A stretch of 64,000 bases of DNA from assembly GCF_000003815.2 (NCBI RefSeq), contig NC_049992.1, positions 3,519,703-3,583,702 on the forward strand, read 5' to 3'. The notes beneath the pieces were generated by a model, which saw only the letters and a program-made list of their open reading frames with translations, searched no databases and was not told the DNA's origin. This DNA comes from Branchiostoma floridae. Its lineage: Eukaryota; Chordata; Leptocardii; Amphioxiformes; Branchiostomatidae. Below are positions 1 to 64,000 of the stretch, in pieces. Position 1 is the stretch's first letter, and each line of letters opens with the position of its first letter. A program made the translations under genes and the position numbers.

Positions 1-247
1 CTTAGTTTCTAGATAAATTTCACAGTATACATATCAATCACCTTTTCTTCAGTTCACCCTAAGAACTCCATAAGTATCTCTTCATCTTTCTGCACAATCA
101 ATTCACAGTTCCAAGCAGTGTATAATTCCATAAAGCATGTGTGTATGAAATTATGTGTTTCACGGTGTGAATATGTACTACTGATTGAGCACATGTGTGT
201 CTAACGTACATGACAAGATGCTAACTTTTGATTCTGTGCTTTTGTAG
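1..247. other. Intron or upstream flank of the giant gene
   Basis: I see no supportable coding sequence here. The stretch ends in a good 3' splice site (pyrimidine-rich, TTTTGTAG) in front of the first recognisable exon, which begins in mid-codon. The gene therefore continues to the left of the window, and its start codon and signal peptide are not visible. Confidence 0.6.
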
Positions 248-2870
248 GACGACCTCTGACCCCTGGGTCCAGACGGCCAGACGGCTCCGTCATAGTTGAT
301 GTCCCCCAAGGTATGGTCCTCGTTATAAGACGATTCGTTCTGTGTGTCCATATCCAGCGGCGAGCTGTGTGTAGTATGTAGTTCGTAGTCTTTGCTTGCA
401 ATCTTATTTGGTAGAGCATCATTGGACCTAAAAGAGGATGACTGTAGACTGAAGGTGTCAGAGGGGGAGTTTGTCCCGGAGTATTGAGTCCACCCCATTT
501 TGCCATGTTTGATAACTGTTGGTGTTAGTTTTGGTGGACTATTATCAAGATTAAGGCCTTAACCTCAATTTAGGCAGTAAGTCCCTCTTAAGTCTTCCAT
601 GAGTAAGTCCATTGTTAGATCATTGGACTTACTGTGGGTGAAAAGAGGACTATGGTCCATTGTAAGTCGTTCATAAGTCGGAAGCAAGGGAGTATGTGAG
701 AGTTACTGTCTGTTTCAACCCTCTTCCTTCACAGGAGCCAACATACTTCGCTTCCCGGACCCTCCATCCACCGACAACTTCGCCCTACTGACGCACTCCC
801 AACCGTCCAGCCTGGACAGTTTCACCGTGTCCTTCTTTATGAGGTGTGCCATATATAAACAATCTAAAACCTACCTACCTGTTATCTTAGGATATTGGAT
901 ATTTCTGTCAGCTACAATATATGTGGGCTGTCAGCTAACCTTGTCGAGGCTCTAATGAATGAAGTTACGTCTTTCCGCTTTTGGTCTGTATCCCCCTCGT
1001 TTCAGTTCATGACACTGGCCAGAAATCTGTAAGAGATACTTAGGGGTGGCGCCATGTACATTTCTGTAGCATTTGGGCCACACATTTGTGCAAGCCACTA
1101 CAGCAGGGGACTGGTCCACTAGTAGTGATGTGTGTTTAACTTCATACTCTTCCTTATTACTGCTAAGTGCTAATCAGGGAAAGCAGCATGTGCCGTTTTA
1201 AAAATCTTTGGTATGACTCGTTGGGGATCGAACTCACGACCTACCGAATGCAAGTTTAACACTCGATCCACTCGACCATTGCACCAGTTATCGCGGATCG
1301 CTACCTTGATCCAGCATGTGTTCTATCTGGCTATGATCCTGTCCCGCCTATATCACAGTCTATTCTATTATTCCATGATGTATCAACCTTATGATTATTC
1401 ACAATCTCATCAGGTCAGCGGAGCCTCTGTGGCGTGCTGACGGGGAGCGGTGGAGGTCCGTCCCGGGCGCCCCAGCCGGCACAGGTACGGTGTTCTCGTA
1501 CGCCGTCCCAGAGGAGGACAACGAGATCCAGTTCTACGGCGACTCGAGCACGCGCACCTTCAAGCTACTGGTGAACGACGAACGCGTCGACGTGGATATT
1601 CCTCAGGTGCTTTCATTGATAAATAAGTTTGTGAATATTTATGCGATTTGAGGCTCTTTTGATGTACTTAATTTGCTCTTTCGTAAGTAATTTTCTTTCA
1701 TAATTGTTGATTGTTTAAATGTTTGTTTTCGATGATTGTATTTGGTTCTTCCTGATAAATGATTTTTGTCTTCAATCATGAGTGATGAGGTTTGGCTATT
1801 TTGATGGATATCGACAAGACATTTGGTTTCTTTCGGTACATATTTTCTCTGATGTTAATGGCTTCATAATGCATAAAGCCGGCTTTCTTGCATGCAGTGG
1901 ACCAATCCTGTCGAACACCATATCGAACAAATAGAACCCCTGTTCTATTTCGAACACCCCCGTCAAGAACTGCCCCAGTGGGACAGAAATTGCTTTTTCT
2001 GACGGAGGTGTTCGAAATCGAACCATGATCGAACAGAGGGAGGGGTTTTGGGATCGGTTCATTGAATGATGTTGAGTGTCTTTTTTTCTGAACCAATACT
2101 AGGTTCTGGACGGCCAGTGGCATAACGTGATCATCACATGGGACGGGCGGAAGGGCGACTGGGAAGTGTTTGTTGACGGGATAGGGCGAGCCCGCGGCCG
2201 GGGGCTGGCGCCTGGGCACACCGTCCGGCCCGACGGTACCTGGATTCTCGGGCAGGAACAGGACATTGTGGGAGGAGGCTTCGAACCCTTCCAGGTTTGT
2301 TTTCTTGCTTGTTTGGCTCTGCGGTGGCTGATTTATAAATTTCCCTTGAGTCTAATCTCCAAGCAGATGTCTTGGTCGCTCATATGGACACAGTGTTGGT
2401 CGGCAGTAACGATGTTAGCATCGGAAGATTTGCTTGGAGATGACTTGGAGTTTGCAAACAGGTACAGAGCAGAGATACAGACCGCTAAAGCTACGGCGAC
2501 ATTTGCAAACCGAGGCCCGGCCTGGGTGTGTTTGGAAACGGTGTTTTTCAAGCAATATATACACATGCTCATGAGTTATTATTTCACGTTTTGTTGTCTT
2601 TTATAACCATCTTTTCGTTGGCTAAAGCCTCCCGACCGGACCCCAGTTTGGAAACGTGACAATAGCATAACACTGCTACGCTGGGTTTACTCTACACTCA
2701 CGTTTTCCCGTTGCAGGCGTACGTCGGTGAGCTTGCTGAGTTCAACATCTGGCGGAAGGTTCTGAGCGAGGACGAGAGGGACGAAATCCTGACCGGAAAG
2801 CCGGAGGGAGATTTTGAGTGGATAGTTGATCGTCGGGGAAGTGTGGAAATTAAGCTTGTGCCGTACTTGG
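248..2870 (+). CDS. Linker exon plus pentraxin-type domain 1 (exons 1-5)
   Basis: Exons are 248-310, 735-843, 1414-1606, 2103-2294 and 2717-2870. The first encodes a Pro/Arg-rich linker ending DVPQG. The rest make a pentraxin/laminin-G-like jelly roll: ILRFPDPPSTDNFALL, FTVSFFMR, GTVFSYAVPEEDNEIQFYG, then WHNVIITWDG, the diagnostic GTWILGQEQD with VGGGFEPFQAYVGEL, and FNIWRKVLSEDE. The GQEQD and AxxGELxxFxxW signatures are those of pentraxins, where the acidic residues bind calcium. The two cysteines that form the usual pentraxin disulfide are replaced (FTVS instead of FTVC, WHNV instead of WHxC). An insert of about 17 residues (around RSVPGAPAGTG) follows strand FTVSFFMR compared with domain 3. 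Such domains bind phosphocholine, glycans or matrix in the known family; the ligand here is unknown. Confidence 0.8.
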
Positions 2871-5800
2871 GTACGTTATTGAACCACAATTTTCTGTGTG
2901 TTAAGACAGTATGGGTGCGGTCACAAATATCTTACGACCGTCGTGCGATCACATATAAAGGCCTAGGGCACATGCATCGTGCATGTGTTTTGCAAACTTC
3001 AGCGGTATTGTCACCACAAATACTGTCTTAGATCCTTGTCTTGCCTTAGATCCCTACTTTGTATGCGACTCTGTTACTCTCAAATGACTCTCAGATGGCT
3101 ATTAGGACTATTCCTGTGATTTGTCCAAGTTGACCACTGTTACAACTGCCCCGACCGCGTGTTTACATTGGATTCTTTTATAATATTTCAGTCGACTCCA
3201 GTCGTCCAGATGTCCTACCTGAAAGCCCTTCAGGTAATGTCTTTTTTACTAGAATTGCCGGTTTCCTACTTTTTGGCTCTCGTTTCAATGTATTAACCCA
3301 CTGTTAGAACTTAACTGTAGTCAGGATAATGTAATGTACATGCTGCGTTAGAATTGGTCTGGTTGTGCTTTACGTCTTATTTTCGACTTTTGCAGAGATT
3401 ATCTATGATTTGTACTTAAATGCGTACATTAAGGCGGTATTTGAGATACCAATTAGGCAAATTCCATATGATATGCATAGGTCATTCTCTGTTCAAACCA
3501 TTCCCTCCACAGAAGTCAACCGACTTCGGTTCCAGGATCCCCCATCCACGGAGAACTACGCCGTCCTGAGGCCTTCCCGGCCGGCCAACTTTGACAGCTT
3601 CACGGTGTCATTCCAAATGAGGTAATTTGACCAGTCAAATAAAAAACGTTAAGAAAATGGTCAAAGTAAACGAGTGGACTCTATGGACAGGAGTTTGGAA
3701 TGTCAGAAGTTCGAACGAATCTTTGCTGTCATCGCTCACCAAAAATGCCCGCTACCGGAATTGATTTCAGTCCTTGTGTCACTGTCACGAGTCGACGCGC
3801 TTCGGGCGTATTTGTTGATTTCTAGAAGGACGCTGAATTTTTAAAAAAAATCGCAAGAGAGGGTATTAATCAACCCAAAATCAGCATAGTAGATGGGTCT
3901 GGGGTACAGTCAAACAGTAGATCGATCTCTATGAATTGCATGATGATTAAGAGAGTTCTGACGAGAGTATTCCTTCTTGGTCGATCAATTTTTCTTCTGT
4001 TTTGTTCTGACGCTGAAGAGAACGTTCATCTGCATTCCACTCTTTGTTCTACTTGTTGAACACACTCCAGCAATTTCCCTGGTTCGATAAACATGTACAA
4101 AGCGCCTTTTCTATCTCGACCAGCTAAAAACACACTCAAAATGAGTAAGATATTCATTTCCATTCTTATTTCCAGATCAGCGGAGCCTATGTGGCGTTTT
4201 GACGGGCAGCGGTGGAGGTCCGTCCCGGGCGCCCCAGCCGGCACAGGTACGGTGTTCTCGTACGCCACACCAGAGGAAGACAACGAGATCCAGTTCTACG
4301 GCGACTCAAGCACGCGCACCTTCAAGTTTTTGGTGAACGACGAACAGGTCGACGTGGACATCCCTCAGGTGCTCTTTACCTTCGCCAAGAAGTTTTTCGT
4401 AGCGTTTGTAACCAAGCAAAGGTGTTTGCTTGTGGTTTAGCAGTTAGGCAACATAACGCAAGAAGCTATGGATGGGTTGTTACGAAATTTGACATGTGTT
4501 TAGATCCTATTAAAGAAATCATTTCCTCTCCCCTGGCGGCTCCCCTTGGTACTACGGTAGGGTTTTTTGTATTTCATCTAGACATGTTGGGTCACGATTT
4601 ATTGATGGTAGGTTCCTCTTCTTATAATGGTACTTATTTCCAATATGACACTGTTTAGTAGCTGTTTGTGAAGAAATTATTTAAAAAAACAGCAACTACT
4701 AAAGAGTGTTATATTGGAAATGTATATCATTAAGAAGAGGTTGTTCATTTGATGAATAAAGATTAAAAGACTGAAAGAAGCGGTTATGAAATATTACAAG
4801 GTTACGGTGTACAGCCTGTAGGTTGACAAACCAAAATTCTTACAATAAACCATTCATTCATTATGTATGGATACATCATTTTCTTAAATAAATACCAGGT
4901 TCTCGATGGCGAGTGGCACAACGTGATGATTACCTGGGACGGGCAGGCCGGCGACTGGACGGTGTTTGTCGACGGCATAGACCGAGCCCGTGGCCGGGGG
5001 CTGGCGCCTGGTAACACCGTCCGGCCTCGAGGGAGCTGGATCCTGGGACAGGAGCAGGACACCGAAGGAGGAGGTTTCGAAGATTTCCAGGTTTGTTTAG
5101 ATATACTTGGATGGTATACTATGAACACATATAAACGTAGTTGGGTAACAATTTGCACACAATGACTATTACTTTGCAGCTTTATATTGTGTCTTACTTT
5201 TTCGCAGTCTACAACTACTGCCAACAGTAAAGATACACTGTACTGACATGTTGCATCAGCAAGTTTAACATATAGCGTTACCTTTCGGGGGAACTTAATA
5301 GAAGATTGCAGAAAAACTACCGCTTGTATTTTGGACTGCTGAAAGCGTTACTGCTACAATGTAGGGCCACACTGGCTGTCCCATATATACAGATTGCCAT
5401 ACATTGTACCTGTGAACAAATTGTCGCCCATTAAAGTTCTTCTTCTATTTGCAAATCAGGAGAGCGTTTCTTGGTTCTGACGATAGAGCCTGACACTATC
5501 GATAGAGCCTGACACTATCAAGAATTCATATTACTTCATATTATTCAATACCTTTATTTATTCTGCTATACTTATTTATTTATTCTGTTATACCCTGTTT
5601 TAATTTTTGCAGGCGTACGTCGGTGATCTTGCAGAGTTCCACATCTGGGACAAGGTTCTAAGTCAGGAGGAAAGAAACTACGTCTTGGCAGGGAGGCTGA
5701 CGGGAAATTTTGTGGACTGGAGAAGCATCACAGTTGGCACCCAGGGGAGGGTGTACTCGGCACCATTCCAACCTGGTGAGCCGGATAATCAATGTTAACT

Positions 5801-7982
5801 CAATGTTATACATGATCTGTGACATCCGTAAATAACCTCATCAGGTTGGCAATTATTCATATCGTAAGCTTCTTTAGGCACAACCAGTAAACAGTAATTA
5901 GCAGCGAGAATCGTATCCAGCCATTCTAACCCTGATAATGGTGTCTGACAGACACCGAAACACTGGAAGTAAGTACTCCCTGGTAGTACCTAATGAACCC
6001 TACTATATGGTCTGTGACTGTTTGGGGGCCTGCATGACGGAGTACTGTTTTAGATCTGCGCTAAATTCAGGAAGGCAGCAGATACGTAACTTAAATTTAA
6101 CGGGCTGTGTTCGCCTTACACGCTTAATTCAGACGCCCGGTACACTCTACGTGCAATGTACCTATTACGGCCTACGCTATGAATCTTAGCGGTCCGGCTG
6201 CGAATTACGCAATAAAAGTAAAAGGGCATGCAGGTCCACCTTTTGTAGATAACGTCCGCAACACCTCTTCACCTCTGGCCTTGTTTTTATGACCATCACA
6301 ACTTCGTGCCTCTAACAATATACCCTCTGTCTTTTTTGCAGAGTGGCAGAGACCCTCTAGAGTCTCGCCCCCAGTAGTGGTCTATCCACCCGGAGTCACT
6401 CCACCACCCGGAGGTGTATATCCACCCGGAGGTGTTTATCCGCCTGGAGGTGTTTATCCACCGGGAGGTTATCCACCCGGAGGTGTCAGGCCCCCTGGAG
6501 AAAGAGTACCAATCGAGATCCCGCCCGGAGGTGTATATCCGCCCGGTGGTGTTTATCCACCAGGAGGTGTTTATCCACCCGGAGGTGTATATCCCCCAGG
6601 AGAACTTTATCCACCTGGTGAATACCCACCTGGTACAAAGCCTCCAGGTGAGTACGACAACGTTCATGATGTCCATGCTTTTTATTTGTGTCTTTTCCGT
6701 TCATTTAGAAGAACTGACCCTATACGGACATATAACAATGCTGTGTCAAAGGCACCGGGAAGTCTGCCCCATCCTGCTTAGTTTACTCTACAGCCTTTGT
6801 CAGATTGACTGGCAACCTTATATGCACATGTAAGACTAATAAGGGGTCATAGGCGCCTGGAAGTTTGTACTGCACCATACCCCCCCCCCCCCTCCTATTT
6901 AGTCGACTTCACAGCCTTTGTCAGATTTTGTGACGCCTTTGTTCAAACACCTTATTATATGGACATGTGAGACTACTAGTCCGTCCATGGCAGTCGGTAC
7001 TACCCCCTTTTCTCCTGCTCTAGATCTGGTACTGATTGATGTGTTTTCGTGGCTATGACCTCTTTGACTCCTTTCGAAACGTATAAAACTATAATTCTGA
7101 AACTGGCGTATAATTCTGATCTGTAGATACCATGTTAAAGTGAAATGTTACCAACTTTCTGACAACACTTTCAGACAACACTAATTTCTTCTTATTTCAT
7201 ACTACAAACTTGAAAGCCCCATATCCATAGAAATTGTATTACTAGCACTTCTGCTCGTACAAATGTACCCATTGTATTTTCTTAGGTTCATACCGACTCC
7301 AGTTTCCTGAGCCAGTCAGCACCGACAACTATGCCGAGATCGACACCAGCGATTCCCGGGACTTTGATTCTAATGCCTTCACAATCGTCTTCCATATAAG
7401 GTGAATGATGATGTCTCAGAAGTTGAAATATCACCATATAAGCTGTGGGTCACTATTCGTACTACTTGTCAAAAAGAGAAAAAGAAATCCATACAGTATT
7501 AATCTTTTAGCTCGCAAATGCGCGAGAAAGTTGGATTTTTGCTAATCCAACTGGATCAGCCGCGAAATGCTTAATCACCAGTTATTAAGTTACTGGGTTA
7601 CAAATATTTGCATACAACGAAGACCGACGTTTCGGTGATCATCTGTCACCTTCCTCAAGGCAATTCGGCCTGGTGTTCTTACTAACTACAAATCGGTGTC
7701 ACTGTTAACACATGCAGTAACAAAACTTTATATTTTCTCTGCAGGACGGATTCCCCGACCACGGGAACGGTTTTCTCCTATGCGACGGAAGACGAGGTGA
7801 ACGAGGTCCAGTTCTACGGCGAGCCGGAATCAACCGTCTACAAACTTCGCGTCGACGGGCAGACCTCCGATGACATCAACATCGACGTACGTTTCCATGA
7901 CGATGACCATTGATAATCTATTTGTAGGCATCCCGCTTCAGTAGAATGAAAGATTAGAATATCCATAACGACATAATATATC

Positions 7983-8049
<67 letters not shown>

Positions 8050-11000
8050 ATTGTAAGGCGCCAAAAAGCTTTTCGACATCAAGTTTGGATCAGAAAGGGC
8101 GTTAGTCCGCAGGGAGAAGGTCTATTTAAATGTTAATGGGGTGAGAGTGATTTGGGGCTATCTAAGTCTAAGCAAAATAAACATGAACTTGACGATGATT
8201 CCATCAAAATGTATCAACGTCTCTATTTTTACACGGAGATGCATTTTTCTTTAGCTTTCATGTTTCAAGAAAACAGTCAAACGTCAGGAACACTAATGGT
8301 CCAAGACGTTACTAAGTGTTCCGAGTATAGAAAAATGAAAGACTTACTGATGCTGTCTTAATGTTGAAAGATATGAAGTTTTATGAAGTGATCTGATTTT
8401 TTGCCAGCTTGCTGACGGAAAGTGGCACATCGTCGTCCTCACCTGGGACGGGAACCGTGGCGCCTGGACTGTCAGGGTGGACGACAAGGAGCCAATCCAG
8501 GGAGAAGGTCTCGCACGGTTCCACTCCATCCGCCCCGACGGGACCTGGATCCTGGGCCAGGAGCAGGACACGGTCGGAGGAGGGTTCGAGGAGGAACAGG
8601 TGGGAACAGGCAATCATAGTTCAAGATCACAAAATAGTTGGTCTAATGTTGCTCAGACCAGCAGGACGCCATAGGTGGAGGCCTGCCGGAAAGACAGGTC
8701 AGATTTTGGTTATACTCCATAGCAGGCTCTCTTGGCTTTTTTATTCGGTCTGAGGGGCTCATTATACACTTTTGTTAGCAGGACGTGGTCGGAGCAGGAT
8801 TTGAGGAGGAACATGTGGGTTTATGGAGAGGTTTAGTTGGCAATTATAGTTCTTGAAAACACATTAAGTGGTTCAAATCTCAGCCTCTTTGTGTCTTGGT
8901 CTACTGTTGTTCTAAACAAGACACCTTGGTTGGAGGCTTACAGAAAAACGGACGGGATCCCAGCCTAATGTCTGTCTGTCTGCTGTTACCCAAACCAGCC
9001 AAGAACGCCTGGAAGTATCATCGCACATTGAGAAGAAGCATGTGGGAAGAACACTATAGTAGTTGCGTACTGTGAACAAGTAGGATATTAAACTACTCCG
9101 GTTGTAGAAAGAAACAGCAATAAAACATGCTATTCAGCGTGGCACTAACTAGTAACCGCACAATCAGCATGCCTGCTGAGATGTTGATAGTCGCTATTGC
9201 TTCCTTACTTTGATATATTCCTTACTTGCATTCTGTAGGCGTTTGTTGGCGACTTGGCAGAGTTCAATGTTTGGCACACCCTACCAACTCCGGAACAACT
9301 GGAGAAGATACAGAGAGGAGAGAGGGAAGATGGCAGTGTCATCTCCTGGAGGGAGACAACCATCACACCCATCGGTGACGTCACACGGCAGCTATACTCA
9401 CCAGGTAGGGCTTGGGCTTGGCAGTAGAGTTAGGCTAACATCACATTTCCAAACCCGGGCCCGGCTGGGCTGTCTGTGNNNNNNNNNNNNNNNNNNNNNN
9501 NNNNNNNNNNNNNNNNNNNNNNNNNNNNNNNNNNNNNNNNNNNNNNNNNNNNNNNNNNNNNNNNNNNNNNNNNNNNNNTCTTGTGTAGTTTGGTGTATTT
9601 TAATATCATATTTGTCGTTCCCGGAAAGTGCCCGGCCGGGTCCCTGTTTTGAAATGTGACATATGCCTTAATCTAAGCAGCCAAACAGTTTGTGGCTACA
9701 TTGTGATACCCGTTACTATATTTTCTATTTTGAATATATAAGAACTAAGCGGAATAAAGAGCATCTAAGCAAGAAGCTACTAAGATTATGATGGTTTTTC
9801 ATTGAACAGTATGTTGTACATTGCTTTTTCAGGAGGAAAGGTCCGTGAGCGCACCGCCTGTGAAAAGGAGGTAGCCGAGGCCGTGCCCATCCCCGGGTTC
9901 TTCCTGAAGGAGTGCGAGCCGCACGGCACGTACCGCACCACGCAGTGCCACGGCTCCACAGGCTACTGCTACTGCGCACACCCGGTCGACGGGAAGGTCT
10001 ACAGGGAGACTGGCGCGCGGTCCTGGGAGGGAGGCATTCAGGAGGACTGCACAAAGTACTGGTTGAAGAGAGGTGAGGGGGGAAATAAGTATCGCATACT
10101 ATCTTTGTACATCGACTTAAGTGTTAGAAAGAAGTAATGTTGTATGATTAAAACATCATCTGGGTCATGATTGAAAACCATAGGCCGGTTATTTGTCCTG
10201 TTGCTAGATAATGTCCTGTTGCTAATGTCTAGCTCTGAAGCCCTTTTTGTCCTATAATTCATCCCATAATGCATCGATAAGGTTAACCTCCTTGAAGATA
10301 TCCATTCATTCTCATTCAGTCAATCCTCATCTGGGCCTAGTGGTCCTTGAGGCGGCAAGAAGGGAGCTCTCCATCTAAACCCTGTCTGAAGAAATCCCCG
10401 TGGTTGTATCCAGAGATAGTCTTTTCTCTTTTAAGATCCCGTCCTATTGTTCTCCCCATTAGGATGGCCTCTATATCAGGTAACCATTATTTTATACATA
10501 ACAATTTGTTATCCACCCCAGGACCAAAGACGGAGTGCCAGCGGGACCTTGCGAAGGAGTACCCGCCTGACGCGTGGATCCTGTCCTGTAACGAGGACGG
10601 GACGTACAAGACCAGCCAGTGTTACGGCTTCACCCACTTCTGTTACTGCATCCACCCGTTCAGCGGACACGTCTTCCAGGAGACAGGGTATCTACCGCAG
10701 CCGGGCAGGTTCCAGAGGTAAGGCCAGGCTAAGGATAAAGTTTGTTTGTTTGGAGATTCTGTAGGACGGCCAGTGCTCTAGAAGACAGGACACCTATCGC
10801 AGTTAAAGTACACTTGAATTGTTGCAAGCTATGAAAAACACAGACTTGGTGTTGTGAATAACGTGAGCCATTTCAAGATTGACAAAGTCTTGTCTCTTTG
10901 CATGGGCTTGTCTACCCCTTCTTACCACACTTTATTACATCTTTGCAAGATGAAATCTCTAATTGTGAATCTTTGCCTCTCGTCTTTATCGATATGAAAT

Positions 11001-14000
11001 CCATAATTTGAATGTTTGCCTTTCATCTTAAGCAAGACGAAACCCCCAATTGTCAATTTAACCTGTAGGTTTGACTGTAACGAGTACTGGAGAACCCGCC
11101 AACCTGAAGGAGCACCCGAGCTGACTTCCGAGACATTCGCGGAGATCGTTCTGGAGGCACCTGGTAAGTTCGTAGGATCAGGTAGAAGTTTCTCAAGATG
11201 TCTCTCAATGCACTTAAAACCCAATTGTGTCATACAAAATCTGTTGATGACTGTTACATCGTGTACCCAAGTGGTAAACACTTTACAGAAGTGATTAGAT
11301 ACGACGTCAGTGGAAATAAAGCTGTGATTGTATACAAAGCTTGTCTTTACTCAGTAATGTGCCAACCTGATGAAACTATTCACGGTAACTTAACCGAAGT
11401 TAGTCACAAATACAATTACTTTGGGGCCTGTTGAGCAGATCTATATATATATAGGAAAGCAAGTGTAACTGCACTACAAGTTTTCGTTCTGACGGGGGCC
11501 GATACCGAATGTCAAGAACCTTTGACCCTTTGCTGACGTCACACTTTCGGTCGGGATGTGTGACTTAGGCTTTGGGTAATTCAACTTGATAAGGATCAGA
11601 GGACTGATCGAAAGATTCTTTGTAAGCGCTTTACTTTGTGTCGGGAGGTTTCAAAATTGTAACATAAGTTTTCGTTCTGTTTTTCCCCATCAGAAGAACG
11701 GCCAGCCCCAGCCGCTGCCTCTCCAGCTTTCGGGTTTGTCTTGCCCAGTCCAAGAGTCGAACCGGGAAGGCCACAGATCAATGTCGTAGAGTTCTGCATC
11801 AGTGACAATGGTGAGAATTTTTGATTTTTAGTTGGTATATATATATTGAGATGTAGTTGTCGATTTGTTTTGATACTCAAACACCACATAGCAGTGCAGG
11901 CGTTTCTTTCTGCATGTAAAACACGGCACACCGCAGTCAGCCAGGTACAGAGACAGACAGGTGCCAAACAAGTCACTAAGATGACGTCATAACTATGACA
12001 TCATAACGACGTGTCCCAAAGCAGTTTTATTTTAACATAGCTTTGTTTCTCAAACGTTTACAATTTATGAAAATACACATGGATGATCATCATCATCCCG
12101 GGCAAGTTGCCCTGACCAGGTCTTTTTCTCGACATCTCTGTCCCTCGTAGCGTCCTATAACTCCTCAACCCGCAACCCCACATGAATATCCATTGCAAAT
12201 GTCAAAGTTCAGTGCTTACGACTTATACACGTGTCTGTTATCCTAGGTGATAGGTACAGAGTTGGAGAGAGCTGGAGCATGGACAAGTCCAACTGTACGC
12301 AGTGCATGTGTGAGCAGTTCGGACAGTCCTGTGTGTCTATCATGTGTGCTTGGCCGTACTGTGGGCCCAACGTGTCTCCGGTGTTTGTAGAAGGGGAGTG
12401 CTGCCCTGGATGTCCAGGTAAGAAACATAAACTTTAATTTTTTATCCTTTATATTGTATACTACAGAAATACATTCTCCGTACATGAAATGAATATTAAG
12501 AGTAATTATGAGTTTTCTACTTGCAGTGGCTTGGTCAAAAGAAATGCTATACGAAATGTGACTTTCAGCTCTATTCAATCCGCACGATAAATCAATTCGA
12601 GCTTTTGGTTTCACAGCAAAAGTACTTTTTACAAGGTTATACGGTGTTACATGATTGATATAGTTTAAAGAATGAGTCAATACTAACCATGATCTCTTTG
12701 TAAGGATTCCAGAATCACAGTCATGCCTAGGTTTGGGAGTGCGAGTGTTTGTCTTGTTGTATTACTGACTTGTGTATTGTGCAATGATACAGAACCAGAG
12801 GTGACCGACCGCTGCACCATGCCAGGAGAAGTGATGAACCCAGAGACTAGACAGTGCGAGTGTTTGTCTGCTGTATGACCGGCTTTGCTGTATTACTGGC
12901 TTGTGTACTGTAATTACTGACTTGTGTACTGTGTCATGATACAGAACCAGAGGAGACAGACCGCTGCTCCATGCCAGGAGAGGTACTGAACCCAGAGACT
13001 CGGGAGTGCGAGTGTTTGTCCATCTGCCCGGCGATCTACTTCCCCGTGTGCGGCTCCGATGGGCGAGAGTACGCCAGCGAGTGCGAACTTAACTCCACCG
13101 CCTGCCGCGAGCAGAGGGACATCAAGGTCGTTTCTCAGGTGTTTGTTGACGGTCCTTGTGAGAAATCGCCAGGTAAGTCTCTCAAGGTCATCGCAGGTCA
13201 TTTTTTCAAATTACGTTTCTCCACGTCACTGCTGGCTGTCAAGGTCAAATTTCTGATTCAAACTCAAGGTCATAAAGACCATTAAATTCCATTTGAAACT
13301 TAACACTTCTTGCCAGTGTGATTGAACAAGTAATTGTAACAGTCCTTTCTGTGCCAGAATGTAGATTTTTGCATTACTTGCCTTGAAATGTTTGCTAGTA
13401 AGTAAACTAATTTGCGCTGTTGTTCCTGTTCCACAGGTGACCCTGATGACAAGGACAACATGGCCGTGGCGTTCTCAGCACCCGTCGTTTCGGAAGGTAA
13501 GACATAAACCCGTAGCCATCAACAATGTACTAGCCTGTTTATGTATAATAGCTGTAAAAGCTATAACGCTGTACTTAACAAGCCCTTGAACATGTATCAT
13601 ATTAGATTATGAAAGTCGTCATCTTCAAGAATGTACATTTTTCTTGCCCTACCGTAGCCATGGCGGTGTCTCCTACATTCACCAGCGCCAGCTCCCCAGC
13701 TAGACTCTGTACGGAGGCGTCTGTTTCCTTCTACGATCACTGCAGGAAATGGTGAGTCCACAAGTAGCCATCAGGCTGGTAGTGGTACTTTGGTACTTCC
13801 TTGCAGAAAGATATTACCTGGTCAACATTGTGACGGCCATATGTCATCTGCTAAGAATTACTGAATTATAAGAAGGAAATTGTAAGACTTATCTAGAGCT
13901 AGTGATGTACATTGCTTGGTTCCTTAGTCTTACGTGGTTTAAAAGATTCTAGTTTAAGGTTTTTGATTTGTGAAAATATGCCTACATACCTAAGTGCCAA

Positions 14001-17000
14001 GGCCAGGGGCTGACCCCTAGCCCCTCTCTGTGAGCGGCATGCGAAGATCCGTGTGTTTTAATAAGATATGTAAAGTGTTAACCAGTATCTGTAACCATGA
14101 CAACCTTCTCCTCCCCCAGCATCTGCCTGTCACCTGGTTACTACGCCTGCTCATCTGACACCTGTGAGGAGGGTGAGTACACAAACTGGTGATTATAATT
14201 AGGACTGGTGGCCAGAACTACATCAATGACCCAGACTATAACCAATAGCACAGACTCAATAACAACGGATTTTTTTACAAAGAAGTCACTGACAGCCTTC
14301 TGTCTACGGCCAAAACCAATATAATAACACAAACCAATATAAACCAATATGACAACAAAATAATATCTCAGCAGAAAAATATGTATTTGCAAAATTAACA
14401 ATTTAATCTTTATGAACTACACTTCAAGGAACACGGAAGCACACCTTCTCTTGTAAAAAAACGAAACAAAAAACAGGAAACTGTTTAGTCTAGTGATACA
14501 ATTTGTTTTCTCCCCATCTTCCTGTAGACAAGTGCTACCATCCCATCCTTGGAGACAAGTTTAAAGAGGGAGAGAAAATCAAGCTGGATTGTAATGAATG
14601 GTGAGGAAAGTTTTACATTTGAATAAACCCTTCATGACATGCTTGTAACACTTTTTTTGTACTGCTTGTATCATAGGATAGTAGTGTTATCTTAGTTGTT
14701 GTTATTCCATGCTGGTTAATCTTAACGCTGTTTTGTCTTCTACCACTACAGTGTCTGTTCAGAGTCTGGGCAATGGCAGTGCACGAATCATCCATGTCGT
14801 AAGTATCGTGCTCGTCTTGTATTCTTCGGCACTAAGTGAAAATTGTATTATTTCACTTATGATTACAATGACAACTTCAATTTTAAGACCATATGATTGT
14901 ATATAGTCTCTCTCCTGACAATGAAGCACAAAACTTATCTTTGAACCTGCTCTTTTTGTCGTCCTCAGCTGACCCTAACGGAGACTGTCAGTTTGGCGCT
15001 AAGTACAACGTGTACACGAAGGTTTGCGAGTGCAAGTCGGACTGCTCGGGTACAGTGTCTCCTGTGTGCGGCTCGGACGGATTGGAGTACGCGAGCGACT
15101 GTCTGATGGAACTCCGCTCATGCCAGATGCAGAGGAGCATCTATACCACGGGATACCCACCCTGTGCAGGTACAACTCTTTAGGTTTTGCCCTACATGAT
15201 TTATTTAAATTCATACAATTCAGGAGCCAGTGGCTAATTGCCAATTACGTCTCCTGTGACTTGGTACTACTGTGAAGCATTTGACATCTCTACACGTTGT
15301 ATGTAGATCATTATACAGTCAAATATGCATGAGTGAGCACCCCTGCATAAGAACCATATGGCCCTTTGGGCAACTTCACAAATTTTTGAATCTCTTTTAA
15401 TATCAAAGAATTGTCTGATTTGTTTTCCCCATCGACACGTGTATGTCACATCCTGTGTAGTAGTAGCCACCGGTCCACAGTGCCCATCTTCCTCAAGTTC
15501 AATGTGTAACGAATATAGACATGTGTGACTTTAGGGCTAATGAGAAGGTGTTTTCTTCTCCAGGTTACAACGCAGCTCCTCGCACGGCTGGAAGGACAGC
15601 AGGCAGACCTGAAGCTGCCCCGGCTGTGAGCTTTGCTGCTCCGCGACCCGATGCAAGGCCAGACGGTGGGACCTGCTTGCTTAGTGCTGTTTTCTTGTTA
15701 TTGAAAGACGGAAATATAAAGAGCAATTTCCATGTCTTGTTTGTGGTAGGCGTCACCAATTGATGAAGAAATTCATATTTCAAGAGGTACGTACCTGCCA
15801 ACGCCCATACCCATGTGTGTCATGTTTTCACTGTTCTTTTTCCTTTTTTACATTGTTTATGTTGATTTTACTTTCAGATGTAAAGGAAGATGTTTGTATT
15901 GTCGATGGCAGTATAGTCAAGGTTCACCAGTTCTACTTCGACGAATGTAACATGTGGTAAGTCTTCAATAGATATTCTCTCTGTATAGCCAATATTGATT
16001 TTCTCTGCTTCACATGAATAAAATTCGTACGTGCTAAGAGTTTGTCATACTGGTCACGGTGAACTGCTTTGAATGGAAACGAGACCGAAACGCCCTGACA
16101 GGGTGCACGACAGAGAATAATGGAAGCAGAAATTTTTATATGCTACAACTCTTTACTACAAGTACTTATGGAAGACTTTGGTCAAGAAGATATTGGACGT
16201 TTGCTTTGAACATGTACGAGTATATCTAGCGATGCCAACATGGGGAACAAAATAACGAGTGCATTCAATATTGTAGGACTGGAGCTTCTACCATAGCACA
16301 CAAAGCCTCTGGCATTAATATGAATACAATTTCCCTCCCAGTACGTGTGCAGAAGGCGGAGAGAGTCTGTGTACAAGGATGGCCTGCCCGCCACGTAAGT
16401 CATTACGTTAACCACAGGTCGCCATATTCTGGTTATAAGGTTTCTGACGTTGCTCCTGTCCCTGGTGCTGAAATAAAAGTGTTATGTGAACCCATCCGTC
16501 GAATGGAAAGTCAAGCCATATTTAGCTTCCCAATGTTATATGGGTATTAAGTCTTGAACCAAATCCCCGGCAGATCTTCAAGATGCATATTCGGCTGTGA
16601 TATGGTCTTTTTTATGGCATGGAACCTGTAGACTGAGTGCCACTCAGAAATTGGCTCCGTTTTAGAATTAGCAAATGCAGTACATTTATAGTAATGCTGT
16701 TTAAAACAATCATCGAAGAGAGCTGTATCCTGTATGTGTCACAACCCCAAATCATTTCCATGATTTTGTTGTTTCCTTTTGCTTCAGGACATTGTTATAG
16801 CCCACAGAACGGCCGACCTTACAAACCAGGGAGCAAAATCAAGACGGAGAAGTGCACAGAATGGTAAATCTTAAACTGAACAATATTGGACAGATCGAAA
16901 ATGCGTTTCTCTCACGCAAATACACACACACACACACACCACCCGGTTTATAGTCTGTTGTTTGCCTTAGCAAACCCTTTATTTCAGTTTTGATTTTGTT

Positions 17001-20000
17001 GAAATAAAATGATCACAATATTTCAGTTTGCCCACTATCCTGTGTTTTCTTTTTCTGCAGTACCTGCTCAGGTAGTGATTACAAGTGGCGCTGCCGCCAG
17101 CTGACCACTCCGGAGTGTCAGGAGCCTGAAATTGGTATGTTATTGGATGTTGCTGGCTATCAAATGACGTGCAATTTCTCATAATTGATACATGATTTTA
17201 TATCTAGCGATAGTCTGTAGTGAAGGAATCCTATTCTGAACAAACTGCCTTTGTGACAAAGCGTGGTCAGAAATCTTATTTAATGTATATGGTTACAAGC
17301 GTAGAGAACAGTATGAGACATAAGTTGTAACTTTGATTAGAAACGTCTAATGAGGTACAAAGTTGATGGATCTTATTCCGAACAAGCAAGCAACGTTCAG
17401 AACCTTACTGTAGGTACATTGTTACAAACACAGGGAGAACCATGAGAGACGCAAGCTGTAACTTTGCGTAGAAACATGAAATGATGCAGTCAGCAGTTTA
17501 ACTTCATGGCTGCATACCGTAATTTTACGGACTTGTGTTTTTCCTATTCTCCAGCTCGTGCTTTTGCAGGAGATGTGGCGGCTGCACCCCCACGGCCGCG
17601 CCCCGGTCCTTACCCAGAAATCGCCATCTGCCCTCCTGGGCCTGTCGCCCGTGAGTCAGAATCTGCGTTTTTTTTTCATATTTATAGATTGTAGAACGTT
17701 CAAGTGAATTAGATAAACTTGTTTTTTTTTCAGGAATAAGAAAATTTAACAGACATTACCACATATGAGAAAAACATTGAAATGTACATGTACTACTAGA
17801 ATATGAATACATTTCTTTCTCGGAATCATTGCCTGAGATGACTCTTTGCTTACCAGTTTCTATCGTGAAATGTAAAGCGCTCTAATTTTTGTTTCACATT
17901 AAGTTTGTTGAAAGTTGATATTGAGAGCTTGCTAAAAACTGGTTGAAGCTACACTGTTACCCAACACAAATTTTCTCTGCCCCGCTAGCCCCCCGTGAGT
18001 TGCAGATCTGCGTCAACCCGATGACAGGGTCGGAGGTTAAGGTTGGGGAGACGCTGTACGACGGCTGCAATGAATGGTGGGCTCACTTGAACACCTCCTA
18101 ACCGATGCCATTCTAACCAATGTTTGTTTCCATACAATGTCTTTGCCTCAAGTTCTGTATGGTCAATTACGTTGCATGTGGATTTAAAGGGGGAAGTTCT
18201 GTTCTTAACATCTTTGACTTAAGTTGCTTCTTTAAGCAAACTAGGTTACTGTAAGTAACCTAGTTTGCTAATAACTTTTCTTTTTAGTAACCTAAATGAC
18301 TCATTTCATTTCATCACTCCTCTTGCAGCCTGTGTCTGCCCAACAACGGCCTGGCCTGCACCAGAAAGTTCTGCCCCAAAGGTTAGTATATCGATGTGTG
18401 TGCCAACGTCATCCATCAGATAGATTTTGTGAGGCCTACCACAACGAATAAAATTCTTGATAAACAATACAGGTGATATGCTCGCATTATACAGTAGAAT
18501 AGTGACCTGTAGAGTACTTATCAACAAAATAAGTACGATGTATGAAGACAGGATTTTTTTCCCACTTGCTAGTTCTATGCTATGGTGAGAAGCAAATTTA
18601 TGACCATTTGTTCTCGTTTCAGACAAATGTTACCACCCAACAACAGGTGAAGAATACGATGTCGGACAATCCTTGGAAGTAGACTGCAACACTTGGTGAG
18701 AAATCTTCTGGGCTGCCGTAATTATACTTCTTCAATTTTCTGTCATCACCTGCTAATGACCTATGCTGAATTACAGGAATAGGGGCAATTACACAAAAAA
18801 ATAAAAGGCCACAATATTTATATATAAGAATATTTTAAAAGTATCCAATTTAACTAACATTAATCAAAGGGTCTAAAGGGTTGGACATTGGACATTGAAA
18901 TTATCTCCTTATGAATCGTGTAATAAAGTCTTCCGGCGATCGAGCTTTCTATCAAGAGTGGGATAAGTAGGCCGTTATAATCAATGCAGTCTAAGTATTG
19001 TATAGGTGAGTGTCTTGTCAATTCTGCTTGAAACTTGTCCTGCAGCGTCTGTGGAGGGCTGGGATCCTGGGGCTGCACCCTGATGTTCTGTCCTTCTGAT
19101 GATCCAAGCAGAGGTGGGTCACCTCTAGCTCTTATTTTACCTGAACAATCCGAAACTAGTTCAGCCTTTCCCACCTTTTTGAGATATTACGGCGGGTTTT
19201 GGGTGATAAAGGTAAAAGAAGGACGTTCTCTAATTTCCTTTATCCCATCCCATTAGAAATTTTTACAGTAATTGTAGACGTTTTGTGATTTTGATTCTTA
19301 GTCTAAACCATTGTTACCGGTAGATGTAAATTAACTGCTAGTCTGAAAAATCTGGATGTTTTTACGCTCATGCAATCTTATGTTAGGAAAAAAGGCAAAC
19401 TAAGATTATACCGATGATGATATAGTGAGTCTAAAAGTGATGGTGTGTCTTAGCACACATGTTCATGTACACTTGATGCCATTGCAGAAGAATGCCGGTT
19501 TGGTGCCACGCTGGACGAAGAGCTGAACCAGTGTGTCTGCCCACGTGCCTGCCCATTCCTGTACTCACCAGTGTGTGGGGAGGACGGGAACACCTACGAC
19601 AACAGGTGTCTTCTGGAGGTATATATTTTCTGCTGTGTATGATATTGAGCAATCTTGTTCTGTAGCGTCCAGCCTCTGAAAGACAATGGCAACATTTTGC
19701 ATTTTTGCCAAACAGTTATGCACACTGCTTGTCAATTTTTGGTAGCTTAAGAAGGGAGGGACTTAGTAGGTCAATTCATGCTGTATTCAAGACAGGTATA
19801 TTATCAAGGCCCTATCATACACCTAAAAATAATAGAGGTACACATAGGTATGTGGTGACTAGAAGTATGTAATGTAGACTGACTAATTGTGAAGGATGGT
19901 GTTCTATGCCATGTGGAAGTTCTCTTATTCAGTCTGTCTCCTGTATTTTTAGATCGCCATGTGTGAGAAGCAGACCGAAATCCGCGTAGAGTTTGAAGGA

Positions 20001-23000
20001 AGATGTGAAAAGAGGGAAGGTAAGGATTTTACTTGTGTCCCTGTCTCGGTACCAAGAATCCGTAAGTTAGAATCATTGCAGGCACGCTACTTGAAAGGGC
20101 TACAGTCCTTAGGACGGGACGTTAAGAGGTGGGCCACTGCCCATTGTGCTTGTCGAAAAGCGCTAAGAGACGTTCTCCGTACGATGAACTTGTTATTACA
20201 GTACATAGTGTCTCCCTTCTCTGTCACGACAACGTGAGATAATAGCTGTGAGAATCATCCATATTTAAACGTAATTTCTCTCACTTCCAGATGGGGATGA
20301 GGGTGATATTCTTGGACCTGGAGGTTATCCACGACCTGGCGATAGGCGACCAACCACCGACGACAGAAGGCCAACCACCGACGATAGAAGACCAACCACC
20401 GATGATAGAAGACCAACCACCGATGATAGAAGACCAACCACCGACGATAGAAGACCGAGACCCCCAGCGATAACCAGACCCGGCGAAACCCCAGAGACTG
20501 GGGAGGAACCAAGGCTGTTCTTCCCACCATCCGAAGGAGGTAAAAATGTTGAACACAACTGCATTACATTATATCAAATAAATCTTGTTAGAATAGTTTG
20601 GTTAAGCTAATGAAAATACACAATTGTTTCAATTATTTGAAACACTGCAAAACAAGCATTCAAAGATGGCAGAAGTCTGCACCTGTGTTCTTCTTAGATC
20701 TATTTGTTAAAAGACGATTCCAATACGTCTTCTTCATTCAGAGTCGTATTATCATTATTATGACGAGAATTGTCAGTGCTTCAGAAAAGAGAACCTATCT
20801 GCATCACAGTCACAGATATTAACTCATATTTCAACCTCTCTATCTTCTTTAGAAGAGTGCACTAAATTGCAGTTTCTGCAGTTTTCGACCTACGAAGCCG
20901 AGACAAGCCTGTACCGTTGTGACATCCAGTTGACATACAACTGAGAACCGTTTTTGTCAAAGATCAAAACACAGTCACAATATTTTATCATCTCAATTTT
21001 TTTTAGAATCCTGCAGTTTTGGAGCGACCTACGACGCCGAGTCAGGCCAGCGCTACTGTGACATCTAGTTTACATACAACAGAGACTTATTCTACGTAAC
21101 TTAAGTCTAAGTCACAGATATGACACACAGTATTTTACCCTCTGACTCTGTATATTTTTCAGAATCTTGCAGTTTGGAGCAACTTACGACGCCGAGTCAG
21201 GCCAGCGCTACTATGACATCCAGTTTACACGCAACAGAGACCTATTCTGAGTCATAGATCAGAACACAGTACTTTATCCTCTCTATCTTGTTTAGAATCT
21301 TGCAGTTTTGGAGCGACCTATGACGCCGAGACAGGTCAGTGCTAATGTGACACCCAGTGTACGTACAACAGACAACCTTTCTATGTCACAGATATGAACA
21401 CACCTCTTCTCTATCTTGTTTAGAATCTTGCAGTTTTGGAGCGACCTACGACGCCGAGTCAGGCCAGTGCTACTGTGACATCCAGTGCACGTACGAGAGC
21501 GAGCCCGTGTGCGGCACGGACGGGAGACAGTATCCCAACCGCTGCCTGCTGAAGCTGGTCGCCTGCCAGAACCAGGAGGACATCGAAGTCCAGGGACCTC
21601 CGCCCTGCGGGGAGGATGGTAACTATTCATTATTGCTCTGTTAGGCATAAAATGAAAAAAACGTTCATTCCCAAAATAACGCTTAGTTTATGAAGGGTGG
21701 TGGTAACCATTCATTATTATTCTGCTGGTTATGAAAGACTAAAGCATAGTTGTATGATTAGCTAAACTTTCTTCAAAATAACGCTTAGTTAATAAAGTTT
21801 GTAGGTCTAGTTGTGCTTGAACAAAGTCAATTCATCTCTATTGCTTTCTCGCACTATAGTTCCTTTGCCAGGTCAAACTTCATCTTCCCTCATCTTCATA
21901 TTTTTCAGATGACTATGTCGAACCAGAAGTAGTTGGAGGTAAGCTTCTTTACTGACTTCCGAGTAGACTATGGGTGACCATGCAAAGTCTCTTGATCAAG
22001 ATGGCTGAAGTATGTTCTTTCCTCCTGGAAGTGTGATAAATAGATACAGAAGTAATAGTTTTACTTTTTATTTGTCATTCCCAATCAAATAATTGCTAAT
22101 GAGGTCATAATTCCCCCTTTTCCAGACGAGTGCCCAACATCGTGTGCCCAGCAGCCTATTGACAACATCTGCGGCTCAGACGGCCGGGAGTACGGCAACC
22201 TGTGCAGCCTGAGGGCCGCGGCCTGTAAGGAGGGGAAGAACATCGAGTATACCGGACCTGGGCCCTGCAGAGGTAAACACAGCTGATGACTGGACCTGGG
22301 TCCTGCATATGAAAATTGATGATCTTTATTTGCATGTTCCTGCCCATGCGGGCTAAATGCAGCAAATCCCATGATGGGATACTAAAGTCTAAGTACTATA
22401 ACATGTAGTATTACAATTGAATAAACAATACATCTGCAACTATGCTATCACTATATCTAACGTTTACATGACTCTTCCCTTTTCTTAAAACATGTGTAAA
22501 CGAACTCACAGAGTTTGTGTTGTACAAAGTTGTCTGTGGTTGTCATTAAATTAGCGTTAATCTTTTCTCTTTTACATTCCGAAATTGGTACATGTGCCGC
22601 TATTCTGAGAACAGTAGTCTGTGTAAAGCAAACTCCGCTGTTCAGGACTGTAACTGGCCTCTCAATGTTTGGCGGGCCGATTTGATCAGGATATATAGCT
22701 ATGAGAACACTGTCTAAATATTTTCTTGATTTCGCTCGACCTTTTCTTATGTGCATAATGTATCATTAAGATTTTAGACACAGCACAGACTGGAGTCTGA
22801 CCTGTAATTTGGTACGCCTAATTTGCCATGATCCCGCCCCTGCCGTCCGCTCCAAAGGCGGTGGAAGGTCCGTACTTGTTGTAGGTGTTGAGCCAATTGA
22901 TACAGCACAAAAAGACGGCTACCAACGCAGATGGTGTGTGTTTAGCTAGCATATTGTAGTAACCACAATATCATATTTGTTTCTAGGTGCGTCCAGAACG

Positions 23001-26000
23001 ACCCCCGGAGACCGGGCATGTCCCTACATCAGGTGTTTCTTCCTGTACGACCCAGTGTGTGGCTCAGATGGGAAGGAGTATTTCAACAGGTATGTCTTAT
23101 CTATTCTGCAGGTCACAGGTGGTCTACATGCTTCAGAACAACAGTCAAACATGTTTGTGCCAAAACTTTAAGGCCAATTGGACTTGCTCTATTTTGATAC
23201 TACGCATATGTCCTGACCAGTTTGCAAAATAGCTACAGTCAGGAACTGCATTCATGTTGGCTGATGAGACTTCGGCAGAGCTCTGAAGTTCTGACGTACA
23301 TGTAAAGCTAACAGAGTTTCGGTGCCCCCTCCAGATGTGTGATGAGGAAATCCGCCTGCGTGCAGCAGAGAGACATCATGGTGTCGGAAGGGATGACTCC
23401 ACCTTGCAACGGGGGTGAGCAGGATTTTTAAATATATAATTTTGAATTTTTTATGATTTTAGTTGAACCACGTATGGTCAAAGCTTTGGATAAATTGTGC
23501 TATACATAGAGCACCATTTCAGGAAAATGTTGCAGGATTACCAGTTCGTTCGGAAAGGATACTATCATGTGATCTCAAAGCAGATCCTACGGTGCCATCA
23601 GATAGTATGAAAGCTGCCAAAGGCCTGGCCGGCAAAATTAGTCAGGCGGGCACCAAGACCTCCGCTGGCCGGCTATACTCCTTGGCTAGCTTTGATACTA
23701 CTAGTGACTTACGCCACCGGGAATCTGATTAGAGGTCAACTATCATGTTGATGCTAAAATGTTAATAACTTTTACACCCAGGTCCGTACCGGTTGACCTT
23801 CTCCAGTGAGCTTTCCGTCGACAACTACGCGGAGATTTCCGGGGACTTCGGCGGCCGGAGAAAGGCCTTCACCGTGGCCTTCCACCTTCGCACGGACACC
23901 CCTTATAGCGGTACCATCTTCTCTTACGCCACGGAGGAGGAAGACAACGAAATCCAGTTCTACGGAGAGGCAGGAAACCGCGGCTTCAAGTTCCTGGTCA
24001 ACAACGACCAGACCGACTTCATTGATTTAGAGGTTGGTTTACATTCCTTTTACAACGTTTACATCTAATCGCCTGCCGTTTTCCAGGAGGCAACTTAACT
24101 CAGAATAGTGGTGTACAAAGGTTTTGAGCGCAACCAAAGAGTTGATACCTTACCGAAGTTTCGGTGACCATCTGTCAACGACCAGACCGACTTCATCGAT
24201 CTCGAGGTCGGTTGAAATTTCGTTGGTATTAACCCTTAAACTGCCAAGTCCTGATATACCCGGCATACAAATGTATATGCCATTTGTGATACAACCGGGA
24301 TAGGGCATCCCCCGCGAAATCCGGAAGTTAGGGGGGGGGGGGGCGGCCTTGTTCATGGTTTTCTTTTTGAAGGTCAAGCCCTGGCATTGAGGGCATTTTA
24401 TTGGGCTGAAACTTTGGCAACTTAAGTTTTGAATCATCTGACATTGTTCAGGAGATAGCAATACCCAAAAAGTGATAAAGAAAGATATTTATACACAACA
24501 AAGAGTGGATACCTAGTCGACTTTTCGGTGACCTTCATGCCAAGAATAACTGGTTCGTTTCATCGGCATTGGAGCTACTGGTACCGAGTGCTAGTTTATT
24601 TGTTTCCCCTAACACTGATCAGAATAAGTTTCACGCAGCAAACATTTGATTTGAACGCTCAAGTGTTTTTTGTTACACTTTCCAGCTGATCGACGGAAAC
24701 TGGCATGTTGTGATGGTCACGTGGAGGAGCAGGAGAGGAGACTGGAAGATCTACGTGGATGGAGAGATCAGGGCTTCTGGAACAGGGATGGCTGCTAGGC
24801 ACACCATAAGGTATGGTTTGTTTCAACACTAGGCTGGGTTTGTAACAGTACCATATGAACTCTCTAAATTCCACCGGTAAGTACCGTAAGACAGCCAACT
24901 AGAAAGTAAGAAATGTCACTAAAAATAATGTATTGTGCACATGAATATCTGACGGGTGCATACCTGGAGGATTTGTGATGCTGCATTAGTCTTTTAAGAT
25001 GCATCTTGTTTTTAAGATATAGCGGTCTAAGGTACTCGAACGGACTGAGAGAGTTGAAGTATCATCTCTGTCTTTATTCTTGCTATTACTGGTACATGTT
25101 CTTGCTGTTGTGCTTATCTCCACTGAAATTTAGGACCAAAATTAATATCTGCTGGAAACGGTGTTTTCATAGTCACAGTAAACGCGTAAAGAAACAAATC
25201 GTTTAACTTCCGTCTCCTTCTTCCTCTCATGTCATGACTACACTTTCCTGCTCCGCGCACGCCCTTCTTCTAGTTGGGGTCAGAGCTTCCAGGTCTTCCT
25301 CGGTGCATGGTTCGGGCAGGAGGGGGCAGACAAGAGGCTGCTTCATAGTGTTGTCCTCAGTCACAAGCAGTCTGTCTCTTTCCACCTGAGACCCCACTTT
25401 CTCATGAGGGAATCTTACTACTTTCTTCTATACAAAACTCCTTTCTTTCCGCAGAGAGGGTGGTGTATGGATCCTTGGACAGGAGCAGGATTCTGTCGGG
25501 TACGACTTTGAGGTGTTCCAAGCGTACGGCGGTGACCTCGCCTCCTTCAACGTCTGGAACTACGTCTTGAGCAGCGAGGAGAGGAACAGGGCGTCGTCCT
25601 GCTCCTTCCAAGGAAACGTCGTGGACTGGCACAGCTCGACCTTGAAGCTTCGCGGCGATGTCAAGCGGTCATCTTATGACTGTGGTAAGTGTGACGTCAT
25701 TGAAGGTGGTTGGTGCTGCAAAAAAGTTAGTGTTTTGTCTTAAGCTTTGACATCATAGAACTCCATAGATGATCGTGTAGTTAAACTAGTTTAAACGGAT
25801 AAGCTTATAAAATGTAATTGTTTTATAGGTGTATGATTGTGTGTATGATTGGGACTTTGCATCTTGTGTGTTATGCTTTTCTAGCAAAGAAGTGTTGTCA
25901 TTCATGGCCATTCTTGTTTCTTTTAGCTATAGCATATGCATAATAACTGTAGTGGGGGCGACCGTAAGCCAAGATACTACTTTTCAATACTTTTGAATGC

Positions 26001-29000
26001 TACAGAATCAATCTGTTCAAGTACTGTACACATGTACCAGAGAGCGTATTTCGCAATAGAATTTTTGTAGTGTTGTGAGTACAGACAATTCTGTAGTGCA
26101 GTTTTAGTGTAGTATTGCATTTGAGGTGCATATTCGCAAATTTACATCGGAAAGAACACTGAAAAAAAGGCAACAACCGAACCCACCACAACCATTTCAA
26201 GACCACTTTCCCCTGTTGTTCCACAGGTGTTGGCAGGTGCAGGTACGGCGCCGTGTTCGTGGAGGCGACCGGTGAGTGCCAGTGTCCTCAGGCTTGCCCC
26301 TACAACTACAACCCTGTGTGCGGCTCCGACGGACGCCAGTACCCGAACGAGTGCGCCATGAGAGTGGCCGGGTGCAACAGCCAGCAGGATGTCTACAGCA
26401 CCGGCCGGCCGCCGTGCGACGGAGGGACAGGTGGGGGAGATTCCTTGACTCTTTGTGAGTTTAATAATGACAATGACAATAATGATAATAATTAGTATAT
26501 CAATAACTATGGTAATAACTATATAGTAATAATGATAATAATGATAACTATAATAATAACTCTAATGATAATAATGAGAGTGGCAGTATGCAACAGCCAG
26601 CAGGACGTCTACAGCATCGGCCGACCGCCGTGCGATGGGGCGACAGGTGGGGGGCATTCCTTCGTTACTCTTTGTGAGTTACACCCCTCTCCCTTGCACT
26701 ACGACCGATGAGGGACTGGATAATTGACGGATCACTCAACAAGGGACATAGAAAAATAACGCATTTTTTGTCTTTTATTCCAATTATTGGATGAAGTGTC
26801 ACACAAGTCCAATCTTGGGCGCGCTCGATGGTCGCTTAGGGATTGTCGTAGTAAAAAGGGGCCTTGGGACAACAGACAGTTTGTGTTTGTGGTCATGATG
26901 TTTTGATGTGAAAAGAGCCGCACAAGAAATGGTGTACATGTAATAGCATACTTTTCTGAGGCTGGGCCGCCAATGGAAGAGGTGTGAAAGGCTGCTTATG
27001 GCACATACGTTTTGTGTGTAAAACCTGTGTGTAAAACCTGATGGGTTTGTTCAATGCAAGGACTTAAAGACCACTTCTAGGCTGAGTACAGTGATTGAAC
27101 TTAAAATAGAATGAGTAAAACATGATTGAGCTAAGAGATATCGGTGAACATAAGTTTGAGAGCAAAGACTTTCATTTCATGTGCATGTGAGGAACTAAAA
27201 ATCTAGGCATTCTTTAAACAGAAACTGTGATATGATTATTTGATTCTCATCACTATTTTTTCAGGCAATGTGGGGAGACCAGATGGAAGGCCGAGTTCTT
27301 ATTATCCAGGTTTGTTTGTCTTGCCATGACGAAAGTCTTAACTATCTGTAACATTTTAGAATCTAAATTTAAGATTTTTGGCATGATGAAACAACATGAA
27401 AATCAAATTTTGCTAAGGCCACACTGACTTGATTTTATGGACGACATCATCGCGTGCATGTATTTTCCCCAAATCGTACCTTCTGCGACAAGCGGTCAGT
27501 ATAAATGATACTAGCAGAGACTAACACGCATGTGCCAGGACTTGGATGAATGGACCAGGACGGAAGAGAGAGACGCATGGACCAGGACGGAAAAGAGAGA
27601 CGCATGAACCAGAACGGAAGAATCCACTAGAGAGACAAAAATCCAGAGGCCATCCAAGGAACATATGACGCCTTCATTTTTCATAGGAAGGGATATCCGT
27701 CGATACACAAGCCTGGGGTGCTGGAAGCACAGAGCCGACACCGCCCTTGAAGACCTGGAAGGCACAGACTCGCGCCTTGATGGTGACTACAAGGACCGCA
27801 TCAACGCCGTAGAGAAGTGCTACCAGGTAGCGCGTTCTCGCGGGTTTCAGGTGTTCGCTCTGCAGGGTGACGGACATTGTTACGGGTCTGCTAACGGTCG
27901 GCTCAACACCTACAACAAGTACGGACCTTCCATCGCCTGCGCAGCCGACGGCAGGGGCGGGGTCATGGCAAATGAGGTGTACCGAATTACAGGTCAGACT
28001 CCATGCCAGACCAGTACATTTTGTAGGTCCCAAAGCCTTAAAGGAAGAAAATCTGTTCATATTCCCTTGGCCTTGGCAGAGTAATGAAAATGAGTTGACT
28101 ACACTATTCGAGCTCACTTCATGCCATGTTCTTCCTGAAAACTTGGATTTGAAATTAGGATAAATTGATAATTTTCCCCATCCTTCTTTTTGTGTTCCGG
28201 TGCTCTCAGTTTTGGGGTGTCCAAAGATTGTCATCCATGGAATCAAGTCAGTGTGGCTTACAGTAATATCATTTCGTGTACGTTCTTTATAAACGTTTAC
28301 TGAAAGCAATTCATGTCTTCTTTCTTCCCACAGACGGCACCTCGGATGTAAGGCCAGGTTCGTACTACCCAGGTGGGGTCTTCATAATAATATCTTAAAA
28401 CTGCCTGGAAACTATACCATAGGCTTTGCGCCTGCCATGTCTTGTCTGCATGCTACTTGACCTTTCAAATCTTAGATTGTGTATTTGTTCTAATGAACTG
28501 TCGTATCTGCCTGTAACGTTTACTTTTCATATCATTATTCCACACCGTGTTTAGATTTAATTGATTTTGTCATTACTTAGGCTAACGTCACATTTCCAAA
28601 TCGGGGCCCGGCCGGGCTGTTTGTGGAAACGAAAATTAGCCATGCATACGTAAAATATATGCAAATATTGATGCCCACCTGACAATTCTCTTCACGTCTT
28701 GTGTAGTTTGGTGTCTTTTATATACTTTTTAAATTATTTTCGTTCCCTAAAGCTGCCCGGTCGGGACTCGGTTTGAAGATGTGACCTAGGCCTTAACAAA
28801 TGACTGCAGTTACATAACCCTCCCCATTCCCCTGCTACAGACCAGAGGCCAGTATATCCGGGTCAGACCGGAGATAGACAGCCGGGTCCAGTCATCACAC
28901 CGCAGCTGTACCGACCAGGACAGGGTACCGGGCAGAGGTAGAGACTTGTTGTTCGGCCCTCCTATACCGTATTGTAGATTACAAAGGCTCACCTGCAAAT

Positions 29001-32000
29001 GGGACCGGAATTCATCCATCCTTAAGTCTGTAGAAATGTAGTTATGGAGATTCTTTTTTATCAAACATCTTTTGCATGTACAACGATGTAGTTTGCATCA
29101 AATTTGAACAGGAACGATTTTGTGTCTATAGTTCCAATTAGGTCAATATTTTACATATGGGGATGTATCATCAAGCAAACATTCCCATCAAAGATATCAT
29201 CATTGCATTCCAAATTTAGGAGCACATGCCTCAATGTTACATGCTGCATGCTGACAGAAATACTTGCTATGCTCATACAAAGCTCACCATTGCGCTTTGC
29301 ACAAAATAATTAGTCTGTGTAAGGCATACTCCACTGTCCAGGATCAGGAGGCCGGCGGATGTTGGGCGGGCTGCTATAAGCGAGATTTAATCAGGCTGAA
29401 AGAAATATGCTTCAGTTCAAGCGTTGTGCATTGCGTTATCAACAAGAGAATTCGCACATGATTATTCCCCAAATTGCCTCCAGGTTCGGCCAGGAGTCCT
29501 ACCCACCGGTTCCTCCCCCTCCACGTAACATCGAGGGCGATGTCCCCGCGCCGATCGCTCCCATCTCCCCGTGGGAAGCGGAGTGCCTGTACGGCGCGAC
29601 CCGGGACCTGACTACGCGGCAGTGCAAGTGTAATGAGGCCTGTACGTTCGAGTTCAACCCCGTTTGCGGATCGGACGGAAAGCAGTACAGCAACCCGTGC
29701 GCCCTCAAGGTGGAACAGTGCAAACAGCAGACGTCAATCGACAACGTTGGGCCTCCTCCATGCGGCGGTACGTGTTAGAGGTTTCCAGTCTCTGCCTTAT
29801 TGTTTGTTTGTTTGTTTGTTAATTCAAACAGGAGGATACATATTGCCTTCAATCGGCGATTTTCAATGTACCAGGGCTACATTCTAATGATATGTCTGCA
29901 ATTTTTTTTTATTTGACTTTTAGTGTCGTTACTGTGGCGAAGCTGGTAGGGCGGTAGGCTCGGTCTGAAAAAGTCCCATGCCCACGACGTCGTGTCATTG
30001 AGAAGGACTTTTAACACGTATTTTTTGCAGATGTGACGTACAGTGGATGCATGTAGTGATAACAACATTTTGACTGTAATGTGTCTCACCAGACTTCTAT
30101 TGATGTAACATACATTCATCTGATATCCCAATATCCGTACCACACAATTCTTTGACGGATGTCACATAGAGTGGTTATTTGTGCTGATTTATAAGTTTGA
30201 CTGCTGTTTTGCAGATGTGACGTACAGTGGATATCTGTACCTCCTGGAAATCACAGTCAGACCCACCAGTGAGACGCCTGTGGTCGAGTTCGGCCGGAAA
30301 ATACAGAAATCCTTCCAGTTCTCCCTACAGGATCCACGGGACACCATCTTATACATGCTGAAGGTAAGCAGGGAGTTGTATCATCTACGATATTTATATG
30401 TTTCACAAATGTACGTTACGTGACGAATGATAGAGACCGGCAGAACACAGTCTTCTGAAAGTCAGCCTTTCAGCCCTGTATATGGCATGTCACCATGGCT
30501 ATTAACTGTTTAGAGATTCGAGATTAGAATGAAATTAGCCCTCTTCTGGACAACTGATGGCACCTCTTATAATGCATGTAGTTATAATCTGACACAGCAC
30601 CAAAAGTGGGGTCGAAGGCGCCTAGGAGTGTGCTCCACTGGTATGAATTGAATGCATCTCATATAACGATTGCTTTCCGTGCTGTTGTCAATAATATTTC
30701 TTTTTAATCTTTATTCTCAAGGTTGTTGGAGAACCCAAGTACCTTCTATGTGAGTATCCTGCACTGGTTTAACTCCTGTTGCATCATTGTCTCATTTTAC
30801 ATCACTTCTGTTGGGAATAATCTGTGTCCGTCGGACTTTTAACATTGTTTTTTTTTTCATGGAATGGCAACTTCATCGTTTAATATGTTGCAACATCCCC
30901 TTCCTCTCTTGCAGACTTGAACGTGACCTTGCCGACTGACCTTGACCACCTGATCCATGACCTCTGGGTGAGTGACCCCGAGTACGTCATGAACATGACG
31001 ATCACGACCACGCCCCTGGTATATTACCCAGCATTCCTGCGGTCCACCTTGGAGATCACCGAAGAGGGAGTTCTGAACCAGTTCGGAGGTCAGGAGGAGA
31101 GAGAGTTGTATTACATGGACATCCACGCCAAGGACACAGGTAAGACAGTGGTCAAAGTCAGAAGTGATTTCACATCAATGTAACAATTACGTTTTATCTG
31201 GGTTTGTTTTCATTGTTTATGTATTATTCTGTTACTAAGTTGTAAGATAACTTTGCACAACAAGTGTACAGTGTATAAAGCATGGCACGTACTGGTACAT
31301 AACTACAGCTCCATATAAGGCTAATCTACATATTACAAAGACTAGATAATGGTATAAAAAGAAAATACATTTAAAAGAATGTCTAGACGTTAGACATTCC
31401 TCCCATGATTCACATCCCATATATTGAAAATACTGTGACTTACAACTTGCCTTAAGTTGAATTACTGTTTTTTCTTTCTTGCCCAGGTGTTAAGTTTGAG
31501 AAGGTTACTAACCAGCTGAAGAAGACAGCTGAAGTCATGGCAGAGACTCGGCAGAACCCCGAGCAGGCCAGTCTGATGCAGCCCTTCAAGGTTCTGGGTG
31601 CCCCAAGGGTGAGCGAATTTATGTCGTATTTCAGTAGCATCTACCTTAGCAACCACTGGATCTTATCGCTTGATAACCAAAGTGGCCATCACGGGAAAAG
31701 GTGCTTTCCAAGGCCACGAGACATCAAGAAAACAGTACAAAATAGAAAGCCCGATAAAGACGCCTAAAAAAACAGCCGGAGCCTAACCTTCGCTTGGATA
31801 ATAGCGAAAAGGTGAGCCAGGGGTTACTACAGAGGATGGTAACCAGGCTAATGTAATGCAACCATTGGTAATTCTCGGCTGCTCAATATGACTGTCAATG
31901 ATTTCATCAAGTCTTAGAGGGGTGGGATCCCATGCGTCTACAGAGTTCAAACCCTCTGGGATCTCTGTAATCTGTTGAATAATCGAAGTGCTACTTTTCC

Positions 32001-35000
32001 GACTCCTGTTTGATTTGTGAAAACGCTTTGTCGAAGGGACGAATCTTTTGATAAACCCTCGACTCAGCGATAACATCCACATTCTTTCACTTTGGATCAT
32101 ATTTTTTTCAGAATTTAGAAATTGCTAAAACCACGAAATGGAACTCTGGCAGTGGTCACTGCAATTTTAACATGTAGTTTGAAAGATGATACCTCTCTGC
32201 AATTGTATGTTGTGGCATCTTCATTTTAAGTTAAAAGCTACCCACATCCACGACATCGCCAAAGTATTTTTTAAACATCACTCTTTTTGTATCTGCCTGT
32301 TGAAGGTTGTGTCCGTGATGTCTTAAGCAGCACAGCGCCAAAGTATTTTTTAAACATCACTCTTGTTGTATTTGCCTGTTGAAGGTTATATCCGTGATGT
32401 CGGCACCAGTACATGAAGCAGCCGACAGGATGCTGCACGAGCTCCCACACATGCAGGAGTACGGTGACGCGATCGAGGTGGACGTCAGGAGTGTCATAAC
32501 GTTTGATCAGTACGACAGGCAAATCAAGTAGGTTTTAGATTTCTTTTAACCTCTCAGTTTTGTCTGCACCACATTGTGGTATCCATTGGTAACATAGTCA
32601 GTGAGATATCTCTAGTAGCGGGACAGATAAGCTGTCTCGTTGGTCGTTAGATGAGTCATCCTATTTCAGCAGTATGACAAGCAAGTCAAGTTTCGTTTTC
32701 TTAGTATCCTAAACTTAATTTAAACCACATTGGTACGTATATACTCTGATATCTAGCAGGACTTGCAAACTATTCAGCTGGCGGTTGTCAATTCCTATAC
32801 TCGAGCAGTGCGGCGGGGAAAACAAGTTGATTTTTGTTTCTCACTTTTTCTAGTCTTAAAAGAAAGTGCTTCCAGGTCAAAAGTTTGTTAAAGATAAGTG
32901 AAGTTCATTTCGATTTTACCTTTTAGAGTCGAAGAAAGTCACTTTTCTCTATTGTTAGCAAAAGTTAGCAAAATGACGAAATGAGCTCTTCTCTTAAGTT
33001 TTATAAATCAATCACCACAACATACATCGAGTTACTGATAACAAACATCTGTTTGCCCCACAGCTACCCCGATGCTGCCCCGGCCCTCCCCGCATTCCCC
33101 GGTGACGAACCCCTGTGCCAGTTCGGCGCGCGACGCGGCCCGACCGGCGGGGACTGCCGCTGCCAGGCCGGCTGCTCGCGCGAGTACGCACCGGTGTGCG
33201 GCTCGGACGGGCACGAGTACTCCAACGGCTGCCTGCTGAGGATGGAGGCCTGCAGGAAGGGCGTCGTCATCGACACCGTCGGCAAACCGCCATGCGGACG
33301 TAAGGACTGTAGCATAGCTTATATCTTTTATTTTTAAAAGCTTCATCGACACCCTGGGCAAACCACCATGTGGACGTAAGGATTGGATAAACCATTGTCC
33401 TTATTGTTATTGGGTGGGCTGACTTCTCATTTCAGCTGAAATACGTACCTGCAGCTATAATACTGTACTCCACTGGACAGAAGCCTTATGTTAGAGTAAA
33501 GCAAGAAGGGGGTCGTCACTGACAACATGGGCAAACTGCCCTGCGGACGTAAGGACTAGATAAACCATTGCCCCTGGTGTATCGTTATTGGGTGGGTGGA
33601 CTCTTCGCAACCAGGGGCTGAGGAGCTTGAGCTAATACAACATGCATACAATACTCCACTGAACAGAAGCCTAACATTAGGGTAAAGCAAGTATGGGGTC
33701 GTCATCGACAACATAGGCATGTCATCCTGTGGATCATATGAGGGCTGTTTTGAATTAATCAACAACATGACTAAGTCGGTAGGTATGATTTCTCTCCATT
33801 ACAGATTTGTCCACTAGTTGGCCATACATGAGCAGGTTCCTTTAAGTTGCCTTGCTCACAGTTCTTGAGCACAGTAACTTGGCTTTCTTCCTTTCCCGTG
33901 TTCAGCTGTTGCGTACAGCGGTTTCCTGTACCTGCTGGACATCCAAGTCACCCCGACCAGGAACCACTCCGTCGCCGACTTCGGACACCACATCAGGGAC
34001 GCCTTCCAGAACACGCTGCAAGATCGCCCGGGACAACCGGACCAGATCATCTACATGCTCAAGGTCAGTTCAGGGTTACTATAAGTAATATTCAAGACCA
34101 AGGAAAGTATACGGTAAAATCTTATTTATGTTCAGAGTCAATAAATGTTAAATCTACAACGTGAGTAAGGTGGGTACAAGTCAAATCACCTACATGCTGA
34201 AGGGCATTACAAGGTCAAACCATATCCACGGTAAATAATTTATATGTTCATGGTTACATCAGCTACACGGTCGAGGTTTGTGCTAGGTTGGTGTTAAATT
34301 GATTTTTTTAAAGATCAGATTTGTCACAGTGAATGAAGAAAGCCCATCAAAATGATATTGTAACTGCCTTTGTTTGTATTTTTGTAGGTGGATGGAGAAC
34401 CCTGGTATGTCGTCTGTAAGTACTCAAGACATTCAATTGTTCTACATCTTATAGAGAATGAGAGAATGGTTAATTTTGTAAACCATCTCAGCCTATACTG
34501 GGGCTGAATTGTTTGATACATGTACGGAGACCGGCTACTCAGAATTTAGTCATTGTTTCTCTGGCATGTGACTTTGGATGCATGTCGAAAAAGCCAAACT
34601 TCTGGTAAAGTTGCCTTTGAAATATTTTAATAGTAAATCACCCTTATCGCGAAGACCACATACATTATTTGCATGCTACAGAACTACAACGGCCACCTTT
34701 TTCTCAGGAGCCGAAGATTCTTAGTCAGCAGGGTCCATATCTGATGCGGTTACGGTCACATTTGTCCAGTCACGAAAAATGCAAATTAGCTCTTGCCAGA
34801 TTTGACGGATACGGCATGTTCTCATTTGCATTTTCGTGACGAGACAAACCCGACAGTAACCTTTGATGCCAGATGGTGAAACACAAAGGGTACAGGACGG
34901 ATTTGGAAAGTCAGCATTACAGTATTACTAATTATCTTTGTGTACGTAAACACACAAGCTGTGTTTCTGTGAATGATTTTAACTACGTGTTGTATCCCTG

Positions 35001-38000
35001 TCACAGATGTGAACGTGACCTCACCAAGCGTAATCGACCTGCTCCTACACAACTACTGGCAGCAGTACCCAGGTGACGCTGATTACGTCACCATCCAGTC
35101 CACGCCCTTGGCGCACTACGAAGCCTTCATGGCATCGACCTTGGACATCAAGGATAATGAGGTACTGACACAGTTCCAAGGAGGGATCCACAGTGGAGAA
35201 CTCTACATGCTGGACTTGCACGTTAAGGACTCAGGTGAGTCAGGCAAGCCTCCTGAAAGGCAACCTAAAGCAGTTTATTACAGGGTATGTAAGGAAACAA
35301 ATAAACTTGGTGTGATGCTCTATGAGGCTGTTTACCGGGTAGACAAAGGAAACAAACAAATAAACCCATATAGTAAGAGACCCATATAGTAAGATTCTTT
35401 GGGCACAACCAGGGAGTACTTATATAATTACTTCCAACATTTCAATGTCTATCAGACTCCATCATCAGGGTAGAATGACTGGAAACTAACTTCTAGCCGA
35501 TGTAGGTGGCGCTGCAGCAGCATGAATGCCGCCCCAGACGTGTACCCCCCTCGTCTCTGTTCATGACTGCTGGAGCTGATTTTCTGATCCAGACTGCCTC
35601 CATGGCCTCCTTAATCGGCCTCGGCTATAAGTAGCAGTAAGAAGTAGTTTCCAGTCATTCTACCCTGATGATGGTGTCTGATAGACATCGGAATTTAATT
35701 GCCAACCTGATGAAGTTATTTACGAAACAAATTAACTTTTTGCTGTCCTCTCCAGACGTGAGCCTTGGCAAGCTGTTTGAGGAGTATGTGAAACAACTGG
35801 AGCTCACGGCGGAGCAACGAGGGGATGATCCTACCAAACGCACCTTTATGCACCCTTTCAAGGTCGTCGGAAGTACACGGGTCAGTCCATTTGTTTCTTG
35901 TTAAGACGTAGTTCTCTGTGTGTCTACATTGCATGTTGGAAGGGTCGCATTTTACATGAAACTGTTCTTTGTAGGCAATGTCCCTTGTCTTGAGCACAAA
36001 AAATGCTGCTCTAGACAGCATAACATAGACTTAACATGTTCATATATTCGTCCTTCCCTCACCAGTTTCTGTAGCCCTTGGTCACACCTTTTGTGCAATC
36101 ACTGCAACTGAGGGCCAATCCACTGATATTGGAGTTTATGCCCGAATGCTATTATGATACTCTTTCGCTGATAAATGCTAGGAGAAAGTATCATGCACTT
36201 TTTTTTAAGTCCTTGGTATGACTCGGCTAGATATACTAAATGCAAGGTGACCACTCCTCCCAGTTGGCTACTCTTTATATTAGCATGATATCTCATCTGT
36301 GTTGATACAATCCATGTTGGAGTTTATAACTGCCATTCAACACGAACAAATTGCTTACCTCGAATTTTCGGCGCACATCCGTCGGTCTTCGCCAGGAATG
36401 GCGATTCAGTTACTCTAAGAACGTGACCGAGACACGTGACTCGAGTAAAGAATCGTAGATGCCTGGCGCCCCCATCTCTATTGAGTGTAGGCTGGTGTGC
36501 TCTTATGTAAATAAATGTAAACATAACTCTGTTGTTTGCAGGTGATAATCCTTAGTTCGAGCGCCAGTAACGCCGCCGTAGACAGAGGGCTGTACAGCCT
36601 GCCGACGTTCCAGGCGTACGGAGATGCCATCGAGGTGGACGCCATCAGCGTCGTGCCCTTCAGCGAGTACGAGCATGAGATAGAGTAAGGCTTACTTTTA
36701 TACCATTTCTATAATGCAAAATATCAGCTGTAGTCACTGTGACGTGAACGCTTTGTTTTAAGCTACAAATGTGAATACGAACAAGAGATACAGTAAAGCT
36801 TTTGCATTTCTCCAAATTCTAATGGGGGTAGATGCGTCAACAACAATGAATATTATCATGAAATTGGTAGACCTACGCCTGCACAGCCCAGAAAGTTAAT
36901 GTTGAAAATAACAATGACGTTTTTATGTATGCAAATGTGAATTACTTATACATCTGTAATACAATGCGGCCAATTTTAAGTTATGAAAGAGTCTTCAGAT
37001 GCTTTCACCGTTAAGATTGTGTGATTTGTCACACTTTCCCAAAGGTACCAGGCAGACCACATCGCGGCCCCCTGCCCGCTAGTCGAGTCCTCCCGCCCGC
37101 GCACTGCCGGCTCCCGCTCCGCCCGGACGAGCATCTGCCGGTACGGCGGCGTGAGGAACCCACTCACCGGGAAATGCTTCTGTGCGGACATATGCTCACA
37201 GGTATGACTATGCCATGACTGATCTAACAGAATGAGTTTTATTACAGACCCGTTTATTCGTAGCTTTGGGATAATGACAGGTCGGGGTCAGAATTCGACC
37301 GGTTTCGACTTTATTCGTCTTTCTCAAGAATGACAAAGATCGGACCATCCCTCTTTTTATACATTTTCCGTGCTTTCCTAGTGCAGGGCGCTCTAACTAT
37401 ATCATAGACCCGTTTTATGCCTACAGCACAATTCCTACCGGGGCACGGCCGGGTTGTTTGCGGAAACGAAGAATTAATGTTTACGCTAATAGATGTGCCC
37501 AAGGCATGCTGATGAATTATTTTGGGGCCGTTTTGTGTTTTTGCATGATACGCTGTCAAACGGTCATTCATTATTTTATTCATTCATTGTTTTATTCACT
37601 CTTTCCCAGGATGTTGACCCCGTGTGCGGGTCGGACGGAGTGGAGTACGATAACCTCTGCCAGCTGAAGGTGGCGGCGTGCAGGCAGCAGAAGACCATCG
37701 ACGCGCTGGGACAGCCTCCCTGTGGGGGTGGGTACAAGCTTACGAGTAGAATAAAGTGGATGGACGCGCTGAGAAATATTTGTAAATACGCGGCCTAATA
37801 ATACTCTAGAACTTATCATTGGTTGGGCTCATCATTTGTTGAGGTCATCATTGGTTGAGCTCATCATTGGTTGAGCAAGAGAAAGCCATCATCTGGTATG
37901 AATATAAATGTTTGGAATTCCTTTTGTTTGATTTGATGTGTAGGCCTTGGGCTTTATACCAAACTACCTTGTCCATAGTATAAAACTGTGATACATATAT

Positions 38001-41000
38001 GTAATACTGCAATTGTAATTCATACCATATTACTTAACAATTGGCAATGAGAATCGGCCATTTCAGATCACAGAAATGAACAACTGAACTGAAGAGCCTC
38101 GGCAACAATGTTGGATAACTGTTATGTTCGCAATCAAGCTCACAAGACACACGATCTAGATACAGCCTTATTCTTCCTCTCTCGTCACACATGGCTATCT
38201 TCCCCCTGACTCCCTCCAGAAGTCTGTCTCCTCCCTTTCCCCCTTGGCTGACTCCCCTGTGGGCCCTACCACTCCACAAACTTGTGGGGGGGTGTCCTCT
38301 TCCTGTTCAAGCGACCACAACCAACGTGCTGATTATTCTGTCGCTTGTGATTTAAGGGTCAAGGTCACTGGCCAAGGTTTCGGTTTTCACATCAGCTTGG
38401 AGACCATTGACACAAACGTGTCAATGGAGTTGGCTTCGACCGCCACTTGTGGTAGTAGGTTCCAGTCACTGATAGTACGCGGCAAAAAGGAGGCCTTACG
38501 GTAGAGTGTCTTACAGACAGGTTGTACCAACTGCCTGTCATGAGATCGTCTCGGGTTTCACTCAAAACACAACTACTGTTTTACACGTACAGGTATGATG
38601 TACAGCGGGTTCCTGTACAGGCTGGAGGTAACAGTCCAGCCAACAGCCGACCGCTCCACTCTGCACATCGGCAGGAACATCCGGGACTCCTTCCAGCAGA
38701 CACTGCGGGATCCCATGGACCAGATGCTGTACATGATGAAGGTGAATTATGTCACTCATATGTCTCAGATGTCCGCAAAGAGCTGATGAATCTCTCGAGA
38801 CACCGTAAATGCTTGTGTAGAAGGTTGACAACAGTATCAAAAGTACACCGATAAAGGTTAGGCAAACAGATAATGAGATTACTCAATACAATGCTAAAGT
38901 AATCATTGACAAGCAAATTTAATATAAATGATCCATTTTCTTGATCATAAAAACACTTTGGGTCCTCTTACATTGGATTGTAACAACATGATGAGACAAC
39001 AGATTGGTTTGTAACAACATTGAAGTACAAGTAGATATAGTGGTACTTACCACATTTTGTTTTCTTGTCCCTTAGGTGAACGGAGAGCAAGTGTTCCATG
39101 TCTGTAAGTAGCAAAGATTTAACTATCAATCGTTCTTGATCTTAAAAGAACATATTAGGGGATAACTGAAATTATCTCAGAAGTGGTTTACCATTATTTT
39201 GGGAAGTATTCAATCTAACGTTATATATAAAAATGTGTCTAACTCTGCCTGTCAGATTACTCTTGAAGCAATTTCAGTATGCAATATTTATCAAAGCAGG
39301 TCATGACATTGACTGAAACATAAAGCCCCTGGGTTTAATATATAGTTTTGTCTTACTGACGTGCGTCTACCCCTTCCAGACTTGAACGTCAGCCTCCCGA
39401 CTGTCTTGGATCAGCTGACGGCGAACTTCAGAAACCGTTACCCTGGCGACGCGGAGCAGGTGACCTTTGTCCCCACGACCTTGGTGGACTACCGTATGTT
39501 CCTGGCTCTGACGGTCGGTCTGTCGGAGTACCGGAACTTCCCGAGCTTCGGCGGCGTGCACGACGGGGAACTCTACTTTGTGGACATCTACCCACGGGAC
39601 ACGTATGAACAAGGTGAGGATTGACAAAAAAGCAGTCACTCAAGCAACTGGATATGATGTTGGAAATGGTCAGACGTTTCAGACAGCATCCTGTGTCTTT
39701 CATCAATGACACAGGATAAATCGTTTTGGAGAGAGTTTTTATATCCTATATGTGAATTGGTTAGATGAAGGTTCAAACTTTTCTTCTGGATAATATCAAA
39801 ATTTTATTCANNNNNNNNNNNNNNNNNNNNNNNNNNNNNNNNNNNNNNNNNNNNNNNNNNNNNNNNNNNNNNNNNNNNNNNNNNNNNNNNNNNNNNNNNN
39901 NNNNNNNNNNCTTTGTTCCGTGAAATTGTTTGTCTTCATTTTCATGTCACTGAGGAAGGAAGATGGATGTCTTCCGAAACGTCTGAATAAAATTTTGATA
40001 TTATCCAGAAGAAGAGTTTGAACCTTCATCTACTTATCATATCCTGGATGTCTAACCTTCACAAACGTATATGTGAATTGATATGCAAAAGAGATCTAGT
40101 CTGTCCAACTAGACTAGGTGTAAGACAACGCCTTTTTTGCTTGGGCGTCTAACATCGTAAGGTGAGATTTGAGTACAGAAATGGCTGCTAATTCAGTATT
40201 CGATCACAGAAAGCTCTTTCGCTACATCGCAATAGAGATAGTGGCTATGTACATAAGATTATACTTTAAAAAATCTCTTCATTTTCAACAAATTGTATAC
40301 GCCATTTAACGTGCCATCTTTTTCTTTTTCTGTAGAGTAACAGGTGGACTAGCAAGGATTGAATATCGCAACCTCTAGGTCTAGAGGCAAAATAATTACT
40401 TATAGTCAACATGCTTTGAATAAACTATTATTTTTTTCTCATTGTTTCAGTATTTTAATGATGCATATAAATAAATAACTTGTTATCTGTCAAGGTGTCA
40501 AGCTTGATCGGCTGTTGGAGAAGTGGGGAGAGGACTGGGATCTGACGGACGACGCACGCGCCAACCCTGCGTCATCGAACTTCATGATGCCTTACAAAGT
40601 ACTGGGAAGCACAAGGGTAAATTTGCAAGCACTTACTTGATATGTTTTGTATCTAAACTTTCCTTGGTATTCGTGTTCTTTTCCCGTTATTCGCCTAAAC
40701 ACAAATGTCATACAGCATAGCAATATCTAAACATGTTCACAGCGGATATTTCTACTAATATTTTATGTGTGTAGGGGTTGACGTTCTCAGAATCTCTGTT
40801 TCATTGTAAGGATAGACAGAGTTCAGCACTAAGGACAGATGCAGTCATCTAAAACATGCTGCAGGCCCTTTTGAAGTGGCCATGTGGAGTCTATATTCAA
40901 CAGATCTGGAATTCTTTAAAGTGCATTGAACTACTTGTTCACCAAAATTGGTGGTTTCATAAAAATCTGCACATTTTTCAGCTATGCGGCTAGACTTAAT

Positions 41001-44000
41001 ATAATGTCTTGCCACATTCCTTTGTTTTCTGCAGACTTTCCTTCTCGTGTCGTGGCCGGGTAACGAGGCGGTAGATAGGAACCTGTACCAGCTGCCGATG
41101 ATCAGCGAGTTCGGAGACGCCGTCGAGGTCAAGGTCAAGAGCATCGTTCCTTTTGATGAATACGAGCGCCAACTGCTGTAAGTCACCGCTTCTTTCAAGA
41201 TGTAAATTTTTACTTTGAAAAAAAGAATCATTGTATTGTTTTCTTTCGAAATCAAATGATCACATACACAACAAGCATGGTCCAAAATATTATGATGAAG
41301 AAAGCAGATATAAGTTTTTATAACAAACCAATAGATACTGACTATCTGATGAACGTAATGATAACAGACTTCAATATGCAAAGAAATACATGTAGGACCA
41401 TTTCCAAAATCATGACCAGCTGCTATCTGCTTTTTGGCGTATCGTATTGCCTGGTTGCCTACCCTTCATCGACGTTTTAATGTTGTTTGTTCAGGAATGG
41501 CCTGCCCAGTCCAGTTCCTGGTATGGTAGTAAGGGACCGTGTTGCCACATCGTCCTGTCGCTATGGCGGCCTGATGGACCCTCTGACGGGCCGCTGCCGC
41601 TGTAACATCGTCTGCACCCGTGAGCGCATCCCCGTGTGCGGGTCCAACGGCAGGGAGTACCCCAACGCCTGCATGCTACGCGCTGACTCGTGCGAGCAAC
41701 AGCAGACCATCGACAAAGTCGGATCACCCCCTTGTGGACGTAGGTTGATTTCTCACTAGATGTTATAGGCTGTTTTGTTGTTATTTACCCCATTTACGTC
41801 CAAAAGATACGTGCAGCCCCAAACGAGCTACCCTTTTCAGGATTTGGACCTTGTTCTCCCAGTCACCAACAAGTCAACAAGACTGAACCAGGAGCTGATC
41901 TGTGAGGCTAGAAGCTGAGCCGCAGGCACATACATGTACATGCCCTTTTATATATTGCTGAATTATGTACACAATATCTGCTAGTCTTCCCCTAAGAAGT
42001 GCTCGAGGCCATTTTACGCCCAATAGATTCAGCCCCAACCGATATGCTCTTCAGAGGATTTGAATTGGGTCTACCAGTTACCAACTAACTTGAACCAGAG
42101 GCTCAACTGTGAGGCCACTACCAGTTGATGAGATACAGATACTTCCATATGGAAGCATAGCTAAATTATGTACCAAATATCGTCTCTCGTACAGCCGAGA
42201 ACAGCGTGATGTACAGCGGTTACCTGTACCAGCTGAACGTCACAGTCCAGGTCACGCCGAGCACGTCAGTCATGGAGTACGGCAAGCAGCTCCGCAGCTC
42301 CTTCAGCGACACCTTACAGGAGCCAGAGGAGGAAATCCTCTACATGCTGATGGTGAGAACAATAAGTGTACTCTTGAAGAGGTTCATCATTCAATTGAAT
42401 ACACTTTATAGAATATTCTTCAAACAGTGACATTTTGAAAGGCTTAAAACGCATAAACCTCCAAATCCTTTATGTCTGTTCAGTACATCTTGTTCGCGGG
42501 GTGACCTGGCCTTGTCTGTTTGTCTGTGCTTCACTACATCTGCGCTGCAGTTTTGTAATATTCTGCTGGGGGCATTTTATATAGTCACTACAATAAAGTT
42601 GGTAATACTTGTAGCGCTCGTCCAAATGCGTGATCGAGAGTTATATAATATTACTTAATATTTCCCTGCTAACTAGCTATATCCATATTTTAACTACAGG
42701 TCAACGGGGAACCCACGTTCCTGATATGTAAGTACAGTCTTTGTAGTGTTACAAACTTGATCTTCTCTTGCGCTTCAAAATAACATATTTATGCTTTAAG
42801 AGCGCCAGATTCTTTTGCAAAATGTGTGATTCCATGTTTGCCTATTATTTGTATTGAACAAAGGATCGTTAATCTTTCTTGCATTTTCAGTCGTGAACGT
42901 CTCCGTGCCAACGACCCTTGACCTGATGATGCACAACTACCTGATGACGTATCCTGAAGACGCAGAAACCGTAACCATGACAACCACGCCGCTTTCGTCC
43001 TATGAAGCGTTCCTGGCGACCACAGTCCTGGTGCAAGAGAAGAAAACGTTAAAACAGTTCGGCGGCATCCGAAGCGGAGACCTGTACCTTGTGGATATGC
43101 ACATCAGAGATACAAGTGAGCAGATAGTGTAATAGGCTAGTGTAATAATTTTGACAACTGTACTTACTTCTTTATTCAAGACGACTGCTGGCCACCTGTG
43201 CCAGGGCTTCCGCAGCAGTATATTCAAATAACTGGATACTACTGAAGGGAGTGAACTTTGTTTTCGGCAAGTCTGGGTGTTCGTCAATTTTTGTTGCTGC
43301 AGTGCAGTTCCTGTATGTTCTGCATGGACCATGGGAGATGGACCATGTCTGCAATGCCTGCCTTATTTTTACCTGAGTCTGTCTGTTTTGTTTTTATCAG
43401 AAAACTTTGCTTCTTTCCCTGCATATCGATGGTCGAACAACTGTCAAAGCGACATACTATGTCTCGTTCAAAATTTTTGGCTTTAATCACAGTTATAATT
43501 TGTACGTTTCCCCAGACCTGAACATGGACAGAATACACTCCGTCATCGCTGATGACGCCAAGGCACTGGCTTCCAACCGACCCTACCCAGAATCCTCCTC
43601 TCTCCTGCATCCCTTCAAGGTCGTGGGCAGTCTCAGGGTCAGTCGTACTTCCTAATAAAAAATGAATTTGCCAGCTTCGGCAACCTGGCTCTACTTTGTA
43701 ATGCAACATTTGATATTCGCAATATATGCAATTACAACCAAAGAACCGAACACTCTAAACTCATATCGGAATCGCCCAATGTAATGTATACATCTGCTGC
43801 CATGCAAACCTAAGTATCTAAAATAGGATTAATTAGGGGGAGTTACTCCCACAGTGAGTAAGCACTAGTCTAACCCATTTTGGCATGTCTGAGAACTGTT
43901 TATCTATAGTTTGGGTGGACTATTATCCAGGGTAAGTCCATATTCAGTCCTCCAATTTCCAGACAATTTCCAGACATATTGTCGGTGAAAAGAGGACTAA

Positions 44001-47000
44001 GGCCCGTGGTAAATCGTTCATAAGGTTACACATGCATGTGTATGTTTGCCAATATCACATATATACTTGTATGTATAAGGTGTTAAACTATGTTTCATGT
44101 TCTAGGATATGATCCTGATGTCAGCCCCCAGTAACGAGTTTATCGACACCCACCTGAACCGCCTGCCGCGCCTTAAACAGTTTGGGGACAGTCTTGAGGT
44201 CACCGTCAGGAGCGTGTCTCTGTTCGACGACATCGAGGAACAAATCATGTGCGTGTCTCAAAATTCGTTTTACGTCTAAGGCCCTTTTTTGATAATTTTC
44301 TCAACTGTGTATGTTGCGTTGCTGTCTTTGGCTTTCAGACTATTACAGATATTGATTATATTTTAGTAATATCAATGGGAATTTTGATTCTATATACATT
44401 ACACTGCTTTATTATAGGTGAAAGTTTATTGGACTATGGTATGCTGATTGTGCTCAAACCTACCAGTTTCTGACATAAATCTACAGATTCAACATGCCAC
44501 AAGAAGAGAAGAATTGTTGTTTACTGCTATATAGCGTATTTTGAATGAAATCAAATTCAAATTTTCAGTTTTCTCGGTAGCCTCGATTAGTAACAAAACA
44601 TTCCCTTTTCGTACTTGATTCATGGTAAGTTTACAAAACTCTACAATGGTAAAACAGTGTTAAAATAAATCATTTTGTTTCCTGAAATGTTCATTTTTTT
44701 ATGTTTGTTTCGTATTTGGTTTAAAGAAACATTTACAATTTACACAAATTAATAATTTCTGTCTCCCGGTCCAGAGAGAGAAACGGCGCGGCGGCCTCCA
44801 TCTCCGCCTCCACGGCGTACGGCGAGCACCAGGTGAGCGGGTACAACAACAACGGCGGCAGGTGCCGCTATGGCGGGACCAGAGACCGGTCCGGGCAGTG
44901 CAAGTGTAGCGAGGTCTGCATCGTGGACTCCGTGGCCGTGTGCGGCTCCGACGGGAAGGAGTACCCGAACCAGTGCGCGTTAGAAGTGCAGGCCTGCAAG
45001 CAGCAGAGGGCCATTGATGTCATCGGCAGCCCACCGTGTGGAGGTACAAATAGAGTCTTATCTCATATTAGTTAGTTTTGAATAAGTTATGACAAGATAG
45101 GCAGTAGAGACAACGATCCCAGCGCCACCACCGTCTGCCCAGTTTGCGTTAGAGGTGCAGGCCTGCAAGCTGCAGAAGGCCATTGATGTTCTTTTGCAGC
45201 CCGCCGTGTGGCGTGTGGAGGTATAATAATGAAGTCTATGGTCTTAAGCTTGGAAATTCTGCTACCTGGGAACAACCGTAACCATAAACCAGTGCAGTTT
45301 CTACCTGCTTTCCTCTGCCAGGACTCTGAGACGACATACAGTTGACCCTCTAAACATCATCACCAAAACCCAGGGAGAGCCATGCGAGTTTATATCCTGT
45401 ACATAACCTTAAAAAACGTAGGGTTTCCAGCGAGGGATTATCAATTGAATCTTGAAAAGTGACCGGGAAAGCATTTGATGTAGGGCTTAATTACTTTATT
45501 TTGTTTTTCCCACCCCAGATATCCAGTACAGCGGGTTCCTCTACCTACTAGAGATCTCAGTCGTCCCCACTGCTGAGTATGACGAAGGCGTGGTTCATAT
45601 CGGACAGACTCTGCAGTACTCCTTCTCAGAGACACTCAAAAACCCACGGGACTCTGTCATACACATGCTCAAGGTACAGAACTCCTACTCTTAGAGACAC
45701 TCAAAATTCTGCCATATGCATGCTCAAGGCGATAGTGTTCGCTGCAATAATTCTGTTTCAAAGTCATATGTTGTAGAATCTGCTTTTTCTTTGTATAAGG
45801 TAGGTCTGGAGAAGCTTGTTATTTTTCTGGCCATGTCCGTTAGTGATATTAACTGTGCTGTAGCAGTGGTGGAAAAGCATGCCAAGTAGATACATGTATA
45901 CGTTTCAGTTACATTTATCCAGTTACAGATGATAAATCCGATATCAGATAATAAACGCGGCATTCTAAAATATATTATCTTTCTTTCACAGGTGGATGCT
46001 GAACCAAAATACCTTATATGTGAGTTTATATTCTAATGCCTAATTAATCAAATGCACACATTGTTGCACATTTTACAGATGTAAATGTGTCTTTCCTACT
46101 TATGATTTTGATATTTAGTGATGTAACTAAGTGATTGCTACTGTATATATTTGAGCATTTATTAACCAGAAAAGTGCAATTGCTCTGTGCGTTTAACAGT
46201 TATGAGGTAAAAAGTTTAGAAAAATCGGTAAATGTAACGTATGATTTCTAATGATTTTCTTGCTATATTCCAGTTTTTCAATATGACGTACTGACGATTA
46301 TGATCTTACAAATTTCTCCCCTAGACGTGAACGTCTCCTCACCTCTGGTCAGCACACTGATGTACAACTAATGGCGGACGAAAAATACAAAAAGAAATTA
46401 TTCTGTGCGTTTTACAATTTATGAGGTATAGGCTTTAGAAAAATCGGCAAATGTCATGTACTTTTGCTACTTGAATATAACGATTATGATTTGACAAATT
46501 TCCCCCAGACGTGAACGTCTCCTCACCCGACATGGTGAGCACACTGTTGTACAACTACTGGCGGACGCAGCCCGAGCTGGCTGCCCGCCTGACGGTCCAC
46601 ACCACCCCGCTAGCGCACTACCACGCCTTCCTGGCCACCACGGGAGGTGTGGACGACATGGACGTGTTGAAGACGTTTGGAGGGAAACAGAGCGAATGGA
46701 TGTTCCACATAGACATCCATGCCAAAGACTCAGGTGGGGAAATGTTACCAAAGATGTAGACAAAATTTGAATCTGTGTTGGCTTTGCTATGTATTTTCCT
46801 TCACATTGTTTTCAGTTATTCCCACATATGAATGAACTTTATTGTACAAGAACCGTACAGGATATGATATATGGCAAAAAAACTACAAAATAGCAACAAT
46901 TGCCATTAGAAACTAATCAATATATGGCATACTACGGTCTAGGAGAAAACAATTAATAGTCTATATGTGGATAAAGTATTGGACATAATTTAAAAGAAGT

Positions 47001-47881
47001 TGGTGTTCTGGTGTCCAAGTGCGTTGAAGCTTTTATAGATGCAATGTATACATCGCACTGTTATGGCTTGTCCAACATACTGATGATGTTTGTTTATTTG
47101 TTTGTTTGTTGTGATCCAGGAGTGCCGATGAAGGAGCTAGTGTCAAAGTGGGTAGAAGACGCAGAGTTCCTTGCGGAAACCCGAGACCCGTCCACAGCTG
47201 ACTACTTCCAGCCCTTCAAGGTCGTAGGAAGCACACGAGTGAGTGGACTTGAACTTGACACTTTGTCTCTCACTGTCCATATACATTGTATTATATACAG
47301 ACTCACACATACAAAACTCAACTGAGCCTAGAACTGCCCTTCGCTTCCTGATGTGCAAAACGGGTGTCTTACGCTCTTGGGCAGTTAAAAGGTTATGAAA
47401 AGGGAAAAAAACAGAATGTCTGGAAAGAAAACAATTGCTGTTTACCATTTCATTTGTATACTTGTTATAACTTAAGCTTTGTCATGCGAATGTGTAATAT
47501 TCAATTACGGACTTACTGTATATGCTGTGATTAAAGATACCACAGTGTTAGACGGACGAAAGATAGCGGATGTTATCTGAAACGTCTATTACATTTTCCA
47601 AAATCATATCCAGTTGATTTAGTAACTGCTTTTTGCTTTTTGGTGTGTCTTATTACCTGTATGTCTAACCTTCATCAACGTTTACAGAATCATAGAATAA
47701 CGCTTTTCTTCACGTTTCCCTGCAGATGGTTGTTCTGTTTTCCTCCGAGCGAAACGAGGCCGTAGATCGGTTCCTGTACCAACTCCCACTGATGCAACCT
47801 TACGGTGACGCCATCGAGGTCAAAGTTCACAGCGTGGCCACATTCACAGAGTATGAAAAACAGCTGCTCATACAGTACTAG
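248..47881 (+). CDS. Giant multidomain secreted protein, 3' part of gene (84 exons seen): pentraxin, thyroglobulin-1, VWC, Kazal and module X
   Basis: I do not recognise this as a named gene. Eighty-four exons chain in one frame from a partial codon at the left to a TAG stop; the summed length (11660 bases) fits the phase exactly, giving 3885 residues in the window. Domain order is PTX, PTX, PPG-rich linker, PTX, two thyroglobulin-1, VWC, Kazal, two six-Cys modules, Kazal, four six-Cys modules, Kazal, RRPTTDD linker, three Kazal, PTX, Kazal, GCW-type domain, Kazal, then X-Kazal-X-Kazal-X-Kazal-X-Kazal-X. There is no transmembrane segment in the visible part, and disulfide-rich domains with N-glycosylation sites point to secretion. 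Most domain borders are phase 1 introns, as expected from exon shuffling. The likely job, by inference, is a pattern-recognition or matrix protein carrying many protease-inhibitor heads. A gene predictor may split this locus; I saw no internal stop, promoter or polyadenylation site that would justify a split. Both assembly gaps fall in introns. Confidence 0.8.
1040..1300 (-). mobile_element. tRNA-derived SINE, copy 1
   Basis: On the - strand a tRNA-like head has the box-A-like TGGTGCAATGGTCGAGTGG and the B box GAGTTCGATCC, ends in ATACCAAAGA, and leads into a body shared with the copies at 36060 and 63485 (ACACATCACTACTAGTGGAC, CCCTGCTGTAGTG, CACAAATGTGTG). It lies in the intron before exon 3. 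Confidence 0.7.
2350..2455. mobile_element. Short element with TCTCCAAGCAGAT inverted ends
   Basis: CTAATCTCCAAGCAGATGT returns as AGATTTGCTTGGAGATGAC about 90 bases later. The same ends occur on the 173-base palindromic element at 48607 and alone near 51533 and 56728. Confidence 0.55.
2496..2660. mobile_element. MITE with GTCACATTTCCAAA..CCCGGCCGGG ends, copy 1
   Basis: Inverted ends of about 28 bases: CGACATTTGCAAACCGAGGC then CCGGCC, and the reverse CCGACCGGACCCCAG, TTTGGAAACGTGAC. It has no coding capacity. Confidence 0.6.
3192..5775 (+). CDS. Linker exon plus pentraxin-type domain 2 (exons 6-10)
   Basis: Exons are 3192-3233 (a 42-base linker, SSRPDVLPESPSG), 3513-3621, 4176-4368, 4899-5090 and 5613-5775. 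Domain layout and intron positions repeat domain 1 exactly, and exons 8 and 9 are close to identical in DNA to exons 3 and 4, while the introns around them differ. Signatures are EVNRLRFQDPPSTENYAVL, SYATPEEDNEIQFYG, WHNVMITWDG, GSWILGQEQD, GGGFEDFQAYVGDL and FHIWDKVLSQEE. The domain disulfide cysteines are absent here too. It looks like a recent tandem copy of domain 1 or a pair kept alike by gene conversion. Confidence 0.8.
6342..6647 (+). CDS. Pro/Gly-rich repeat linker, YPPGGV repeats (exon 11)
   Basis: A single 306-base exon between pentraxin domains 2 and 3 encodes about fifteen imperfect five- or six-residue repeats of the type YPPGGV, with variants RPPGER, YPPGEL, YPPGEY and TKPPG. 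In DNA this is a minisatellite of 18-base units. The pattern is not the Gly-X-Y of collagen, since glycines come at five- or six-residue intervals; it resembles flexible or elastomeric PPG linkers. Phase 1 at both ends keeps the frame whether it is included or skipped. Copy number is likely to be polymorphic. No function can be read beyond a spacer between pentraxin heads. Confidence 0.75.
7286..9404 (+). CDS. Pentraxin-type domain 3 (exons 12-15)
   Basis: Exons are 7286-7400, 7745-7886, 8408-8599 and 9239-9404. The domain runs GSYRLQFPEPVSTDNYAEI, FTIVFHIR, GTVFSYATEDEVNEVQFYG, WHIVVLTWDG, GTWILGQEQD, GGGFEEEQAFVGDL and FNVWHTLPTPEQ. It shares the intron positions of domains 1 and 2 but lacks their 17-residue insert, and again has no intradomain cysteine pair. 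The intron after exon 14 carries decayed copies of the 3' end of that exon. The intron after exon 15 holds the first assembly gap. Confidence 0.8.
7985..8045. repeat. (AT)n microsatellite
   Basis: About 28 AT units in a row lie in the intron between exons 13 and 14 of the giant gene. Confidence 0.95.
8777..9070 (+). repeat. Two decayed copies of the 3' end of exon 14 with donor
   Basis: AGCAGGACGTGGTCGGAGCA, GAGGAGGAACATGTGGG and AATTATAGTTC repeat the end of exon 14 (QEQDTVGGGFEEEQ), its donor and the next intron bases, about 200 bases downstream. A weaker third unit ends near 9066. The bases between (GTCTACTGTTGTTCT, TTGGAGGCTTACAG) also repeat. Confidence 0.7.
9441..9660. mobile_element. 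MITE with GTCACATTTCCAAA..CCCGGCCGGG ends, copy 2, with gap
   Basis: The left end TCACATTTCCAAACCCGGGC and the right end CCCGGCCGGGTCCCTG, TTTTGAAATGTGAC flank the first assembly gap. The inner sequence CTTGTGTAGTTTGGTGT is shared with copy 3. Confidence 0.75.
9479..9578. other. Assembly gap, 100 N
   Basis: A run of exactly 100 unknown bases lies inside an intron and within a transposon-like element whose two ends flank it. The true missing length is not known. No coding exon seems to be lost, because the phases of the exons on either side agree and the pentraxin domain is complete before it. Confidence 0.95.
9833..11163 (+). CDS. Two thyroglobulin type-1 domains (exons 16-18)
   Basis: Exons are 9833-10072, 10522-10717 and 11069-11163. 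The first domain runs from TACEKEVAEA through GTYRTTQCHGSTGYCYCAHP to QEDC, with the six cysteines of the family and CYC in place of the common CWC. The second runs from TECQRDLAKEY through GTYKTSQCYGFTHFCYCIHP to RFDC, its last cysteine being supplied by exon 18. Such domains are found in thyropins, nidogen, testican and SMOC proteins, and several inhibit cysteine or aspartic proteases. Exon 18 continues into an acidic and Pro-rich spacer. Inhibitory activity is not shown by the sequence. Confidence 0.85.
11694..12417 (+). CDS. Pro/Ala-rich spacer and VWC domain (exons 19-20)
   Basis: Exons are 11694-11810 and 12247-12417. The first is a Pro/Ala-rich spacer ending in EFCISDNG, where the VWC domain begins. 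The second gives DRYRVGESWSMDKSNCTQC, MCEQFG, and closes with GECCPGCPG, the CCxxC ending typical of von Willebrand factor type C domains. VWC domains mediate assembly or bind growth factors of the TGF-beta group in chordin-like proteins. This is the only full-length VWC domain I see in the gene; shorter six-Cys relatives follow. Confidence 0.8.
12793..12878 (+). pseudogene. Decayed copy of the 5' end of Kazal-1 exon
   Basis: About 150 bases before the real exon, the acceptor (GATACAG) and the first 80 or so bases of the Kazal-1 exon are repeated at high identity (EPEVTDRCTMPGEV, then NPETRQCECLSAV) and then run into TGA in frame. It has an acceptor but no donor and no second half of the domain. 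It is a partial exon duplication and not a working exon. Confidence 0.75.
12945..13172 (+). CDS. Kazal domain 1 (exon 21)
   Basis: The exon encodes a follistatin/agrin-type Kazal unit: EETDRCSMPGEV, ECECLSICPAIYFPVCGSDG, REYASECEL, ACREQRDIKV and DGPCE. The residue two after the cysteine before the PVCG loop, which is the P1 site in inhibitory Kazal domains, is alanine, which would suit elastase-like enzymes if the domain inhibits at all. It is longer than the later Kazal units by a few residues before the last cysteine. Confidence 0.85.
13437..14798 (+). CDS. Linker and six-cysteine VWC/pacifastin-like modules 1-2 (exons 22-26)
   Basis: Exons are 13437-13496 (linker), 13658-13751 with 14120-14172 (module 1) and 14528-14600 with 14752-14798 (module 2). 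Module 2 reads DKCYHPILGDKFKEGEK, DCNEC, VCSESGQWQCTNHPC. The spacing C, C-x-x-C, x-C, then G-x-x-x-C-x-x-x-C matches both the pacifastin inhibitor family (CNxCxC..G..CT..C) and a short VWC half. Each module is cut by a phase 2 intron inside the CxxC pair, which is what confirms the exon pairing. Pacifastins inhibit serine proteases in arthropods; whether these do is unknown. Confidence 0.7.
14969..15169 (+). CDS. Kazal domain 2 (exon 27)
   Basis: The exon reads PNGDCQFGAKYNV, VCECKSDCSGTVSPVCGSDG, LEYASDCLMELRSC and ending YPPCAG. It is a complete agrin-type Kazal unit. The predicted P1 residue is glycine, which is unusual for an active inhibitor, so a structural role is possible. It sits between two pairs of six-Cys modules. 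Its first codon is split with a C from the preceding exon, not the G seen at most borders. Confidence 0.85.
15564..17134 (+). CDS. Pro/Ala-rich linker and six-cysteine modules 3-4 (exons 28-32)
   Basis: Exons are 15564-15665 (linker with GRTAGRPEAAPAVSFAAPRP), 15878-15956 with 16342-16394 (module 3: EDVCIVDGSIVKVHQFY, DECNMC, TCAEGGESLCTRMACPP) and 16788-16863 with 17061-17134 (module 4: RHCYSPQNGRPYKPGSK, EKCTEC, TCSGSDYKWRCRQL). Both modules are again split by a phase 2 intron in the CxxC pair. Module 4 has two extra residues around its fifth cysteine and an extra cysteine-containing tail (TPECQEPE). Confidence 0.7.
17555..19113 (+). CDS. Pro-rich linker and six-cysteine modules 5-6 (exons 33-37)
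   Basis: Exons are 17555-17650 (linker AAPPRPRPGPYPEIAICPPG), 17989-18076 with 18329-18381 (module 5: LQICVNPMTGSEVKVGE, DGCNEC, LCLPNNGLACTRKFCPK) and 18623-18695 with 19046-19113 (module 6: DKCYHPTTGEEYDVGQ, DCNTC, VCGGLGSWGCTLMFCPSDD). Modules 2 and 6 are the closest pair (both open DKCYHP). The intron inside module 5 has a perfect palindrome. The pair is followed by Kazal domain 3. Confidence 0.7.
18235..18269. repeat. Perfect 16-base inverted repeat with 3-base loop
   Basis: AGCAAACTAGGTTACT, loop GTA, then its exact reverse complement. It lies in the short intron that splits six-cysteine module 5, about 60 bases before the acceptor. In the transcript it would form a strong hairpin. Confidence 0.9.
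19488..20019 (+). CDS. Kazal domain 3, split over two exons (exons 38-39)
   Basis: Exons are 19488-19618 and 19953-20019. The first holds EECRFGATLDEELNQCVC, RACPFLYSPVCGEDGNTYDN and RCLLE; the second holds IAMCEKQTEIRVEFEGRCE. The intron is phase 0 and cuts after the conserved RCLLE helix start, a position not used by the other Kazal units. The predicted P1 residue is phenylalanine, which suits chymotrypsin-like enzymes. Confidence 0.85.
20291..20539 (+). CDS. Charged repeat linker, five RRPTTDD repeats (exon 40)
   Basis: This 249-base exon opens with an acidic Gly-rich stretch, then has five perfect or near-perfect seven-residue repeats of the type RRPTTDD (21-base units), then RPRPPAITRPGETPETGEE. 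The many Thr and Pro residues make it a good candidate for O-glycosylated, extended spacer. Phase 1 at both ends. Repeat number is likely to vary between alleles. Confidence 0.75.
20853..21400 (+). repeat. Four decayed tandem copies of the 5' end of the Kazal-4 exon
   Basis: Before the real exon at 21424 there are four copies of its acceptor and first 70-80 bases, beginning at 20853, 21007, 21163 and 21296 (spacing 128-156). Each starts after a TTTAG or TTCAG acceptor with the AATCTTGCAGTTTTGGAGCG-like opening. They are broken: the copy at 21007 has TAG, that at 21296 has TAA, that at 21163 has lost one T and is frameshifted, and that at 20853 is the most diverged. None has the second half of the exon or a donor. 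Confidence 0.85.
21424..21618 (+). CDS. Kazal domain 4 (exon 41)
   Basis: The exon reads ESCSFGATYDAESGQCYC, IQCTYESEPVCGTDGRQYPN, RCLLKLVACQNQEDIEV and PPPCGED. It is a complete agrin-type Kazal unit with tyrosine as the predicted P1 residue. It is the functional member of a five-copy series in which the four copies upstream are broken fragments. Confidence 0.9.
21909..22272 (+). CDS. 30-base linker exon and Kazal domain 5 (exons 42-43)
   Basis: Exons are 21909-21938 (only 30 bases, DDYVEPEVVG) and 22126-22272. The Kazal exon reads DECPTSCAQQPIDNICGSDG, REYGNLCSLRAAACKEGKN and GPGPCRG. It is a short Kazal unit lacking the N-terminal CxFGA half that the others carry. The predicted P1 residue is glutamine. 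Just after the donor there is a 22-base degraded copy of the exon end. Confidence 0.8.
22280..22305 (+). repeat. Short decayed copy of the 3' end of the Kazal-5 exon
   Basis: ACTGGACCTGGGTCCTGCA repeats the exon end (ACCGGACCTGGGCCCTGCAG) just 20 bases after the donor. Confidence 0.6.
22987..23414 (+). CDS. Kazal domain 6, split over two exons (exons 44-45)
   Basis: Exons are 22987-23089 and 23335-23414, joined in phase 2. They read RACPYIRCFFLYDPVCGSDG, KEYFNRCVMRKSACVQQRD and TPPCNGG. Like Kazal 5 it lacks the FGA half. The predicted P1 residue is phenylalanine. The phase 2 split inside FNR-C differs from the phase 0 splits in Kazal 3 and Kazal 10. Confidence 0.8.
23600..23702. mobile_element. 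Hairpin element in the intron before pentraxin 4
   Basis: TAGTATGAAAGCTGCCAAAG with GGCCGGC is mirrored by GCTGGCCGGC and CTTGGCTAGCTTTGATACTA. It resembles other small palindromic elements in the window. Confidence 0.55.
23782..25684 (+). CDS. Pentraxin-type domain 4 (exons 46-48)
   Basis: Exons are 23782-24032, 24686-24810 and 25455-25684. The order is GPYRLTFSSELSVDNYAEI, FTVAFHLRTDTPYSGTIF, EEEDNEIQFYGEAGNRGFKF, WHVVMVTWRSRRGDWKIYVDG, GVWILGQEQDSVGYDFEVFQ, AYGGDLASFNVWNYVLSSEE. It is most like domain 3 in lacking the insert, but its introns differ: the first two exons of domains 1-3 are fused into one, the intron before QAYVG is missing, and a new one follows HTIR. The usual glycine run GGGF is replaced by GYDF. 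Two cysteines (SSCSF and DCG) appear after the jelly roll. Confidence 0.8.
24172..24216 (+). repeat. Copy of the 3' end of exon 46
   Basis: CAACGACCAGACCGACTTCA and TCGATCTCGAGGTCGGTTG repeat the exon end (NNDQTDFIDLE) and donor about 160 bases downstream, still with a GAG-GT border. No acceptor belongs to it. Confidence 0.75.
26227..26430 (+). CDS. Kazal domain 7 (exon 49)
   Basis: The exon reads GRCRYGAVFVEATGECQC, QACPYNYNPVCGSDGRQYPN, ECAMRVAGCNSQQDVYS and RPPCDGG. Complete agrin-type Kazal unit with tyrosine as the predicted P1. The last 75 bases with the donor and some intron are repeated, degraded, about 150 bases downstream. Confidence 0.9.
26575..26690 (+). repeat. Decayed copy of the 3' end of the Kazal-7 exon with its donor
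   Basis: The stretch repeats the sequence for AGCNSQQDVYS and RPPC, the GACAG-GTGGGG donor and the following intron bases up to CTTTGTGAGTT. Between the two lies an AT-rich run of AATGATAAT-like triplets. It lacks an acceptor and so is not an exon. Confidence 0.8.
27265..28937 (+). CDS. GCW-type domain flanked by Pro/Gly/Tyr mini-exons (exons 50-53)
   Basis: Exons are 27265-27309, 27687-27992, 28334-28372 and 28841-28937. The 306-base exon holds one domain: RYTSLGCWKHRADTALEDLE, LDGDYKDRINAVEKCYQVA, RGFQVFALQGDGHCYGSANG, YNKYGPSIACAADGRGGV, NEVYRI. I know this GCWxDxxxRA..VFAxQxxGxC..NxVY pattern as a small four-cysteine domain common in secreted proteins of marine invertebrates, with no firmly known role. 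The mini-exons on either side are alike (GRPSSYYPG before, VRPGSYYPG and RPVYPGQ after), so a phase 1 domain seems to have been dropped into a repeat linker. Confidence 0.75.
27549..27633. repeat. Tandem repeat, 27-29 base units, nearly three copies
   Basis: ATGGACCAGGACGGAAGAGA with GAGACGC recurs with few changes just before the GCW-domain exon. Confidence 0.8.
28587..28785. mobile_element. MITE with GTCACATTTCCAAA..CCCGGCCGGG ends, copy 3, complete
   Basis: The 199-base copy has both ends (GTCACATTTCCAAATCGGGG, CCCGGCCGGG; CCCGGTCGGGACTCGG, TTTGAAGATGTGAC), and AT-rich middle sequence. It lies in the intron before exon 53. A half copy is at about 37431-37510. Confidence 0.75.
29484..29767 (+). 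CDS. Pro-rich spacer and Kazal domain 8 (exon 54)
   Basis: The exon starts with a spacer (YPPVPPPPRN) and then a Kazal unit: AECLYGATRDLTTRQCKC, EACTFEFNPVCGSDGKQYSN, PCALKVEQCKQQTSIDNV and PPPCGG. The predicted P1 is phenylalanine. It opens the C-terminal half of the protein, in which Kazal domains alternate strictly with the X modules. Confidence 0.9.
30031..30049 (+). repeat. Short decayed copy of the 5' end of the first X-module exon
   Basis: The acceptor TTTTTTGCAG and the next 19 bases (ATGTGACGTACAGTGGAT and one more) repeat the start of the exon at 30215. After that the match ends at GCATGTAG. A second, weaker trace lies near 30155. Confidence 0.6.
30215..32527 (+). CDS. Module X1, uncharacterised cysteine-free domain (exons 55-59)
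   Basis: Exons are 30215-30363, 30722-30749 (a 28-base microexon), 30915-31139, 31487-31608 and 32385-32527; about 222 residues. Key stretches are TYSGYLYLLEITV, LQDPRDTILYMLK, VVGEPKYLL, LNVTLPTDLDHLIHDLW, TTTPLVYYPAFL, ELYYMDIHAKDTG, LMQPFKVLGAPR, and MQEYGDAIEVDVRSV. There is no cysteine. NVT is a glycosylation site found at the same place in all five copies. The second half (from ELYYMDIH) repeats the layout of the first (from SGYLYLLEI). Predicted by eye, each half is strand-helix-strand-strand-helix-strand. I do not recognise the family. Confidence 0.75.
32261..32339 (+). repeat. 79-base tandem copy of an exon-59 acceptor region
   Basis: The stretch from AAAGTATTTTTTAAACATCA through the acceptor TGTTGAAG and the first 15 or so bases of the exon is present twice in a row, the second copy leading into the real exon at 32385. 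The first copy ends in TCTTAAGC after VSVMS, which stops the frame. Confidence 0.85.
32661..32697 (+). repeat. Decayed copy of the 3' end of exon 59
   Basis: CAGTATGACAAGCAAGTCAAG repeats the exon end (CAGTACGACAGGCAAATCAA and donor) about 140 bases downstream, with several changes. The donor is lost. Confidence 0.55.
33064..33299 (+). CDS. Kazal domain 9 (exon 60)
   Basis: The exon opens with a Pro/Ala-rich spacer, then PLCQFGARRGPTGGDCRC, AGCSREYAPVCGSDGHEYSN, GCLLRMEACRKGVVID and KPPCG. The predicted P1 is arginine, so it should suit trypsin-like enzymes better than its neighbours. The exon is strikingly GC-rich. It ends with a split C and not the usual G, which changes the first residue of module X2 to proline. 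Confidence 0.9.
33341..33740 (+). repeat. Three decayed copies of the 3' end of the Kazal-9 exon with donor
   Basis: Copies of the sequence for VIDTVGKPPCG, the GTAAGGA donor and the next 50 or so intron bases (TAAACCATTG..TTATTGGGTGGG) begin near 33341, 33508 and 33688, about 165-180 apart. Decay rises with distance; the last has lost the donor. Confidence 0.8.
33906..36684 (+). CDS. Module X2, uncharacterised cysteine-free domain (exons 61-65)
   Basis: Exons are 33906-34063, 34388-34415 (28 bases), 35007-35234, 35756-35880 and 36542-36684; about 227 residues. Key stretches are AYSGFLYLLDIQV, PDQIIYMLK, VDGEPWYVV, VNVTSPSVIDLLLHNYW, YPGDADYVTIQSTPLAHYEA, SGELYMLDLHVKDSG, FMHPFKVVGSTR, VIILSS, and YGDAIEVDAISVVPFSEYE. 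This copy shows the two-half structure most clearly: SGFLYLLDIQV against SGELYMLDLHV, MLK-VDGEP against STR-VIIL at the same phase 0 intron, and DADYVTIQSTPLAHYEAF against DAIEVDAISVVPFSEYE. Confidence 0.75.
34735..34868. mobile_element. Hairpin element, about 45-base inverted arms
   Basis: The arm GGTTAC.GTC..TTTGTC..GTCACGAAAA.TGCAAAT.AG is followed some 40 bases later by its reverse complement with few changes. The ends sit in the intron before exon 63. It has no coding capacity and looks like a small non-autonomous DNA transposon. Confidence 0.65.
35441..35693. mobile_element. Small inverted-repeat element with ~48-base arms
   Basis: Arms at 35441-35487 and 35646-35693 are reverse complements with two or three differences; they contain ATCATCAGGGTAGAATGACT. 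A related single arm is found near 5910-5975 in another intron. No open frame inside. This fits a non-autonomous transposon. Confidence 0.75.
36060..36270 (-). mobile_element. Degraded tRNA-derived SINE, copy 2
   Basis: The stretch shares with the copies at 1040 and 63485 the body GTTCACACCTTTTGTGCAATCACT-like segment, the CTTTGGTATGACTCG junction and traces of the tRNA-like head. It lies in an intron of module X2 and is the most degraded of the three. Confidence 0.55.
36768..36797 (+). repeat. Decayed copy of the 3' end of exon 65 with donor
   Basis: GAATACGAACAAGAGATACAG followed by TAAAG repeats the exon end and its donor (GAGTACGAGCATGAGATAGA, GTAAGG) about 100 bases downstream. Confidence 0.6.
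37045..37727 (+). CDS. Kazal domain 10, split over two exons (exons 66-67)
   Basis: Exons are 37045-37201 and 37610-37727, joined in phase 0. They read TSICRYGGVRNPLTGKCFC, ADICSQ then DVDPVCGSDGVEYDNLCQ, LKVAACRQQKTIDALG and PPCGG. The intron falls exactly at the predicted P1 site (CSQ), so any alternative exon here would change inhibitor specificity. As read, P1 is glutamine. Confidence 0.85.
37811..37880. repeat. Short tandem repeat, four units of 18-19 bases
   Basis: Units of the type TCATCATTGGTTGAGC, with single changes, stand in a row just after exon 67. There is no coding meaning that I can see. Confidence 0.75.
38593..41177 (+). CDS. Module X3, uncharacterised cysteine-free domain (exons 68-72)
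   Basis: Exons are 38593-38741, 39076-39103 (28 bases), 39380-39613, 40495-40616 and 41035-41177; about 225 residues. Key stretches are MYSGFLYRLEVTV, LRDPMDQMLYMMK, VNGEQVFHV, LNVSLPTVLDQLTANF, YPGDAEQVTFVPTTLVDYR, DGELYFVDIYPRD, FMMPYKVLGSTR, and FGDAVEVKVKSIVPFDEYE. The third exon is nine bases longer than in other copies (PRDTYEQG). The second assembly gap lies in the intron before exon 71. Confidence 0.75.
39761..40033. mobile_element. Inverted repeat of about 50 bases flanking the second gap
   Basis: The arm 39761-39810 (GATGAAGGTTCAAAC..TTCTTCTGGATAATATC..) is the reverse complement of 39984-40033 with very few changes. A 100-base gap lies between. The hairpin probably caused the sequencing or assembly break. 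Confidence 0.7.
39811..39910. other. Assembly gap, 100 N
   Basis: A run of exactly 100 unknown bases inside an intron and between the arms of a long inverted repeat. The exon chain is not broken by it. Confidence 0.95.
41495..41739 (+). CDS. Kazal domain 11 (exon 73)
   Basis: The exon reads TSSCRYGGLMDPLTGRCRC, IVCTRERIPVCGSNGREYPN, ACMLRADSCEQQQTIDKVG and PPCG. The predicted P1 is arginine, as in Kazal 9, which would suit trypsin-like enzymes. The usual GSDG is GSNG here. It ends with a split C, so module X4 begins with proline like X2. Confidence 0.9.
42195..44248 (+). CDS. Module X4, uncharacterised cysteine-free domain (exons 74-78)
   Basis: Exons are 42195-42352, 42700-42727 (28 bases), 42891-43115, 43516-43637 and 44106-44248; about 225 residues. 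Key stretches are MYSGYLYQLNVTVQV, LQEPEEEILYMLM, VNGEPTFLI, VNVSVPTTLDLMMHNYL, YPEDAETVTMTTTPLSSYEA, SGDLYLVDMHIRDT, LLHPFKVVGSLR, and FGDSLEVTVRSVSLFDDIE. It has an additional NVT glycosylation site in the first exon. X2 and X4 share the longer 158-base first exon, and X1 and X3 the 149-base form. Confidence 0.75.
44775..45043 (+). CDS. Spacer and Kazal domain 12 (exon 79)
   Basis: An Ala/Ser-rich spacer is followed by GRCRYGGTRDRSGQCKC, EVCIVDSVAVCGSDGKEYPN, QCALEVQACKQQRAIDV and SPPCGG. The predicted P1 is valine, which would suit elastase-like enzymes. It is the last Kazal unit of the protein. Confidence 0.9.
45145..45222 (+). repeat. Decayed copy of the 3' end of the Kazal-12 exon
   Basis: TTTGCGTTAGAGGTGCAGGC and what follows repeat the end of the exon (ALEVQACKQQRAIDV..PPCG) and the GGAGGTA donor about 150 bases downstream, with small deletions. 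Confidence 0.75.
45519..47881 (+). CDS. Module X5 and C-terminus of the giant protein (exons 80-84)
   Basis: Exons are 45519-45673, 45992-46019 (28 bases), 46509-46733, 47120-47238 and 47726-47881; about 227 residues to the stop TAG. Key stretches are QYSGFLYLLEISV, NPRDSVIHMLK, VDAEPKYLI, VNVSSPDMVSTLLYNYW, TVHTTPLAHYHAFLATT, FHIDIHAKDSG, YFQPFKVVGSTR, and YGDAIEVKVHSVATFTEYE. The protein ends KQLLIQY directly after the module, so there is no C-terminal anchor. Copies of exon borders flank exons 80 and 82. Confidence 0.8.
45688..45730 (+). repeat. Decayed copy of the 3' end of exon 80
   Basis: GAGACACTCAAAATTCTGCC and ATGCATGCTCAAGG repeat the exon end (ETLKNPRDSVIHMLK) just after the real donor, with a short internal deletion. 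Confidence 0.7.
46325..46380 (+). repeat. Decayed copy of the 5' end of exon 82
   Basis: An acceptor (CCCCTAG) and about 55 bases repeat the start of the real exon at 46509 (VNVSSPLVSTLMYN) and then have TAA in place of the tyrosine codon. The copy also repeats about 130 bases of intron behind it (ACAATTTATGAGGTA, GAAAAATCGG). Confidence 0.8.
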
Positions 47882-49015
47882 ATATGCTCAATATGAGAGA
47901 AGCGGGGTTTCCGTTAGTTTTAGTTTAAAACGATGCAGTTGTGTTTAAGAGTTTGTAAGTTTATGTGTTCGTTCTTGTTTCTGCGTTATGTTCTGTTAAG
48001 ATGATGACAAAGATATTTCGTGATGTTACTAAACTAAGCTGAAGTCTGGCTTACGCTAATGTGTAAGCAGAAGTGGGGTTTGGGCGCGTCTTTTGCTCAT
48101 TTTGTACAACTTTCAAGCGATGCATTTTTATGTGAACACTTCATAATACTTGTAAGAGGTACAAAACGAGCAAAATGGCTCGAGAGTACAAGTCAGCACC
48201 TCACATCTACTTGGAGATTAGGAGAATCAGACTATGCCAGTTCCTGTGGTGTCTTTAAGATTATGTGTTTGTTTCTTTAAGGACTTAGCCTAGCAGCTGA
48301 TAGAGTAACAGGCTAGAACATTACATGTGGTTGTCTTTAAGATTCGTTTCTGAGAGAGACTTGCCTTGCAGCATTTGGTATTAATAAGAGCGTCGATGCG
48401 GTGGTGTTCCGTCGTCAAGCAGATGTTAGGAACTTTCGCAGTCTAAGTTGTAAGCATGTTTTTGCAACTTCTAGTACGTAGTTCGTATAGTGCACCGTTT
48501 GGACACGTCATTCCTGTATGAACCAGTGAAGAGTTTAGACATTGCAGTACTAGACAGGCGTACTAAATGTTGCAAAAACACACCTTAAACTGAGACTGAG
48601 CTACTGTCCAAGCAGGGGTTCGGCTCCAGCTGAATTTGACGTGTTTTTAGGCGTTTTTGTCGGCTTTCTATGTTGTACCGGCGGCCGGCGGATATGAAGA
48701 AAACGGCACAAAATAGAAAGCCCGAGAAAGGTGCCTAAACGTACGTCAAAAACAGCTGGAGGTGAACCTCTGCTTGGAGAGTAAGACTGAGGTGTATCCT
48801 TACATCTGCTTGGATATTAGGTATTGTTGTTTAATGGATCCAACACGCCGCTCTAATGTTGCACGTGAGGCGACTACTAGTTGAAGCAGATGATATTTGA
48901 GCACACTTGTAGATAAAGTTAGGATTCGGGAATCTTCGTGCTCTTCGTTATTGTCTATGAGAGATTCAAGTTCAAGTTTGATGAATAAAGATCTGATGCA
49001 ATGTCGTTTATGTTG
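47882..49015 (+). terminator. 3' UTR and likely polyadenylation signal of the giant gene
   Basis: After the stop there is no open frame of note for over 1 kb. An AATAAA at 48984-48989 is followed 20-30 bases on by a T/G-rich run (TATGTTGTTTGTATTC), a plausible cleavage region. The UTR would include a 17-base inverted repeat (48091-48107 and 48159-48175) and the palindromic element at 48607-48779. An earlier cleavage site cannot be excluded. Confidence 0.45.
48607..48779. mobile_element. 173-base palindromic element
   Basis: TCCAAGCAGGGGTTCGGCTC and the following 50 bases return as the reverse complement at the other end (..GGTGAACCTCTGCTTGGA). Inside are TTTTTAGGCGTTTTTGTC and GACAAAAACGCC-like arms. 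A half copy is at about 31719-31799. The same CTCCAAGCAGAT ends are seen near 2357-2450. Confidence 0.75.
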
Positions 49016-50748
49016 TTTGTATTCTTATCCGGAATTGCAGTTGGTTTCACCTAGGGAAATAGGGAACAGAAAGATGCAAACCAGTAGCCATGTCCTACTC
49101 ACCTGAGCGGTCAGAGGAGAGACCACTGTTGGAAAAACAAGAAAGCTTCTGAAAAAGCTGGCCGGTGCGTATTTTGGGAAAAGCCTGAATTTTAAACAAA
49201 ATCACATGAAAAATAGTTTTTAAGCATCGAATTACTGAATTGATCTGTCTTCTATTAAAAAAAAACATTACATGAGATTTGTCCAACAAAGAAAAAAAAT
49301 TGTTACAAGTGGGCTTCGAACCCACGATCCACGGCTGCAAAAGCAAATCGTTGTCTGCACTCAAAGCTGTAGACCGTTCGGCCACGCCAACTCAATTACG
49401 CAATCGCTTGTATGGAAGGGCTATTAGAAGGGTTTGGTTAAATTGACCGATCCATGCATCCATCCATCCATGCAAACCAAACGAATGGTTGAAAGACCCG
49501 CTTCTCCCGTCTCAAAGCCAGTATCTGCTAGATTCTGCTATCCCATTGGAATTTTGCGGAACCACACCTTTCAAATTTCTTAACAACTTAAAACAGCTAT
49601 TTACAAAGTTCTGGCAAGATTGATGATCTAATGGTAGGTCGATGAAGGTTAGACATCCAGGAAAAATATAGATATTGTAAAAGATATTCAGAAAAATACG
49701 TATTTCCTTATCTGTTTTGTCTTCAATACATCTGGGTGGCCTATTCAACAAAGCCTAGCTGATTTCCAAGTAGAATAGATGTTTTTGTTGTAAAGTAGTA
49801 GATTTTATTAGCGGTTATCATTAGTTTTTTTTTTTTTAGCTAGGGGGCCTTGGACCAAGATGGCGGCTTCCTTTGGAGTCTCCATGACTGGGATTGGAAT
49901 CCATCCTAATCCTCAGCGCGGATAGCCAATGGAAGCCGAAAAACTATCACAGTATATAGAGTAGACCGAGTTTACAGTGATTTTCAGTTTATTTTTTGTT
50001 TCTGTCGACTAGATAGTGACAAATTGTCAATCATCTGATATATAGCATGCGCTGCCCTCCCACCCTTTACATTTGAGTTCGCGTACATTTTTCCTTTGTT
50101 ACTCGGCGCTGGAAGTTTCCTTCACCCCGGATATTAAACCAGCCACCCATGCTGCAGCCTGCCGAGGAGTAAACCTCGTTAATTAATCCTGTTTGTTTCA
50201 CGGGAAGTGGAGTTTCAAGTGGCATTCATCAACAGACTGGTGTCATGGCGCTGGACTTGTGAGTCGTGACTACACAGAAGAACTGGCTCTGTAAACTGTA
50301 CTTCCTGTGACAACCATCAACAAACTGAAGGTTTTTCACGCACCGAACACATCGTTTCTTGAACTAGTACACAAATGGGTAGGCACACTTGCCCCTGCTA
50401 AAGGGGGACTGTGAAAAATGACAGGAGGAGTTGCGACCCCTGGCATTAATTTACAACTCGCAATCGAAAGAGTCAAAACATTTACTCCCAGGTCGCTCGC
50501 TTGAGTGAGTGAGTGTGAGTGTACCATTGACAAAATTCTAGGTATTTTCATGTTCGTTGTTGATTTTCATCCTAAATACCTGTTTCGTTCCAAATGACTG
50601 ACGTGAGCATAATCCACCAGTCACTTGAGTAACTTTTGTATAGAGGGTTATTTGTTTGAAGAGAAAGAAACTGAATAGTCTGAGGTTGTATGCGATGAAA
50701 TACAACGTCTTGTTTTGTGCCATGGGCAGACTTTAACGTCGCCCATCC
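49016..50748. other. Convergent intergenic region, no firm gene
   Basis: This region lies between the ends of two genes that face each other. Apart from the tRNA-like relic I see only short chance frames. One doubtful item is ATGGCGCTGGACTT at 50245-50258 followed by GTGAGT, which would serve as a first coding exon on the + strand. Confidence 0.5.
49290..49385 (-). other. tRNA-like relic
   Basis: On the - strand the sequence has a box-A-like TGGCCGAACGGTCTACAGC, a perfect T-arm GTGGGTTCGAAGCCCAC with the B box GGTTCGAAGCC, and a Leu/Ser-like length with room for a long variable arm. The acceptor stem pairs poorly (GTTGGCG against TTGTAAC) and the anticodon loop is six bases at best. I take it as a tRNA pseudogene or SINE head and not a working tRNA. 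Confidence 0.4.
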
Positions 50749-50754
50749 TTTATT
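50749..50754 (-). terminator. Possible polyadenylation signal of troponin C
   Basis: AATAAA on the - strand lies about 440 bases after the troponin C stop codon; it is the first canonical signal I find there. T/G-rich sequence follows at some distance. Confidence 0.35.
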
Positions 50755-51195
50755 CACAATATGATGTAATCAGACATACGGTAAAAATAGGACGAGACAG
50801 AACAAAGTATGTTTTAGAGAAGTTTACCTCCTTCTAGCGTCCCAGAAGGTCTTACAAACTTCCACAACTATAAATCAGTTTCTCTCATCAAACTAGATGC
50901 TATATAAAACACTCATATACAGTGGAGAGGTTCTTGATTGGTGGTGGCGCAGTGTGTAGTGTAGAAAAAACAAACATTTCAGTTGTGTGATATTTTCAAA
51001 ACATATAACGTTACTGCCTTGTAATGCCTTGTATTTCTCGTTGCGAAAGAAGATTGTAAACTGGATATAAATCAGAATCTAGATATTGAAATGATTATTA
51101 TTGTACAAAGTTGGCTGTGGTTGTGCATATCATCCTGTTTCCGGATTTGTGTGACGTGTTGTTTGAGCTGGACAGGATCAGCGGTCTTCACTTCT

Positions 51196-54100
51196 TCACC
51201 ACTTGATTTGAAGGGACGCAAGATAATCCTTAAACTCTGTGGAACAAACGGAGGAGAGTTTGTTTTAAGAAAAACACAGACACAGCATACAGTACTATAA
51301 TATCATGCTTAATGTGTGTATTAGAAGATCAATTTGGCAAATCAGAAAATTCGTATGGACGTGTCTACAATAAGGAATGTGGATTGTTTCATGTCCAAGT
51401 ATATAAGGATTCAAACTGTTTTCATGAGTCATGTTAGCATTTGGTCCATCAGGTGGTGCGTTTGCCTTAGAAAACGTTCTGCTTGTAAGACGCATGATGC
51501 GCTGGCAAAAGGCTTGAAAAACAAACTGCCTTGTATCTGCTTGGAGATGAGTTTCTTTACCTTCATAGTCGAGCCTCCCGTCCCTGTCTCCGTCTCCATC
51601 ATCTAGCAGGTCCTTCAGTTCGTCTTCACTCAGGTGCTCTCCACACGCATCAGCCATGGTCTAAACAAATAAACAAACAAACAAAAACAGAAAACAAATA
51701 AATTAACAATACTAGCAGGTCCTTAAGTTTATCTCCACTCAGGTTCTCGCTACATGCATCAGCCATGGTCTAAACAAACAAACAAATAAATAAATAACAT
51801 CTAGCAGGTCCTTCCGTTCATCTTCACCCATGTTCTCTCCGCACGCATCAGCCATGGTCTAAACAAACAAACAAATAAATAAATAAACAACACTAGCAGG
51901 TCCTTCAGTTCATCTTCACTCAGGTGCTCTCCACATGCATCAGCCATGGTCTAAACAAATAAACAAACAAATAAATAAACAACACTAGCAGATCCTTCAG
52001 TTCATCTTCACTCAGGTGCTCTCCACACGCGTCAGCCATGGTCTAAACAAACAAACAAACAAACAAATACATAAACAACACTAGCAGATCCTTCAGTTCG
52101 TCTTCACTCAGGTGCTCTCCACATGCATCAGCCATGGTCTAAACAAACAAACAAACAAATAAATAAATAACATCTAGCAGGTCCTTCAGTTCGTCTTCAC
52201 TTAGGTGCTCTCCACACGCGTCAGCCATGGTCTAAACAAACAAACAAACAAATAAATAAATAACATCTAGCAGGTCCTTCAGTTCGTCTTCACTTAGGTG
52301 CTCTCCACACGCGTCAGCCATGGTCTAAACAAATAAACAAACAAATAAATAAATAAATATTATCTAGCAGGTCCTTCAGTTCGTCTTCACTCAGGTGCTC
52401 TCCACACGCGTCAGCCATGGTCTAAACAAACAAACAAACAAACAAATAGATAAAGAACATCTAGCTGGTCCTTCCGTTCGTCATCACTCGGGTGCTCTCC
52501 GCACGCATCAGCCATGGTCTAAACAAACAAATAAATAAGTAAGTAAACAACATATATCTGGTCATTCCGTTCATCTTCACTCAAGTTCTCTCCACAAGCA
52601 TCAGCCATTGTCTAAACAAACAAACAAACAAAGAAATAAACAATATCTAGCAGGTCATTCAGTTCGTCTTCACTCAGGTGCTCTCCACATGCATCAGCCA
52701 TGGTCTAAACAAACAAACAAACAAACAAATAAATAAACAACACTAGTAGGTCCTTCAGTTCATCTTCACTCAGGTTCTCTCCACACGAATCAGCCATTGT
52801 CTAAACAAGCAAACAAATAAATAAACAATATCTAGCAGGTCATTCAGTTCGTGTTCACTCGGGTGCTCTCCGCGCGCATCAGCCATGGTCTAAACAAACA
52901 AACAAACAAATAAATAAACAACACTAGCAGGTTCTTCAGTTCGTCATCACTCAGTTTCTCACCGCATGCATCAGAAATAGTCTGTAAACCAACAAGTAAA
53001 TAGATGGATAGAACAAAAAGGCTTCTCCACATCTAGCAGGTCCATGGAGTCGTCATTACTAAGGCCCTCCCCATGCTAATCAGCCATGGTCTGTAAAACA
53101 ACAAACAGATAAACACACAAGATCTTTAGTTCATCATCACTAAGGTCCTATCAGCACAGATCGGGCATGGTCTCTTAGCACTAAAAGTAAACAACATTTA
53201 AACAAAGCAAACTGACAACTAAAAAGGTAAGAATAAGTCTTAACGGCGTGGTCACACTCGTTTGATGTTTAGAATTTTGAATGAGGCTGACATAGAAGTA
53301 CGTTAAAGATTTAAGACTGAATATTTTTCAATATTTGCACGACTTTTCCAAAATGCCTTGCGTTAACGGCCTAAGCACACAAAAAAAGTGGTTAAAGCCA
53401 GAAGGATTTTAAGAGTTCCTACCCTCAGTTCCTCGATGCTGATGAAGCCGTCGTTGTCCTTGTCGAAGATCCTGAAGGCGGCGCGAACCTCGCGCTCGTC
53501 CACCTCGTACTGGTCCTGGTGCATCTGTTTCGCCATCAGCTCCAGAAACTCGTCAAAATCCATCGTGCCGCTTCCTGGAAGTGAGGTAAGAATCTTTATG
53601 ATTTTTTTTCAGTTGCACATGTCGTGCTGTTAGCTTCCGTGGCGGTCCTGGTATTCGGTTAACTGCAGCTTAAAGAACTGGTCAAAATCCACTGGTCAAA
53701 ATCCATCGCTTTCTGGGGAGGAGAGGAGGGGTAGTAACGTCAGTGGCCTCGTGCACGGGTTGTGCTGAGAAAGGATAACGTGTAGTTGCTTTGAATGTCG
53801 AATCTTATCTTCAGTTGTCGCTGTTCACAAACGATTGTTGGTTCTGCACAATTATGCCATTGATTGAAGACTAAAACTCAGTAAAAGCACATTGTGAACT
53901 TTTGACATGATCCCTTACCGTCCTCGTCAGCCTCCGCCATGATGGCGTCCAGCTCGTCACGACTGGGGTTCAGTCCGCACTGTTTCAGGATGGTCCCCAG
54001 GTTCTGTGTGCTGATCTCGCCGGAACCGTCACGGTCAAAAATGGAGAACGCCATCTGCAGCTCTAAAGGGAGGGAGGCAGAAATTAAATGTTATCTTGTG

Positions 54101-57100
54101 GGGGACAAGAGAGACACACAAAGTTGTAAACTTACAGATATACACCACCCCATACATACGAGTACACACACATTACTCACTAGGTGAAGATGGAGAACGC
54201 CATCTGCAGTTCAGATAGGAGGGAGACAAGGCATACACCCCCTTTACACAGAGAGATAGACACACACGCACACGCACACACACACACACTAGAAAACAAG
54301 TTTGAAATAGAGAACACCATCAGCAGTTTTGGTTGGAGGGAGATGCGGAGGAAACAAGGCCATAAGAGATGGCAGATTTCACCTTCAGAAAACCACACAA
54401 GCACATACAGACACTTAGACACATACATTTCTGTGTATGTGTCTCACATACGCACGCACAGGCACAAACACACAAGCACACACAAACTCACAAACACACA
54501 AACTCACACACACACACAAACACACACACACACAAACTCACACACACACAAACTGACACACAAACAAACTCACACAAACGCACACACACACATACACGCA
54601 CAAATACACACGCACATCCAAACAGGTTGAAGACAGAAACCAAACCAAAACAAACGTATTTCAAACCGACCTTCCACCTGTTCCTTAGTCAGGGAGTCGC
54701 TCGCTCTCGCCTAGAAAGACAAACATGCAGTCAATAGTAAATAAATGACTAGGCAAACAAACATGAACACAATCAGGTACATATACAAAATGTATGTCTT
54801 GAGACCTTGGGCGAATATAAATTGCACTATTAAGTAATCCACACATTTTACGCTATTGATGGACAAAACACCGTTGTTTTTGAAGTAGCTAGTATTGCAA
54901 TGTTGGTGGAATTGCTGCCCCTACGGCCGGTGAGGCTATGGGACCGGTGAGGTGAGGTGAGTAATGCAATGACGTTTTTTTTTTAGCCAAGGACACAAGA
55001 TAACCACTTATCTTTTTGATAAGTATGTTGTGTTCTTTCATACCCATATCAACAGTAACGTAAAGACGTGAGGTTTGGGAATACCACATAGAGGGTGAAT
55101 CTGGGTTCACATTTTACCAAGGTCAGGTACATTTTGCCCGTTGGCGTTTGTTTTCTATTTAGAAGGAACTCAATCGAGCGAGTCCTCCTCCAAGTCACTC
55201 TAGCAATGGGAGTAATTTGACCAATGCTGTCTTGGCAACATCTTGAAGGTCAGGTCAAGTTCAATTCTGTTGTGCCCATCTTTTCGGCGATGGGAGATAT
55301 GAAGTTTGATATGTTTATGGGAGAGGCCACCTAGAGCTTAGTTGATATTGTACCAATGTCAGGTCCATTTTGCCCGTTGGACTCGGTTCCAAAAATAGCG
55401 TTTCTTCCACCTAGTTCATCCTCATCTTACGCAACTTGAGCAATTGAAGCGGTTGAACTAATTCAGTGTTAGTAAAACCTTGCTGCTCTGGTCAGGTTGA
55501 AGTTTAATTCCCTTGTGACCAGCCCCATCCTTTAGGCGATGGAAGTTTTATATGTTTATAGGGAGGCCACCTAGAGTAAATCCTGTTGAAAACCAAACCA
55601 AGGTATCTGCCCGTTGGCGCTCGCTCTCTATTTCGAAGATCCCCAAAATAGCTCCCCCCCCTCCCCCTGTCCCTCTAGCCATCATCTTACATAACTGTAG
55701 GTGCCAACCCTCGGAGTAATTGGAGTAATTTGACAAATATAGTCATGGCAACATCCTGACGACCAGGTCAAGTTGAAGTTCAATTCTCCACGGCAATGTA
55801 AGACATGTGATCCGGTATGTGTTTATTTTTGTTGCGAAGAACACTTAGAGATGCGGATCTGGTTTAAACCAAGGCCTAGCAAGCATATTTTGCCCGTTGG
55901 CGCTCACCCTCTATTTCGGAGATCCCCAAAATAACGTACCCCCCCCCCCCTCCAAATCTCTCTAGTCGTCATCGTACGAAAGCGTTTGTGGGAAACTTAG
56001 TAATTTCAAAAATATAGTCTTGGCAACATCTTGAACAGTAGGTCAAAATGAAGTTCAACTCTCGAGTCTTGTGACCACCTCAATATATTCGGCGATGTGA
56101 ACCAGTAATAAGTTTCCAAATTAAGTGTCTCCAAGTTAAAAGTCTGCCGTAAGACATGTTAGTATTTCAGACATGCCACCGGCCTCGCGATCTTTGTCAG
56201 ACAACTGTTATGTAACCTTGTCTATCCCTTAAGGCCACACTGACATGATTGAATGGATGGTATCCGCGCGAGCAGCGATTTTGGACAGTTCTAAACGTTA
56301 AACGAAGAGAGGAATATGCTAAATATGCTTTTTAGTGAACTGTAAGTTATTAGGCACACTGTACAGTGTGTACAATAAATTACTCGCTTTCTAAAGGGCT
56401 ACAACATCTAAAATTCAATCCTTCTATGAAGCAAGAAATGGCACCATGTTTGGTCTCAATCGAGGATGACGAAAGACTAAGAGAAAGAAGGACATGCACA
56501 AACATCAGATATCGTATAGCGAACGGGAAACCGATGGGGAAAAGCTTGTCCTGAAATCTACAAACAGATGTAGCAGTGGGACAGTTTTGAGCTTTTTCTT
56601 GAATGTTAGCCGATACCCGACTGGCATTAATTACCCGATAAACTGTAAACAAAATGAAATCCAGAAAAACGTGGCAAAACACCACCACATACTGTCATAC
56701 AAAACGTTCCAACCAATCCCGATAGCTACATCTGCTTGGAGATTGCTGTTTCCGTGCCGGGTTTCCGGCGTTAAAGACATTGAGCTGTTCATTTGTCGCG
56801 CTTGTCGGGCAGCTGTTTCTGTGCTGCAAGGATAGGGATCTGAACTCTTTCATCTCCGGCATGTCTTGGAGTCTCCGCAGGGATGTCTGTCTTAAGGCAC
56901 ACGTGAGTGAACAATTCCTTCAGGACCATTTAAAGGCATGGACAAGAGCACTAGTGGTTATTATGAGTATTTTCTTCTTAATATGAGTAATTAAAAACAC
57001 GTTATTACTAACATTGCATTTAGTTTAGGCGAAGAAAATATACGAAGAAGAAGATTCGTGCTTTTTTGTTAATTTTCCCCATCAAAACCCTTCAAAGCGT

Positions 57101-60100
57101 TCCTCCCAGCTTCCACTATGTTTGATTATCTTTCAAAGATGTTCATGACCAACGGTCTCTTGCCGGTCGTATGTTGTTCAATAGCTCAGCTATCTTGCAG
57201 ACAGGGGCCTTAATACCGAGCCTAACACAGCCTGATAAGTATCCTTCAATTTTGAAACTCTGAGGCAAGCACAGACGCTTTACTCCACGAAAAATTGAGG
57301 CATTATATTTGGTGTATCTTCTGATATTTGTAGCAGCATAACTTCAGAACCTACAGATGGATTGTAATGATATTTGATATGTGGGTAGGGGATGGGAAGA
57401 TGAAGGTCATGGTCTAGTCGGCCATATGTATACATGTATGTTTCTTTCCGTCTGCTAAAAAGAATTTGAAACGTTCGCTAGATAAATTCAGCTACATCCT
57501 ACCAGGTGATAACCGTTACAGTGTACAAATAGATAAACATATCAAAGTATGTTTAGACCTTAGAACTAAAGTGAAACTCTAGACTCAACGTGTTGATATG
57601 TCGATACTTATTCATACAAAATTCATGTAGGTGATGCACTTTTTTGTTCAGATACATAATTCTAATAGACTTTGCGGAAGTCGCTGTACTTTTGTTGTGT
57701 CAATAAAGATTTATGTTGCCCAATGGCGCCTGTCCTATGGAAAAAGGGGCCTAACACTGACCTATCACATCCGCGCTAACCCAGTTCTTATGTCCAAACG
57801 AGAAGGTGCGAGTAAACATCACTAATGTGAAGATAATGTTTCCAGTCGCGCTGACATGTTGACTCGCACATACATGTAGATAATGGTGCACGAGACGCTC
57901 CGTTTACTGAGGAACCCTTTTCACTAGACGGTGATCACTAGTGAGCGACAGTACAGCGACAGTACAGCGACCAAAAGTGGATTGGTGCCACCCTTAATGC
58001 CATTAATTTGAATGAGATGCAATAACAGTATGATTTTAAACGTCAAAAACATTGTTCTTCAGCTACGAAACTTTGATCTCACACGTCTATGATGGCACAC
58101 GAGACGTTCCTTCCCGCAACACTTAAGATCAGGCAACGTTTACCGAGGAACCTTGTCCATGGACGGTGCTCGCGGACTGACTACAGCGTCGAAAAGTGGA
58201 TTTGTGTCACCCTGATTTTCATTGGTTAGAATGTTATGCAATTTTGATAAGATGTAATGGTATGATTTAAAACAAACACACAAAACGTCAAAAACATGAT
58301 TTGTTCTTAAGCAATGAAACTTCGTTGAGAGATCTGTGAAATCTTAAATCACACAGCGGTCACGCAACAGTCGCACAGTGGTCGTCCGACGGTCGTAGCT
58401 TCTGTTGGAAAGGGGGTATTATGGTCAATTCACACTGTATATTCAAGTCGGTATGACTTACGTATTGTCATTTTTGGCTTAGGTAAATTTTGCAGCAAAA
58501 AAGGTTGAATTTTATCCTTAGATAACAAGGCTACGCATGTACATTTGTACACCAGTGTATCAAAGTTTTAAAAAAATCCTGCAAACTTCACCCATACAAC
58601 AACAATGTCAGTACGGAACTCATACGGACTTGCAAATACGTCCAAGTGTAAACGGGCCCTGAAATGTCCAATGTTTCCAGTCGCGCTGATGATTCCCGGA
58701 TATGTTGGTTCACACGTAGCTGTCGGGGCGGAGGGGGGTTGACAGAACATCCATATATGGGCATGCCGTCCGGGCCGTTTTTATACCTGAACGTCTTACA
58801 ACTATGGCTATATTAGATTTTGATCAATGAAATTATAAGGGATGAAAAATCACACTGTTTATATAATTATAATAGAGCAGACAACTGTGGATTTGTACGC
58901 TGCCAGTAAAGATACATGGAATCTAGACTTGAAGGCCAGTTTGCACCAATAAAGGCCATGTGAATTCCTTGTGGCAAATGCCATCGTCTTGGAGACATCA
59001 GGGTCATCATAAGTCAGAAAAAAATGACAATTTATCATGTGAACATGTCAAGAACGTAATCGTCGAAAATCAGGGAACTATGCAGCGAATGTCCAAGTTT
59101 GGATGGCTGTATGAAAGGGCCTGCGGTCTCGGCGAGCTCCTTCGTCTAAATTTAGCAGGTCTTGTCAACTTCGGTAGACTTAGCTGTAACTTAACGCTTC
59201 TAGCTGGGGCAGGGCAACCTACGCAGCAATGGTGACAAAAAAATCGAATAAAAATGCGTTCAAAAGAATATCTCTATACCGACGAGAAAATTCCTGAGTT
59301 TCAAGCAGAGTTGCTCGACATTTTTATGGGTTCATGTGGGCTTACCAGCTGTTAAGTACTTTTTTACGTCGTTTGTTCGAACAAACAGGAGACAGCAATG
59401 TTTGCATCGACTGCAAATAACATGTATGCCGACGGGCTTGGCATGCTTTCTCAAGAACTGCTCAAGTATCTACTGGGCAGAAAAGGGGCAAAAACAAATC
59501 TTGACATCTTGAGAGTTGTGGTTATTCAGACGGTATTGTCAGTTTTAAGACTACCAATAACTAAGCTTCCCTTCGCACACCGGTGTATTGTATACCAACT
59601 GACTGTGTGCCTAACATCTGTCAAGATGATACGTCTCTAACAGCAAAACAGCGAAGGAGGTTAGTGTATCCTATATCTCTGGCCCTGGCTTTGGACAGTA
59701 CTTCGTTGAGCGATCTGTCAAATTTTAGGTCGCAGGGAGCGCGCGGTGAGAGCGCCGTCCTAGTGGAAAGGGGGTATAAGCTATAAGAGTGTTAATGACC
59801 CGTGAGGAGAAGACTCCGAAGCGTGCGACCCTCGGACCTCACCGCCCGGGGCACGTCCGACACTCGTCCAACACACGGCCTTTTGTGGTGATATTATATA
59901 TGTGACACCAACTTCGGGCTATTCCTGACCCCCCAAAAAATACGATTCATATAGAAAACGGACAGAAATACTGAGGACTCCTCCCATCTTTTTACACTTA
60001 AGACAAGTGCACTACCAAACACATATCTCAACAAGAACTATTCCCTGGTTCATGCAGGAATGCAGACCCCCCTCCCATGACAGTCTACAGCCACACAGGG

Positions 60101-60257
60101 TGCTAAAAGATGTCTTAACTCCACCGAGAAAGTTCAAGGATTCGTTAGAGCTGAAAGAAACCCTTATCGAAGAAATAAAGAATCTTTGTTAATAAATGCG
60201 AGGCGTTATGAGAAGGACACATAAGAAAGTGAAAAGTCTTACTCCGTCGTCCGACAT
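51196..60257 (-). CDS. Troponin C, complete, six coding exons, 163 residues
   Basis: Coding exons in order are 60257-60243, 54710-54671, 54062-53919, 53574-53423, 51660-51561 and 51236-51196 (492 bases with stop). The protein begins [20 protein letters not shown] and has four EF-hands: [16 protein letters not shown] (loop position 12 is Asn, not Glu, so site I is probably weak), [24 protein letters not shown] and [12 protein letters not shown], the last three canonical. It ends [13 protein letters not shown]. Length and the [14 protein letters not shown] start fit troponin C, the calcium sensor of the thin filament, better than calmodulin. Intron 1 is 5.5 kb. Exons 3, 4 and 5 each have decayed partial copies in the intron before them. 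The gene faces the giant gene tail to tail. The final exon is short and was placed by frame and acceptor only. Confidence 0.85.
51712..53170 (-). repeat. Array of about 16 partial copies of troponin C exon 5 (mirage-type minisatellite)
   Basis: In intron 4, units of 89-109 bases, mostly 92-97, each hold a TTTGTTTAG acceptor, the first 58-60 bases of exon 5 ([19 protein letters not shown]) and a TTATTTATTTGTTTG spacer. The ends next to exon sequence fall at 51769, 51858, 51950, 52042, 52138, 52231, 52324, 52421, 52518, 52611, 52704, 52800, 52889, 52981, 53090 and about 53170. The exon part stops at CTAGATG or CTAG in every unit and no unit has the second half with the EF loop or a proper donor. 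Copies in the middle are nearly identical; the two or three farthest from the real exon are the most diverged. Confidence 0.9.
53652..53716 (-). repeat. Decayed copy of the 5' end of troponin C exon 4
   Basis: The stretch repeats the exon start (GGATTTTGAC..) with a second, internal duplication of TGGTCAAAATCCA. It lies just before the real acceptor on the - strand. Confidence 0.65.
54187..54359 (-). repeat. Two decayed copies of the 5' end of troponin C exon 3
   Basis: Copies of TGGAGAACGCCATCTGCAG (plus strand view) with the flanking GGGAGGGAG of the intron lie at 54187-54235 and 54301-54359, at 120-140 base spacing from the real exon border. The farther copy is more diverged. Confidence 0.75.
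54440..54620. repeat. CA-rich microsatellite region
   Basis: Mixed CACACA and CAAACTCACA units fill about 180 bases of intron 2 of troponin C. Long open frames through it are an artefact of the repeat. Confidence 0.85.
55040..56150. repeat. Tandem repeat of 236-283 base units, at least four
   Basis: The phrase TTTTGCCCGTTGG returns at about 55133, 55368, 55606 and 55889, and between these points GGAGTAATTTGAC, TGGCAACATC, GGTCAAGTTGAAGTTCAATTC and GGCCACCTAGAG recur in the same order. Units differ by perhaps a fifth of their bases. Confidence 0.75.
57885..58330. repeat. Two diverged tandem units of about 220-240 bases
   Basis: GCACGAGACG, GTTTAC-GAGGAACC, GACGGTG, AAAAGTGGATT, GTCACCCT, AACGTCAAAAAC and GAAACTT-G recur in the same order. 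Part of the family, with TTCGTTGAGCGATCTGT and GGAAAGGGGGTAT, is also near 59690-59775. Confidence 0.65.
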
Positions 60258-60340
60258 CTTGACCGTGTCTTCGTCCGTCCGTCAGCAGTGAAAGTGAAAA
60301 CCGACACCCCGTCTTCCCGCCAATATTTATCATCTACCCC
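60258..60340 (-). promoter_or_regulatory. Troponin C core promoter and 5' UTR
   Basis: On the - strand a TATA-like GATAAATATT lies at about 60333-60324, some 70 bases before the start codon, placing the likely transcription start near 60300 and leaving a 5' UTR of about 40 bases. The ATG context is TCAAGATGT. Confidence 0.5.
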
Positions 60341-60344
60341 GCGG

Positions 60345-60515
60345 TCACGTGACCAGCGCTCTCATCAGTGTTTGTCATCTCTGTGATCACGTGACCAGCT
60401 CCTCAGGCAGCGCAGCCGGATGCTTGGAGTTGACCTTCTCATGACCTTGGCCGGCTGACATATTCTAAGGAGCTCTTCCGTAACAAGACGGACGAGGGCA
60501 AACAAGATCACGTGA
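60345..60515 (-). promoter_or_regulatory. Three TCACGTGA palindromes upstream of troponin C
   Basis: The eight-base palindrome occurs at 60345-60352, 60387-60394 and 60508-60515; the first two are both followed by CCAGC and are 42 bases apart, about four helical turns. CACGTG is the E-box bound by USF, MITF/TFE and Myc-type bHLH-zip factors. Use by a given factor is not shown. Confidence 0.45.
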
Positions 60516-61356
60516 TATCTAGCTTTAGATGCAGTAGCAATGTGTGTGTAATCGAAGGATGTTTGAATACAATGATGATAATGATGATGATAATGATGAT
60601 GATGATGTTGATCTCAATTGTACTTGAAGCCGGTAGGTACCCAATGTGTTACGTAATGAGGCTGATTAACGTGGTCTAGGCAAGGGACCCTCGTTTTACG
60701 TCCCTCCCGGAAGACGATGTCGTGGAATTTTTTTTGGTATGACTCTCGTAAAACTCTAAAACCGCAGCAGTTACGTTACTGTCTGTTTTTTTTTCTTTTC
60801 TGTCAGTTCGCTCCTTTGTACAACCCACCCCTAGCATCATGTGCGGTGCGTCCCTTGGCACAGCCTCCTCCCAGACCAATTGATGGTCCGTCCCTTTCCA
60901 TAATCCCTCTAAGCGTCATTAACGGTTAGTCCCTTTGCACAGCCCTCCCCAGAGTCATTCGCGATCTCTCCCTTTACACAATTACCCCTCCCTATCACTC
61001 ACGGGCCATCCCAACAAATCTGAACCCACACCTTAATTCTGCTCTAATTTATCGTTTCCCAGAGTTACATACAGACATAGATATTGCTTTCATTACAAGA
61101 TAACGTTGCAACCGTTACAGATACTAGTATAAATCTCAGATCCGGTTGTCTTACATTACCATGTACATGTGTAGGTTAACGATGAATGTTGTAACTCGCT
61201 ACTACGTGGCTCATAGACAGACGGATGATGAACACGGCTACACAGATAACAGCGCCTTTATATGGGCGACATTAATATTGGCGCAGGCACGATGTCGGGA
61301 CTCTGAAATACAGAAATCTGTCCGTAGCTGAACGCTGCAGCTTTCTGGAGTTCTCA

Positions 61357-61550
61357 TTCCTTCCTTCCTTCCTTCCTTCCTTCCTTCCTTCCTTCCTTCC
61401 TTCCTTCCTTCCTTCCTTCCTTCCTTCCTTCATTCATTCATTCATTCATCCTTGCTTTCTTTCTTTCTTTCTTTCTTTCTTTTCTTCTTTTTTCTTTCCT
61501 TCTTTTCTCTCTTTCAGCCTGTCTTTCTTTCTTTATTTTTTTTTCCTTTA
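61357..61550. repeat. Polypyrimidine tract, (TTCC)n then (CATT)n and (CTTT)n
   Basis: About 19 TTCC units are followed by CATT units and then CTTT and T-rich sequence, giving nearly 200 bases with very few purines on the + strand. Such tracts can form triplex or other non-B DNA and are prone to length change. Confidence 0.9.
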
Positions 61551-63484
61551 TGCAGAGACTTGTGTGGAATCGTATCAAGTATCAAACTTCTCCTTTATCA
61601 CTCAGTTTAGATTCTTAACGAATTTTGAACCATAAGTGCACGTTTTCCACATATGCAATATGACACCTCTACCACTGCCTCACCTGTGGAGCTGTTAATC
61701 ACCCTTAATTGCTGGATGACACTGAAAGTGCTTGCAAGATGAAATACGAGTCCATAACCGCCAGCAATGTTGTTGTACGCGGGTTAGAGCGGAGAGCGCG
61801 CTATTATTACGGCATAGTAAACATCCGGGCAGAATGCCGGGGCGGGAAATAGACAACATGACGTTATCGTAACCCCCTGACCTCAACAGGCAGGAGGAAA
61901 CTGAAAGTTACTTTTACTTTCATTAGGCCATATCAATCATATCTCTTGTTTCCTACCTAATTTTTCCGACTCTTTTTCTTCCCGTCCTTAATTCATTATG
62001 AAGAAAAATCAAGTAGCATTCAAGGCACATTTCAGCTGGAAAATGGAAAAGAATACGTGCTTTGCTCATGGCCAACCCTTCAAGCAGATGTGTGACGCAG
62101 GCTTCACTCTAAACGCATTTCCTCTATGTGTTCATTTTGTGGCATGTTTCTAACGATCCGTACTGTGTGAATAACCATTGGAAACTAAGTATAGAAGTCA
62201 ACGTTTGTATGTTTGTTTGTGTGTTTTTCTGTTCATTTGTTTGTGCTGCATACCTGGTAAACTACCTTATGGTACACCAGGTTTGTACTGAAGAGTACAA
62301 TAGCATATTAGATAATATTTATAACGGGATGAGCCCTTGCTCTTTTTTCTGAGTGTGGTGGGTTTTTTTAGCGTTATAACTTGCTCGAGGTGCACTAGCC
62401 TGGTATCCAGCCGTATTGTTATATAGATAACTCCCGATTCTCTTCTGAATACTTGTCAGGACTTCAACGTTATTGAACACCAAGTGCTATTAAAACACAC
62501 ATATGTCTGTGTTGTGAACATTGATTGAACCAGATGAATGCAGCTGTCTGTGGACTGGATAATTTTACTTCAAATCTGGTCTGTGTCCAAAACTTCAGTA
62601 AGATTTGAGACATGAGCCAAAGCCCCAGACATGCTGTAGCACTGTCATGATAACGTTATAGGTCAGCTACTTCAGTACGTACAGGCCATCCTGGGTGTGG
62701 GGGGATAAAACTGGTCCTTTGGACTAAAGTTTCACTCATTCATTAGGAACAAAAACCTGCAGTCTGAAACCTGCACCGTTCAACATTCCAGGTCGGGCAA
62801 ACACGGGTAACAATTGGTCAACAAATCGCTGTTTGTTATCCTTATTTTTCTGTAGAAAAAGAGCAGATTTAAATGGTTGTCAAATGGTAGATAGATTAAT
62901 TTGATCCCCGCGATACAATATTTGTCTCCGTTAATAAAAAGTAGACGAGCACGAGTACCATAAGTATCATGCATGTGTATATGTACTACGGTCCGCAAGA
63001 ATAAGTGTAGTGATATCATACTTTGATTATATTTGCAACCATATCCAACATAGCTGAGTCAGTGAGTGTTTAAATGTGGAACATTCATACGCCGATGAGG
63101 GTTAAAAATCAAGAGATGAGTCAGAGAAGACCGGGTGCATTACTGCCGAAAATGTTACTTACAGGTCGCCGCTCGTAGGCTGATCAATTTTCGGTATTCA
63201 TGAAATTAAGTCGGTGTGACGTCATCCTCAGGCATGCACACATACTTCACTTTTGTGTAATCGTCTGGTTCGGCTTCAGCGTAAGTTACCAAGTCATATA
63301 TGTTACACACACATATGGAACATGTATTACAGTTATCCCATCACTCGAGTATCAGTGTGGTGACATCATATAGACTTTCTTTCCAACCATATCCTATATT
63401 CTCTTACATAGCTATCTATGATCAAATTTGGAACATTCAATCAATTTTAAAATGTCTTTCCTGCATCAGATGATGCATAGGACG

Positions 63485-63645
63485 GCGCCTTTCTCCGTTT
63501 CAGTAGCTCTGGGCTACACACCTTTGTGCATTCATTACAGCAGGGGGTTAGTTCACTGGTAGTGATGTGTGTATTCAACTATCAATCTACTCGTTCCCAA
63601 ATTCTGATAGCTGAAGCAGAGAAAACAGCATCTTTGGTATGCAAT
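63485..63645 (-). mobile_element. tRNA-derived SINE, copy 3, truncated
   Basis: It shares the body of copy 1 (CCCCCTGCTGTAATGAATGC, CACATCACTACCAGTGAAC, GATGCTGTTTTCTCTG) but the tRNA-like head is missing after CATACCAAAGATGC. Confidence 0.65.
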
Positions 63646-64000
63646 ATACCGAATACAGGACGAAAATTTATACTGTAAAAGTGTTTTAAAAAACCTGTAA
63701 AAGTCGGTCAGCACCAGGGATCTATGCTGAGTTCATGATGCCATTGATAGCGCATTAACACCCCGCCCAGCCCAGTACGTGAGGATATCCATCCCCATTT
63801 CTCCAGTCTCGATACTGACATTCTTGGATATGTTCTCTGGCAACCATTGAAAACTTCACCGCATAAGTGCAGGCGGAAAAGCGTATGAGCGTATCCACCT
63901 GCTCCAATCGCATTCCCAGTGATAACATTGTCATGACCTCACATTCACGGTAAATGACAAGAATAGGCGTGACAATGTCAGAAGTTTCTCTGTAGCTCGT

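Follow-up and report, generated by a model that had tools for sequence, protein, structure and literature searches.

Across positions 30215-47881 of the window (the whole stretch of 64,000 nucleotides analysed here), five copies of a cysteine-free module, X, alternate with Kazal domains, and comparison of their sequences indicates that each copy is very probably a tandem fused pair of ferredoxin-like units related by ancestry to muconolactone delta-isomerase (MIase, PF02426). Profile comparison shows MIase ancestry for the C-terminal half of the module (C-half), and the same ancestry is well supported for the N-terminal half (N-half). The original prediction had described X as belonging to no recognised family and had named a profile match to a named family as the finding that would count against this; when that search was run it returned a significant match to MIase, strong in the C-half and weaker in the N-half, so that the claim is mostly refuted. 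It holds at curated thresholds, where none of the five copies lies above the Pfam cut-off and NCBIfam likewise gives no match. X is best regarded as a divergent homologue, probably one without catalytic activity, and not as a true MIase, because it stays below the Pfam cut-off, matches classic MIases weakly and has lost Glu27. That leaves an unusual way of reusing the fold of a known enzyme family.

Rebuilt from the raw DNA, the five X copies and five Kazal domains (K1-K5) form one joined open stretch of 31 exons and 1,563 residues, which begins at the K1 exon, inside the gene, and has a single stop at 47881 directly after X5. Each X module lies on the + strand in five exons, which are bounded by AG at the acceptor and GT at the donor, except that the last exon of X5 terminates in the stop codon. 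All five Kazal domains show the usual cysteine core when read from sequence, and all five pass the Pfam cut-off (PF00050/PF07648), K3 through its second exon only, as its first exon has no Pfam Kazal match. P1 was predicted by taking the residue two places beyond the cysteine that precedes the PVCGSD-type motif. The features are as follows.

K1: 29484..29767, + strand; Kazal_2, E 5.1e-11; predicted P1 Phe.
X1, 222 aa: 30215-30363, 30722-30749, 30915-31139, 31487-31608, 32385-32527, + strand; from AG/GT borders, phases and reading frame.
X1 N-half (exons 1 and 2 with the beginning of exon 3, up to an approximate boundary): 30215..31068, + strand; putative first MIase-like ferredoxin-like unit.
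X1 C-half (remainder of exon 3 with exons 4 and 5): 31069..32527, + strand; putative second MIase-like ferredoxin-like unit.
K2: 33064..33299, + strand; Kazal_1, E 4.9e-9; predicted P1 Arg.
X2, 227 aa: 33906-34063, 34388-34415, 35007-35234, 35756-35880, 36542-36684, + strand; from borders and frame.
K3, two exons: 37045-37201, 37610-37727, + strand; Kazal_2, E 1.9e-10 on the second exon; predicted P1 Gln.
X3, 225 aa: 38593-38741, 39076-39103, 39380-39613, 40495-40616, 41035-41177, + strand; from borders and frame.
K4: 41495..41739, + strand; Kazal_2, E 3.4e-10; predicted P1 Arg.
X4, 225 aa: 42195-42352, 42700-42727, 42891-43115, 43516-43637, 44106-44248, + strand; from borders and frame.
K5: 44775..45043, + strand; Kazal_2, E 5.6e-9; predicted P1 Val.
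X5 with stop codon, 227 aa: 45519-45673, 45992-46019, 46509-46733, 47120-47238, 47726-47881, + strand; from borders and frame.

These lengths agree with the predicted range of 222-227 residues, and the exon sizes agree almost completely: from X1 to X5, exon 1 has 149, 158, 149, 158 and 155 bases, exon 2 has 28 bases throughout, exon 3 has 225, 228, 234, 225 and 225 bases, and exon 4 has 122, 125, 122, 122 and 119 bases, all as expected, while the 143 bases given for exon 5 apply to four of the five copies, the X5 exon having 156 including the stop. Two of the 28-base exons, 39076-39103 (X3) and 45992-46019 (X5), were missed by a strict search for VxGEP and were located through the exon constraints. 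Pairwise identity among the copies is 41-48%, and since the same exon layout recurs in all five, chance is excluded. Introns following X1-X4 (5' of K2-K5) are in phase 2 and those separating Kazal from X in phase 1; Kazal plus X is therefore an exon-symmetric unit for which tandem duplication is possible. Intron positions read from the exon map are unlike between the N-half and the C-half. A search with X5 of the 513,431,437-base genome to which the window belongs, run exon by exon so that very divergent copies would escape it, gave 16 matches, all of them within the window at 30214-47878.

Conserved strings had been listed as signatures shared by the copies, and this is exact for YSGxLYxL and NV[ST]xP, which occur in all five; the others are consensus forms that some copies match inexactly. 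VxGEP and TTPLxxYxAF are exact in three copies, PFKVVGSTR and YGDAIEVxVxSV in two and ILYMLK in one, and the literal form of GELYxxDIHxKD occurs in none. Two further occurrences of NV[ST]xP lie at 28584 and, within an intronic copy, at 46330. The absence of cysteine was confirmed in every copy, and the joined stretch consequently has its 41 cysteines in the Kazal segments and linkers. This absence had been called odd; it is now expected, because X resembles a bacterial cytoplasmic enzyme fold.

MIase (PF02426) was the only family listed for four of the five X copies in Pfam (limit E 10), always in the C-half: X1 at E 0.00085, X2 at E 0.027, X4 at E 0.0053 (residues 127-202) and X5 at E 0.0031. 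All of these fall below the cut-off, the best score being 19.9 bits against a curated value of 26.7. X3 had no Pfam MIase match at E 10 and DUF6022 alone was listed for it. SEA, NTR, cystatin, FAS1, Ig and Kazal were unlisted for all five copies at the same limit, as had been predicted, although the HMMER filters discard most matches above about 0.1, so that very weak ones are possibly hidden. An SEA-like reading, prompted by the YSGxLYxL start, found no Pfam support. Among other candidates, DUF6022 for X3 (E 0.061) and DsbD for X1 (E 0.11) were set aside as weak and isolated, and so, from the solved structures, were Elongator subunit 5 (E 0.22 and 0.37) and, at E 1.7, a tRNA-associated protein. 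MIase was not found among solved structures at E 10 in a profile search with the whole of X.

For comparison of profiles, MIase proteins were collected from bacterial genomes (29 of 299 match PF02426 at E 0.001), and the resulting 12-member set comprises 11 classic MIases and the divergent L102. The five-copy C-half profile aligned to this set with an hhalign score of 37.1 over 80 columns (E 3.5e-6) and the N-half profile with 28.4 over 86 columns (E 1.7e-4), while the two halves aligned directly with each other at 26.3 over 87 columns (E 6.1e-4); these E-values hold for one comparison, not for a database. In each case none of 200 column shuffles reached the observed score (maxima C 19.6, N 22.8, N versus C 26.1). 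Omitting X5 lowered the N-half score against the 12 MIases to 18.1. With the 11 classic MIases alone the scores were 21.8 for the N-half and 21.0 for the C-half, about the best-shuffle level obtained with the 12-member set, and the signal stems mainly from divergent members of the family. The known proteins closest to X are three divergent bacterial members of the MIase family, P0001 (Cylindrospermopsis, WP_096545470.1), L102 and P0002 (Rhodococcus, WP_138872126.1), all of which exceed the Pfam cut-off of 26.7, the three scores being 62.5, 55.4 and 41.9 bits. Against these three the C-half scored 75.5 (97.9%, E 3.3e-13, 92 columns) and the N-half 38.6 (88.1%, E 3e-6, 50 columns); none of 200 shuffles reached either score (maxima 24.8 and 19.5), and dropping any one X copy left scores of 70.9-75.6 for the C-half and 35.2-40.0 for the N-half. 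In blastp searches four of the five C-halves (X1, X2, X3 and X5) matched the bacterial set with E-values of 1e-7 or better; the X4 C-half has no match at E 0.01, though it aligns in the profile. The C-halves of the same four copies are collinear with the three bacterial members and 24-29% identical to them over 92-101 residues, and K-V-x-G, L-P and S-V/L-x-x-Y/F motifs, together with a tail past the last strand, are common to the X C-halves and the MIase family.

YCII, ABM and Dabb belong to the same superfamily as MIase, and ribosomal S6 has the same fold. Decoy profiles of these four families, built from 19, 18, 20 and 18 of 20 loci each, scored 8.3-13.6 against the X halves, compared with 28.4 and 37.1 for MIase, and were rejected as alternative families at these background scores. 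The control is limited because the MIase set also fails to detect YCII, ABM and Dabb, whose profiles thus match neither X nor MIase in the same test.

X5 had a single tblastn match at E up to 1 in 7.3 Gb of plasmids (72,556 records), at E 1e-4, to a cyanobacterial protein annotated as 'muconolactone Delta-isomerase family protein'. X1 matched the same protein at E 0.09 and a hypothetical protein at E 3, and X3, the third of the copies searched, had no plasmid match at E 10. The Pfam MIase model found no match in the genome of the window at E 0.001; with the domain divided among exons, the model overlooks even X, and a further exon-split MIase may exist elsewhere in the genome. The cyanobacterial protein had two weak matches in this genome, of which that at E 0.042 is X1 exon 5. 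The better one (E 0.018) lies on another contig (C7:13257820-13257939, 48% over 41 residues, one internal stop) and may reflect either another MIase-like gene, decayed or split, or chance. Relatives of L102 were found at E 0.001 in 7 of 299 genomes, namely its own and six with weak matches (E 1e-5 to 8e-4), all six already positive for PF02426. At E 1e-6 it was found in its own genome alone among 195 of its order, with no relative in the other 194 sampled, and the L102 branch therefore looks rare there. The L102 MIase-family gene (L213, 8320-8643, - strand) adjoins a reading frame that appears glyoxalase/VOC-like by eye.

How far this ancestry extends over the module is where the readings part. 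It is improbable that only the C-half is MIase-like, with the N-half an unrelated domain, or an unrelated ferredoxin-like one, and X without internal duplication. Several observations favour such a reading: the margin of the direct comparison of the two halves is thin, because the best of the 200 shuffles fell short of the observed value by no more than 0.2; leaving out X1 or X5 lowers the observed value to 18.5 or 17.9, respectively; the N-half score with classic MIases, 21.8, lies under the best shuffle; the model of exon 1 lacks proper strands; and intron positions differ from those of the C-half. Against it, the N-half matches the three bacterial proteins independently and well above the shuffle maximum (38.6 versus 19.5), and this match survives the omission of any copy. 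In addition, the N-half aligned to a profile of the C-halves plus the bacterial proteins at E 1.2e-7 (94.2%, 93 columns), a profile that partly consists of the same protein's own C-halves and for which no shuffles were run, and all N-half alignments share one register. A wholly new domain of unrelated ancestry, resembling MIase by chance, is very improbable: it would agree with the lack of anything above curated cut-offs in Pfam and NCBIfam and with classic MIases alone equalling good shuffles, but not with a 97.9% profile match over 92 columns that 0 of 200 shuffles equalled, with decoys that stay at background, or with a single copy, X5, yielding a plasmid match significant at the scale of the search.

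The remaining alternative overlaps the ancestry claim and differs in function, namely that X is a working secreted MIase-type enzyme acting on a lactone or related small molecule. Homology to an enzyme family and the many invariant core positions kept in five copies speak for this reading, which we nevertheless regard as improbable. Glu27 of MIases is catalytic, and this residue (1MLI numbering) is invariant in the 12-member set; its equivalents in the five X C-halves are Thr, Gln, Asp, Asp and Asp, and the position is non-acidic in the N-half, with an alignment uncertain by one place. No statement of MIase catalytic residues was met in the active-site literature, including the available portion of PMC4835899. 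An N-glycosylation sequon (NVT or NVS) lies within NV[ST]xP as one conserved site in all five copies. Loss of the invariant Glu and retention of the sequon, both read from the sequence, make X most likely a non-catalytic, glycosylated extracellular module.

Under the preferred reading of two fused MIase-like units, each unit would have the order beta-alpha-beta-beta-alpha-beta plus a short trailing helix. Models were folded from single-exon alignments, and both are partial and weakly confident. That of exon 3 (mean pLDDT 70.9) has helices at 8-19 and 21-24, a strand at 27-36, helices at 37-45 and 50-55 and a strand at 63-71, an order that agrees with the expected end of unit 1 followed by the first strand of unit 2; that of exon 1 (pLDDT 69.7) has a helix and no proper strands. 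MIase has one domain per chain and forms a homodecamer, and duplication and fusion act in the alpha+beta barrel superfamily as a route to two ferredoxin-like units per polypeptide, according to PMC4835899. From this role of duplication and fusion, together with the homology, we infer that the two units of X probably close onto each other to form a single-chain alpha+beta barrel, where bacterial MIases build barrels by pairing separate chains. Unlike the one-domain MIases, X has two units in each module, with five modules to the chain, and it also differs in being predicted to be secreted with Kazal domains, in carrying a sequon in each copy, in having lost the Glu and in falling below the Pfam cut-off. 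The proteins treated in PMC4835899 are like X in carrying two homologous ferredoxin-like units on one polypeptide and unlike it in being heme-binding enzymes of the superfamily.

With regard to function, our leading proposal, to which we give slightly less than even weight, is that the X barrels serve as rigid, glycosylated spacers between the Kazal domains of a multi-headed serine-protease inhibitor, possibly with a pocket for a small ligand. A fuller history, speculative and on balance unlikely, would have a bacterial-type MIase-like domain captured by an animal lineage (perhaps through gene transfer), duplicated, fused into a single-chain barrel, made secretory and multiplied with Kazal domains, so founding an extracellular module that binds ligands, is restricted to one lineage and has no counterpart described so far. 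The source of the domain may equally have been ancient descent. Most extracellular modules of animals either are held by disulfide bonds or have folds that have long been known. Multi-Kazal secreted protease inhibitors and follistatin/agrin-type proteins provide the comparison class, and in them, as in the present protein, Kazal domains that carry the usual cysteine core are repeated; we know of no multi-Kazal protein with an intervening MIase-like module. Literature searches found no combination of Kazal with muconolactone, no muconolactone isomerase domain and no lancelet muconolactone domain, and an earlier mention of this gene in papers on amphioxus Kazal proteins is possible. If the proposed ancestry is correct, X, cysteine-free and present five times in a protease-inhibitor mosaic, would clearly exemplify how animals can turn the fold of an enzyme to structural or binding use, and it would supply a profile for a stretch that is blank in Pfam.

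Several intronic sequences in the window repeat exon borders. The X1 exon 1 border (acceptor plus exon start) is repeated perfectly over 26 bases at 30023-30048, and a looser further copy of acceptor and exon start lies at 30151-30182; a 79-base tandem repeat crosses the X1 exon 5 border at 32253-32401, and at 46308-46380 the start of X5 exon 3 recurs in degenerate form and contains an in-frame stop. PMC3087553 describes such intronic copies in amphioxus genes under the name of mirages, and the acceptor plus exon-start copies seen here resemble them. These copies and the mosaic architecture of the protein fit a lancelet. Copies of Kazal ends (e.g. DTLGKPPCGRKD) also occur in introns just downstream of K2 (33318-33422) and K5 (45101-45226) and are duplicated exon borders.

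Further secreted-protein domains lie upstream on the + strand at 2103-28081, where 20 chosen frames were scanned, and they may be in the same gene as the Kazal-X stretch. They comprise pentaxin at 2103 and 25408, thyroglobulin type 1 at 9784 and 10341, VWC at 12186 and six more Kazal domains at 12914, 14887, 19454, 21351, 22059 and 26163, together with a WSC-like stretch, below cut-off, at 27608.
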